Shown here: positions 1 to 64,000 of the stretch, one piece after another
Layout: the number at the start of each line of letters is the position of its first letter
Numbering within the stretch: position 1 is the stretch's first letter
Assembly (NCBI RefSeq): GCF_965363235.1
Contig: NC_134839.1
Coordinates: forward strand, 112,152,517 to 112,216,516
Reading direction: 5' to 3'
Length of the DNA stretch: 64,000 bases
Source of the DNA: Mytilus galloprovincialis
Lineage: Eukaryota; Mollusca; Bivalvia; Mytilida; Mytilidae
The notes under the pieces: model-generated
Told to the model about the DNA's origin: nothing
The model's database searches: none
Seen by the model: only the letters and a program-made list of their open reading frames with translations
Program-made: the position numbers and the translations under genes

Positions 1-186
1 CTAGTCTATTGTTGAAAGAAAGTAAATACGTTAACCTTTAGGTATGACCATGTCTTTTGGTGTGGTTGCATTGTCATCTTTTTTATGCTAATCACTATCT
101 CCTTTTGTTCTTAATATTGTTTGACAGTATATTAAAACCTACATATAGTTGTGTACATTGTACATGTATTACTATTTTTGTTTTAG

Positions 187-334
187 TTTAATGAATGAGG
201 TTGTGCACACATCACCTACAATAGGAAGTAATGTTGAGGAGGTTGTGTGGAAAAATATTCACTTTTTAATGTGGGATATTGGTGGTCAAGAAAACCTGCG
301 TACCTCATGGAATTCTTACTACAGTAATGTTCAG
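187..334 (+). CDS. ARL5: ARL5 exon with switch I and switch II
   Basis: Acceptor TTTTAG ends at 186 and the donor GTAGGT begins at 335. It holds one base of a split Phe codon plus 49 codons. It carries the [17 protein letters not shown] stretch (switch I/interswitch) and [14 protein letters not shown] (switch II, with the Gly-Gly-Gln needed for hydrolysis). The next coding exon (708-791, 28 codons, [12 protein letters not shown]) starts in phase 0. Confidence 0.95.
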
Positions 335-3300
335 GTAGGTCAACAATATAATGGATAGGTGTACATGGTGTATAGATGTTAATATACATATAAATAATGA
401 AAAGATGTATTATTACATTTATTATGTATCACAATAAGCATTAATGTGCTTCCTTTTTTTAACAACAGATAAAATTGTATTGTCATTACATATGTCTTAC
501 TTTTTCACAAAAATAAAAATGTGATTTGGATAAGCTAAAATAACAATGTTTGCTTGGCAAAAAAAGTGATGAAAAAGAAATATGCTTGGTTGTTCCAGAT
601 ATGGAAGCATGATTTGAATTATTGTTAATCTAAGAAACTGAAAAAAAAATCAAATTAAAAGTATGGTTGTTAATATCTGAAGAATTGTTTTATTTTGTTA
701 ATTTCAGTATGTGATCATGGTTATTGATAGTACTGACAGAGAGAGATTATCTATTACCAAAGAAGAACTGTATAAAATGTTAAATAATGAGGTAAGGGTT
801 ATAGATGTTATAATAGTTGTTAAATCAAGCGGTTACTTCTTCCCTGCCCTGGTAACAAAAGAAAAACCTTTGAAATTGACTACTTTTGATAACTTATGTT
901 CTTTGTACTGAAGGAGGTTTCTAACATATGTACCTTAAGTTAACATAAGAAACTTTGGTAGAAGATGGTATTCTGCTTTTTCTGCTGTCATATTTATTTG
1001 ACTGCTCATCTTCCTCATCTCTGTCACTCTCTGCTGGTGCTTTGGTGTGTTCAGATGGTTCTAGTCATCACTTGATGTTTCAACCCTGTACCCTGTACCA
1101 TAACATCCTCTGGTTGATGGGTCAGTAGAGTTGGCCAAAGTTCTACTCAGCAGCACTAGGCTTACAGCTCAGATCATCTCGGCGATGCAATAACCAGCAA
1201 GAATAGATGAACATTCTGCTGCTTCCCGTAGTTGTCTGTCTGCTGTATTCATTGCCTGTAGCGTCCTCCATACTGACTGTGCAGGAAATCCTCTGCAGCC
1301 TACTTCTACTGCAAACAGAAGTGCTTTCCAACCTCTCTCTGGTCCGAGACCACAATTATATCGTAGTGCATTTCTTTTAGAACATAAATGAAAATTAAAA
1401 AAATCCCACCCGCGCTTTCTCAAAGAAACTTTTGGGACAAATTATATCAAAATTAAAGAAAACTTCATTGTCTCTAACTCAAAATATTGACAATTTTATC
1501 TTTAGGGCGTCTTGAAATCTTTTGACAGCTTCCGAAGTGCTATTTTTCAACCTTTTTCACCTGGACCAAATCACTGCTTTCCTTTAAAATTCTGGACCCA
1601 AATTTTTTTACAGTGTAATTTCACCCCCCTACTTGCAATTTGAGGCATTAAACATGGAGAAATAAATTTGAAAGCGGTATAAAAATGAATGGCAAGTACA
1701 TGTAACCCACTGTCAACACTAGGGACTATATTTGTGAACAACGAAAATCAAGGGACGACAATTGTGGTCTCGGACCTAACACATGTTGTCATCAGCTTTT
1801 TTATGCCCCATTTATGGACATTATGTTTTCTGGTCTGTGCATCCGTTTGTTCGTTCATTTGTGTGCTTTTCGTCTTTCCAGCTTCAGGTTCAAGTTTTTG
1901 GTCATGGTAGTTTTTAATGAAGTTGAAGTCCAATCAACTTGAAACTCAGTAAACATGATTCAATAACCTTTGAACCCTTCTACCAATGTAGGTAAAATTT
2001 GAATATGTTGGTACTGATGACAAAATAGAGGCCCATTTCACTATCAACTGTTTCCACACTTCTGTTCAGGAGTTATTATCCTTGATCTATTGGAAAATGG
2101 CACTTTAAAAAATGTTATGTTATTTCCAGGCAATCAATTATGACAAACTAGAGTAACTAGATCAAAGCTTTTACAGTGCTTATCCAGTGACCTTTGGGGT
2201 ATCACAATAGCAATGGCTCAAACAGTTAACCAAATTGCAGTTAGATTTCTTCTCCAACTAACTGATCAATTGGTAAAATATTTTAGCAGATTGCTCAAGT
2301 GAAATGTTGTTAGTATGAAGTGAGTGCTGTAAAATCAAAAGTAATACTTACCATCCAGATCCAGTTAGTTGATATCTTTGTCATTTGTTTCAAACACAAA
2401 AATGACTTACTATAATATGAGTCACTGAATAAGAAGGTCTAATTTTGACATGGAAACTTCTATCATAAATAGATTTTATAAATAAATAGTTTTGTAGATG
2501 TATATTTTATAGCTTTGTCTTCTAAAACAAAGTTATTGTGTAATTATGATTCGTATAATATTTTCTATACAAATTACTGATCTGCTGGCATTAAAGGGAA
2601 ATAATTTTTATTGAGTTATTGTACACTAAAAAATTAATCAATGATACCTGGCTTCTGATTTTTACAATTTCATTGTTTCTTTTCAAAACAGAGGATAAAA
2701 GTTTTATAATCATAAAAGTAATGTTACAAACAAATTAAATGAGGCAAGTTGATATTTGTCAGACAAAAATTGTGACAACATTTTGCTGATTTTCAGTAAT
2801 GTAAATTATTTCCCTTTAATGGTAGCAGATAAGTAATTGCTTTAGAAAAAAAAATCCAAATTACAATTATGCACTAACTTGTTGTTGGAAAACGGAGCTA
2901 TTAATTATAGACTTACAAAACAATGTTTTCAACTATTTATTTATAAAATCTATTTATGATAGAAGTTTCCATGTCAAAATTAGACCTTCTTATTCAGTGA
3001 CTCATATTATAGTAAGTCATTTTTGTGTTTGAAACAAATGACAAAGATATCAACTAACTGGATCTGGATGGTAAGTATTACTTTTGATTTTACAGCACTC
3101 ACTTCATACTAACAACATTTCACTTGAGCAATCTGCTAAAATATTTTACCAATTGATCAGTTAGTTGGAGAAGAAATCTAACTGCAATTTGGTTAACTGT
3201 TTGAGCCATTGCTATTGTGATACCCCAAAGGTCACTGGATAAGCACAGTAAAATTTTCATATTTTAATTTGTTAATGATGAAAAAAGTGGAAGTCACTTT

Positions 3301-6300
3301 GGATATTGATGATTTTAACTCTCATGGTTCTAGCTGGATTGAAACTAACGCTCTTAAAATTTTTGTGACACAATGATGGTCAATTTTGATGTTAACAGTT
3401 TTCAATTGTTTACGACCGCAAAAAGTCGTATATTGGTATGACGTTGGCGTCGTCCAAAGACACATTGGTTTTCCCACTTTAACTTTAGTATAAGTAAATA
3501 GAAATCTATGAAATTTAAATACAAGGTTTATGACCACAAAAGGAAGGTTGGGATTGATTTTGGGAGTTTTGGTCCCAACAGTTTAGGAATTAGGGGCCCA
3601 AATTAAACTTTGTTTGATTTCATCAAAAATTGAATAATTGGGGTTCTTTGATATGCCGAATCTAACAAAAATTGAATTCTTGGGGTTCTTTGGTATGCTG
3701 AATCTAAACATGTACTTAGATTTTTGATTATGGGCCCAGTTTTCAAGGTAATTCAAATCGGGGTCCAAAATTTAAAACTTTTTTGGATTTTAACCAAAAT
3801 TGAATTATTGGGGTTCTTTGATATGCTGAATCTAAACATGTACTTAGATTTTTGATTATGGGCCCAGTGTTCAAATTGGTCCAAATCGGGGTCCAAAATT
3901 AAACTTTGTTTGATTTCAACAAAAATTGAATTCTTGGGGTTCTTTGATATGCTGAATCTAACCATGTATGTAGATTTTGGATATTGGACCATAATAGGTA
4001 AATGTCCAATTTAAAAATTTTAAGTTTTCAGTTTAAGTTCTTTGACCACATTCATTTTGTGTCAGAAACCTATTTTGTGTCAACTATTTAATCACAATCC
4101 AAATTCAGAGCTGTATCAAGCTTGAATGTGTGTCCATACTTGCCCCAACTGTTCAGGGTTCAAACTCTGCGGTCGTATAAAGCTGCGCCCTGTGGAGCAT
4201 CTGGTTTCTGTTCTGGAGTTATGGTCCTTTATAATAAAGATGTAAGAAGGTATAGAATGTGGCTGCTGGCAGGTAAAGAAAAGTCTGAAAGCACCTTTCA
4301 ATAAATAAGTACAGAAAACCCAGTTATTATGAAGTATGTCAATTTGACATACTGTAAATTCAGAAATTAATGCGAGGTTTTTATTATTGCGAAAAATGCG
4401 ACTGAGTTGTAAACGCAATAATTTAAACTCGCATTTTGAAATATTTTATATGAATTTAACAGGATTTTTCTGAAAATCATAAAAATTAAAATCGCATTTA
4501 AGTCTAAAATGAAAATATCGCAATAATAAATGCACGCAATTTCTGAATTTACAGTATATTCTTCCTTGATTTATTTTTGGATGACAGAAACTTCCCATTA
4601 ATGATAGAAAGTTAATACATTCTACTTTTGGCATATGATTGATTCTTTTTAGCCATTTAAAAACATAGTGTATGTATTTTGTAAGTCTGCAGATCCTCTC
4701 AATCCTTCCAATAAAAATTATCAATAATATAAAAAAAAAAGATCAATTAATATATTTACTACCTAATAACTATAAATAATGAGCAGCGTAAGTAGTTTCT
4801 CTTACTATATTTATTAAATGTAATATAATTGAGGTTATATCTCAGACAAAGTTACATAACAATATTATATAAATATGGTTCACCTAGGACCTACATAGTA
4901 AGATATGTATATCCTAGGGTGTAAAATGTACATTCATGTATAATAATAATAACTTTCATGACCTCATTTATATCTATCCATCATTATATGGTGTGATCTT
5001 TACAGTAGATATAGGTCAATCGACCTTGACTAATCATGATTGATATCTGCTTCCTCACAATGTTTCCTCATCTATTTCAATCATTCTAAATATTTTAATT
5101 GCTTCAGGAAAAATGTTGAGCAACTTTAAAACAAATTTGTCATTTTACTAATTTTAAATGTAATACGATTTATACATCCTGAATTTGATTCATATAATCA
5201 ATAAACTTTCATGTTCCCTTATGACATTTACTTTAACCTTGTTAACATTGTAATACAACATTTTCAACCTTTACAAGTATAAAACATGTTAAACATGTCC
5301 AACAATGAAAGCAGTCGTTTAACATGACTGTACATATATGTACATGTAGGTGAAGTCAGATTGTTTTCACAGTTGTAAACACTTTAAAATACCAATTGCA
5401 CAATTGATTGTAGATTAAATACTACAATACCTTTGCTAAAAGTTTTTAAAATTTTGAACAGAAATATTTAAGCAATTAAGCACTAACAAATGAAAAGGAT
5501 TCTGTAACTTTAAGATGTAGTGTTAAAATATTGCAGACCCCGACAGTGTGGCCCATGAAATGATGTAAACTGTATATAGTTTCACATAGGGAGCAGTTAC
5601 CATGGGGAAAATCTTCTCAACCAGAATGTCCTGTTATTTTCTTGTTATTTATAATTATTATAGTGTAAAATTTAAATAAGCCTTTATCATTTTGGTTCAT
5701 CAAATACACTTTTTTTAAATTTGCCTTTCTAGGGGACTTTCAAACCCAAATTATGAAAGGAAAGATGCATAAACACCTTAATATGTCATTATATGGTACT
5801 GATTTTTAGTGGAAGAAGACGTCAAGTCTTCTGAAGACTTAAGGGGCTGACCATTGGCATTGAGTCTCCGTATGCCGCATTCATTTCGTGTATTACAATT
5901 TCAAAACAACTTAGATTCTTGACACCGATTTTTACACATGATTAGGCATCTGAATCATTTAATTTGTAAATTATGATTGTAAAACAATCACTATCGTAAA
6001 TATGACCCTTTTATTTATGTAAATTATTAGATTTCATCTCATCCACATGAACGTTATTTTGTTTACTTGTAACAGGATGTTTTAACTGTAGATATTTGTA
6101 TGACGCATGCGTGAATTTGGTATCGGGACAACTCGCCCTATTTACAAGTTCGCCCTTGAAGTTACGAATTTGCAATCCTGCAGACAAGAAGATTTTGTTT
6201 TTATATAAATAAAAAGGATATATAAAGTGTTGTCTTTATTCATGGTTTTCCTTTGTCATGTGAATTAGATGCCCTTCGTAACATACATGTGAACCTCCCG

Positions 6301-9300
6301 TTTAGGAGAAAAAACTCCCGTGTATGAAATTTTTCAGACCCCATATTTGATCATTTCTTACTACTGTACGGGTGTAATTGACACCTGTGTTAAATTTTAC
6401 CTGAACATCAAAGAAGATGTATAATTATATGGCTTCACTTGACAGCTTGGGTGTCAAACATACTGGTAATCAACGATGTTTACCTCCGGCTAACTGCCGT
6501 TGTGTTATCAAAATGATGTGTATTGGGAATATTGAAATACTTTTTTGTTACTTCCCTTTGTTTTATCCTGTTTTCAGTTATTTTGCTTTTAAAAATGTAA
6601 ATAGTTAAAAGACTATAAATGATTAATATTTTAATCAAATAATCATAAAAGGATGTTGATTAAATGAATTTAAATGATTTTGGACAAATAAAAAAATTAA
6701 AATTTATAAATTATTTTAGCAATCTAGACCTCCTTTCAAGGATTAAATTTTGTTTACAACAGAATGTTTTTTTTTAATAAATTTACGATGTTGCAAATAC
6801 ACATGTGGAGCTTAATTCTTTCTTATTTGTCTATACATTTACAAATGATAAGGAGATGAAGACATGAACAAAAATATATACAGATAAGATATATAAATAT
6901 AATGATTCATTTGCTAGCAGTGAACAATCATTTGTTAAAAACAAAACAAAACAAAACAAGAAACAGATTCTTCTTATTATTTTATTTTATTCAAATAGAG
7001 AGGCAATAATGGAACTATAAACATTACAATTTGATGGAAATTTGAAGAAAAAACACAATTTCTACATCATTTGGTTACATTTATGACAAAATTTATGTCA
7101 ATAAAAAAACATGATGTTTTGACCATTCAGTACTTAACCCTTTCCTCCATAATGACACTTTTTGACGCCACCCCCTTTACTCCATAATGACGCCTTTTGA
7201 CGCCTGTGTAGTACCTCAGTTGAAACACTTTGACTTCAAAGTGTCTGCAGTAGACTCAATAAAATTTGTATCCAATATGAAAAGGAATATCATAGGAATA
7301 TTCTACTTAAATTTATTTAATGAAATATTTGTTTTTTGCAATGCATTTTAATACTTTAAAGCCTATTTTCAGCATTTTATTGAAAAATTCTATTTTGTGT
7401 TCATTTTTGGAAAGATTAGAACTTGTTCTAAATCTTTACTTAGGCACCACCCTCCCTAACAACAGGACAGGTTAGCTACTGTTACTAAATGTATTCACAC
7501 TAAAATATAGTTCCCTATAGTTCTCATGTATGTGCACATAATACACAAATAAACTGAAAAAAACTGGGTATATTATTGGAGCAGTTCATTCAAGGATGTA
7601 TGTCATTAATGTGTGTTGATGTGCAGGCTTTTTTAAAAATATTTTGATTAGGTAAGTGGGTATTGATTCAACTAGTATGATTGACAACTGTCATTATCAC
7701 TAAACAATCAGAGACAAGGTGGACTTTTAATTACAATGCCCCACCTCCTAAACTGCCAATCAAATTGGCCACATTACCTATCTACATCAGTCTTACATAA
7801 TTGTACAGACCACTCCAATATGCATCTAATTCTTAATACACAAGTATTTGACCTCATAATTGATTACACAAATGTGTGTATTATTTGTTTGATATTTATA
7901 AGGATGATAGATTTATTTATTGCCAATTACTTTTGATCTACATTACATAAAGTAATTCTGTAAATTATATCTGAAAGATAAATGACTAATGAATTAGCAA
8001 GATTTATAAAAAATGAAATATGAATATAAATATGAATATATAAAAGGTATTCAAGTATGGCCTATAATTTACTTGATAAATTTCCAATAATCATCTGTAA
8101 TTAATCGACAATTTAGATTAGTTCACTTTTTTATCAGGAATTGGCTTGAAACAGTTTTAAAATTTATAAACTTCTAATTTAAAAAAAACATTGTTTATTA
8201 GTTTATTTCCCATCAATCATTATGTCTATTTTTGTCATTTGAATTTTTATTAGAAGTAAATATATATTTTTGCAATCAAGAAAGAATCCACATTTCAATA
8301 ACATTAGTTTTTTAATTAGTTTACGTTGAAAAATAAAATTGAAAATGCCCTGTGTTGAAAAATACATTAAAATTTGATCAAAAGGTACTCTAAAACCTTT
8401 TAATTTTCATTGCCATATAACCTCTGTTTCAACTTACAAAATACCCCAAAACAACATTTTTAGATTATTTTTGTTGGCACTTTAACGCTTTTAGCTGTTG
8501 GTCTAAATTTATGTCTTACAAGGATATTTGGTAACATTTACTAGAAGAATTTTTGCATTTTTTTGTTTTTTTGAAACATGTTCAGAACCGGCAACATAAT
8601 TTCGATTAGATATAAACTGCAGTTTAAATAAAATTGTGCAAATTTAGAGACCCATATTATTTAATTTGAGCTAATTTTATCCTCATACTGGAAAAGCAAG
8701 TTTCCTTCTAAAGACCTGCTGTAAATGCAATTTTCAGCAATAGTGCTTTATAAATGTTCATTTTTCCCCACCATACTTTAATATGAAATAATTCAAACTA
8801 CTGTTCTAATCTTTCCATGAGTGATATCCATCACTTTGATTTACAGTTGGTTGTGATGATCTTCCAGTTAGGTTACCCTCATTTGGAGTGTTGTTCCCAA
8901 CCTGTTAAAGGTCCATCTTTGTGCATAATTCAAAATTGGAAATTTCAACAAGCATCTAATATTCTTAATCTGGAAAATAAACCCTGGTCTGCTAGCTTCA
9001 TGTATATTTTTTCTACCGATTTAATATATAACTAGAATCATGCAAACAGACTTAAGGAAAAGGCATGTAAGTTCATCATACAAATATGACACTTTTTCTA
9101 GACAATCCAGATCTTGCAAAATACGTCGCTAAAAATTGTAACCTTTAAAATTGTTGTGCAGTAAAAACCCATATGGGAACTTTCAAAAGTTGGCAGGTAT
9201 GTAACAAGTCTTACTATTTTTATGCTCCATTTATGGGCAATATGTTTTCTAGTCTGTCCGTCCGTCCTGCTTCTGGTTATAAAGTTTATGGTCGAGGTAG

Positions 9301-12296
9301 TTTTTGATGAAGTTGAAATTCAATCAACTTGAAACTTAGTACACATGTGTTCCTCTTGATATGATCTTCTTAATTACTGCCAAATTAAAGATTTTACCTA
9401 ATTTTCATAGTCAACTGAACATAGAAAATGATTGTACGGATGGGAAATCCATGTACTTATGACCTTTTCTTGTTTGAAGAAAAAAAATACATTTTAACGA
9501 TAATGGAACAAAGCAGCCTGGGTAAGTGGGGCTGCTTTTATGGTAATTCAAGTTAACTTTTATTCACCTTCTTCCACTTCAGAGCTATCAGCTCTTTGAT
9601 TTGTTTTAAACATATCAAGATTATATCGTTTCCAGGGCCGGATTAAGCCATTCTTTAAAGTGGGGTTCCCAATCCAGGAGAAAGGGGGGTTCCAACTATA
9701 TCTCCCCATTCAAATGCATTGATTGTCCCCAAAATAGGGGGGGAGGTAAGGGGTTGCAACCCCAGAACCCACTGGATCTGCCAACAGTTTTCATTCATTA
9801 AGATTTATTTATATGCCTCACTCACAGCTATGCATGATAATATACCAAGAGCAGGTTGTCTGAGTGTGAAACAGATGTCAATATGTCAAATAATGTAGAT
9901 CAAAAATATAAATCAATAATTTGGGTAACATTTATATTATACAAACTGTTGCTGCTTTACCTAACAGTAGTTTAGGTCTTACATTTATATAAAGTCCTTA
10001 CTCAGCTGTAAATAATGTGAACATTCATAGGTAATATTATATATACTGGTTTAATCTTTAGCTTTGTGTGTCCAGTTTATCCCTTTGGTCCACATGTTGC
10101 TACATTGTCCTAATTACATAAGTGACCACTATAATGTGTCTACTTATTGACATACTGTACAGGTGAGAGGATCATTATGTGATGTATTACATAGGTTATA
10201 ATGAGGAACTACAAAGATTATAATGATGTATCACATAGATTATATTGCCACATTACATAGATCATAATGATGGCCTGAACAAAAAATGAGGTGATAATTT
10301 TTAAAATACATGTAGATTACTCAGAATTCTTTATCTGACAAATAGCAAATATATATTTTGTTAGCACACAATTGAATTTAACCTTTTGGTATGATCTAGT
10401 GATTTATTGATTATTTAAGAGAAGGGACTACAGGGTCAATACAGCTGTTAGTAGACTATCAGTACAACCTGTCAAATAGCCAATACTTTCTGTGGTGGTT
10501 TGATTCATTTTGTCTATTAATTTGAAGTTTATGACATGAATTATATAACTGTAATTAAACTAATGATGTAACTGAAGTTAAAGTCATCCTTTCATAAATT
10601 TTATTACCCCATATGATAACATTTGTTTGTTGGTTGACCATTATGAAATATCTGTTTCACAAATGAGGAAGGATGATTTCCAAAATTTGTCATAACCAAA
10701 ATCCTGTCCTCTTCCTCTATTGTGACCTACCAAATTAGACTGATCTCTAGGTTTATACTTACATGAGCAACATGACAGGTGATACATCTTGATTAGGATC
10801 TGCCTACACTTCAGGGGCACCTGAGATCACCCCTGGGTTTTGGTTGAGCTTCTGTTGCTCACTCTTATATTTTCTTTGTTATGTTTTGTTGGTATAAGTT
10901 CGTTTTTGACTATCCCTTTTGTATTTTCTGCCTCTCTTTCCCAAGGCAATAAAACTTTTGCCATTGGAATTAGTATCATAATTCTTACTGTTTATCAGTA
11001 TTTTATTCTATATATCAGTAATTCTTATTGGAGTTTAAATGACAGGAAATACTAAAAGAATAATGTTTTTTTTATTTTTCAGGACTTAAGAAAATCTGCA
11101 GTATTAGTTTATGCTAATAAACAAGATATCAAAGGTTCCATGTCTTCAGCAGAAATATCTCAGCATCTCAACTTAACATCAATCAAAGATCATCCCTGGC
11201 ATATACAGGCTTGTTGTGCTCTCACAGGGGAAGGGTAAGATCAGTTATGTGTGTGTGTTATATATTGTCAATATCAGTTCTATGGTCATCCCTGGCATAT
11301 ACAAGCTTGTTGTGCTCTCACAGGGGAAGGGTAAGATCAGTTATGTGTGTGTGTTATATATTGTCAATATCAGTTCAAAGATCATCCCTGGCATATACAA
11401 GCTTGCTTTGCTCTCACAGGGGAAGGGTAAGATCAGTTATGTCTGTGTGTTATATATTGTCAATATCAGTTCAAAGATCATCCCTGGCATATACAAGCTT
11501 GCTTTGCTCTCACAGGGGAAGGGTAAGATCAGTTATATGTGGATTATATATACCGGTAGTGTCAAATCAGCTGACATTTCAATCAAAGATCATCCCTGGC
11601 ATATACAGGCTTGTTGTGCTCTTTAAGGGGAAGGGTAAGATCAGTTATATATATTATAAATGTATATATTGTTAATATCAGCTGCAAATTATTTATGTCT
11701 CTTGGACTATATATATGTAAGGATGTTAAGCCTTAAGATGACCTAACAATTTTCCTATATGCTGTGCCAAGTGTAACTTGTATGAAGAAAACAAGTTTTG
11801 GGTTGTATGCACAAGTACTCCCATAGCATACATACAATTTTTGAAACTGCAAAGCCTGGTAAAGTTTTTTTGTAAGACTAATATTCATATAAAATAGTTT
11901 ATATTGTTGTCTGGTCTATGGTCGGCTTGTTGTCTCTTTGACACATTCCCCATTTCCATTCTCAATTTTAAGTTGTAATGAAAATATATTTATTCACTTG
12001 CTTGACCATCCAAAAACAAAATTAATATATGTGTTATACTTAGGCTCAAGTCTCCTTTAAAATAGAAATATGGCCTTGTGATGCTTTACTATATGTTTAA
12101 AAATAGAGATAAAACATCTGTCTTTTCAATAGCAATACATATAAGCTTAAAATTCTAAAATGTGCTAGTTAACAATTGTTAATTTATGACTTTTACTAAC
12201 CAAAGGACATGTTTATTGAAATATGTGATTTTTTTCTCCATTTTCAGATTATACCAAGGATTGGAATGGATAACAAATCAACTCAAAAGACGGTGA
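187..12296 (+). CDS. ARL5: ARL5-type ADP-ribosylation factor-like GTPase, 3' four exons
   Basis: Small Arf-family GTPase that acts on trans-Golgi/endosome membranes; in other animals ARL5 recruits the GARP tether. Coding exons seen: 187-334, 708-791, 11083-11234 and 12248-12296, all with GT-AG borders and matching phases. They encode about 143 C-terminal residues; the family is about 179 aa, so the first ~36 (N-terminal amphipathic helix and P-loop) lie left of the window. Visible motifs are the effector-side stretch [11 protein letters not shown], the switch II motif [11 protein letters not shown] for guanine specificity, and a CALTGEG-type G5 region. The first exon seen starts with the last base of a Phe codon, as expected for the QFLMNE stretch of ARL5. 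The protein ends LKRR before TGA at 12294. The residues match ARL5A/B closely and better than ARF or ARL1. The choice between ARL5A and ARL5B is not meaningful in a mollusc. Confidence 0.95.
335..707. other. ARL5 intron, no recognised content
   Basis: 373-bp AT-rich intron between two ARL5 coding exons. Only the splice sites are recognisable. Confidence 0.7.
1160..1425 (-). mobile_element. Remnant of a retroelement-associated coding region
   Basis: On the - strand this stretch encodes a sequence with the cores [20 protein letters not shown] and LREAAECSS. That resembles the tail region found after reverse transcriptases in many invertebrate retroelements, with the common Gly-Trp ... Val-Glu-Val-Gly-x-Arg-Gly pattern. 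It is an isolated, decayed fragment inside an ARL5 intron with no complete element around it. The family assignment is from memory and weak. Confidence 0.4.
1795..2130 (+). repeat. Dispersed repeat, GTCYGTCCGT family, copy 1
   Basis: Begins with a TTTTTATGCCCCATTTATGG-like stretch, followed by TTCTGGTCTGT and AGTTTTTAATGAAGTTGAAG. Related copies lie at 9215-9470 (+) and 27330-27610 (-), with weaker pieces near 16560-16790 and 24990-25095. It has no clear ends or coding capacity. It is a mussel-type interspersed repeat of unknown class. Confidence 0.6.
2168..3254. repeat. Long inverted repeat (fold-back), ~1.1 kb
   Basis: The left arm (about 2168-2490) and right arm (about 2930-3254) are near-identical reverse complements over about 320 bp. 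The outer ends read TTTTACAGTGCTTATCCAG and its complement. The inner 440 bp also pair, less well: for example ATTAAAGGGAAATAATTT near 2590 pairs with AAATTATTTCCCTTTAAT near 2800. It lies inside the ARL5 10-kb intron on the same primary transcript, so it would fold into a long hairpin. No ORF or target duplication was recognised. Confidence 0.85.
3409..4206 (+). mobile_element. TACGACCGCA-ended element, short copy
   Basis: It starts with TTTACGACCGC and ends with CTGCGGTCGTATAAAGC, giving short inverted ends. Inside are modules with a TTGGGGTTCTTTGATATGC core that repeat every 120-160 bp. A longer copy lies at 43880-45900 with the same ends and the same tail (GTTCAGGGTTCAA..., GGAGCATCTGG). 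No transposase is visible; it is a non-autonomous element. Confidence 0.65.
4350..4556. mobile_element. TA-flanked MITE, 207 bp
   Basis: Terminal inverted repeats of at least 18 bp begin TACTGTAAATTCAGAAATT and end with the complement. They are followed inward by GCG-rich halves that also pair. TA dinucleotides lie at both edges, which fits a Tc1/mariner-type target duplication. A second copy with an expanded centre is at 53840-54385. Confidence 0.8.
4557..9200. other. AT-rich intron, no gene recognised
   Basis: Inside the ARL5 long intron. Only minor structure was seen: a 17-bp near-palindrome AAGTCTTCTGAAGACTT near 5825, and two copies of a CTCCATAATGACRCYTTTTGACGCC-like stretch near 7145-7205 followed by a short hairpin (ACACTTTGACTTCAAAGTGT). 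No coding signal beyond chance short open frames. Confidence 0.5.
9215..9470 (+). repeat. Dispersed repeat, GTCYGTCCGT family, copy 2
   Basis: Same family as 1795-2130. It shares TTTTTATG-CC-CATTTATGG, TCTGTCCGTCCGTCC, GAGGTAGTTTTTGATGAAG and a following stretch that describes the same consensus as the - strand copy at 27330-27610. Confidence 0.6.
9640..9790. repeat. Short G/C-rich interspersed repeat
   Basis: Local GC island in AT-rich intron: GGGCCGGATTAAGCC..., runs of G, and an ending CCACTGGATCTGCC. It resembles the inverted-repeat insertion at 30219-30347. Non-coding. Confidence 0.4.
10160..10290. repeat. Degenerate short tandem repeat
   Basis: Four or five imperfect copies of a ~30-bp unit with the core TTACATAGATTATAATGATG in the ARL5 intron. 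Confidence 0.45.
10795..10960 (+). repeat. Dispersed repeat also found at 20030-20270
   Basis: Shares AGGATCTGC-TAC, CACCTGA-ATCACCCCT and GTTTTTGGTTG-G-TT with the copy at 20030-20270, followed by a stretch about TTATGTTTTGTTGGT. Interspersed repeat; the open frame here is not a gene. Confidence 0.55.
11083..11234 (+). CDS. ARL5: ARL5 exon with NKQD motif
   Basis: The acceptor TTTTTCAG ends at 11082 and the donor GTAAGA starts at 11235. It encodes [15 protein letters not shown], then the [19 protein letters not shown] stretch, ending two bases into a Gly codon that is completed by the first base of the last exon (12248-12296). The 3' third of this exon, with its donor, is copied in tandem downstream in the intron (see the repeat at 11191-11640). 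Using a downstream donor instead would bring a TAA into frame directly after the first donor. Confidence 0.94.
11191..11640 (+). repeat. Tandem repeat copying an ARL5 exon end and its donor
   Basis: Five copies start at 11191, 11287, 11383, 11479 and 11591 (period 96, 96, 96, 112 bp). The first copy is the true end of the ARL5 exon (CATCCCTGGCATATACA... AGGGGAAG|GGTAAGA). Each later copy repeats the last ~46 exon bases, the GTAAGA donor and ~50 bp of intron. The copies differ at only a few positions. All five keep a GGGTAAGA donor-like site. Confidence 0.9.
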
Positions 12297-14930
12297 TAGT
12301 TGTATACTTTAGTACTTATATATAAGCCAAAATACAATATGTCATTAAGTATTCTGATTGCTCATATTAACATGTGAACATTTTCATCGACAAGGTCACC
12401 AAAGATGCATTATATTTTTTTCAAGGTCAACATAAACAAGTTGTGAATTAGCTATAATATATGTAAAACAGGAAAATATGAAAAACAGTATAACACAATG
12501 TGATAATAAGCTACAAAGTGGCACATAGCAGCCCTTTTCTCAGGAAATTTGAAAAGGGGTTGGGGGTTCGATACAATCTTACTCAACTTTAACAGTTAAA
12601 ATTCAAAACAGAACATTGACTTTAAGAAAATTAGTAATCATTTTATATTGAAAATAGTTGACCAAATTGAGAAACACAAAAAAATCAATAACAATGGTGC
12701 AGTTCTTGAATTTGTTCACCTTTTAAAAGACATGTGAGTATCAGTGTTGTGATTATTATAACTCTGTCTAAGGGTAATTGATTTGTTTGAGTGAATGGGA
12801 CATTTAAGTGCTTAAGTTGAATGATATTTTATTATTGTAAATACATAGTTGTAGTAAATTGTAAATATATATATATTTTTTATTGTCTGGTCATATTTTA
12901 ATGTTAAACATTTAACTTTAAAAAACTACCAATTTAATAATTCCTGTCATTATCATTTTTCGACATTCAGTGGCACACATTACAGTGGAAAGTTAACTTA
13001 AACTGGTTAAAATTAATATCAAAATAGAAAAAAAAAATCATATTTTGAAAAATCTAGCAGTAATTAATATATTACCATGATTACTATATATGTTATTGAT
13101 GCAGCTTTCATTTATGTACTTACTTATAACTAGATATTTCTCATCATTTTTGTTTACAAACAGATCCGTACCAGGTTATCAGCGAATATTCTCCATTCAT
13201 ACATGCATGTAAAATTTGTATAAAATAGATGATTTAAATTTAGTCTAATACATATATCAAGTATTGTGATACATTTTCTCAAACAATATAGACAGATGAA
13301 TATTGACATTGTCTCAGGAATTGCTGTCAAATTGCATGTAAGGTTACTGTGTGTATTGAACTTGTTTCATAATATTCTTCATTATTTTCCATTTTATACT
13401 GTAAGAACATTTATTTTTGGGTGGAAACAGTTTGTTTTTCAGCCTGTTCTTTACAGTTAAGTCTTTACATGTAACTATACAATAGAACATAAATCTATTT
13501 ATTTGTATTAAATTTCCAATGATTAACATAATTATACCAATAATAACTATTTTTATGAATGTTCTTTTTAATGGGTTAATTTCTCCATCTCAAGTTGCTC
13601 AACTTAGATGGTTGTCTGAGTCGTGTGTATAGAGATCTTAGATGGTGGATCATTGTCTGTTAGGCAATCGTACTACATCATGTTATTATCATGACAGTAT
13701 ACTGAAATAGCTATAAATAGATTATCTTTGGTCTATCAAATTGATAAAAAATTGAAGTATTGATGGTTCATCTCATTTTCAGAACCATAGATAATCTAGA
13801 TTTATAAGGCCAGTATATAAAGAAACTGCTCACACAATTTGCTTTTCTGTACATTGCTTTAAAGCAGAAATAATCTCACTATTATCATGATTATAAGCAT
13901 TATTTGTGTGATTGTGATTGAATTTTAGTCAAGAAGTGCTGCATTTTCTTATATATGTTAAGATACATGAACTATAAGCTGTATATTAGGTTATTCTTCA
14001 TGGTTTTTACACATTCTCAATTAGTTAGCCTCTTCTGTTATATAAGGTATATACCAGGATTGTATAAATTAGTTGACTAATTTTAGAAAAAAACTTGTTT
14101 TAATTTTTTTTTTCAATTGTTTCAACTTCAAATATATATTTAATTTCCTGTACGATAAGATTGTGAACTTTTTAGAAAAAAACATTGATAATCACATAAA
14201 CATGGACATTTACGATAAAATGTTGTGTATAGATTAGTGTTTGAAATTGATGTAGATTTGTAGAAAAGAAAAAAGAAGAAAATACTGTAGTGATTATACC
14301 TTTTGTTAGTTTGGGATAAAAAAAGATGAAAAAAAAGAAAGAATTTAATTTGACTGATTTTTAAGTTTGAATGTTTTATGTCATTTAATCACCATTGATG
14401 TTATAAGAATTACAATAATTAAACCACCAACATATATCAAAAATATGAACATATCTCTTGTCATTCTCATTGGAATAAATGAATGGAACGTGTGTGTGAT
14501 ATGTGAGTCATGATGTGTAGATGTATATGTAAGTGTGTGTGTGTGTGTGAGACATGGGACAATAATAAGCTAGTGGTTGTATATAGAAATAGGAATAAAA
14601 GGAAATGTATGAGTATGAATATTATTACTTTGAAATCAATGATATTTTAACAAAATATTCAGAAACATGTGTAGAAACAGGTTTTACGCCTCTTTTTTTT
14701 AAGACGAAGGTATGAAAAGACCCATTATTTGGCCCTGATATTGCAAAAATAGTTAACTTATTCAAGCCTTTCAAAAATATATAATATTATTGATAAATAA
14801 ACAGGCTTATATAATCTGGACTGTCTAAAGTAGACATGTCTCTTTTGAAGTCACTGACATCATAAATGTGGTCAAAATTTCTTATTTCACTTAAGATGTG
14901 TGTTAATCCCTAATTATAAGTCAAAATATA
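12297..14930. other. ARL5 3' UTR and downstream space
   Basis: AT-rich and without coding signal; the ARL5 stop ends at 12296. A short (GT)n run lies at about 14531-14549. AATAAA-like signals occur (e.g. near 14475), but the poly(A) site cannot be chosen from sequence alone. A 60-bp fragment (CTTGTTGTCTCTTTGACAC and onward) shared with the tail at 50784-51423 lies upstream in the intron at 11910-11970. Confidence 0.5.
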
Positions 14931-14949
14931 TATTAGAAACAGCTTTATT

Positions 14950-15010
14950 TTATTTGGTCGGGTTGTTGTCTCTTTGACACATTCCCCATTTCCATTCTCA
15001 ATTTTATTAT
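14950..15010 (+). repeat. Fragment of dispersed retroelement 3' tail
   Basis: GGTCGGGTTGTTGTCTCTTT through CATTCTCAATTTTA, the same terminal piece as the end of the element at 49955-51423. Another copy is at 11910-11970; reversed copies are at 26785-26840, 28625-28680 and 29570-29625. Confidence 0.6.
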
Positions 15011-15355
15011 ATGGAAATTTTTTACAAGCATTTACATCTTTGTAAAATACATTTTGCAGAAATTATATTTTTGGTAAAGATTTTTAACATAAGCAAAATA
15101 ATAACAACTATATTTCAAAATGTGACTTTTTTGGCAGTTTTTGGTGATGCCATAAATGTAAGAAGTTTGAATCTCTAAAACCAATGTGTAAGACAACATT
15201 GAAAAATTTAATGACTGTTATAAGGACGGCCAAGTAATGTCTTATGAATATCTGAAGGATATCATTAGGTGGATTTTAATTTAATTTTAGGGTCCAAAAA
15301 AGTGAACTTATCATACCTTCTCCTTTACTGATACTTAGCAAAAAATGTTAGTTTT

Positions 15356-16456
15356 TTGTCGAGCCTGCAACTTTTGTTGCAGAAAGCTCGACATAGGGAT
15401 AGTGATCCGGCGGCGGCGGCGGCTACGGCGGCGGCGTTAGCTAACTTCTTAAAAGGTTTATATTTTAGAAGGTGAAAGACCTGGATGCTTCATACTTTGT
15501 ATATAGATGCCTCATGTTACGAAGTTTCCGTCAGTCACATGTCCAATGTCCTTGACCTCATTTTCATGGTTCAGTGACCACTTGAAAAAAAAGTTCAGCA
15601 TTTTTGTAATGTTGAATTCTCTCTTATTATAAGTAATAGGGTAACTATATTTGGTATGTGCGTACCTTGCAAGGTCCTCATGCCCGTCAGACAGTTTTCA
15701 CTTGACCTCGACCTCATTTCATGGATCAGTGAACAAGGTTAAGTTTTGGTGGTCAAGTCCATATCTCAGATACTATAAGCAATAAGGCTAGTATATTTGG
15801 TGTATGGAAGGACTGGAAGGTGTACATGTCCAACTGGCAGGTGTCATCTGACCTTGACCTCATTTTCATGGTTCAGTGGTTATAGTTAAGTTTTTGTGTT
15901 TTGGTCGGTTTTTCTCATACTTTATGCAATAGGTCTACTATATTTGTTGTATGGAATGATTGTAAGGTGTACATGTCAAGCGGGCAGATGTCATCTGAAC
16001 TTGACCTCATTTTCATGGTTCAGTGGTCAAAGTTAAGTTTTTAAGTTTTGGTCTTTTTATCTAATATTATATGCCAAAGGTCAACTATATTTGGTGTATG
16101 GAAATATATTATGATCTATATGTCAGTCCCGCAGGTTTATTTGACCATGACCTCAATTGCACGGTTCATTGCACAGTGTTAAGTTTTTGTGTTTTGGTCT
16201 ATTTTTCTTACTAAAACTATAAGTAATAGGTCAACTATATTTGTTGTATGGAAGCTTTGTTAGCTGTACATGTCTGCCTGGCATGGTTCATCTGACCTTG
16301 ACCTTATTTTCATGGTTCATTGGTCTTTGTTTAGCTATCTTGGTTAATGTTAAGTTTATGTGACAGTTGTAATAAAGCTTTATACTTAGGACTATCAACA
16401 TAATTTCAATGATTAGTAAAGAAGGTGAGACATTTCAGTGTGTGCACTCTTGTTTT
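15356..16456 (+). repeat. Interspersed repeat with CGG run and tandem modules
   Basis: Opens with a hairpin (TCGAGCCTGCAAC...GCAGAAAGCTCGA), then a CGGCGGCGGCGGC run, then five or six modules of about 130-190 bp. Each module has the core CTTGACCTCATTTTCATGGTTCAGTG and CAACTATATTTG-TGTATGGAA. It ends near GTGTGCACTCTTGTTTTT. It is non-coding. It resembles a repeat common in mussel genomes (from memory). Confidence 0.65.
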
Positions 16457-16559
16457 TATTTGCATACTGATCTATTTTAGATCAGTTGCCTTGTCTAATT
16501 TTACAAAGCATTTTACAATCTATTTTTGTTTGCCTAGTCTACAATAGTAGCATTATGAT

Positions 16560-17790
16560 TTGCTGTCTGTCATTCCATTTGTCCACCTAAGTTTAAGTAT
16601 TTGTCTAATGTCAGTTTTCCATGATGTTGCAGTCATATCAACTTGAAAGTAAGTACAGATGTTCTTTAAGATGATAAGCTTTTTAAATATATGCCAAATT
16701 AGTGTTAAACCCATATTTCATGGTGCACTGGACAAGGCTGGACAATGCTACTTGAGAGTTCAGGGATGGTATAGACACACATTCCTGCTTTCAATAGGTT
16801 AGATATTTATAGTATTAAGTAGTTATATTTAGGACATGTAAATTTTTCTGTATTGTGTCTTGTTAGGTATTGTAAATCCCACATATTTGCATCGATCACA
16901 GTGCTATAAATAGTCAATTGAAACTAGTTTCTGAACCGCTTCCACATTTTACATTTTAACTTTTTTTTTAATTTACACTCACTTAATTAGAACAAGCATT
17001 CAACAATTTGTTATGTTGTTAACAGTTTTTGTACAGATTTTAGAACTTAAATGTTTATACTAGAACCTAGTGTAATCTGAAAAACAAATTTTAAGATCAA
17101 TTATATTGTAAATAACAGAACAAACAACAGCAAGTGGGTTTTTTTCTCAATTCACAAATTGGATTTTTTTTTTATGAATATTCTTTTGATTTAATGTCAA
17201 CAGAAGTCAGATTGAATCAAGTCAGACCAAAGAGTATATTTAATTCAGTAGCTATTTGTGGTTTTAGTTTGTCATAAAAATGTTTTATGTGTAACACTTG
17301 CATTCACATATTGTGTGGATGCTTGTATGAAATTCAGTGACTGTATTGTTATAATATTGAAAATAAAAATCAACTATTAATCCTACTTGTTGCCTGTATT
17401 TAAAAGATCACTTATTGTCTCTCAAACCTTTTCAATCTAAACACTTTGATTGTCTTTGTCTGTGTATCTATCATTTAAAAAGAGTATTGATAGAATGTAT
17501 GGTACTCTCTTCTGTCAAAAGAAGATGAAATTCTATCAGATAAAATGTTTTCACTATGTTAAACCATAAGATATGTAAATGTTGTATGATTGACAATGAG
17601 ACAACTATCAAACCAAATTCAAAATACCTGGATTTTTGAGTAGTACTATGTTTTCTGCCAATTCATCTGCTATCAATAAACAGGTTAGTTTTACGGTTTG
17701 AACCATGAATTTGTATCAAACCCCTGAAGCCAATGAAGTTTCCAGCAACACAAGCCTTCTATGATAATGTCCTTTCCTATAACCTTAAAT
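16560..17790. other. Non-coding convergent intergenic space
   Basis: Between ARL5 and the CNBD2-like gene. The first ~230 bp resemble a decayed copy of the 1795-2130 repeat family; the rest has no recognised feature. Confidence 0.45.
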
Positions 17791-17814
17791 ACCAATCAAA
17801 CCACATTATTTAAA

Positions 17815-18090
17815 GTTTGTGCCTGTCCTAAGTCAGGAGCCTGTTGTTCAGTGGTTGTCGTTTGTTTATGCGTTACATATTTGTTTTTCATTTGTTTTTT
17901 TATATAAATAAGGTCGTTAGTTATCCCGTTTGAATTTTTTTACATGGTCTTATCGGGGCCTTTTATAGCTGACTATGCGGTATGGGCTTTGCTCAGTGTT
18001 GAAGGCCGTGACCTATAGTTGTTAATGTCTGTGTTATTTTGGTCTCTTGTGGACAGTTGTCTCATTGGCAATCATACCACATCTTTTTTA
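17815..18090 (+). repeat. Dispersed repeat, CAGGAGCCTG family, copy 1
   Basis: Contains CCTGTCCTAAGTCAGGAGCC, TTCAGTGGTTGTCGTTTGTT, GCGGTATGGGCTTTGCTCA and an end GTCTCATTGGCAATCATACC. A second near-full copy lies at 58760-59085. Short pieces of its end occur reversed at 28375-28420, 40005-40040 and 43480-43510. It looks like the 3' end of a retroposon; no coding part is present. Confidence 0.65.
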
Positions 18091-18164
18091 TATAATCCAA
18101 AATTAAGTGCAACATACTGGAAGTGCTAAAACTGTTTATACAAATATCACACCTTTTCCTAAAT

Positions 18165-18400
18165 AAAATTAAGAATGGAAATAGGTGTCAAATAGACAAC
18201 ATCGGGACAAAAGAGTAGAAACATGCAAAGACCATCAATGTCGAGTAGGTAACAAAAGAAACTAAGAAAAATGACAATGGTACATAAATTAACTAAGGAC
18301 CTCTAGTATAACTGACATGCCAGCTCCAGACCTCAATTAAACTGACTGAAAGATTATGTCTTCATCACTGGACTAATCTCACTGTACGATTACAAAATAT
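18165..18400 (-). repeat. Fragment of the 28620-29200 / 50784-51423 repeat family
   Basis: Shares GGAAATAG-TGTCAAA-AGACAAC, a GTAACAAAAGAAA stretch, GACTTGCCAG-type and TTAAACTGACTGAAAGATTATGTCTTCATCA pieces with the element tail at 50784-51423, in reverse orientation. Decayed fossil fragment. Confidence 0.5.
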
Positions 18401-18587
18401 ACCTATGTCTTGTCTTGTATGCTTTAAGGACTGCATGTGCATTTATAAAATGTAGAACTTCTCAATGTATGCAAATACACTGCTTACATCATATTTTACT
18501 TTGTAAAACAAACACCAAATATATACCATAAACCATAAAAGGTGGTTTCAATGATATAATAACATAAGTGACAAAAAAAAACACGTT

Positions 18588-19416
18588 TTAGTGTTTCATT
18601 AATGTGTTTTTATTCCAACTTAAAGACAGTCTTTTTATAACTTTTTCAGTTCTTATTCCTTCTCTGACACTTTTTACTATGGAATCTTTTAATCTTTTAT
18701 TGGTTGTAACATATTCTTTACTGGGGTCCTTTGGTTCTTCTGTCTGGAATTTTTTGTTAAATTGTGACATGTTTCCTTGGTAACCAGTTCTTTTAGCTAT
18801 CCGTTTTCTCATTATTTCTTTGAAGTATACAGTACCAGGAACCAATGGTTTCAGAAATGGACCTTTATCTTTCAAAAAACTTTTTGCAAGAAAACTTTCG
18901 TCCAGCTTCTCAACTGAAAGATGGTGATCTTCTTTTGATATTTTTTTCTTTTCAGAAATATTATTTGCGATTGTCAGTTGTTGTTTGGGAACTTCAATCC
19001 TAAGTTGTCGTAAACGATAAAGGAGTCTGGGGAATATCGGGACTTTCTGACCTTGTGTAGACGACATTCTTCCTGTCAATTTGGTCTCGGAAAGAAATTT
19101 CATTAATTTGATTGTGAGTGGTACTCTTCTCTTGGATAAGAATCTCGATATGTCTTGTTCTTGAAGTACGAAGGCTTCACATCCTTCAGACATAGCTGTA
19201 ACGGAGAAAATATCGGCTTTTAAATCCAGTAATAATTCTAGATCTCCGAATATTTCCCCTGCCGAAACAATGCATATATCCACCACTTTCTGGAATTCCC
19301 TCTTCTCTGCGGCAATATAACCCTCTAGTCGTCGTACATATGTTTGTTCGTCCATATGACTGCCCTGTGTGTCTCCTCTACTCACCATGGTATCTACCCT
19401 TTTTGGAATGTGTATC
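18588..19416 (-). CDS. CNBD2-like last exon
   Basis: Begins after the acceptor TTGTTTAAG (19417). It encodes KIHIPKRVDTMVSRGDTQGS, the second fold's end (AGEIFGDLELLLDLKADIF and EAFVLQEQDISRFLSKRR), then a basic tail of ~165 aa ending SWNKNTLMKH before TAA. The frame is open further 5' to an ATG at 19439, but the splice phase favours 19416. Confidence 0.8.
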
Positions 19417-22400
19417 CTTAAACAACCAGAAAGTAACATTGTGTATATATGTGATAACTAGTGATTGAAGAGGCATTTATATAAAGTGTTAATGGAACAA
19501 GAGCCTTGCTAATCTGTTTAGATTCAACAGTTTATGGAACTCGGACATTCAATGTGAAGATCTGGAGTTAACAAGGACTGGAGTTCAACATGTCTCCGAA
19601 AAAGATTTCAAGCATTTTTCAATGGGCATATTTACCGCGTTTAAAGTTGGAATTTTCCAGATAGTCCCTGCGTGGTTTGCATAAGAAAGAAACCCTTTTC
19701 TCAAGTTTCAAGGGCAAAAAAGGGGGTACGTACTATTCATAACTGCATATTATACACACTGAAAAAATCGGTATATATTTGTATTAGTAAGTTCTGTAAT
19801 TAAAAACCTAAAGAGTTTAAAAATCAGGAAATATCATCAAATACTATAAGTAATGCATAGTAAAACAAATCGTAACTTAATAATTTACCAGTTATACATA
19901 AATATAATGTTTATGGACCTCTCAAGTGCCACTTCAGATGTGGGTATAACGAACGATTTCAAAATACAAATACTGTAATAAGAGGCAAAAGTATCCTGAA
20001 CACCCAATCCTCAAAAGCTAGGCTAACAATAGGGTGCCACATGTGGAGCAGGATCTGCTTACCCTTCCGGAGCACCTGACATCACCCCTAGTTTTTGGTT
20101 GGGTTTGTGTTGTTTATAAAAAATATAATTCTTTAGTTTTCTATGTTGTGTCGTGTGTACTATTGTTTGTCTGTTTGTCCTTTTCATTTTTAGCCATGGC
20201 GGCGTCAGTTTATTTTCGATTTATGAGTTTGACTGTCCCTCTGGTATCTTTCATCCCTCTTTTCTAACAATAGGAAATAAAACTCAAATTCCGGATAACA
20301 ATTTATTTACAGCAACAATGTTCAAAGGTGCACAGTTGGTGCCAATTAGAATAACAGTAACATATCAATAAAGGTAGATAGATCTGATCAAGAGAAAAAA
20401 AATAAGGACATATGATTTGAGATTTAGCGCTATAAAACCATGTTCAATCCAATATTTTCTACATTTGAAAATGCCTGTACCAAGCAGAAATATAACAGTT
20501 GTTGTCCGTTCGTTTCATGAGTTTTGTCATTTGATTTTGCCATTTGATTACGGACTTTACGATTAAATTTTCCTCGGAGTTCAGTATTTTTTTATTTTAC
20601 TTTTTGTATTGCCAATGAGAACTATTACTGTCAACAACTAACAACATCCACGGAATTACAGGCGCCTGACTTGTGGCAGACACATACAGAATGTGGCGGG
20701 ATTTAAATGCCATGACTTTGAGCGCTCAACTCTTGGTTATTTACCTGTTAAGGCACCGAAGTAGGCTTTATATAAAATGCACGAAACGAATCAGATTTTT
20801 AAGACATTTTTAAAAAAGTTTATATATATAACTTGTTTGAAATATATATTCAATATGCCGCTATATACTAACTTTATTATTTCCAGCAACTCTTTATCCA
20901 TATCCTTTCCTTCAAATACGTGTTCAAATTGTCGTGGATGATTTCTTGGTTGAGCTGACAATCTAGCGCGGCCTCTAATAAAAATACAAATCAAAAGTAA
21001 GACACAAAACAAAAGTAAGACAAAAAAATAGATGAGACACAAAACATCAGAAAGACGCAAAACATAAGTAGGACACAAAATATAAATAAGACATAAACAT
21101 AAGTAGGACACAAAATATAAATAAGACATAAACATAAGTTATAAGACAACACAGCCAAAAAGTCATGCTAAAAAATCTCTTTTCTATATATAGTTGTTTT
21201 ATTCATCACACAACGTTCTGCAGCATGTCATATATGTATACTCAGCTAAGACTGCTAACGCTTGATAGTTATATCCAATATTATCCAGTAAAACATGTCT
21301 AATTTTCTAATCTAAGCAAAATAAAGTTCTCTGCTTTTGTTATCCTCATACGAGCAGTAGTTGTTTCTGGACGACACACCAATGTTATACAACAAAAAAT
21401 TTACTCTTAATAAAATACACATGTATGACATATTATTTAACAAACATTGTTAAGTCAAAATTGAGAAATTGAGACGATGTAACATGAAAATCATTATACA
21501 GCTAATAAGATTATTTTTTTATCTTACTTTGTTATAAAAAAGAGACCAGAAAACGGCTCTCCTTGAATCATAATTTTATGATTGTTCCTGTATGTCTTCT
21601 TTACTAAAGCCATCCGGAGGTTGTTCTGCTGATCTTCTGTCCACGTTGAGAAGAACGGATGTGTTTTAATAAATAATTCTTTCGTTTCTGAATCCTTTTC
21701 CATTTGGCTCTGTTGAAGTATAAATGAAGCATTACAGCAGATTCCAACGAGTATGAAGCTATATGTAGATTCTTTGGTTAGCTTCCTTGCTAGCTCAACC
21801 ATGAAATCATTATTAGGTAAGGTACACAAGTCTGTGGGTGGAGTCAATAGTTAAACAGAGAACCAATCAGAACTAGTGACAGAATATAAACATTGTAAAA
21901 CTAGTTTTACAAGTCAGTCTAAAAATAAGTTTTCAATCTAAATTTAAAATTTATTGATTCACAAGCATGTTGTAGGTGTGTTTGAATTGCCAATTTTATT
22001 TCAATCAATTACTCAGTTCATTTATAAATAGTTATGTGTATATACTTTACAATGGTACAATCACGACGTAAATATCTTTCTGTTGCCTTTGAATTACGAA
22101 TTTTTCAAATAAAACTGCAATAGTATAAAAACAGCAAAGATAATGGATAATAGAGATGGGCCATTTTGTACATATACAAAGGGGAAACTTAAAGCAAGCA
22201 TAATTATTTATAGTTTCATTGCATTTTTAAAGTTAAACGGGATTTTGTGGCAAAAAAAAACAAGATTTTTGTAGAAAATCCACAGATATTTTCGTTATAA
22301 AATTTTAAGCATAGATTACTCTCTTGATTTTCTATGATGTGCTAGTGTTTAAAGTTTACAAAAAGTCCTATTACAACCTTTAAATTAAAAAAAATCGTGC

Positions 22401-25400
22401 TAAGTCACGAAAGTTGAGTGCACCCTAGAAGGTATACTTGAATTGGTCCATATTTATATGTATTTGTTTAAACCAATATCTAAATTTCTAAACTTGTTTT
22501 TTAGGAAATCATTGCTAGCACTGCTTGCAATAATCCTCCATCTATCAAGTACCAAATTGCCAACTATGAGAGTACAAGGGGAAATGATGTGGATTTTTTA
22601 TAAAATTTCTATTTGTTTAGCATTGAATCAACACTAAATATTATCATCCTTGAACAAAACATAAACCGTAACTCCGCTTCTAATTTATTGTAATACAAAG
22701 AATTTTTTAATTCAATCAAAGACTACAAGAAATAAAATTTAATTTGCAAAGTTGTTTAGGTAAACCTGTTTGTATGAAACATACATTATTATTATAAACA
22801 GGCCATTGATAAGAGTGTTTTCATTGGATGACGAATTAGTGCTAAGCTCCTCCCAATTTTAAGGTAATAATCATTTCATGGTTGAGCTAGCAAGGAAGCT
22901 AACCAAAGAATCTATCTGTAGCTTCATACTCGTTGGAATCTGCTGTAATGTTTTTTCAACAGTTTCCAATCTCTGGTTAATTATTTGTTTCACTTTCATT
23001 GGCATTACTGTAAATCATAGGTGTTTTGAGTGTATAGCACACTGTACTCAATATATACTCAAAACACCTATGACATTTTTCATGTTCTTTAAAATGACTA
23101 AAATTAGTTGAGTCTTCAACAAAATGAAGACAAGTGTGCATTATTTCTAGCGTAAAATCGCTGACAGTGTTTAGATAATAAATAATACAGACAATCATCA
23201 ATCAACAAAAATCCACTCGATTGATAACAAAAAAATATATAAATTACAACTAGATGCAGTCATTGACCATATGTCCGGCTTCGTAAAGGCGTGGTGTACT
23301 AGTTTTCTCTTGCCAATGTTACTTTTGGGATGTTTTATACGGCATTCAATAGTACGATATGTCCGGTTTCGTAAAGGTGTGGTGTACTAGTTTTCTCTTG
23401 CCAATGTTACTTTAGTATGTTTAATACGGCAACCAATAGTACGCGGCATGAATTTTAAAGAAAAAAATAATAATATGTATATATATGCGACTTTATCTTT
23501 CTCTCTTCTGAACAAATGTTAGCCATAAAAATTCTAGTGGACACGTTAAATTACATGACATTCTTCCTGATTTGACCAAGAGAAGTACTAGTAATACATT
23601 ACTTTATGACATTCTTCCTGATTTGACCAAGAGAAGTACTAGTAATACATTACTTTATGACATTCTTCCTGATTTGACCAAGAGAAGTACTAGTAATACA
23701 TTTACTTTATGACATTCTTCCTGATTTGACCAAGAGAAGTACTAGTAATATGATTTTTACTAATTTCTTTGATCTTTTATGTGCTTTAAAATCTGATGTT
23801 TTGGAAAGGAGTGCATTAACTCCCCGATTTGAACGTTATTGCACTGTCGTAGGATTATTCAACAATCTCCCATTAGAAAACCATTGGTGGGAGGAGCCAA
23901 CAAGCAGTGCATTAACTTCACTGAAAGTGCACAGTAAGGCTCCACCTCTTTTTTACATAAACAAATTATTTATAACTTCTTTTTGTGTGTATTTTTTAAG
24001 TTGTTTTTTTTTATTTGTCCATCGTTTTTTTCTGTTCCCAATGTTGTTTTTGTTACAGGATTTCCCTGGGAATTGTAAACTTCTTTTACTTGAATAGTGT
24101 GTTTTTTTCTAAGATTCGCACTAAAATTAAATTCTTGAGTAGAACCTCACAATATATAAAAGCCCACCGTTATGCTTTACATTAAATGAAACAAATTCAA
24201 AGTTAGTCAGTTAATAAGTCGGCAACATATTTATTCAATGAAAATTAAAGTTACAATTTGAGAATGTAACGGCATCAGAATCATTCAAACGGCATGTATT
24301 TATGATATCACCCAGACAGTGTTTCTTGTTCAAATTCCTTTCAAACGGTTCGGCCACAGCAGTTTTGGTTTGAACGGATTCCTGTAAACTGTCATTCATA
24401 TCACGATCGGACGGGGGGTTCAAGACATCCGATACTCGCTTTTGAATGTTACAGTTAGCGGTCTTGTATGTTCGAAGCCTTTCGTAGAGCGGTGCCAAGT
24501 CCTTTCCATAATCTGTTGCTCATCTATTCCTGCTTGATATAGCGCAGTAGCACATGTTCTTTTTCCCGAGTGGTTGGTAAAGTTGCCAACCAAGCCCCCC
24601 TTTTCACACATTTCACACATTAAACCATTCAACTTGTTCACTCCTAACGCGGACTTTCCGTAGCGTTGCTTATCTTGGACATCAGAAATAAGTGGTTTGC
24701 GATAAAATACGCCAGATGCCTTCAAGTATGTTTCATAGAAGTCAACTATGCATCTTGGTCCTGCAAAAAAAGAATTATGAACTTTAAAATGTATTTTCCT
24801 CGCTAAACTTATGTTGCTTGTATAGAAACAGAAAGAAATAACAAGTGGTATTTATTATTATTTAAAATTAATATAAAAACTATAGAAAACTCAACTGATT
24901 AGTTAGAAATGGTCTCACCGGCAAAATTTTAAATATTTTATGGGAAACAGTTGAAGATTCAGAAAATGATATAGGCCAGTCATCAATCCCGTTCTGTCTT
25001 GCTCGAGAGGTTCTTGAGATGAAGCGCCCACAATAGCTAGCTTTTGAGGGACGGACAGACAAACAAACAAACGGACGGTCGGACGGATGGACAAAGTGAA
25101 AATAAAAGACAACCACGTGCTTTTAATATGGGAGTCTTCAGATTTCAACAAGTTTATACGATTTAGCGTGAAACAAATTTGTCACAGTTTTGTCATTCTT
25201 TTTTTTCTTCAGAAATACATAGAACGTGATATGCTAATTGCCGTTTTAAAAACATGTTTTTTTTTAATAATTTAAATACGTATACACTTACCTCTTGCAT
25301 AGTGTTTGATATCTTTGTTATCCAGTCATCAATCGCCGAAACCACCTTTAAACGTCTTGTTGTTTCGACCAACGAATCTTATAAATCTTCCAGTAGCATC

Positions 25401-28400
25401 TTGTCCAGTTTCGAACTGAGAATGGTCCAGATTTCTGTGCTCGTCCCGTCCCCTAAGTCCAAACAGTTTGCAGTTGTAAAAAAATACAGTATATTGCAAA
25501 TAAGTTTAATTTGTCGTACCGATGACACCATTATTCCACAACTTTTCTTCGTCGTCATCGGATACGGGGTCTGCCCTGCGAACCTTAGTGCCTAGTCCTT
25601 TCGATAATTAGTCTTTAATTCTAGCGTCCAAAACGCGTCTGAAATGAGCAAATTGGCCATCTTTCTGATCAAGAAAGTTTTTGTCGTGGACATTCATGTC
25701 CCTACAATGTCTAAGGAGACCACACACAATGTAGTATAAAGATTTAGGCGGATACTCGTCTCCGTTTTGTTTCCTCGCCTCCATAACAAACCATTCTAGT
25801 CAATAGTTCATACATTAGCAACATCCGCATAATCCTTCTCTATTTTCATCGCAATTTGCGATGGTGACATATCGTCCTACATTTTCCCGCAAAACTGCGA
25901 AAGTGGTAAATTATCAACGTCCTCTTCGGAGATTTCAGATTAAGCATTGCTTCCGACATTTTAAGCTTCTAGACAGACAACAGCTCGTGCAGAATTTTAG
26001 CGGGAATAACGTCATTTTGGTCACGCCTTAATAATTAACTATTTAATGTCTGTATAATATAGCATTTTCATTGGTCATATTACAAATCATATATAGCCAC
26101 GCCTTACTCATTAAAATTTTTAATGCACTCAAACGCTATGCGTTTACGATGCATCAAAAATCTTAATTCGTAAGAGCCGTGCTATATATATATAACTTAT
26201 ACATTACTTTATGACATTCTTCCTGATTTGACCAAGAGAAGTACTAGTTATACATTACTTTATGACATTCTTCCTGATTTGACCAAGAGAAGTACTAGTT
26301 ATACATTACTTTATGACATTCTTCCTGATTTGACCAAGAGAAGTACTATTATACATTACTTTATGACATTCTTACTGATTTGACCGGATTTGACCAAGAG
26401 AAGTACTAGTTATACATTACTTTATGACATTCTTCCTGATTTGACCAAGAGAAGTACTAGTTATACATTACTTTATGACATTCTTCCTGATTTGACCAAG
26501 AGAAGTACTAGTTATACATTACTTTATGACATTCTTACTGATTTGACCAAGAGAAGTACTAGTTATACATTACTTTATGACATTCTTACTGATTTGACCA
26601 AGAGAAGTACTAGTTATACATTACTTTATGACATTCTTCCTGATTTGACCTTATCATTTGATCAAATCGATCAGACTGATATATCGTACATTAAAATTTT
26701 CTTCAGCATTTGTAAAATTTATAATCAAGTTTGTATGGTGCGAAGTCAACGAAACAGCAAACTACAATAACAATTAAAAAAAAAATAAAATTGAGAATGG
26801 AAATGGGGAATGTTTCAAAGAGACAACAACCCGACCATAGAGCAGATAACAGCCAAAGAAAATCAATGAGTCTTCAATACAGCGAGAAAACCCCGTAGAA
26901 TAGGTAGGGGAAAAAATAGACTTTTAGAGGTCGAAACCGTATTCAACAATGACAAGTGTGTGGCACATCAGAAGCAGCACTCTAAATTGAACCGAGATAG
27001 GTTTGTTTATGAAACTATGAAACTAACAAAGACCAATATTCATAAAAAGAAGAAAGAAAACACTACTTTCTTAGTTCGCTTTTCTCTCGTACCTGCATAG
27101 TTCTCTCATAAAGTATTTTTGAGATAACCATTAGATCTGTATCAACATCTGTAATCATATGAACATTTTCTAATCTGTAACTTTCTTCCACAACTTTGCC
27201 AGGACCTAAAACATTAATAGCTAGTAAGATTTAATCAATTATATGATTTTACTGATGAAAATATTCAGTGATAAGTTCAGAAATTCAGAACTCGACCATA
27301 TATAGAAGATAGCATGCTCATAAAATGTTAAAACAAGAATGTGTCCCTAGTACACGGATGCCCCATCCGCATTATCATTTTCTATGTTCAATCGACCGTA
27401 AAAATGGGAGAAAATCTCTTATTTGGCATTGAAATTAGAAAGATCATATCATAAGGAACATGTGTACTAAGTTTCAAGTTGATTGGACTTCAACTTCATC
27501 AAAACTACCTCGACCAAAAACTATAATCTGAAACGGGACCCACGGACGAACAGACGATCAAACGGACGGACGAACGAACAGACCAGAAAACATAATGCCC
27601 ATACATTGGACATACAAATAATCTCTGAATATGAATAGATACCATCATTGTAAATCTAAGACAGTCATATCATTAATGTAGTAAATGGTATATATATATA
27701 AGTATTATGTTGTCTTACATATCTCTCCAAACACTAAAATTCACTATAATTACCAAAAGAGTCCACTTTAAATCCAAACTGTCTAATATTCCGTATCTGG
27801 CTGTCTTTACCATCTATGGGAGGTAATACATGTACACTCTGTTGCATTGCTAGGAATACAGACAGTCCACCAGTCAACACTATATATAACCTGTTCAAAA
27901 AATGTAACTCTTAAACATTAAAACTTTATTTCAGTTTTTATAGGTATGTCGACTTTCAAGAATAATCGTTCCTTTTTAGTTTAGCTTATAATGTTAAGCT
28001 AGAGCATGTCCGAGAAGTTGCAGGCACGTGATGATTGAAATGAATTACTATTTGTATTCCATCTATTTCAGTACTCACACCGAAAAATAGTACACAGGGT
28101 TGCTGTCTCATTGAGGTATACACCGCATCTCCATTTATTCCTAAAAAGTGCAATAGCTTTTCGTTTATTTTCGTAGCCCAACAGGTCATTGTTTACCCTA
28201 ATTGTAACTTTTTACAGCACATGTTCTTTGTAATGATTAGCTCAATAGAAGCAACAGTGTAGTAAGATTTCCAAATGTCAGTTTTCACACCTTATATAAA
28301 AATGTCAGTTTTCACACCTTATATACACATGATATTGGTGTGGTACGTAAAAATAAGAAGATGGTGTAAAAATAAAATGATGTATGATTGGCAATGAGAC

Positions 28401-30033
28401 AACTCTCCACCAGAGACCAACTGCCATAAAATTTAGCAACTAAATGTCAATGTATGCTTTAACAATGACAGAAACCCATAGCGCATAGCAAGCTAGAGGT
28501 GAAGACGTAATGTAGTGTTCTGTAGAACTAGTATAAAATGAGGAGTCAAATGAAGCGTAGTTCATTTTAAGTTTAATTTGTTTTAGCCGATTACGGCATA
28601 ACTTTGTTGAGTTTTAGAAAAGTAAAAATTGAATATGGAAACGGGGAATGTGTCAAAGAGACAACAACCCGACCATAAAACAGACAACAGCAGGAGGTCA
28701 CTAATAGGTCTTCAATGCAGCGAGAAACTCCCGCACCGGAGGCGTCCTTCAGTTGGCCCTTAAACAAATATATATAGTAGTTCAGTGATAATGGACGTCA
28801 TACTAAACTCCAAATTATACACAAGAAACTACAATTAAAAAGCATACAAGACTAACAAATGCCAGAGCTCCTGACTTGGGACAGGCGCAAACATGCGGCG
28901 GGGGGGGTTAAACATGTTTTTTTTTTAGATCTCAACCCTCCCCCTATACCACTAGTTGTAGAAAAGTAAACGCATAACAATACGCACAGTAAAATTCATT
29001 TCAAGAGAAGTCCGAGTCCGATGTCAGAAGAGGTAACGAAAGAAAATAAACAAAATGACAATAATACATAAATAACAACAGACTATTAGCAGTTACTGAC
29101 TTGCCAGTTCCAGACCTTCATTAAACTGATTGAAAGATTATGTCTTCATCATATGAAAATCAGGCACAATCCCTCCCGTTAGGGGTTTAGTATTATACCA
29201 TCATATAATATATGAGAAGAACATAACTCGTGGCATGCCAACAAACAGGTTTTTAAATAAATGTGTTTAATTCCGATGCAAAGACCATATAAGTTGCATC
29301 TTTATCCAATTTATACAGACTTGCATATAAGTCTTTTTATTTGTCCAGTATCTTACCGATCAGTACAACCTATTGTATTCTTTAGGAACTTATTCTTCTT
29401 TAATTTTCTGTATTTTGCATGTTTTAAAACATCAATCCATGTATCTGAAAAGATGAGAATTTGTAGAACTTATAGTGAATGTTGAATTTATTATGCTGTT
29501 CAAAAGTATATGCACAACGATCTAAAGATCTGTGCTGATGTTGTAATGGAAATTGGTAAAGTTGACGAAAATAAAATTGAGAATGGAAATGGGGAATGTG
29601 CCAAAGAGACAACAACCCGACCATAGAAAAAAAAAACAACAGCAGAAGGTCACCAACGAATATTTATAATGCAGTTAATTGAATTTATAAAATCATAAAA
29701 CTATTTTGTGGTAAGTATACATCTGATAATATATGCTATGATTAGTCTTGTTTGGTCTTCTTTTTACAATATGTATATTGGCTTCCAAACTATTGTCATA
29801 AAAGCTATTTAATGACTGAAAACACGCGTCGGTGCATGGATTTTGGCGTTGATGAATATCATTCAAGTTACAAGATAAATTTACAGCCGCGTTTGTTTAC
29901 CTGTTGACATCCCGCTAAGTGCAAATATCTTTGGTATCAAATTGGGCAGAATTTCTCGAATTTCCTTTTCACATCGATCTGTTGGTGGTTCACTTATCAA
30001 TGAAATTATTCTTCGAACTGTTCCAGTATCCAT
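18588..30033 (-). CDS. Protein with two cyclic-nucleotide-binding-like domains (CNBD2-like)
   Basis: Seven exons read on the - strand: 30033-29901, 29444-29357, 27890-27754, 27205-27093, 21709-21528, 20974-20873, 19416-18588. All borders are GT-AG, every phase matches, and the sum is 528 codons with the stop (527 aa; human CNBD2 is about 576 aa). Start: the first in-frame ATG after an upstream stop, with A at -3 and G at +4. Fold 1 is at residues ~66-155 (TDRLYIVLTGGLSVFLAMQ, then DVDTDLMVISK). Fold 2 is at ~165-350 (THPFFSTWTEDQQNNL, GLFFITKGRARL, AGEIFGDLELLLDLKADIF, FVLQEQDISRFL). The usual FGE-L-A-L...PRxA phosphate cassette is altered in both, so nucleotide binding is doubtful. The tail (residues ~360-527) is basic and unrecognised. 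CNBD2 is linked to sperm function in mouse; the role here is inferred only. Confidence 0.75.
19440..20029. other. CNBD2-like intron 6, no recognised feature
   Basis: Non-coding AT-rich sequence between exons 6 and 7, apart from the dispersed repeat at 20030-20270. Confidence 0.5.
20030..20270 (+). repeat. Dispersed repeat, second copy of 10795-10960 family
   Basis: GGAGCAGGATCTGCTTACCC, ACCTGACATCACCCCTAG, GTTTTTGGTTGGGTTTGTGT and GCCATGGCGGCGTCAGTTTA are recognisable. It gives chance open frames in two readings; it is not a gene. Confidence 0.6.
20873..21709 (-). CDS. CNBD2-like exons 5-6, second CNB fold
   Basis: Exon 5 (21709-21528, acceptor ACTTCAACAG, donor GTAAGA) encodes SQMEKDSETKELFIKTHPFF and GEPFSGLFFIT. 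Exon 6 (20974-20873, acceptor TTTTTATTAG, donor GTTAGT) encodes GRARLSAQPRNHPRQFEHVF and DMDKELLEIIK. The phases (0, 2, 2) fit the flanking exons. The open frame continues 5' of exon 5 into intron, but phase matching places the border at 21709. Confidence 0.75.
20977..21145. repeat. Degenerate tandem repeat beside CNBD2-like exon 6
   Basis: Imperfect units built on AAGTARGACACAAAATATAA, with a cleaner 36-bp duplication at about 21065-21135. It starts immediately upstream of the exon 6 acceptor on the - strand and gives an artificial hydrophobic open frame. Confidence 0.6.
21735..21825 (-). repeat. Intron segment duplicated in inverse at 22862-22955
   Basis: The 85-90 bp just 5' of the exon 5 acceptor (GGTTGAGCTAGCAAGGAAGC ... 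GGAATCTGCTGTAATG) recur in opposite orientation 1.1 kb away, with about 90% identity by eye. Both copies end at a CAACAG acceptor-like hexamer. Confidence 0.8.
22862..22955 (+). repeat. Inverted copy of CNBD2-like exon 5 acceptor region
   Basis: Same sequence as 21735-21825 on the other strand, ending TTTTTTCAACAG. The exon sequence itself is not copied. The two copies could pair in the pre-mRNA across ~1 kb. Confidence 0.8.
23269..23442. repeat. Tandem duplication, 88-bp unit, two copies
   Basis: ATATGTCCGGCTTCGTAAAG and ATATGTCCGGTTTCGTAAAG begin the copies at 23269 and 23357. Both continue through GTGTACTAGTTTTCTCTTGCC to AATAGTACG. Confidence 0.8.
23557..23750. repeat. 51-bp tandem repeat, left array (~4 copies)
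   Basis: Unit GACATTCTTCCTGATTTGACC continuing AAGAGAAGTACTAGTAATAC and ATTACTTTAT. The same unit forms a second array at 26200-26657. The sequence between the arrays holds the Crypton-like recombinase remnant. Confidence 0.9.
23751..24239. other. Sequence between left array and recombinase gene
   Basis: Probably the 3' flank of the Crypton-like element: moderately GC-balanced, with a direct GTGCATTAACT repeat near 23812 and 23906. A chance open frame covers 23726-24097. No domain recognised. Confidence 0.4.
24240..25957 (-). pseudogene. Decayed Crypton-type tyrosine recombinase gene (KIAA1958/ZMYM-like domain)
   Basis: Two coding blocks on the - strand. Block 1 (about 25957-25292) has RNGLVMEARKQNGDEYPPKS, LYYIVCGLLRHCRD, FRRVLDARIKD, a RDEHRNL stretch, and ends DIKHYARG. 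A GT-AG intron (25291-24761, donor GTAAGT, acceptor TTTTTTGCAG) joins in phase 1 to block 2 (24760-~24300): GPRCIVDFYETYLKASGVFY, LVGNFTNHSGKRTCATALYQ, AGIDEQQIMERTWHRS. This order matches the recombinase domain (DUF3504 type) of Cryptons and of ZMYM2/QRICH1/KIAA1958. The NHSGKR and HRS stretches fit the conserved His/Arg core. Block 1 carries several in-frame stops (near 25620, 25490 and a TGA pair near 25335), and a frameshift follows the HRS motif near 24490. Not functional. It lies in the CNBD2-like intron, same strand as the gene. Confidence 0.7.
25958..26199. other. 5' flank of the Crypton-like element
   Basis: Non-coding. Contains two AGCCACGCCTTA/GGTCACGCCTTA stretches and ends in a short TA run just before the right 51-bp array. 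Confidence 0.4.
26200..26657. repeat. 51-bp tandem repeat, right array (~9 copies)
   Basis: Same unit as 23557-23750 (here TAGTTATACATTAC instead of TAGTAATACATTAC). Because 51 is a multiple of 3, one frame reads as a 17-residue repeat (TKRSTSYTLLYDILPDL). It is not a gene: no start context, no splice sites, and the array simply runs out. One unit has a small internal duplication (GACCGGATTTGACC near 26380). Confidence 0.9.
26785..27065 (-). repeat. Reversed fragment of retroelement 3' tail family
   Basis: AAAATTGAGAATGGAAATGG, AGAGACAACAACCCGACCAT and a CAGCGAGAAAACCCCGTAGA stretch, followed by GGTCGAAACCGTATTC. Same family as 50784-51423, in reverse, or a close relative after the first ~120 bp. 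Confidence 0.55.
27093..27890 (-). CDS. CNBD2-like exons 3-4, first CNB fold
   Basis: Exon 3 (27890-27754, acceptor TTGAACAG, donor GTAATT) encodes LYIVLTGGLSVFLAMQQSV and onward to KVDSF. Exon 4 (27205-27093, acceptor TTTTAG, donor GTACGA) encodes GPGKVVEESYRLENVHMITD and VDTDLMVISKILYERTMQ. The beta-strand core is clear, but the phosphate cassette Arg is not visible. Confidence 0.75.
27330..27610 (-). repeat. Dispersed repeat, GTCYGTCCGT family, copy 3
   Basis: Reverse complement of the family at 1795-2130 and 9215-9470. It reads AACAAGAATGTGTCCCTAGT, CTACCTCGACCAAAAACTAT, CGGACGAACAGAC, CAGAAAACATAATGCCC. Confidence 0.65.
28370..28470 (-). repeat. Fragment ending in the ATGATTGGCAATGAGACAAC motif
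   Basis: Reversed end of the 17815-18090 family. It contains GATGTATGATTGGCAATGAG and ACAACTCTCCACCAGAGACC. Confidence 0.55.
28620..29200 (-). mobile_element. Retroelement 3' tail fossil, reversed
   Basis: Matches 50784-51423 in reverse nearly end to end: ATGGAAACGGGGAATGTGTC, CGCACCGGAGGCGTCCTTCA, CTCCTGACTTGGGACAGGCG and CACAATCCCTCCCGTTAGGG. No coding part is present. Same family as the reverse-transcriptase fragment at 49955-50783. It lies in the CNBD2-like intron 2. Confidence 0.7.
29357..30033 (-). CDS. CNBD2-like exons 1-2
   Basis: Exon 1 (30033-29901) encodes MDTGTVRRIISLISEPPTDR and ends SGMSTG before donor GTAAAC in phase 1. Exon 2 (29444-29357) encodes TWIDVLKHAKYRKLKKNKFL and GCTDR. 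It ends in phase 2 so that its CG joins the first G of exon 3 to form Arg, giving the junction GCTDR|LYIVLTGG. This is a good match to the GD.GDRLYIVLTG core of cyclic-nucleotide-binding folds. Confidence 0.7.
29567..29660 (-). repeat. Short fragment of the same tail family
   Basis: AAAATTGAGAATGGAAATGG, GAGACAACAACCCGACCATA and CAGCAGAAGGTCACCAACGA, the terminal ~90 bp of the family at 50784-51423, reversed. Confidence 0.6.
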
Positions 30034-30218
30034 TCTACAGCTAGTCGCTTCCAAACTGTTAGGTAACGTACGGCGACACTTTATGACGTTGTTTGTAATA
30101 TGACGTTTTGAAGTTCTTTGGATCTTTGTAGACACACGCAGAATTTTATGATAAATGATTTGCCCCCATAATATTTTGTGTATATTTTACGTGTGTCTGA
30201 TAATTTATTTGAACAATG

Positions 30219-30347
30219 CTATGCAAAGCAGTGGCGGATCCAGAACTTTTCCTAAGGGGGTCCCGCTCCAGTCATATAAAACCAACTAAATTTTTCCCAC
30301 GAAACAGCCCCCCCCGGCCTGGATCCGCCTATGCAAAGCACTGCTAG
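30219..30347. mobile_element. Small inverted-repeat insertion (MITE-like)
   Basis: Starts GTGGCGGATCCAG and ends CTGGATCCGCC, an inverted repeat. It is flanked on both sides by CTATGCAAAGCA, which looks like a target duplication. The interior is G/C-rich with GGGGG and CCCCCCC runs. It is inserted in the divergent promoter region. Confidence 0.7.
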
Positions 30348-30356
30348 TTTAAACAT

Positions 30357-30477
<121 letters not shown>

Positions 30478-30880
30478 GATTTAGAAACAAGTTATTTTAA
30501 CTTATTAATCCCCTTCCACTTTGCGGGTGCGAGTGCTGCCTTGTTATAGCGGTATTAACTTACTCTTTTTCGAAATCTACAAGGGTGTCTTTTACGTGCA
30601 AGAGATATGGCTCTTGTACAATTCTATGCAATACATTGTTCTGCTGTTAATTATAGATAACACAGTGTTATAGTAGTCTCAGATATAATTGTATGTTATT
30701 CCAAGCATGATGGACAAAGGGAAAGATGGGGATTCAATTCCGGAAAAATATACGTATCCATCTTTGGTTCTAAAATTAACTTTCATTGTTTACTTCCGAT
30801 ATGCAGAACGCACGTTGAATTTTCCTTAGTTTAAACGTCAGTTCTGATTTTGTGTAGCGAACAGAAACCTTTATGTTGAA

Positions 30881-30903
30881 ATGAGTAAATGTCCCATTTC
30901 ATG
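30881..30903 (+). CDS. ICE2: ICE2 exon 1
   Basis: 23-nt coding exon, MSKCPIS plus two bases of a Trp codon, donor GTAAGT. The next exon starts with G, which completes TGG, giving ISWNVPVDAG. This resembles the human start MSSKMVISEPGLNWD. It is too short to be found by ORF length; it is supported by phase, the upstream in-frame TGA at about 30845 and homology. Confidence 0.8.
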
Positions 30904-33900
30904 GTAAGTTTAATGAAGTAGACAATTCTTCCTGTCAGTATTTTTTTCAAGACAATTTAGGAAAAAAAAATAGCAAAATAATATATGTTTTATTTTTATT
31001 TATTTTTTAAAATTTGTTCTCTTGCCCTTTTACACTGAGATGATGAGATGTATTACGAATTTAATGTTATTGTCAGTCCTTGTGTCCTATTGGTCCTATT
31101 CTTTAGTTATGTAAAGTTTAAACTACAGACTTCTGCCTGGACTATAAAAATTCTCACAAGACTGGCAGCACTCATCAGAAACTGAGGACTGCTTCTATAA
31201 CTACATAAATAATTTCATAGATACATGTACACTGTGTACATACATAAGGAAAGGTATGAAAGATGTCAACAGTCTATGCTGTATGTTAAAACTGTGTAGT
31301 ATTTATAATCTGTTAACGTTCATCATGACAAATGGACAAATATGGCTGTATTTTCACCTCAAAAACTACTCTGTGTACCTCGGGGGGCCACTTGCTATAT
31401 AATTAGTGGTAGGGATGAGCCGCTAGAATAGGTCACTTTTTCATGCTCTAAGATATATCAGAAGGGTGAGAAATTCAGATAAAATATATCAATAGGTTGA
31501 TATTATCACTTGCTTGATTATATCATAAGTATCTGAAACTAATCAGACGTCCACATTTATTCTTGATGCGGTTAAACCACAGTCGTAAATGCATCAGTTA
31601 TTTGTCAAACCAATTAAACTCTATTTATTTGATGTGGTATTTCCACTGATGCCAGTGATAGATGCAATAAATCCAACTATTTTGACATTTGCACCTAATT
31701 ATCATTCAAGGGTTTGTATACATAAACAGAGATGCAACTAATCGTCGGACCCGTCGGACCTAAGGGGCAGAATTTATGCAGGTCCGGCAAAACTCGTAGC
31801 TGTGCAGGACCTGATGGCCGGCAATATTTAAGTCCGCTTGGGTCCGCCAAAACTGAAATCCCCGTCGGCCCCGGCAGAGTATTTTGTTTATAAAATTGCG
31901 ATCATCTTTAATAAAAGTAAATGTCCTGTTCCCCCGCATTTTCTAACTCCGGGAACCAGTATTTCCGCCCAGTAATAGTCTTTCGTACCTTGTCCATCTC
32001 GCTCCGAACAATTCTCCGTATTTCCGTCATGTTTTTTGTTTTAGAAATTCGCTCTCTAGGAAGGAGGTCTATTAAGCATAGTTGATAAGTTCAGGAAATA
32101 TGTCATGGCTGATAAAATTTGTAAGTGGGTCGAAACCCGGTAAAAGACCAAACAAGTCACCTATTCAAGTTGATAAAGCTGTAAAGCGGTCTTTGTACGA
32201 AAAGGAGAAACGACCTGAAAGGTCATTCAACCCAAAATGGCAAGAGGGGAGATCATGGTTACTTTATAACAACAATGTGATGACTTCCACAATTTGTATT
32301 TCGCACGGGAAACGTATCAGTACCAGCGATAATCTCAAGAATATGTACATGTAGAGAAAGAGAGGGTAGATAATGTAGAGGATGAGAGGGTACAGATTGA
32401 GATGGTAGAGAAGTAGAGAATGAGAGGGTAGAGAATGAGAAGGTAGATAATGAGACGAATGAATCTGGGAGTGATAATGATTCTGACTATGAGTCAGATT
32501 TTGAATTTGAACAGAATGAAACTACCAATGACTATCTTGTTTCCAAGTACTCTTGTGAAGAATAACTTTTAATCAGATCAATATTATGTAATGTATTATT
32601 CAATAAACTACAATTGTTATGAATCACAGGTTATTTTAAAATAATAATATAATATCAACAAAATCAAAATTAACGTTTGTTCAATAGCATAATTTCATTT
32701 GATTTTTGAGTGAAAATATGGGTCTGGCAAAACTTGGTACCCTGTAGGCCCCATTGTCTGACAGGAAAAAAAAACTGTTTGCATCTCTGCATAAAGCATG
32801 ATAACAATTATTTAAAGAAATTCCATTGTGACAGCGCCCTTTACCAGGGAACGGCAAGGAAACTTTTTATCAGTTTTTAATTAATATTTAAACATGTTAA
32901 AATAGAGAAGGTGTTACACTCTGGGGTGATATTACATTTATCTGACCATAGATGTAATACCATCTATGATCTGACCAAACGTCTTTTATATGTATTGTAT
33001 TTTAGAATTGAAATATCTTCATAATGAAAGATGTAAAATGGTCAATAAGAAAAAATTGTTTAAGATATGACGAATTTATTGGAAAAGAATGTGATTTTAT
33101 TGCGACTATTTTGCTTCTTAACAACATGATGATGAGCGGTGAAAATATTGAAATATATCTATAGGTTTGTTTTTTGTTAATTAATATATGACAAGGTATA
33201 TATTTTTGATTAACAAAATATATGAAAAGGGTGGGGTACTTGATGTCTCAGCTGCTCACCCCTACCAAAAAAAGTTTGAAGTGGCCCCCCCAAGCTGTGT
33301 ACAGACTTACCTGTGCTGTTTGGAAAGTTTTAATGCCTAGCATCCACTAGATATATAAAAGTTAAATGCATTTTGTGTTTAAGAAATATATAATATTTCT
33401 TTGTTTTTGATGGGCATTTTTTTTCCTTTTTGCAGAAGGTGTAAAAATAAACAAACACCTGTATTACTTTGATACTGTCCACTCACCGACTCAGATAAAC
33501 TCTTTAACTCACCTATAGTTGTGAAGATACCTCTTGTCCATGTCAATAAATGACAATCAAAACAATACAACCCGGTTTTTTTACCTGAGGGAGCATCTCA
33601 TAGTTATACCACAACTTAGTTGATATTCACACCTTTTGCATGAAGGAAAAAAATGCCCATCAAAATCCAAAAGAGATTTGGTCTTTCTGAAACACAAAAT
33701 GCATTTAACTTTTTTATATCTAGTGGATGCCAGGCATTAAAACTTTTCCAACTTCACAGGTAAGTCTGTACTCAGAGTAATTTTTGGCATGTATATACAA
33801 CCATATTTGTTCGTTTGTTATGATGAACCTTAATTAATAGGCGATAATATAAACACACTCAGATACAATGTCAAAATACTATAAACTTCATATTTAAAAG

Positions 33901-36900
33901 ATTAATATACAAAAATGTACAGTATTGTGGGATTTTATTTCCGTAATTGATTGAATTAAAATTCCTCTAATTCCTATATTGGAGGTTATGATTAATGACA
34001 GATACAAATATTAACTGAGATACAATGTAGATCTACTTCTGTTGCTGTATATATATATATGTAGGACTATAAAGTGCGATGGGGACGCTAAAGTATGATG
34101 GTCACGCTAAAGTGCGATGGTCTACGCTAAAGTGCGATGCTTCCATACGCTGAAGTCCGATGGTCCGCGAAAATATAGACGTTAGAAACGTAGTTCGATA
34201 ATGACGTTAACAGTCGTTTAAATACATACCAAAAATGAACATGCCGGAAGATAGATGAGGAATATTTGATTAATAATTTTTACACCAAATGTCCATGACT
34301 TACTATTAATTGATTTAATTTAACCGTTCTTTGTCGGCTGAATCACAATGTTTATTTTTTCGAGTGCTTGAAGAAGGACTTGTATCCTACAGTCGACCAT
34401 TTTACTATATAGATACCAAATAGTATACGCATACTTATCCTGCTTCTATTTGAAGCGAACGGATACATTCGAATCATTGTTTATGTGGCAGTTTACTTTG
34501 TAATCCCTGTTAAAATGCCATAGATTTTAATGAAAAGTAACATCGGTAAACTAAAATAGAGATACATGTTTGCATGCGTGAACTATAAATTGTCTGCTAA
34601 AACATTAGTTCGTACTGTGCATTGTAGGAAAATAAAACATGTATTTGTACTCGCTACGAAAAAGGAAAAAGATCGGCGAACATTGCATTTCTCTCGCATG
34701 TAGATTAAAACTTAAACAAATAAATGTTGCATATCCCGACAATGAACGAATTTTGTATTTTTGATTTTCAGTGACAAATGTAAGGGAGGTTGTAACATTA
34801 GTGTGAACGGCATTCTATACCAATTATCCAAATATTCAATACGCTCCGAATTGTTAAAAATTTATTTTACATGATTTATAATATTTGCAAAACATAAATT
34901 ACCTTTATAGCAATTATTACTTGGTCGGACTTGTTAATTTAGAAACAATCACTTCAGTCTACCGGTAAATTGTAAAGCCTATCACATATGTTATAATAAG
35001 CTTAGCATAATAGCTTTTGCAAAAAGACTTTTTTAACCTCGAAGTTTTATTACTTCGAATCTTACCCTTTGGACCATCGCACTTTAGCGTGACACACCAT
35101 CGTACTTTAGCGAACAAACAACCATCGCACTTTAGCGTGAGACGCCATCGTACTTTAGCGTAAACCATCGCACTTTTGCGTTACCATTGCACTTTAGAGT
35201 CCTACATATATATATATATATTTATCTTTTAACAGATACATGTACATTCCCACACCATTAAACAAAATAATTTCCACTAACTTCTACTCTACACTAAGTC
35301 CAGTTTCAAACTGGTCCTTGATTTGACACGCAGTTCAGACTCATCATAAAATATATAAACTTTATCCAAAAGTTTTGAGATGTCCACAACCTCTTTTCCC
35401 TACTTCATGATAGTATTTTTTTCTGATTGTCAAGGAAAACAACTTTCTTTCTGTACATTTTTACACTCCTATGTATGCTACATGTAAATGCATCATGATT
35501 CATCCCCTAAATGTTGTCTGTTTGTAGTTATTTTAAATTAAAAAAAGTTGTTGATAACAGTCACACATGTTATATTGTATTATATTAGGAATGTTCCTGT
35601 TGATGCTGGACATAACTTCTTCTTCACTCAAGAAGCATTCAACAAATATTCTAAGCCAGAAACATATGAAGAGAAGATCAGAAACAGATACGAGTTATTT
35701 CCACTAAAAGATTCTCATCTTGCTGTGAATGCTAAATCTAAAAAATCAAAGAAAAAAGGGAATGAGAAAAAAACAAAAAGTTGGGATAAGGAAGATAAAG
35801 AATCAGTGTGTAAAGTTCAAACACTCAGTGATGCAAGTGAGGAAGAAGATGAACTCATATTTGATGTGGAAGAAGATTTTGAAGAATTTGGTGTTGTAAA
35901 AAAAATTACACCAAAACAGAACAAACAAAAGGCTAAAGCAAAAGCAAAAAACCAGAAGGTCAAAGACAATGCATTACCTGACACTGAAAAGAAGAAAACT
36001 TTGCAGAAAAACGATTTTCAACATACTAGTCCTATAGATTCTGATACTCAGCAGAAACATACAGATGAAACAGTGTTACAAAATACAGAGCCTCGTATTG
36101 AACATTTAAAAGAGTTTGGTGTAGACAAGTCTGATGATACAAGAGAGAAGGAACTCTCAGAACACACTGTGGATATCAATGAAATAGAGGAATTTGGTAT
36201 TCCTAAAACTATATCAAATCAAAGTGATCAAGGTTCTACGACAGGAAACCATCAACAGAGTGAGAGTAGTAAGGAGCAACAGAAAAGAACAGAAGAATTT
36301 CCATGGGACATTAAATCCAGAGATAGGTTAGTAGTAGTTTCTTTACTGGAAATTATTTAAAGAATGTTTTAAATGACAAAAAAAAAATGCTGATAAAGCC
36401 TGCTGTCTGAAAAGATGAGTAATTGATTGTAAATGTGGTCATGATTTATATATTATATATAGCTATAATTATTGGTAAACAGTGCTATTTCAAACTCCAT
36501 GGTTTTATTTGAAAATAATGGAAAAAATAAGTGAATACATTTACTTAATTTATAGAATGAATGACCAATACTTTTTTACTTAGAACTAAAACAAAAAATG
36601 TAGCTGATTTCGTATTTATAAAAATTCAGAATTCATTTTTTGGTTTTCTTTAAAAAAAATTAATAAAAGGGAAAATAAAGGTTGATGGGCAACCATTTAT
36701 ATGTTTTTTCATGCCTTTTATCCATGTAAGTTTTTGATGTATTTTCAGGAAGAGTGACAAGTCAGATTCACAAATATTCAGATATCAGAACAAGAAATCT
36801 AACCTAAACAGTAGAGAACAGAGCCGTTATCTAAACTTACATCACAAATATATAACATTCACTCCAAAAAAACCATCTGAGAAAGAAAAACGGGAGATGA

Positions 36901-39900
36901 AAGAATTTACGGTAAATGTTGTTATGTTAGCTCAACAATGCAATTTATTCTACTGTATGTTATCTGCATTTTTATACGTTGATATTTAACCACCTAATGC
37001 AACCCATCTATATTATATATACATCATATATGAAAAGATTTTCCAGTTAATGTAAGTTAACAAAATTTTTGCCACAAATAACTTCTTGTGACCCATTGTT
37101 TAACTCTTTGTCCTAAAAATCCTGTTCCTGCTACTAAACTTAAAAGTTTTAACAATTATTATGGATGCATAAGATTTCATTGAAAGCAGTTATATGATGC
37201 TGTTATGTTACTTATCCATGAAATAGTTAATCCAAAATTGTGACGCTTTATTTAAAGATGTTCAGATTTCCATTGTTAAAAGTTTTAGCTTCTTTGGAGA
37301 GAATTCTTATTCAGTTATTTTATTTTCAGACTCTGCACGAAAGGGTTATAGAAGAACAAAAGGAATATCAGCAATATCTAGAAAAACTGGCTCATACCGC
37401 AAAATCAGATTATAATTATTTAGCACCTGAAGCTGATAGATATTTCAAGGTATTTATTTTTTTACTTGAGGCTGATAAATACCCCAAGGTATTTATTTGA
37501 CACCTGCAGCTGATCAATATTTCAAGGTATTTATTTGGTACTTGATGCTGATAAATATCCCAAGGTGTTTATTTGTACCTAAAGAGGAAGAGTGTTACAT
37601 TTGTGATACTAATATGCCAATTGAAGAAGTTCTTGTATTATTTAGTAAGGTCAATTTCTATTCCTTTGGAATAATCAGTTTTAAATTGAATCATCTAAAA
37701 TAAATATCATATTTTTGTTTACATGTATGTAATGGAATACACATGTGCAGTTTCATTATTATTTTTTGGAAATAAATATTTATAACAGTGGAAGAAAAAG
37801 TCTTTTGCCTCAGATCTTTTGATTGTTAAAAGCATAAGGCAAAAAGAAATATATTTTGCAATAAATTTCCATCCCCACACTAACACATTTTATGGACATT
37901 TTTAGTTATACACTGATGTCCCCAGAGCATATTCTTATATAGTTGGTGTTAAACTAGGATACCTAACTTACTACCCACCTTTTTTTCTGTCAGAAGGCAG
38001 GAAAGAAACATATAACTTTGTTTTGGCCTGTACTATCATGGCACTCATCTTATATTTAGTATGTGATATAATTTATTTGTCTTTGCAGGAAAGATTGGCC
38101 ATGAAGAAAAAGAGAGTACAGTTGTACCCTCAGTACTACAATGTCTGTGACAAATTAAATCTGGTTACAGCTGGACCTCCATGTCAGTTACTCTTTGTTA
38201 TGTCATTGCTAGAACTGGTAAGGCCAAACAAATATTGTTATATGTGTGTCATGTCATTGTTAGAACTGGTAAGGCCAAACAAATATAATTTACTGTGTGT
38301 TATGTCACTGTTAGAACTGGTAAGGCCAAACAAACATTCATCACTGTTAGTCACGGGGAAGGCCAAACAAACATTCATCACTGTTAGTCACGGGGAAGGC
38401 CAAACAAACATTCATCACTGTTAGTCACTGGTAAGGCCAAACAAACATAATTCACCAATATTTATGCCATTGTTAGAACTGGTAAGGCCAAACAAACATC
38501 ATTCACCAATTGTCATGTCATTGTTAGAACTGGTAAGGCCAAACAAATTTTATTCACCATTTGTCATGTCTTTTTTAGAACAAAGTAACATTATTTACTA
38601 TTAGTCATGTCAAGGTCAGATAAGAGGCGAACGATACCAAAGTGACATTTAAACTCAGAAGTTAAAAATTAAAACTAAGAATGCCATGGCTAAAACTAGG
38701 AAGGCCAAACAAACATTTCTAGGGTTTCTGTTGTTTTCACTTTGTCTGTCAGTGGGTCTGTCCATCCAAAACTTGTGTATACGCAAGAACTCCAAAAATA
38801 TAGGTAAATTTTACACAGCTGTTGTGTAAATGATATTTTTTGTGAATTTCACCACATTAATTTTTGAAAAAAAACTTTGAAATTTGTCTTTTTCCAAAAT
38901 TTTGCACAGTCGTTGTGCACAATATGTAAATGTGCATATTATATGTTGATGAAATTCAGCTCATTCATTTTGCCAATCATTGTTTTGGATAAAACTTACA
39001 ATGCAAAACCACAATAAGCAAAGGCTAATAGATGTGGTATTTTCTGAAATATGCATATACAAGGCAAACAGGTTTATAACTGATTTTGAACAGTAACAAA
39101 TATTTGTCTACAAAAGATGCGGCCATACAATGTTTTAGATTATGTATATATACCTTTCAGGGAACAGTACCAAAGCTCGTTGTACCAAACATGAATGTGG
39201 GAGAAAGACCAAAGATACCACTAGACTATGATTCTATAGCCAAACATTGTCCATGTGATCACAATATAAAACCTTCCAATGTTTGGAACAATGAGGTAAA
39301 ATTAGCAATTCTGCATACTTTTAGAATACCTGTGTGTATCAATTTTGAAATCATTTGAAGCTTTGAATAATTTAGGTACAATTAATTATTCTTAAGCAAT
39401 AAATCAAAACACAATTTATGTAAAATATACAAATAATGGACAATTCTATATCATAAAATTGATCGAATGTAAAAAATACAAAATGTCTACAAAATTCTGA
39501 AAATTTAACTTGCAGCCTTGTAGCAAGGACCAGAACTGTGATGTTTTATCTCAGAGATCCAAAGTTCACATCACCATATCAGCCAGTGCAATCGCTTGTA
39601 TTGTAAATAACCATGCTCCAAACTACAACAGGGAGTGGGAGATACCATTTACTGTAAAGGATTACCAGCTTCAAGGTATGTTTTTGGATGCCATTTGAAA
39701 CTTCAACACTTCCAGCCATAATACACTTAATGATGTTATAGCTTTTCATTTCAGTCCAATTTTCAGACTTCAACTCTTAAAGCATAATTAACTCTCAGAA
39801 ATGTATCCAGAATATAAAGGAAAACAAAATTTCAAAAATATTTATAAACTGCTTGTTTTTGTCCTTAATAAATGTTTGTAAGTAAATGATAATGTATTCT

Positions 39901-42900
39901 TACTTTTAGGACATGGAAAAAAACAATGAATCCTAATCTATATTGAAAAACATACAAATTTAGAGATAAGAATGTAATTTATTTGTAAATATAAAAAAGA
40001 AGATGTGGTATGATTGTTAATAAGACAACTCTTCACAGGAGAGCAAAGACACAGAAATTAACAATTATAGATCACTGTAAGGCCTTCAACAATGAGTAAG
40101 ACCTCATTTTCAATTTCGCACTACCTGTATCTTGAGACAAACCTCTGTGGTCCATCCTTTTTAATATTTAAAAAAAAAAAAAGATTAAAAAGTACATCTG
40201 TTAAACTTTTTTTTTTTTTAGTTTAGATGATTAATCATTTTATTTTTTCAGATGGAGATAAGAAGTTTATGCATCGTGTTGTGTACATTGATAATCCACT
40301 TCCTGCTAAGGAGCTCACAGGGCGGGACAAAAATACAATGTTCTATAAATATGCTTTGCGTTCTCATATGGGGAGACTTAATCAAACAGGTCACATCTTT
40401 ACAATGAATCAGAAAATAGAAACAGATTTTACAAGTCCAGAATCCTTAAAGTTACCAAGGAAACAGTCTTCTGTAGAACAGTCGCATCATTCAGAAGTGA
40501 CGGTGCATGACACTGAAAATGTTGCATCTCTATTGTCTCCCATTAAATCACCTACAAATGAACAGAAGAAGAAGATGAACAAAGTGAAAAGAGGAGAAAC
40601 AGTCAAAGATTGTGACAAAGTTGAGGGAGATGATCCTTTTGGAACGATGGAAGTTTCCATGGAAGATTTAGAAACATTTGGGATGGATATGTCAGCAAAC
40701 AAAACATTCATGAAACTGGGAGAAAAGAAGAATGTTAAAAGTGTAAAAGAAAATTCACCAGTTGAAGTCTATTTAGCTGCTGAAAAGAAACTTTCAGCTA
40801 AAGATGGTTTCACTGTTGGTAAAGCCACTAAAGGCCAAGGGTCAGAGCACAGTGGAACCTTGAAATCAAATGAATTGGATATAAGCAAGGATACAGAATT
40901 AGTAGATTCAGTGCAAGAAACTTTTTTATCTTCAGATGTGGATTGTAAAACAATGGACCAAGATAAGAGTGAGAAAGAAAACGTAAAACTGGCAGAAAAT
41001 GTTCAATCTCCCAAAGTTATAGGAAATGATGAAGAAGTTGACATTACTGATAAATTAATACCTGATGTCATGTGTGATAAAAAAGTTGACAGAACTAATA
41101 CATTAATACCTGATGTCACGTGTGACTTAAATGATAAAGACTCAGTTTCTAATTCTGTTGAAGTTTCAGATAGTCTCAAAATTAATGAAATATTAGTCAA
41201 TACTTCTGAATCTAAAAGTAAAGAATCTGATGATAGTGTTAGACAAGAGTTGAAAGTAGACATCTCATCACAACCTTGTGACTTACAAATGAGTTCTGCT
41301 AGTGATGATGAGTCAGATGCTCTTGTCATTGATGAACCTGAAAACGATAACATTCAAACAGTTGCTATGGAAACACCAGCTAGTCCTGTCCCAGAAACAC
41401 CTCTTAGTCCTGTCCCAGAAACACCTCTTAGTCCTGTATTATTTCGAAGCTCATTTGGTAGTGCTTTCAGTCCACCTACAAGTCCCAGCAAGAGATTACG
41501 TACAGCAATTGACATGAATGATATAAATCCAAGAGGAGTTATGTCCCCTGACAGGACAGACAGAAACTCACCTACTAATCCAGATCATAGCACATTTAGT
41601 TCTCCTGAAAGTAAGCCATGTAAAATCATACCCCTACAGAGGGATAGTGAGGAAGAGTTTGTAACTGATAATTCCTATATTTATCCTCGTCCAGTTAATT
41701 TATTTTATCCAGTAGCCAATCTTAATGAAATAGGATTAAGAAGGAAAGTTGAGGAGATATCTGAAGGGAACACTGAAAGTAAACCGTCAATAGATATATC
41801 ATCTACAGATCTCCTGAGTGAATATAATACGTCAGACAATAACTTAAACAAGATTCCAGACTCCACAGCTCTTGGTATTAAAACTGTGCAACTTTCAGAT
41901 GACACAACTGTATTAAAATCAGATCTCCACACATGTAGTGTAACACAAGCTGATGAAGTACCTGACTGTATTTATAAATCAGGACCAGATAGTCCATGTA
42001 CAGAGGTTTTAATTAAGTCTGTGAATTGTGCTGATCTATCTGTTGAGAACCAAGATTCTGATACGTCTAAAACTGCATGTGGCAGTCATGAACTTATAGG
42101 TGGCAGTCATAATGTTGAAACTGTAATTATTGATACTAACACTGGTAGAGATAACCTTGAATCTAGCGATAATGAAATGTTACAAATAAATACTGCTCTG
42201 TCAAAAGATGACAGTGAATCTTCAGATGAGATTGTCTCCCCTAGATCAAAAATCTTAAGAAAGAATAAAGACAGAAGTAAGAATTGTGATGGTCAGAAAA
42301 CTAGATTACGAGCTGCAGTTATTGAGAGTGATTCTGAGTCGGATGAAGAGATTGGATCAAAACAGCATCCAACGACTGATAGATGTAGCACTGATACAAT
42401 AAGTCCCTTAACCAGTAATGAAATGATTGAATCGGGTAAAAGACCTTTAAGCAGATCTAATAGTACAGAAAATGTTCTCCAACCATCACAAAGGAAAAGA
42501 CATAAGTCTAATAAGAGCATAGATGTCAAAACTGAAGGTAGCATGAATGTAGAGGGGGAAAGTGAAAATCTAGCAGAAATGGCTTGTACTCGTAGAAAAA
42601 CAAGGTCTTCTGTAGGATTAAGGAAACAAGAGACAATCTTAAATAAGAAGACTTTAGAAAAACAACCTTCATCACCTAAAAAATGTAAATCTGTTGATGA
42701 TGATCAGCCATCTGATTTTTGTGAAGAGTCTATGCCAACCAAAAGACAAACTAGAAGGAGCATGGACAGCCAGGACCAAGAACAAAGATCTAGTAAACTA
42801 GCTATATTAGATAGAGTCAAGAAAAATTTAAGGTCAGTATAAAGGATTAATTTAGAGTAAAATTCCATAGGGGGCTGTAAATTAACTTTTGATTGGTTGA

Positions 42901-45900
42901 AATACAATGAGTATTTGACAAAGCATGCATGGTATGTTTGTTGTTAAATTTTGATTGATTTATAGTTTTCCAACCATGTGTGGAAACATTGAATGGTTTG
43001 AAATATATTAAATTTGTTGTCATGGTAACTCATAAATGTGGATTTTGTTTTCTTCTTTAAACACCTTGTATTTCAGTATGGTTTGAGCACATTTAAGAAC
43101 ATAAATTTATAGTTCCTGATTAATTTGCACAAATTTTGGCCAAACAAAAGCCTTATTGCCCCTACTCTTTTGCATATTTCAATATTCTGCAGAAAATATA
43201 TACATTACATAATTACATAATAGACATACATATCAGGATTAGCATAACTATGGCATATTATATATTACATGTTGCATTTTGTATTATGTTTATTTGCTTT
43301 TGATTACCATGAATACTGAGTACTAATTAAGTCTTTTAGTATTATATATTTTTATGATTACTAGGTCAAAATCTACATCACAAGAAACTAGTACAGACAA
43401 GCAAACAGATATTACAGGTAAAGAAAAGTGTAAAAAGCGTGGTGTATGCCATGATAGTAAAGTGAACAAATAAAAAAGGGGGATGTGGTATGATTGCCAA
43501 TAAAACAGCTGTCCACCATATGTCTATGTGGTTAGGTTTATCTTAACTTATCCTCATTTTCGTGGTTCATTGGTTAAATTTGCATTATAATGGCTAGCTC
43601 CATTTCTCTGAAACTGACCTTGACCTTATTATTATATATATGAATTTTAAAAACCTTGATCTTAAAGACTTTCACCATAAATTGTAATCAGGATCATTAA
43701 AGCAGTGGAGACATTTCATCATGTTCACTCTTTGTTCTAAAACCTGTTTGGTTGTTTAGCCTCATTTCTTTTCAGAATGGAGACATTAAGGATGTACAAC
43801 TCTGAGGAACCAAATATTTTTTCTTGGTACGGCCCTTTGAAAATATCCAATTTTGATGATTTCCCCATTATTCATCAATTTTTATACGACCGCAAAATTT
43901 GAAAAATTTTTCGTCGTATATTGCTATCACGTTGGCGTCGTCGTCTGCGTCGTCGTCGTCGTCCGAATACTTTTAGTTTTCGCACTCTAACTTTAGTAAA
44001 AGTGAATAGAAATCTATGAAATTTTAACACAAGGTTTATGACCACAAAAGGAAGGTTGGGATTGATTTTCGGAGTTTTAGTCCCAACATTTTAGGAATTA
44101 GGGGCCAAAAAGGGCCCAAATAAGCATTTTCTTGGTTTTCGCACTATAACTTTAGTTTAAGTAAATAGAAATCTATGAAATTTTGACATAAGGTTTATGA
44201 CCACAAAAGAAAGGTTGGGATTGATTTTGGGAGTTTTGGTTCCAACAGTTTAGGAATTAGGGGCCAAAAAAGGGCCCAAATAAGCATTATTCTTGGTTTT
44301 CGCACAATAGCTTTAGTTTAAGTAAATAGAAATCAATGAAATTTAAACACAATGTTTATGACCACAAAAGGAAGGTTGGTATCGATTTTGGGAGTTTAGG
44401 TCCCAACAGTTTAGGAATTAGGGGCCAAAAAGGGACCCAAATAAGCATTTTTTTGGTTTTCGCACCATAACTTTAGTATAAGTAAATAGAAATCTATGAA
44501 ATTTAAACACAAGGTTTATGACCATAAAAGGAAGGTTGGTATTGATTTTGGGAGTTTTGGTCCCAACAGTTTAGGAATAAAGGGCCCAAAGGGTCCAGAT
44601 TTAAACTTTGTTTGATTTTATCAAAAATTGAATAATTGGGGTTCTTTGATATGCCGAATCTAACTGTGTATGTAGATTCTTAATTTTTGGTCCCGTTTTC
44701 AAATTGGTCTACATTAAGGTCCAAAGGGTCCAAAATTAAACTTAGTTTGATTTTAACAAAAATTGAATCCTTGGGGTTCTTTGATATGCTGAATCTAAAA
44801 ATGTACTTAGATTTTTTATTATTGGCCCAGTTTTCAAGTTGGTCCAAATCGGGGTCCAAAATTAAACTTTGTTTGATTTCATCAAAAATTGAATAATTGG
44901 GGTTCTTTGATATGCCAAATCTAACTGTGTATGTAGATTCTTAATTTTTGGTCCCGTTTTAAAATTGGTTTACATTAACGTCCAAAGGGTCCAAAATTAA
45001 ACTAAGTTTGATTTTAACAAAAATTGAATTATTGGGCCTCTGTGATATGCTGAATCTAAACATGTACTTAGATTTTTGATTATGGGCCCAGTTTTCAAGT
45101 TGGTCCAAATCAGGATCCAAAATTATTATATTAAGTATTGTGCAATAGCAAGAAATTTTCAATTGCACAGTATTCAGCAATAGCAAGAAATCTTCAATTG
45201 CACAGTATTGTGCAATAGCAAGAAATCTTCAATTGCACAGTATTGTGCAATAGCAAATATTTTCAATTGCACAGTATTCCACAATAGCAAGAAATATCTA
45301 ATTGCACAATATTGTGCAATAGCAAGAAATTCCAATTGGATTTCAATTGGAGTTATCTTTCTTCGTCCAGAATAGTAGTTGAATCAACTTAAATCATTGT
45401 TTTATACAATATACAATGTATATTCACTTTTACTACCAACTGATAGATTAAAACAATCTTTACCATTCAGTGATAACAAGCACTTTTTTTACATTTTAAT
45501 ATTTTATGATGTATTTAAATGAGTAGTTATTGTTGCAAACTTCATTAGAAATTTGAATTGAGATCAGTTTTGAAATAAGGGAAAGGGGGATGTGAAAAAA
45601 AAAATTGGAGGGTCAATTTTTTTCATTTCAGATTTCATAAATAAAAAGAAAATTTCTTCAAACATTTTTTTGAGAGGATTAATATTCAACAGCATAGTGA
45701 ATTGCTCAAAGGCAAACATTTTTTTTTAAGTTCATTAGACCACATTCATTCTGTGTCAGAAACCTATGCTGTGTCGACTATTTAATCACAATCCAAATTT
45801 AGAGCTGAATCCAGCTTGAATGTTGTGTCCATACTTGCCCCAACCGTTCAGGGTTCAACCTCTGCGGTCGTATAAAGCTGCGCCCTGCGGAGCATCTGGT

Positions 45901-48900
45901 TACCTTTTTAGGGGCTATTATTGTAAAAAAAATCACAGTTCCACAATTAAACTTTATTTCATACTTTCAAGAAAGATGAAGTGGACCAATCTGAATAAAT
46001 TTAACTTAAAAAAACTATAAGTAGATGTAAATATAAAACAGTTTTATCATATTTTGATGCTTTTTTTTGTGTCAAATTAACCATGCTGTCAATTTTGTAA
46101 ATTTGTGATTTTTCTCAGATTTTAGAACAAAATGCATATTATTTCGTCTTTTTCGTTATGAATGATTGAAAAAATTCATATTTAAGAAATTTCAAAAGAC
46201 AAAAGTTTTATGGGATGTACATGATTCTTATAAAATCATTTTTGGGATAGGATTGCTTTCAAGCAATCTGTAGACTTTTACCGTTGACTCAGGGCTGTAT
46301 TCCCTCACGTCAACCGTTTTATTCTAAACATTCAGCAACATCTCAGATTCTTATGATTGTCTTGCTTGAAAAGGTAAAAACAAGCAAAACGGGATTGAAC
46401 ATAAATAACTTTCCTGTAATGTTCTTCTCACAATCTTTATGTTTGATATTTCCCTTGACCTATATGGGTGTTTTTAACAACATGGAAAATCAGAATTAAG
46501 CAAGATTTATATTTAGTGTTTTTATAAATTTAGAAACACGTCAGAGGGAATTCCCCAGTTTTGATAAATGTGAGAGTTCTCTGAATTCCGTTAATTCTAT
46601 TTCTGTCATATAAGAACTGAAGTTGAGTTTTTCCATATTTTACCATTATGAAACTGATATTTGATACTGTACTCTCATAAAGAAATGGAGAACCATTCAT
46701 CATATCATTTAATAAACGTTCTTGTCCAAATCGCAAGTCGCGGGTTTGTTTATATATTAATGCGCATGCGTATAGTTTTCTTGATATTAAGGGGTATCAG
46801 ATTGAGTGGTTGCTCTGGTTTCCCTGCTTCATAGATTAATTTGAAACTCATTGGATTCTTTCTATGTCTGTCTGCTATTGAGGGTTATTGTTGTTGCATA
46901 ATTTTAAATCATATGCATCATTTAAATTAAGATAAATGTAGTGTTTACCTATAACACCCCTTCAGACGAAATGGAGTCTTCCATATTATCGTTTCGAGTT
47001 GTCTCCCTTCCGGAAGTATTTTCCGTCAAAATGGAAAGTCGAAATACATTACGACTCGTCAAGAAAAATTAACTCGTTAGATGTCGATAAACGTCGTATT
47101 ATATTAAGAACGATCTCAATTTAAACAGAGGAGTGTGTACGGAAAGGAGTCATGCCCACGGACCCAAAGGAAATTAATATTTAAAGAGTTAGAAATGGGG
47201 TTCCTCCACAAGCACTTGTCTCCGAAAAAAAATCTCATTTACCTTAATATAACACAAGGTACTTAACTTGCAATTTAGAAAAATGTCGGACGGTAACGAA
47301 ATTCCGTTATATGTCGCTTTCTAGGCTGTCAATCCCACTAAAACTTGTTATATCGTAAATCTAAATTGATTTATCTTTACAATGGTGTACACCATGCCAA
47401 TATTTGTTGTCGGAATCATCCGTAGCTATCCTACCCAAGTATGTGAGTCGTAATAATTTTCCCAACCGCTGAAAATTTGGCAATAAACGTCTCGCAGTAA
47501 ATGATTAATTATAAAAACTGTTTCAGAAAAAAATGTTTTTGTTTGTCTGAATAGAACTTATCTCCCAGTTAGTAAAATTGCATAAGATACCGTGAAGAAA
47601 ACCCTAACACGTGTTATTAGTGGTATGTCTAATAAGTTACGAGTTTCCTTTTTTATATACAAATTTTCCCATGACGTCAATGTCATTCAGACTCTCTTTT
47701 GACTTTACGTATGAAAATAAAACAAGATCAGATAACTCCGAGAATCATTTAGACTTTCCCATAAAATTAACCAATCGGAAACCGAGTTATATAAGGAGAC
47801 GTGACGTGTTTATTGCCAATTCTTCAGCGGTTGGCAAAAATTATTACGATTGACATACTTGGGTAGGATTGCTATGGATGATTCCGACAACAAATTTAGG
47901 CATGTTATACACCATTGTAAAGATAAATCAATTTAGATTTACGATATAACAAGTTTTGGTGTAGTTGACAGGCTAGAAAGTGACATATAACAGATTTTCA
48001 TCACCGCCTGACATTTTACTAAAATGCAAGTTAAGTACCTTGTGTTATGTTAAGGTATATAAGATTTTTTTGTCTGAGACAAGTGGCTGTGGGTTCCTCC
48101 TAGAATTAACGGTGATAAGATACGAAGTGAAATACCTTCTCTCACTCTCAGTGACTGCTGTGGAAAGTAAACTTGGAACTGATAGTACAAAAATAAAATA
48201 ATAACGGTACATTGCTCATACACTTGTATCCGAGATTGGCTATTTTTTAAATTTGAGTGACTATTCAGATTATTACATTTTGCATATGCAGTTGAATTAG
48301 TTTTGAAAATAATACAATCCAGCTGTACCAGGGCTGCCAAAAATGCGTGAGACTCACGCATGTTCATGCTTTTTTGCGGCAGTATCCTTGGATCTATTTT
48401 TTTCCCTATTTTATCTTTTCAATTTTGGCCAAATCTCACGCATTTGCTTAATGAAAAGTTGGCAGAACTGCTATACTTGTACATGTGTCAATGAAAACTA
48501 TGGCAATCGTATTCCTCAGAGCATTCTGCTCTTTGATTTGTACCCCTCACCCATTTTCTCAAAATTTTGGTTATAAAGACTGACTTGATTGGTTGTAAAA
48601 TTTGAAAACTCGATTACTCACAAACTATTCACTGTAAATAAACAATTTTTTCACAGAGTTATGTTTGATTAAAATATTTTTAAAATTCATTGATATTTTC
48701 CACTTGTATCATATGTTTTGGAAATAATTCCAGAACAAGATTTCAACGAGACTGAAACATCAGAAGAATACATCCTTAAGTCTGATGTCTCAAAACATGA
48801 AATACAAAGTGAGATTGCATTCCAAAAAAAGAAGAAAACCCTATAGCAAAAAAACATCTAGTGGACAACATTAGACCTTTGACTATTGTCTATACCATGT

Positions 48901-51900
48901 CATTTTATAAAAAATGAAATTATACTTAAGTTTATAAACAATTTTTGATAAAACCAAACATGTTTAATGTCAAACTGCAACTATGTACTTCTGGATTAAT
49001 AATAATTTGTTGTCTTTGTTTCCAGAGAAAAATGAACCATTAAAACGGAAGAGAGGACGTCCTCAAAAAAGAAAATCTGTCCAAGGTATTTATTATTTAA
49101 CATGTAATGAACTTTTTTAAGGAATGATAATTAATATAATAGACCACTATAAAATTAGGAGATGATTGCCAATGAGACAACTAGCCACTAAAGATTGTGG
49201 TTTACCCATAATAATGAATCCACAGTATAGATCTTCAATATTATTTGTAGGATCTCCATTTTATGGACATGTGTGTATAACTAGCATGTCTTGTGCCGAA
49301 AGTTATGTTATACACTGCTAATTATTATGTACTGACTTTTCACAGAGGACACTCAAAGTACAGATTTGTCTAAGAGTGAGAAGCAGGATTCTGAAATGAA
49401 AGTAGATAAAGGGGAGACCACTCAAATACCAAATGAGGAAGATATTACAAATCTCACAGTGACAAAATCAGTGGCTAATCAGGAAGACATTACAAATCTG
49501 ACAGTGACAAAATCAGTGGCTAATCAGGAAGACATTACAAATCTTACTGTGACAAAATCAGTGGCTAATCAGGAAGACATTGCAAATCTTACTGTGACAA
49601 AATCAGTGGCTAATCAGGAAAATACTAACACTATTGAGTCAAACACGACAGATGTTGTAGATGTAAATGAAGAAAAAGGTCAAACTACAGTAGATGACAT
49701 CAATATAAATCATAAAAAAGACAACTTAGAAAAAGGAAAGTCAAAAGAAACAGGTATTGATTGATGTTAGAAAAAAGATAAGAATATTAAAAGTAAAAGA
49801 AAACAGGTATTTAAATGGGCATTTAAAAAGTCAGAATGTGAATATATATGTTCAAACTCTTTTAGGTCATTTTTTAGTAGCAATAAACAAAAAAACTATG
49901 TCAATTGGACATGCTTTGATACTATATATGCCCTTGAATTTTTACTAATAACATTTTTGTTCGCTTTGGGAATTCCGTATATCGTCAGATAATCAGAATT
50001 CCAATGGGGACTAACTGTGCACCACTTATTTCGGACCTGTTTTTGTATTGCTATGAGTTACAATTTAAGACAAATACAAGCAAAGACCCATCGAAACAAC
50101 ATCTGATAAACAAATTTAATAATACTTTTAGATATTTGGATGATATTTTGGCTCTCAATAAGGACGACTTCAGTATGTATATTAAAGAAATTTATCCTGC
50201 TGAACTTACTTTAAATAAAGCTAATTCTAACAATGACCACTGTCCTTTCCTCGATCTTGATATCTATATCACTAACGGAAAGCTGAATACTAAAATTTAT
50301 GATAAAAGAGATGATTTTTCATTTCCTATCGTTAATTATCCATTTTTAGATGGTGACGTTCCCTTGTCACCATCTTACGGTGTTTATATATCTCAACTTG
50401 TACGATTCGCTCGTGTATGTAACAATGTTTTAGATTTTAACGAGAGAAATTTATGTATTACTGAAAAATTATTACACCAGGGTTTTCGATATCACAAACT
50501 AGTCAAAACATTTACTAAATTTTATCATCGGTATAAGGACATCATTCGTAAATATAGCTCAAGTTGCAGACTTCTTATACGTTCAGGTATTTCACATCCA
50601 ATTTTTTATGGAAATATTCTTTATAAAGCACAAAGGTGTCAGTATTCACCTCAAAAACTAACAAAACCTTTGAATAGACTTATTAAGAAGGGATATAGTT
50701 ACGATACTGTTGTCAGGTCATTAAAGATTGCATATTTTGGCGTTAATATTGATTCACTTATAGGGTCTTTGCATCGGAACTAAACACATTTATTCAAAAA
50801 CCAGTTGTTGGCATGACACGGGTTATGTTTTTCTCATATATGTTATGATGGTATGATACTAAACCCCTAACGGGAAGGATTGTGCCTGATGTTCATATGA
50901 TGAAATCATAATCTTTCAGTCAGTTTAATTGAAGTCTGGAGCTGGCATGTCAGTTAACTGCTAGTAGTCTGTTGTTATTTATGTATTATTGTCATTGTGT
51001 TTATTTTCTTTGGTTACATCTTCTGACATCAGACTCAGACTTCTCTTGGACTGAATTTTAATGTGAGTATTGTTATGCGTTTACTTTTCTACATTGGCTA
51101 GAGGTATAGGGGGAGGGGTTGAGATCTCACAAACATGTTTAACCCCGCCACATTTTTGCGCCTGTCCCAAGTCAGGAGCCTCTGGCCTTTGTTAGTCTTG
51201 TATTATTTTAATCTTAGTTTCTTGTGTACAATTTGGAAATTAGTATGGCGTTCATTATCACTGAACTAGTATATATTTGTTTAGGGGCCAGCTGAAGGAC
51301 GCCTCCGGGTGCGGGAATTTCTCGCTACATTGAAGACCTGTTGATGACCTTCTGCAGTTGTTTTTTTCTATGGTCAGGTTGTTGTCTCTTTGGCACATTC
51401 CCCATTTCCATTCTCAATTTTATCTAACAGTACTAGAGTAAAGATTAGAGTAAAAAAAAAACAAAATCATACATTAAATATTAAAAATAAAAAATTCCAA
51501 CCGATATCTTACCATGATAGGCTATAAATATGCTATCAAAATGGATAGGCTATAAATATGCTGTCAAAATGGATAGGCTATAAATATGCTGTCAAAATGG
51601 CAAAATCCATCATATAAATAAACATCAAAATGAAATGCAAAGTACAAATATTTAACAGTGCAAAATTTCCAAAATAATTTCTACAAACTGATTGCAAACT
51701 TGTAAAATTGTTAATCAGTTAAACAAGCAGTAGCATTATGGTTTTGATTGGTCTACATATCTGAATAAATTACTGATTGTTATTTATTTATAGAACCAGC
51801 CATTGTTGAGAAGACCCAGCCACAAAAAGTGGATACCCACGTAAAGATAGCTAATACATTACAGAAAATAACAGTCCAGAAAGGACAACAGAAGTCTATT

Positions 51901-54900
51901 AATCCTTTAGAGAATATTCTGCAGGCACAAGAAAGACTGTTGATTAACCCAAAACATCACAGAGGTTAGTTTATATCACTGTTTATCAAATTATTCTTAG
52001 TAGAGAAAATAAAAAAAATACATATGTAAAACAACAAATTATGGTTGCAGTCCCTAGTGTACATGTATAAGCAAAAAAATCTCAGTACGGTAGTCAGGAA
52101 TTTTTGAATTCCCTTCAATACACTGCCATACACAGAACTATTTCCCTTAAAGTTTAGCGCTTTGTTGGTCCATGTGTTTATGAAGTCTGATTTTCTTTGC
52201 CGCATCAGCTTTTCTATCTGTATTCATCCTTCCTGCTTATGAAAAATTGCGTTAAATTTAACCTTTTATGACAAGATGGCAGATTTTCGTCAAGCTTATA
52301 CTTTTTTAATTCATTTGGGAATTCCTTTTTTTTTCTTTTGCAGACCAAGCTCAACAAGAGTACTTCTCCCAGTTCAAATTTCCTGCTAGACATAATGTGA
52401 CTTATCATCTATGGTCACTAGGGGCATACAATGTTATGATCAGGTCTGGTTACCATGGAGTATATAAAGATACACAGCAGAAGGTTAGAAGTTTGAACTA
52501 CTGATATTAGAGTACAGGGTTGACTATGTTGACAAGTCAGTACAGTCACACTATAAACCTCGTCTGTAATAATGGATGTTTGCCAGTTTGACAGCTAAAA
52601 TGATGGAGGTTTCACTATATTAACAAGTCAGGACAGTCACACCCTCGTCTGTAATAATGAATGTTTGCCAGTTTGACAGCTAAAATGATGGAATATTCAC
52701 TTTGTATTTCAGGACTACACTCTGAAAAATAAGAATAGATCATTTAAACACTCAATACCATCACCAAAAACCAACAAACAATGAAAAAAAAAACAAGGTG
52801 TGACATCACTTAAAAATAAAAGAACAATTCTTTGAAAGATTTTTACAAGGATGTATATATATATTCCATAAAGAAAAAATCCCTGTCAAAACAGATACAT
52901 GTATCTCCCTTTATTGTTGATAATTCCATATTTCAAACTGAAAGACATGAATTAATAGATGTATGTATTAATTCTTTCAAGTATTTAGCTAAACTGTCTC
53001 TGAATAACCTAAGATCTGTCTCTAAATAGCCCTTAAGTGGTGTTCAACTAATTAAAACAGTTTCAGTTTCTGATATTGTAAAAAGACATGAAATGAGTTT
53101 AATTACACATAGTCGCCATCATATTTTGACCTTAATTTTTTTACAACACATGGTTTTAGATTATTGACAAAAGGTTGATTTCATATAAAGATGAAGAACA
53201 TGTACAATGTATATATTTTCAGGTATCTTTTATCCATGTATCCCCTAAGATGGAGTACCAGTCTAATTATGGTGTAGAACAGCTGACTGTTGGCGAGGTA
53301 TCCAAAGATTGGGCGTCGGCTTATGTCAGACCCAACTGTAAAATAATCAGAGGTATGTCAGAACGAACTGTAAAATTTTCAGAGGTATACATTTCTACTC
53401 ACCCTAAATTGTGATAAGAGGACAAAATATTTTATTTTCTCTTAAATTAAGAAATAATTCATTAGACTTGAATTTATATTGATATTCTTTGTTCAAGCTC
53501 CCATGAATGATTTTTATTCCAGTACGACACAATTCTTTTTATCATAGTTTATTAATGTTTCCATTGCATTATGACTTTCACTTTCACATTGGTGCATTTT
53601 CATGTAGAATGCTAATATTACATCTTTGTTCAGTGGTATCATATTTACAATGATTGACCTTGAGTATATCATTCATAAAATGCATATAACATGGGAATAT
53701 TGATTTGAACAGCCCAAATAAATTATGATGCTGCAAATTAGCTGGCATACAATATATTCATATTTTACCATAGGTGACGTGTGTATTCAAAGCATTTGGA
53801 GCACATGTTATTAGAATGTTTGATTAATTCAATCAATTATACTGTAAATTCAGAAATTATTGCATGCAGTTATTATGGCTTTCATCAAAAAGTGGAAGAA
53901 AATGCAAATTTATTTATCACGATTTCAAGAAAATGTGCATATAGATATAATCATCAAATTCAAAGTAAAATCACTTATTATTTCAATACTCATCAACTTG
54001 CTTTATTTCCTCATCCACTTGCATTATTTCCTCATCCACTTACATTATTTCCTCATCCACTTGCCTTATTTCCTCATCCACTTACATTATTTCCTCATCC
54101 ACTTGCCTTATTTCCTCATCCACTTGCCTTATTTCCTCATCCACTTGCCTTATTTCCTCATCCACCTGCCTTATTTCCTCATCCACTTGCCTTATTTCCT
54201 AATCCACCTGCCTTATTTCCTCATCCACCTGCCTAATTTCCTCATCCACTTGCATTATTTCCTCATCCACTTGCATTATTTCCTCATCCACCTGCCTTAT
54301 TTCCTCATCCACTTACATTTTTTCCTCATCCACTTGCCTTATTTCCATGAATAAAAACCCTGCAATAGTTCCTGAATTTACAGTATGTAGATTAACACAT
54401 ATTGTTTGGAGTGAAACTAAATTAATCTGAACTATTCTATTTCAGCCAGAGTCAATCCTTTGCAATCAGATATTGTCTCTATGAAGGAAGAAGAATTAAG
54501 TAAAATGTCAACAATTTCTCATGGTTTTAAGTAAGTTACCTTAAAAGTAATTGACTTTCAAAAAATATCTGTTTATTATCTGATTATATTTTATCTCAAG
54601 TGTAATAGACTATTTTCATATTACTGACTTTTGACTCCAGAGTTAATAATTTTTCAACTGGTTGGCTTCTCTGTGGTAGGTACGAACAGAATAACAGAAT
54701 TGTTTAACATTTGAATACCAGTGCACCTCAGCTGATAACCTCCAAGTCACCTTGAGTTTAATAAGGAAGAAATGACAGTTACATGTGTTTTAATTTTAAA
54801 ATTGTTAAGAATTTCTTCATCATTTTTTTCAGTCCCGCCAATGGATTTCAGATGTTAGCCAATGTGTTCCATAGACTTCATCAGTAAGTATTATTCATTG

Positions 54901-56955
54901 TCTGAAATAGCATGGTTTACATTAATGTAAAGAAAGAGAAACTTTTTACTCTTCCCTGAGACTACAAAGCAAGACGTTTTTTACTTTACGACTTTACGAG
55001 ATTGTTAATTGGGTAATCCTCAACAAGCAAACCCTTTTTAATCTTTGTTAGGTGGCAAACATGGTAGCTTTGGTGGAATTAATTTCCATTCAAACCCTGT
55101 GGTAAATAATACTGTCATCTCCTTCTTTAAAACCACTAGCCAAATGTAAAATATACTTAGTGGGAATCATCTACTGACGATCAATATATTTTGGCAAATT
55201 TTGCAAATAGAGAAAAATAATAATTATATTAATCTTCAAGATTATGTAAAAATTGTGTTTGCCCACATGTGACTGAAACAACAAATCAGAAATTCACGTA
55301 AAAAAATCTTCTCTAAATCAGATAGAAAGAACTGAATTATCTCCCTTGTTCATTTTCAATGGTGTATAAAAGAGAACTTGAAGTAATTTAGTTTTGAACC
55401 ATGCACTACAGGTTTTAAATCCAGCACAAAACTGCTTAACTGTGTATCGCCTTCATATAATTTTTTTACAGATGTTCACCTGGGCAGTACCTGTTACATC
55501 ATACCCCTGGTTCATCTGAATGTCAGATCAAAAATGCAACAGACAATCATAAAAGGTAGGTTATACCTAGAAGTAAGATTTGCTACATTTTTAGCTTTCT
55601 CCTTTTTGTCCTCTGCAGCAACATGGAGCAGGGTACATATACTATTTGTCCATTGGTCTCCACATCCATATTGTTAGCACACTCATTGGATGACATAACT
55701 GTTGATCAGTCACATATTATCTTTAAAGCTTTTAATAGGAATCAGAAAGTTAAGCATGAGAGAAAATCAACAGTTATGTCCAAACAACAGATAAAAATAA
55801 CAAAAAAAGAAAGAAATGCATTATTTTTATTTAGTTATTGCTTTTTTAGACTCTTTGAATATAAAGGAAATTATGACCATTGATTCATGTTATCTTTGTT
55901 TATAGGGGTACCAGTACCTATGACCTTCATATGAACCACTTCCGATTATTGGGATTAATTCATGTTATCTTTGTTTATAGGGGTACCAGTACCTATGACC
56001 TTCATATGAACCACTTTGGATTATTGGGAGGTGAAAAAGATAGTCACCAAATACCATGGATACCTATAGATACTAACTTCATACAAACAAGGTTTCACAA
56101 GAAAGGAAGAATACCAGCTACATTTGAACCAAAAGGTACTTACTGCAAGTCACATATTATTTTTTGTACTATTGTTTTTGCAAGAATAGATATACGGTAT
56201 AAATTATATTGGTTGTTTATATTTACTAACTATATTCTAGGCTAAGTTAGCCAACACAATATAAATAAACTTCCCCAGTCCTAACACTGTACATTACAAT
56301 CTGCTCTCACTGTGACTTGATAACCTAAGCTAAGCAATTCAACTCCGGAACCCTCCCCCTGCATTGTGACTTAGGAAATGTACTGGATAATGCATAAATT
56401 GAGTTGTCTATATCAATTCTCTGAGAGATATTCTCAAGAAAATCAGCTTTATTTTAAGAAGGAGTATTTGATACTCTTTACTATCAAGCGATACCGGAAT
56501 ATGTAAGTGCTTGTTGACCCTACTAAAATTCAGTTATTTTGCAACATAAATATATTGTTGAAGTTAACTGTTACTTATAACCTGTGGATATTCCAATTTA
56601 ACATATTTTGGGAAATCTTATCAGTTAAGCTTCAGTATGTTACCTCAATTGACTGCTTGCAGTGGCGCTGGTCTAGACGGGTTATTGGTCATGTCGATTA
56701 TCTTAATGTAATTACCGGTAGTAATTGTGAAAAAAAATAATGATTTCTTACCTTTTGACTCAATAATGACCCATGGACTCCCAAAATCAAAGCAATCATT
56801 ATATCATGATCCCTTAGTAGATAGAAAGCATATTCTTTGTAAGTAATGATAAATTAGAAATTTCTGTATGTTTCATTTTGTATTTATAAAGTAAGTTTTT
56901 TTCTTCAGATTACAAACCAGGAACTAAAAAGAAGAAGAAGAGAGGAAAACATTGA
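30881..56955 (+). CDS. ICE2: Little elongation complex subunit 2 (ICE2/NARG2)
   Basis: Subunit of the nuclear little elongation complex (ICE1-ICE2-ELL), which supports RNA polymerase II transcription of snRNA genes. Twenty exons: 30881-30903, 35589-36326, 36749-36911, 37330-37449, 38089-38217, 39161-39295, 39516-39675, 40252-42832, 43365-43417, 48734-48808, 49026-49085, 49346-49753, 51794-51964, 52344-52483, 53223-53352, 54446-54530, 54833-54883, 55472-55555, 55981-56135, 56909-56955. All are GT-AG and phase-matched: 5508 nt, 1835 aa (human 982). The start has an in-frame TGA upstream. N-terminal match: GHNFFFTQEAFNKYS (human TFFSRENYKDHS). Core: HAPNYNREWEIPF and VVYIDNPLP. C-terminal NARG2_C domain at ~1606-1820: VSPKMEYQSNYGVEQLT, SPGQYLLHHTPG, IPWIPIDTNFI, KGRIPATFEP. 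The long extra middle (490-1600) is acidic, Ser-rich and probably disordered. A poly(A) signal AATAAA is at 57248. Confidence 0.94.
31727..32789 (+). mobile_element. hAT-like element nested in the 1.9-kb transposon
   Basis: Termini CAGAGATGCAA and TTGCATCTCTG match the CAGRGRTGCAA pattern of hAT elements. The direct repeat CATAAA sits at both edges (6 bp; hAT usually makes 8). The interior has repeated GTCGGACC/GGTCCGNCAAAACT stretches near both ends and one ORF (next entry). Confidence 0.7.
32082..32354 (+). pseudogene. BED/TTF-type zinc-finger ORF of the hAT-like element
   Basis: 90-codon reading frame (earliest ATG-type start near 32082) with the core RSFNPKWQEGRSWLLYNNN, then MTSTICISHGK. 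That spacing (F-x3-W...W-L...C-x2-H/C) resembles the N-terminal zinc finger of hAT transposases, with one expected Cys replaced (STIC). The frame stops at 32354; after that come AGAGGGTAGA-type short repeats and an acidic reading (ESGSDNDSDYESDFEFEQNE) in another frame to 32565. The catalytic part is absent. Confidence 0.5.
34061..35205. mobile_element. Non-autonomous element with inverted arrays of a 16-bp motif
   Basis: Ends GTAGGACTATAAAGTGCGAT and its near complement at 35186-35205. Inside the left end (34061-34175) are five copies of CGCTAAAGTGCGATGG; inside the right end (35070-35205) are six copies in reverse. Both edges touch TATATATA runs, consistent with insertion in a TA repeat. 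The ~900-bp centre is non-coding. Confidence 0.85.
35589..36326 (+). CDS. ICE2: ICE2 exon 2
   Basis: Acceptor TATATTAG, donor GTTAGT. Encodes residues 8-254: the conserved GHNFFFTQEAFNKYS start, then a Lys/Glu-rich acidic region with nuclear-localisation-like KSKKSKKKGNEKK. It has three copies of an E-F-G-(V/I) motif at residues 107, 183 and 209. It is low-complexity and probably disordered. Confidence 0.92.
36749..39675 (+). CDS. ICE2: ICE2 exons 3-7, conserved N-terminal core
   Basis: Exons 36749-36911, 37330-37449, 38089-38217, 39161-39295 and 39516-39675. They encode FRYQNKKSNLNSREQSRYL (human FSRFSQREQRSYV), SDYNYLAPEADRYFK (human QDYNMLSDDARLF), KKKRVQLYPQYYNV, LLELGTVPKLVVPNM (human LLALGSVKYVKTVFPSM) and ACIVNNHAPNYNREWEIPF (human LLNNHGPTYKEQWEIPV). 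The donor sides of exons 37330-37449 and 38089-38217 are each followed by tandem copies of the exon end. Confidence 0.92.
37425..37578 (+). repeat. Tandem copies of ICE2 exon 4 end and donor
   Basis: Four units of 37-40 bp. The first contains the true exon end (GCTGATAGATATTTCAAG|GTATTTATTT). The next three read GGCTGATAAATACCCCAAG|GT, GCTGATCAATATTTCAAG|GT and GCTGATAAATATCCCAAG|GT. Each keeps a potential donor. Confidence 0.88.
38195..38565 (+). repeat. Tandem copies of ICE2 exon 5 end and donor
   Basis: Eight or nine degenerate units with core CATTGTTAGAACTG|GTAAGG and GCCAAACAAA. The first is the genuine exon end (CTAGAACTG|GTAAGG at 38217/38218). Spacing varies from 37 to 65 bp. Three units near 38345-38410 have a changed donor (CACGGGGAAGG); the others keep GGTAAGG. 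Confidence 0.88.
40000..40170 (-). repeat. Fragment of the CAGGAGCCTG family, reversed
   Basis: AAGATGTGGTATGATTGTTA, GACAACTCTTCACAGGAGAG and GGCCTTCAACAATGAG correspond to the end of the 17815-18090 family in reverse. Confidence 0.6.
40252..42832 (+). CDS. ICE2: ICE2 exon 8, large disordered middle
   Basis: 2581-bp exon, acceptor TTTTTTCAG, donor GTCAGT (phase 2). It opens with the conserved KKFMHRVVYIDNPLPAKELT and RDKNTMFYKYALRSHMGRLN (human VKVIYINSPLP, RERNQIFHEVPLKFMM). The conserved DLETFGM follows at residue 629 (human ELETFGV). The rest is Ser/Asp/Glu-rich with few hydrophobics. A proline-directed cluster (ETPLSPVPETPLSPV, FSPPTSPSKR) lies near 41371-41490. Acidic Ser runs (SDSESDEE) and basic RRKTRSS patches near the end suggest nuclear and phosphorylation signals. 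The reading runs into a stop at 42840 if the donor is not used. Confidence 0.93.
43365..49753 (+). CDS. ICE2: ICE2 exons 9-12
   Basis: Exons 43365-43417, 48734-48808, 49026-49085 and 49346-49753, phases 2-1-1-1-1. They encode SKSTSQETSTDKQTDIT, QDFNETETSEEYILKSDVSK, then a 20-codon exon NEPLKRKRGRPQKRKSV that looks like an AT-hook (core GRP flanked by basics). Next comes an acidic exon with four perfect 15-residue repeats. For 48734-48808 the donor GTGAGA at 48809 was chosen because it keeps phase; reading on meets a stop at 48844. These small exons have no visible human counterpart, so they are less certain than the rest. Confidence 0.75.
43880..45900 (+). mobile_element. TACGACCGCA-ended element, long copy
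   Basis: Begins TTTATACGACCGCAAAA and ends TCTGCGGTCGTATAAAG, short inverted ends shared with 3409-4206. After GTCGTCGTCGTCGTC it has four tandem modules of ~160 bp (core AAGTAAATAGAAATCTATG, GGAAGGTTGGGATTGATTTT, GTTTAGGAATTAGGGGCC). Then come ~150-bp modules with TTGGGGTTCTTTGATATGC, then the palindromic array at 45133-45335. No coding capacity was seen. Confidence 0.7.
45133..45335. repeat. 35-bp tandem repeat with internal palindrome
   Basis: About six units of TTGCACAGTATTGTGCAATA continued by GCAAGAAATCTTCAA. Each unit holds the palindrome TTGCACARTATTGTGCAA, so every unit could form a small hairpin. Confidence 0.85.
45901..47198. other. ICE2 intron 9, no recognised feature
   Basis: Non-coding apart from chance open frames. 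A GTCTCCCTTCCGGAAGTATT stretch near 47001 is promoter-like in composition, but no gene follows it. Confidence 0.4.
47199..48103. repeat. Fold-back element, ~290-bp arms
   Basis: Left arm 47199-47490 and right arm 47810-48103 are reverse complements with ~85-90% identity by eye. The ends are GGGGTTCCTCCACAAGCACT and its near complement. Matching inner blocks include TAAATCTAAATTGATTTATC / GATAAATCAATTTAGATTTA and TTGTTGTCGGAATCATCC / GGATGATTCCGACAACAA. The ~320-bp centre is unrelated to known families. Confidence 0.85.
48329..48470. mobile_element. Small hAT-type MITE
   Basis: CAGGGCTGCCAAAAATGCGT at the left and ATTTGC...AAGTTGGCAGAACTG at the right. Inner ATGCGTGAGA / TCTCACGCAT blocks also pair. 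CAGGGCTGCCAA fits the hAT terminal consensus. CTGTAC and CTATAC at the borders may be a decayed target duplication. Confidence 0.6.
49438..49617 (+). repeat. ICE2: In-frame 45-bp coding repeat in ICE2 exon 12
   Basis: Four adjacent units of exactly 45 bp, each encoding EDITNLTVTKSVANQ (one unit has Ala for Thr in DIAN). The nucleotide copies are nearly identical, so the expansion is recent. Residues ~1444-1503 of ICE2. Confidence 0.95.
49955..50783 (+). mobile_element. Reverse transcriptase fragment of a Penelope-like or related element
   Basis: One open frame with PMGTNCAPLISDLFLYCYE, FRYLDDILALN (the metal-binding YLDD box), CPFLDLDIYI, KIYDKRDDFSFPIVNYPFL and YGVYISQLVRFARVCNNVL, ending GSLHRN. 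This matches a reverse-transcriptase type common in bivalve and lancelet genomes. I place it with Penelope-like elements with moderate confidence. Only the 3' half of the RT is present, so it is a partial fossil copy. It lies in ICE2 intron 12, same strand as the gene; the 3' tail follows directly. Confidence 0.65.
50784..51423 (+). mobile_element. 3' tail of the same retroelement
   Basis: Non-coding tail joined to the reverse-transcriptase frame: TTGGCATGACACGGGTTATG, AAACCCCTAACGGGAAGG, CGCCTGTCCCAAGTCAGG, GGACGCCTCCGGGTGCGG, then the end CATTTCCATTCTCAATTTTA. Pieces of this tail without any coding part occur at 11910, 14950, 18165, 26785, 28620 and 29567. Confidence 0.7.
51515..51602. repeat. 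28-bp tandem repeat, three copies
   Basis: GGATAGGCTATAAATATGCT continued by RTCAAAAT, three units in ICE2 intron 12. Confidence 0.85.
51794..56955 (+). CDS. ICE2: ICE2 exons 13-20, NARG2_C domain
   Basis: Exon 13 (51794-51964) has NPLENILQAQERLLINPK (human DPVGEILKMQDELLKPI). Exon 14 (52344-52483) has ARHNVTYHLWSLGAYNVMIR. Exon 15 (53223-53352) has VSPKMEYQSNYGVEQLTVGE. Exons 16-18 carry MKEEELSKMSTISHGF, NGFQMLANVFHRLH and CSPGQYLLHHTPG. Exon 19 (55981-56135) has TYDLHMNHFGLLGG, IPWIPIDTNFIQTRFHKKGR and IPATFEP. Exon 20 (56909-56955) adds a basic tail KKKKKRGKH, then TGA. The order and spacing match the human C-terminal domain. The acceptor of exon 19 is duplicated 75 bp upstream, in frame. 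Confidence 0.93.
52530..52705. repeat. Tandem duplication, ~95-bp unit
   Basis: Two copies sharing ACAAGTCAGKACAGTCACAC, CCTCGTCTGTAATAATG and GTTTGCCAGTTTGACAGC (copy 2 has a short deletion). Intron 14 of ICE2. Confidence 0.85.
53322..53386 (+). repeat. Tandem copy of ICE2 exon 15 end and donor
   Basis: Two 32-bp units: TATGTCAGACCCAACTGTAA...CAGAG|GT (true donor at 53353) and TATGTCAGAACGAACTGTAA...CAGAG|GT. The second donor-like site is followed by ATAC. Confidence 0.85.
53840..54385. mobile_element. TA-flanked MITE with an internal 21-bp minisatellite
   Basis: Same terminal repeats as the MITE at 4350-4556 (TACTGTAAATTCAGAAATTA left, CTGAATTTACAGTA right). The centre (about 53995-54350) is ~17 units of CTTATTTCCTCATCCACTTGC. 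The 21-bp period gives 7-residue repeats in two frames, which are not genes. ICE2 intron 15. Confidence 0.85.
55883..56032 (+). repeat. ICE2: Tandem duplication of ICE2 exon 19 acceptor and exon start
   Basis: 75-bp unit, two copies: ATTCATGTTATCTTTGTTTATAG|GGGTACC (split: acceptor at 55905 and 55980), then the exon start encoding GTSTYDLHMNHF. 75 bp is 25 codons and the frame between the two acceptors is open. Use of the upstream acceptor would add 25 residues without a shift. Confidence 0.92.
56136..56908. other. ICE2 intron 19, no recognised feature
   Basis: Non-coding, AT-rich. A chance open frame at 56507-56740 has no recognisable domain. Confidence 0.5.
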
Positions 56956-57247
56956 GATCAATTTATATTTTAGTGCATCCAAGAAATCCATTGTTAAAAA
57001 TACTCTGCAGAATATCAATAGTGCTATATTATAGACTTGTTTAAAAACAACAGTGAACTAATGCCTGGTAAATCTTCAGTACGATAGAATCCCTAAAGTG
57101 TATATCTCGTTTACACAGGGTTGTAATGATATTTGTTTGTTATAAAGATGTCTGAAGACAATGTTATTAAAACAGAGGTTTTCTAGCATGTAATACAGAC
57201 CTAATATGTGCTTGTTATTGTTAATATTTTTGTTATATGTTTGGAAA

Positions 57248-57253
57248 AATAAA
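57248..57253 (+). terminator. ICE2: ICE2 poly(A) signal
   Basis: Canonical AATAAA about 290 bp after the ICE2 stop, followed by a T-rich/GT-rich stretch (CTGTTTTTGTATTGTCTG), as expected downstream of a cleavage site. Confidence 0.65.
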
Positions 57254-57734
57254 TATTCCACATTCTGTTTTTGTATTGTCTGATCTTCTGTCTACAAATC
57301 GACATGGCTACAAAGGCTAAAATGATAATATGACGACTCAAAATTCAAATTAACATCTAACATCTTTTAAAAAAAATATGACAGGAACAAAATGCACTAA
57401 ATGTTGAGGCCTTCTGATAATCTGGATTATTTTTTTTTAAATTGTCATCAGAAATTTTATTTGATTTATACCTATTAATATTTTTTAAACATTTCCTTTA
57501 ACCTAAAAATACTTTGAGAAAAACTGTAAATGGCAAAATTGATGACCAATCAAATTACAATCCACAAATCATTTCCTAAATTGTATGTCAACTGAGTCTA
57601 ATTTTCAGACAAATTTTATAAGGAACATATTTTCCCTGTACATTAAGTGTAACATTTGTAATATTTTATACACATTCTCAGTCCCTGTAGTACATCACAG
57701 TTGTTTAAAGTTGTTTATTTTTTAGCTGTAAGGT

Positions 57735-58045
57735 GTTCACATTTTCATTTCTACACAAATCTTTACAAACGGAACTTTCCTGGCACTACTAAATAGGACA
57801 TATAGTGGTTTTTCATTGGTTTCAGTTAACAATATCTACCCATAAAATATCTATAATGTATGTCATACCAGAATGTATTTTGTGACATGAACTTATAAAA
57901 TAAAGAAAAAATGAGGGACTTTTTATATCCCATGCAATTCTGAAAGTTGATTGAAGAACACACTCAAAGTGTTATCCCATTTGTCCTATTTAGTAGTGTC
58001 AGGAAAGTTCTGTTTGTAAAGATTTGTGTAGAAATGAAAATGTGG
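57735..58045. repeat. Inverted repeat, ~70-bp arms
   Basis: CACATTTTCATTTCTACACA...CACTACTAAATAGGACA at 57738-57802 is reverse-complemented at 57985-58043 with two or three mismatches. The spacer is ~185 bp. A MITE-like insertion is suggested. Confidence 0.8.
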
Positions 58046-58048
58046 ATA

Positions 58049-58212
58049 TACTGTTAATTCATTTATTGCCATGGATTGAGGAAAAATTGGTATATTCGTG
58101 GATTTTTTATTTCATGGTTGGCCAAGGTCTGCAAACAATCCTATAGATAATTGACACTTTATTGAACATCTTAATTTATGGTTAACCCACAAATCAACAT
58201 GAATCCACAGTA
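58049..58212. mobile_element. Possible MITE, 164 bp
   Basis: TACTGTTAATTCATTTATTG at the left and AACATGAATCCACAGTA at the right are imperfect inverted ends with TA at both edges. They are similar in style to, but not the same as, the 4350-4556 family. Confidence 0.45.
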
Positions 58213-58740
58213 TGTTAACAAGACGGCAATCCAAAGATAATCACCAAGAAAACTAGAGGGCAGCACCTATATCAGAACAGGCAAAAAACTGGATATCATT
58301 ATATTACAAACCATCAACACAAATGTCAAAGTCAGCATCAGAATCCATAAAAATTGATTAATAACTTGAGATGAAGAACAATCGATAGGATATCACACTA
58401 CAATAAACCTGATAACAGAACAGTATTCAAATTTGGATGGACATATGTTATCAGTCAGAGAGCAATAAGGTTAATAGTTTTTTGGGGGTTTGTAATATAC
58501 AAGTTTCAGACATTCCAAGGGGCATAACTTCTTTAAAAGAAGTTAATCTTTACTAATTTTAGAACTGCACAGACATTGCTAAAACAAACCTACTCTCAGA
58601 TCTGTACCTAGTGTCTTTTTGTTGTTAGGATGTACAAGTACCCCTCCACGTCCACTTGTATTTTTATCCATCTTATAAGTTAAGCCTTTTTTAACTGATT
58701 TTTATAGTTTGTTCCTATATTGTACTGTTATACCACTGTC
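58213..58740. other. Intergenic, nothing recognised
   Basis: Between ICE2 and the convergent - strand gene; no repeat or coding signal identified. Confidence 0.4.
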
Positions 58741-58759
58741 CTAGGTTAAAGGGAGATTG

Positions 58760-59085
58760 GGATCCCGCTAACATGTTTAACACCGCCACATTCTGTATGA
58801 ATGTGCCTGTCCTAAGTCAGGAGCCTGTAATTCAGTGGTTGTCATTTGTTTATGTGTTACATATTTGTTTTTCATTCAATTTTTGTACATAAATTAGGCC
58901 GTTAGTTTTCTCGTTAGAATTGTTTTACATTGTCATTTCGGAGCCTTTTATAGCTTATTATGCGGTATGGGCTTTGCTCATTGTTGAAGGCTGTACTGTG
59001 AACTATAGTTGTTAATTTCTGTGTTATTTTGGTCTCTTGTGGAGAGTTGTCTCATTGACAATCATACCACATCTTCTTTTTTTAT
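58760..59085 (+). repeat. Dispersed repeat, CAGGAGCCTG family, copy 2
   Basis: Shares CCTGTCCTAAGTCAGGAGCC, TTCAGTGGTTGTCATTTGTT, GCGGTATGGGCTTTGCTCA and GTCTCATTGACAATCATACC with 17815-18090, and begins further left with GTTTAACACCGCCACATTCT. Confidence 0.7.
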
Positions 59086-59275
59086 CTTGATACAAATTAT
59101 ATTTAGATCTGGCAAGAATTATATTAAAGTGTGATCAATTACAAGACGCTTGGACTGTAGGACACCTGTTATTTCTATGCCCCCCACACAGCTTCAAATA
59201 TCATAATTAGGTGCAGCAACTAATTAACAGAAAATGAAATGATAATGAGCAAATAGATTATACAAATATACAGGT

Positions 59276-59281
59276 TTTATT
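59276..59281 (-). terminator. Poly(A) signal for the RING-type exon
   Basis: AATAAA on the - strand, ~185 nt after the TAA of the 59463-59540 exon. Confidence 0.45.
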
Positions 59282-59462
59282 TGTAAAAAAAATACAAAAT
59301 CACATAAAAAAAGCTGGCATCAATTTTCTTGTACAGATAATGTTTATATTGCACATATGTCAAACACAACCATATGTCAACCATGTTTATAAGATATGTT
59401 ATTCTGAATCATGTGCCAATGAGACAACTCTCCATCCAAATAACAATTTACAACCACATATG

Positions 59463-59540
59463 TTAACCTGGTGGATCAAAGTTGTGAAGGAACACTAAAG
59501 ACTGGGGCTGTAATTTCTCTCTACACAATGGACATTCAGG
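59463..59540 (-). CDS. Terminal exon of a possible RING-type zinc-finger protein
   Basis: On the - strand, the acceptor TTTATTTTCAG is followed by PECPLCREKLQPQSLVFLHN and FDPPG, then TAA: 26 codons, phase 0. P-x-C-P-x-C is the last Cys pair of a RING-like finger. An AATAAA on the same strand at about 59281-59276 gives a 3' UTR of ~190 nt. The rest of the gene must lie to the right, across or beyond the satellite array. I do not recognise the family. Confidence 0.5.
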   Translation of the reverse strand, partial: PECPLCREKLQPQSLVFLHNFDPPG

Positions 59541-59971
59541 CTGAAAATAAAGGAAAACAGATCTTTGGTTCATTAGAAAGTTGACATTATTTACATTAAA
59601 TCATCAACAATGTTGAATCATATTGAAATACCTTTATTTGCATTAAAAAACTGTTACAGTAATGAGTTAGAGTAATAAGTACATGTAGTTTCTTTTTCTT
59701 GAAATGCTATTGACGGTTTATGTATAATTATATTTTTTTTATGAAGAACAGGTGCTTAGGATAAATATATCATCTTAATATTGACAAATTGCCATTAAAC
59801 AGAATATTGTATCTCCATAATACAAGATATGTTTCTTTATGGTAGGAATACTTGCTGAAACCAAGCATGGATAAGAATTATCTGGATTAGAACCTAAATC
59901 TTCATGAACTATGCCTAACAACAAACAAACAAATACATAAACAGACATTGGTTACTTTATTAAAAGAAGAA
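59541..59971. other. Intron or flank of the - strand gene
   Basis: AT-rich, no exon recognised. Confidence 0.4.
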
Positions 59972-62900
59972 GAGGCCTTGGTGGTAGAGTGGTCTAAGTA
60001 GTTACTACTGTAATCACTAGCCAGTCAACCCTGAGGTTATGAGTTGGTGGTAGAGTGGTCTAAGTAGTTACTACAGTAATCACTAGCCAGTCAATACTGA
60101 GGTTATGAGTTGGTGGTAGAGTGGTCTAAGTAGTTACTACAGTAATCACTAGCCAGTCAACCCTGAGGTTATGAGTTGGTGGTAGAGTGGTCTAAGTAGT
60201 TACTACAGTAATCACTAGCCAGTCAACACTGAGGTTATGAGTTGGTGGTAGAGTGGTCTAAGTAGTTACTACTGTAATCACTAGCCAGTCAACACTGAGG
60301 TTATGAGTTGGTGGTAGAGTGGTCTAAGTAGTTACTACAGTAATCACTAGCCAGTCAACCCTGAGGTTATGAGTTGGTGGTAGAGTGGTCTAAGTAGTTA
60401 CTACGGTAATCACTAGCCAGTCAACACTGAGGTTATGAGTTGTTGGTAGAGTGGTCTAAGTAGTTACTACAGTAATCACTAGCCAGTCAACCCTGAGGTT
60501 ATGAGTTGGTGGTAGAGTGGTCTAAGTAGTTACTACAGTAATCACTAGCCAGTCAACCCTGAGGTTATGAGTTGGTGGTAGAGTGGTCTAAGTAGTTACT
60601 ACAGTAATCACTAGCCAGTCAACCCTGAGGTTATGAGTTGGTGGTAGAGTGGTCTAAGTAGTTACTACAGTAATCACTAGCCAGTCAACCCTGAGGTTAT
60701 GAGTTGGTGGTAGAGTGGTCTAAGTAGTTACTACAGTAATCACTAGCCAGTCAACCCTGAGGTTATGAGTTGGTGGTAGAGTGGTCTAAGTAGTTACTAC
60801 AGTAATCACTAGCCAGTCAACCCTGAGGTTGTGAGTTGTTGGTAGAGTGGTCTAAGTAGTTACTACAGTAATCACTAGCCAGTCAACCCTGAGGTTATGA
60901 GTTGGTGGTAGAGTGGTCTAAGTAGTTACTACAGTAATCACTAGCCAGTCAATACTGAGGTTATGAGTTGGTGGTAGAGTGGTCTAAGTAGTTACTACAG
61001 TAATCACTAGCCAGTCAACCCTGAGGTTGTGGGTTGTTGGTAGAGTGGTCTAAGTAGTTACTACAGTAATCACTAGCCAGTCAACACTGAGGTTGTGAGT
61101 TGGTGGTAGAGTGGTCTAAGTAGTTACTACAGTAATCACTAGCCAGTCAACCCTGGGGTTATGAGTTGGTGGTAGAGTGGTCTAAGTAGTTACTACAGTA
61201 ATCACTAGCCAGTCAATACTGAGGTTATGAGTTGTTGGTAGAGTGGTCTAAGTAGTTACTACAGTAATCACTAGCCAGTCAACACTGAGGTTGTGAGTTG
61301 GTGGTAGAGTGGTCTAAGTAGTTACTACAGTAATCACTAGCCAGTCAACCCTGAGGTTGTGAGTTGGTGGTAGAGTGGTCTAAGTAGTTACTACAGTAAT
61401 CACTAGCCAGTCAACACTGAGGTTGTGAGTTGGTGGTAGAGTGGTCTAAGTAGTTACTACAGTAATCACTAGCCAGTCAACACTGAGGTTATGAGTTGGT
61501 GGTAGAGTGGTCTAAGTAGTTACTACAGTAATCACTAGCCAGTCAACACTGAGGTTGTAAGTTGTTGGTAGAGTGGTCTAAGTAGTTACTACAGTAATCA
61601 CTAGCCAGTCAACCCTGAGGTTATGAGTTGGTGGTAGAGTGGTCTAAGTAGTTACTACAGTAATCACTAGCCAGTCAACCCTGAGGTTGTAAGTTGGTGG
61701 TAGTGGTCTAAGTAGTTACTACAGTAATCACTAGCCAGTCAACCCTGAGGTTGTGGGTTGTTGGTAGAGTGGTCTAAGTAGTTACTACAGTAATCACTAG
61801 CCAGTCAACACTGAGGTTATGAGTTGTTGGTAGAGTGGTCTAAGTAGTTACTACAGTAATCACTAGCCAGTCAACACTGAGGTTATGAGTTGGTGGTAGA
61901 GTGGTCTAAGTAGTTACTACAGTAATCACTAGCCAGTCAACCCTGAGGTTGTGGGTTGTTGGTAGAGTGGTCTAAGTAGTTACTACAGTAATCACTAGCC
62001 AGTCAACCCTGAGGTTATGAGTTGTTGGTAGAGTGGTCTAAGTAGTTACTACAGTAATCACTAGCCAGTCAACCCTGACGTTGTGAGTTGGTGGTAGAGT
62101 GGTCTAAGTAGTTACTACAGTAATCACTAGCCAGTCAACCCTGAGGTTATGAGTTGGTGGTAGAGTGGTCTAAGTAGTTACTACAGTAATCACTAGCCAG
62201 TCAACCCTGAGGTTATGAGTTGGTGGTAGAGTGGTCTAAGTAGTTACTACAGTAATCACTAGCCAGTCAACACTGAGGTTGTGAGTTGGTGGTAGAGTGG
62301 TCTAAGTAGTTACTACAGTAATCACTAGCCAGTCAACCCTGAGGTTATGAGTTGGTGGTAGAGTGGTCTAAGTAGTTACTACAGTAATCACTAGCCAGTC
62401 AACCCTGAGGTTGTGAGTTGGTGGTAGAGTGGTCTAAGTAGTTACTACAGTAATCACTAGCCAGTCAACACTGAGGTTATGAGTTGGTGGTAGAGTGGTC
62501 TAAGTAGTTACTACTGTAATCACTAGCCAGTCAACCCTGAGGTAGTGAGTTGGTGGTAGAGTGGTCTAAGTAGTTACTGCAGTAATCACTAGCCAGTCAA
62601 TACTGAGGTTATGAGTTGGTGGTAGAGTGGTCTAAGTAGTTACTACAGTAATCACTAGCCAGTCAACACTGAGGTTGTGAGTTGGTGGTAGAGTGGTCTA
62701 AGTAGTTACTACAGTAATCACTAGCCAGTCAACCCTGAGGTTATGAGTTGGTGGTAGAGTGGTCTAAGTAGTTACTACAGTAATCACTAGCCAGTCAACC
62801 CTGAGGTTATGAGTTGGTGGTAGAGTGGTCTAAGTAGTTACTACAGTAATCACTAGCCAGTCAACACTGAGGTTGTGAGTTGGTGGTAGAGTGGTCTAAG

Positions 62901-64000
62901 TAGTTACTACAGTAATCACTAGCCAGTCAACCCTGAGGTTATGAGTTGGTGGTAGAGTGGTCTAAGTAGTTACTGCAGTAATCACTAGCCAGTCAATACT
63001 GAGGTTGTGAGTTGGTGGTAGAGTGGTCTAAGTAGTTACTACAGTAATCACTAGCCAGTCAACACTGAGGTTATGAGTTGTTGGTAGAGTGGTCTAAGTA
63101 GTTACTACAGTAATCACTAGCCAGTCAATACTGAGGTTATGAGTTGGTGGTAGAGTGGTCTAAGTAGTTACTACAGTAATCACTAGCCAGTCAACCCTGA
63201 GGTTATGAGTTGGTGGTAGTGGTCTAAGTAGTTACTACAGTAATCACTAGCCAGTCAACCCTGAGGTTATGAGTTGGTGGTAGAGTGGTCTAAGTAGTTA
63301 CTACAGTAATCACTAGCCAGTCAACCCTGAGGTTGTGAGTTGGTGGTAGAGTGGTCTAAGTAGTTACTACAGTAATCACTAGCCAGTCAACCCTGAGGTT
63401 ATGAGTTGGTGGTAGAGTGGTCTAAGTAGTTACTACAGTAATCACTAGCCAGTCAACTCTGAGGTTGTGAGTTGGTGGTAGAGTGGTCTAAGTAGTTACT
63501 ACAGTAATCACTAGCCAGTCAACCCTGAGGTTATGAGTTGGTGGTAGAGTGGTCTAAGTAGTTACTACAGTAATCACTAGCCAGTCAACCCTGAGGTTAT
63601 GAGTTGGTGGTAGAGTGGTCTAAGTAGTTACTACAGTAATCACTAGCCAGTCAACACTGAGGTTGTAAGTTGGTGGTAGTGGTCTAAGTAGTTACTACAG
63701 TAATCACTAGCCAGTCAACCCTGAGGTTGTGGGTTGTTGGTAGAGTGGTCTAAGTAGTTACTACAGTAATCACTAGCCAGTCAACACTGAGGTTGTGAGT
63801 TGGTGGTAGAGTGGTCTAAGTAGTTACTACAGTAATCACTAGCCAGTCAACCCTGAGGTTATGAGTTGGTGGTAGAGTGGTCTAAGTAGTTACTACAGTA
63901 ATCACTAGCCAGTCAATACTGAGGTTATGAGTTGGTGGTAGAGTGGTCTAAGTAGTTACTACTGTAATCACTAGCCAGTCAACCCTGAGGTTATGAGTTG
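59972..64000 (+). repeat. 66-bp satellite derived from a tRNA-like SINE head (~61 copies)
   Basis: Unit GAGTTGGTGGTAGAGTGGTC continued by TAAGTAGTTACTACAGTAAT, CACTAGCCAGTCAACCCTGA and GGTTAT; it runs off the window end. TGGTAGAGTGG fits the Pol III A-box (TRGYNNARNNG). The unit stops at GAGTT, where a B-box GAGTTCGAATCC would continue in a tRNA-derived SINE. The first copy keeps the extra 5' GAGGCCTTGG typical of such a head. The copies vary at a few fixed sites (GGTGG/GTTGG, CCCTG/CACTG/TACTG, TTATGA/TTGTGA). At least three units (near 61696, 63215 and 63676) lack two bases in the A-box. Confidence 0.9.

Follow-up and report, generated by a model that had tools for sequence, protein, structure and literature searches.

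The human interferon-induced gene 6-16 (G1P3/IFI6) reportedly carries a minisatellite with multiple splice donor sites, as described in a NAR paper of 1995 cited in PMC2572611. In amphioxus, repeats termed mirages occur in Adh3, in the globins BflGb6 and BflGb9, in TnC and in PGBD5. The excerpts of the two papers on them give a unit length of about 10-160 bp and describe a concerted evolution of the units from which the copy at the boundary is excluded (PMC3087553, PMC3902484). For human genes within segmental duplications, the excerpted source reports internal tandem repeats at exon-intron boundaries (mean 30 bp, 4 copies; PMC2812944). Here, we analysed a stretch of 64,000 nucleotides of Mytilus galloprovincialis DNA (the window), for which a sequence-only reading had claimed five tandem repeats spanning splice junctions in two genes, and a sample of junctions elsewhere in the same genome.

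Junction arrays in the ARL5 and ICE2-like genes

All five repeats proved to be real, both with Tandem Repeats Finder (TRF) and in the sequence itself, and their division into four copied donors and one copied acceptor was borne out by splice-site scoring. The real donors were scored at 11235 in ARL5 and at 37450, 38218 and 53353 in the ICE2-like gene, which also has the real acceptor at 55981. The five arrays had been placed among 24 exons; the modelling here gave 19. The features are:

11083..11234, + strand: ARL5 coding exon, 3' edge repeated, donor at 11235 (PDB and Arf-family matches, splice scores)
11183..11648, + strand: ARL5 junction array, 96 bp unit (TRF 11183-11541/11648)
37330..37449, + strand: ICE2-like exon, donor 37450 repeated (splice scores, exon modelling)
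37416..37575, + strand: ICE2-like junction array, 38/76 bp unit, diverged (TRF)
38089..38217, + strand: ICE2-like exon, donor 38218 repeated (splice scores)
38188..38581, + strand: ICE2-like compound junction array, successive units of 51, 37 and 51 bp (TRF)
41027..41125, + strand: in-frame coding duplication in the large ICE2-like exon, 48 bp, 2.1 copies (TRF)
41370..41437, + strand: in-frame coding array in the large ICE2-like exon, 24 bp, 2.8 copies (TRF)
49432..49620, + strand: in-frame coding array in an ICE2-like exon, 45 bp, 4.2 copies (TRF)
53223..53352, + strand: ICE2-like exon, donor 53353 repeated (splice scores)
53322..53388, + strand: ICE2-like two-copy junction repeat, 32 bp unit, 2.1 copies (TRF)
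55879..56029, + strand: ICE2-like two-copy junction repeat, 75 bp unit, 2.0 copies (TRF)
55981..56135, + strand: ICE2-like exon, acceptor repeated upstream (weak NARG2_C match, splice scores)

The best PDB match of the ARL5 exon, with an E of 1.4e-22, was the Arf-like chain 1yzg (deposited as ADP-ribosylation factor-like 8); the ARL5A chain 2h17 was matched with an E of 3.1e-20 and the Arf family with 1.8e-14. The second gene is likely ICE2, a name that is unproven since its sole NARG2_C match (E 5.8e-4, 19.8 bits) lies below the cut-off of 30.8. Each of its 15 exons is open singly and the joined chain lacks one continuous frame, so that individual edges may be misplaced or small exons overlooked.

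In ARL5, the array consists of the real junction and 4 intronic copies, the last of them diverged, and the GT donor is intact in 4/4. When the genome was searched with this array, skipping very common words, the only match was its own locus. The array at 37416..37575 has a copied donor at 37489, and the step of 39 bases is in frame and open. In the compound array, the donor is kept in 4 of the 5 counted copies, and its first 51 bp step is likewise in frame and open. The unit of the repeat at 53322..53388 is almost entirely exonic; TAT was read by eye at both ends of this duplication. At the acceptor, the copied site lies at 55906, and the 25 extra codons are open and in frame.

The junctions were also analysed by a fixed test, in which a 40-base segment spanning the junction was aligned and a copy within 300 bp was accepted at a score of at least 20. 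An intron-side copy was observed at 4 of the 37 modelled ARL5 and ICE2-like junctions and at 2.4% of the control positions in the window. The 53353 donor with its 32 bp unit fell below the threshold.

Junctions elsewhere in the genome

Exons from six conserved families were sampled outside the window in the same assembly. From the 411 listed matches 132 were used (kinesin 50/125, adaptin 30/33, ATPase 12/12, myosin 20/93, chaperonin 17/49 and SNF 3/99), the first 72 exons being the best-scoring matches and the later 60 being hand-picked near the top of the lists. The splice-site matrices were written from general knowledge of the donor and acceptor consensus. A splice score of at least 4.5 and the removal of duplicates left 224 junctions, and failed edges were not replaced.

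An intron-side tandem copy containing the junction was found at 11 of the 224 junctions, which represent 9 places (L024 was counted twice, and about 3 kb separate L038 from L041), and an exon-side copy at none of them (0/224). Donors were affected in 8/117 cases and acceptors in 3/107. The rate was highest in kinesin (6/81); adaptin had 3/48 and ATPase 1/21, and neither the 32 chaperonin nor the 6 SNF junctions were affected. The matches at L084 and at the L024 donor are weak. The unit length was 25-133 bp in the 11 arrays, or 41-133 bp when these two were left out. Most of the arrays are minisatellites, with as many as 17 and 20 copies within the sequence that was read. At L070, each of the 20 counted copies has 1-2 mismatches to the exon, with 95% matches between units.

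Several candidates emerged once the count was complete and are not included in it. A junction array is suspected at the L005 acceptor, which the splice-site score missed, at L037/L051, where an array adjoins an acceptor, and at C1:40016930-40017332, where kinesin matches are repeated among the listed family matches. An array is also suspected at L016/L135, whose unit resembles a kinesin exon tail with its donor and was counted about 17 times within the sequence read; L021/L136 is a possible further candidate. A clear exon was looked for at L014, L028, L051 (58 bp) and L037 (52 bp), and none was found.

The sample was compared with several controls. Against a first-unit null of 1.95%, the joint sample of 11/224 gave a P of 0.005, and against antisense splice-like decoys, of which 15/1121 had a copy, a P of 0.0016; both values take junctions and control positions as independent, with 11 matches standing for 9 places. 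The difference was larger for near-identical copies, which were found at 8/224 junctions, 3/1121 antisense decoys and 0.53% of the intron first-unit positions. When arrays instead of junctions were counted, 9 of the 20 locus-unique arrays with a TRF score of at least 300 lay on the 224 junctions, where 1.03 were expected; the dispersed, duplicate and on-junction status of the arrays was set by hand after the array listing was seen. With every array kept, including dispersed elements, 11/49 lay on junctions versus 3.0 expected (P 3e-4). The L041 array stops 20 bases before the junction in TRF and was counted via the copies found.

Three other approaches were set aside. No excess is suggested when every flank position that has a tandem copy within 500 bp is counted (about 7.5% for a given side); this null was rejected because only the first unit of an n-copy array is available to a junction. 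A filter for dispersed elements gave a ratio of 5.6-18, but the junction matches were unfiltered and L010, L041 and L097 would fail it, and we relied instead on the unfiltered count and the antisense decoys. Base composition was rejected as the sole cause of the excess, the intron array units having 33.4% G+C versus 30.9%.

The proposed excess of copies at junctions over introns at large was found in the sample outside the window, but the second half of that sample (2/107 junctions, against 9/117 in the first) was at background. We conclude that the junction excess is supported and that its size is uncertain, ranging from 2.5 to about 9-fold depending on the method.

Origin of the junction arrays

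In 10 sample arrays, the exonic share of the unit had a mean of 0.74 (P 0.00035 versus even placement). We regard it as probable that the arrays are splice-junction minisatellites like the lancelet mirages, generated by local duplication and expansion and tolerated through intron removal. A short, mostly exonic stretch including the exon edge and the splice site would duplicate in place, and the array would then expand via slippage or unequal exchange. The real junction would keep to the exon end of the array and the extra copies would fall inside the intron. Since these copies would leave with the spliced-out intron, we propose that the array is tolerated with no change to the protein. Duplications within exons would persist only when they keep the frame, and the coding array at 49432..49620 is the exonic duplication type that survives without a splice site. 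We infer that in this genome exonic DNA is more prone to duplication than intronic DNA, that splicing uses the exon-side site and that the junction arrays are near neutral.

When the sequence was read past the real site, a stop was encountered in 8/10 sample arrays and in 1/5 window arrays. In 4/5 window arrays the reading runs without a stop as far as the next copied site, and in 3 of these the step is also in frame (39, 51 and 75 bases), a feature that strict neutrality would not require. The sequence-only reading had offered mutational bias or selection. A mutational origin, with splicing as the shelter, is favoured because the units are mostly exonic, and selection at ICE2 is possible because a stop occurs in so few of the window arrays.

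A stronger version of the minisatellite reading is put forward only tentatively. In this lineage junctions, and donors above all, might be a main birthplace of gene-borne minisatellites, with the exonic DNA next to them duplicated several-fold more than intronic DNA, maybe in connection with transcription or splicing. Several percent of the exon edges of conserved genes would then carry homogenised arrays of decoy sites.

It is rather unlikely that survival or sampling accounts for the excess, in that a conserved exon copy keeps arrays recognisable, young mobile DNA dilutes the introns, or the family search selects for exons bearing repeats. Introns do contain many dispersed-element arrays, the sample used part of the listed matches with later hand-picking, and the kinesin, myosin and SNF candidates were scored in part, kinesin having the highest rate. 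However, the excess is greatest for near-identical and hence young copies, where survival counts least, and the fully scored families (adaptin, ATPase and chaperonin) still gave 4/101.

Chance, with arrays arising evenly in a repeat-rich genome and some falling on exon edges, is an unlikely explanation. Tandem copies are common in the flanks and the second half of the sample stayed at the background level, but the first-unit null, the antisense decoys and the array counts (P 3e-4 or smaller) all speak against it, and mostly exonic units are unexpected under even placement.

That selection maintains the copied sites for a function as alternative splice sites or in splicing control is quite improbable. 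The splice dinucleotide is intact in 76/85 copies (sample 67/75, window 9/10), a count made without the weak L084 and L024 donor and to which 37450 and 53353 in the window gave no copies at the threshold. The open window arrays and a human gene known, by its title, for a donor-site minisatellite also fit such a function. The intactness needs no selection, however, because mismatches within the copies amount to 3.8% at the site and 4.4% on the exon side (8.0% on the intron side) and the arrays are strongly homogenised. Moreover, most sample arrays bring a stop, and 4/10 of their units are divisible by three, close to the expected third; in the window this holds for 4/5 steps (96, 39, 51 and 75 but not 32), a number too small for a judgement.

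It is very improbable that the introns themselves arose from a tandemly duplicated AGGT segment (the Rogers model): the units contain AG/GT, and lancelet globins are proposed as a case in the excerpted source, but the window arrays were seen at one intron end only (in ARL5 11235-11648, with the intron end at 12247), and further kinesin matches of this genome likewise start near profile position 242, the site of the L010 array, which suggests that the L010 intron is old.

Significance and comparison with known systems

The birth of minisatellites, new splice sites and introns is hard to observe directly. Young arrays at several percent of the exon edges would be natural trials of the choice between near-identical sites, and the same arrays would show the fate of splice-site copies over time. 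For annotation they are a warning, as junction arrays can yield false exons and false calls of alternative splicing.

Like the mussel arrays, the 6-16 (G1P3/IFI6) repeat is a donor-site minisatellite, but it concerns a single gene, in which multiple donors are provided according to the title. In another reported tandem duplication across a boundary a new intron was formed, whereas none is shown here. The human repeats, as given in the excerpted source, are confined to recent primate duplicates and alter the exon/intron structure, whereas the present arrays are in conserved genes and have copies only on the intron side (PMC2812944).

The closest likeness is to the amphioxus mirages, which in the cited excerpt are minisatellite-like repeats across the exon-intron boundary at donors and acceptors (PMC3087553). 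Both have many copies with splice signals, and our unit lengths, 25-133 bp in the sample and 32-96 bp in the window, fit the amphioxus range given there. The present case differs in the phylum, in the mostly exonic units, in the arrays of as many as 17 and 20 copies and in a frequency sampled with controls; amphioxus has been studied for splicing and length variation, whereas the present arrays are known from the DNA of one assembly. The sequence-only reading did not know the pattern from bivalves, and no bivalve report was found among the literature matches listed, but its kind is known from lancelets. Taken together, the kind was already known as lancelet mirages, its occurrence here is apparently common, and our results suggest that mirages are not peculiar to lancelets.

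Tandem arrays at exon edges in the window

Five tandem repeats crossing splice sites had been claimed for two genes of the window. Direct reading of the sequence and a scan with Tandem Repeats Finder showed an array at each of the five places:

11235, ARL5 donor array, 96 bp unit
37450, ICE2-like donor array, 38/76 bp unit
38218, ICE2-like donor array, 51, 37 and 51 bp units
53353, ICE2-like donor array, 32 bp unit
55981, ICE2-like acceptor array, 75 bp unit

The name ARL5 is well supported by sequence matches: the top PDB chain was 1yzg (named ADP-ribosylation factor-like 8, E 1.4e-22), the ARL5A chain 2h17 followed at E 3.1e-20, and the exon also matches the Arf family. ICE2 is a likely identity, as a single exon matches NARG2_C below the curated cut-off. 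In a genome search (1.385 Gb, 331 contigs) that leaves out very common words, the ARL5 array sequence matched only its own place.

Other repeats and open frames were also observed in the window and in loci sampled elsewhere in the genome (L-numbers):

23555-23750 and 26197-26650, two arrays about 2.5 kb apart with a nearly identical 51 bp unit, by eye with an acceptor-like stretch on the minus strand; no match in other sampled loci
53989-54346, 21 bp x 17 array in the ICE2-like intron that opens with the 53353 junction repeat, with a different unit
59978-64000, 66 bp satellite, at least 61 copies with 96% matches, running past the window end; its unit may in part resemble the A-box region of a tRNA-Leu
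3663-3982, 43976-44597 and 44590-45125, arrays recurring in introns of one or two other sampled loci
L016 918-1234, L021 991-1326 and L033 3504-4003, 168 bp family with matches in 14 sampled loci
49938-50783, 281-codon open frame in an ICE2-like intron, reverse transcriptase-like by eye only
24420-24851, minus strand, open frame, tyrosine recombinase-like by eye only

The arrays recurring in introns, with units of 126-169 bp, are probably dispersed elements that contain tandem repeats.

Junction copies in an outside sample

To avoid leaning on the window that had first attracted notice, we drew 132 of 411 listed exon matches to kinesin, adaptin, E1-E2 ATPase, myosin, chaperonin and SNF from the same genome, which gave 224 inferred splice junctions (117 donors and 107 acceptors). 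The 40 bases across each site were then sought again within 300 bp. An intron-side copy was found for 11 of the 224 junctions (8 donors, 3 acceptors) and an exon-side copy for none. Kinesin contributed 6/81, adaptin 3/48, ATPase 1/21 and myosin 1/36; chaperonin (0/32) and SNF (0/6) had no junction copies. The 11 matches represent nine places, since L038 and L041 lie close together and L024 was counted twice. The same test gave 4 of 37 window junctions versus 2.4% in the control.

As a fair null we used flank positions within the first or last unit of an array. This null (1.95%, 6949 positions) predicts 4.4 copies versus the 11 found (P 0.005, which like all P values here assumes independent places and so holds only roughly). 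Near-identical copies, scoring 36 or more of 40, occurred at 8/224 junctions versus 0.53% in the null (P 3e-5). As decoys we took antisense sites of the same loci that looked splice-like under the same scoring matrices; 15 of 1121 had a copy (P 0.0016) and 3 of 1121 a near-identical one (P 5.5e-5). Same-strand splice-like sites outside the matched exon showed an intermediate rate (37/1288), as would be expected if some of them are real unannotated junctions. Nine of the 20 strong, locus-unique arrays lay on the 224 junctions versus 1.03 expected, and when every array was kept, including dispersed elements, the count was 11 of 49 versus 3.0 expected (P 3e-4).

The excess at junctions over introns, which the sequence-only reading had suspected from the window, is supported by the outside sample, with a size that varies between methods. 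In the first sample 9/117 junctions had an intron-side copy; the second sample (2/107) is no higher than background. We consider it fairly probable that exon-edge DNA is duplicated locally, that the array grows and that the extra copies are spliced out with the intron. The background level of the second sample speaks against this reading, and survival and sampling effects can lie behind part of the excess.

Structure and exonic content of the arrays

Most sample matches were minisatellites and not single duplications:

L010, 41 bp x 8
L013, 90 bp x 8
L024, 133 bp x 6
L030, 94 bp x 3
L036 1609-3168, adaptin donor, 86 bp x 18
L038, 69 bp x 11
L041, 48 bp x 4
L070, 72 bp, 20 copies counted
L097, 50 bp x 6

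Two matches were weak, L084 and the L024 donor. The L036 unit alternates between 86 and 88 bp. Its adaptin donor array seems to extend over about 3.4 kb, and the neighbouring stretch L049 (1-687) again holds an array with an 86 bp unit. At L051 809-1490, the 3' splice site of an adaptin exon is repeated in a 42 bp x 16 array that abuts the exon and holds only a few exonic bases, an acceptor-only variant outside the count of 11.

The splice dinucleotide was intact in 76 of 85 copies, 67/75 in nine sample arrays and 9/10 in the window. Of the 17 copies counted in L036 only 9 kept it; in the remaining eight sample arrays no copy had lost it. Every one of the 20 copies in L070 was 1 or 2 bases off the exon, as though homogenisation of the array had not reached the exon.

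On average 0.74 of the unit was exonic in 10 arrays of the sample (P 0.00035 versus the roughly 0.5 that units placed evenly over the junction would show) and 0.73 in the five of the window. Were it only a matter of the real site having to win, we would expect the opposite bias, because a short exonic share would weaken the copies. The ICE2-like gene also carries three in-frame coding arrays, at 41027, 41370 and 49432. Together with the mostly exonic units, these point to exonic DNA as the substrate of duplication; base composition would explain little of any greater proneness of exonic DNA. Duplications inside an exon would persist only when the frame is kept, and those including the splice site would place the extra copies in the intron.

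Copied sites and known relatives of the pattern

If the next copied site were used, a stop codon would follow in 8 of 10 sample arrays. For the window arrays the outcome was reversed: a stop was met only in ARL5, and reading stays open as far as the next copied site in all four ICE2-like arrays, of which three have in-frame steps of 39, 51 and 75 bases. Since four of the five window arrays are open, a small number, we gave somewhat more weight to a function of the copied sites and less to duplication with removal by splicing. Function nevertheless appears very improbable in general, and we keep it in view for ICE2, where four arrays are open and three in frame.

The pattern had been put forward as not known to be described for bivalve genomes. 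The junction arrays are of an already known kind; among the papers listed, with subscription literature thinly covered, there was no bivalve or mollusc report of boundary-spanning repeats. A donor-site minisatellite is reportedly on record for one human gene. For potato, one paper describes an intron gain with a boundary-crossing repeat (PMC4974935), and for human segmental duplications another also records repeats crossing boundaries (PMC2812944). In lancelets such arrays go by the name of mirages. These are tandem repeats across exon-intron boundaries, at donors and acceptors, with splice signals in many of the copies and with units that evolve in concert; their length differs from haplotype to haplotype and, in the authors' account, splicing is undisturbed (PMC3087553; PMC3902484).
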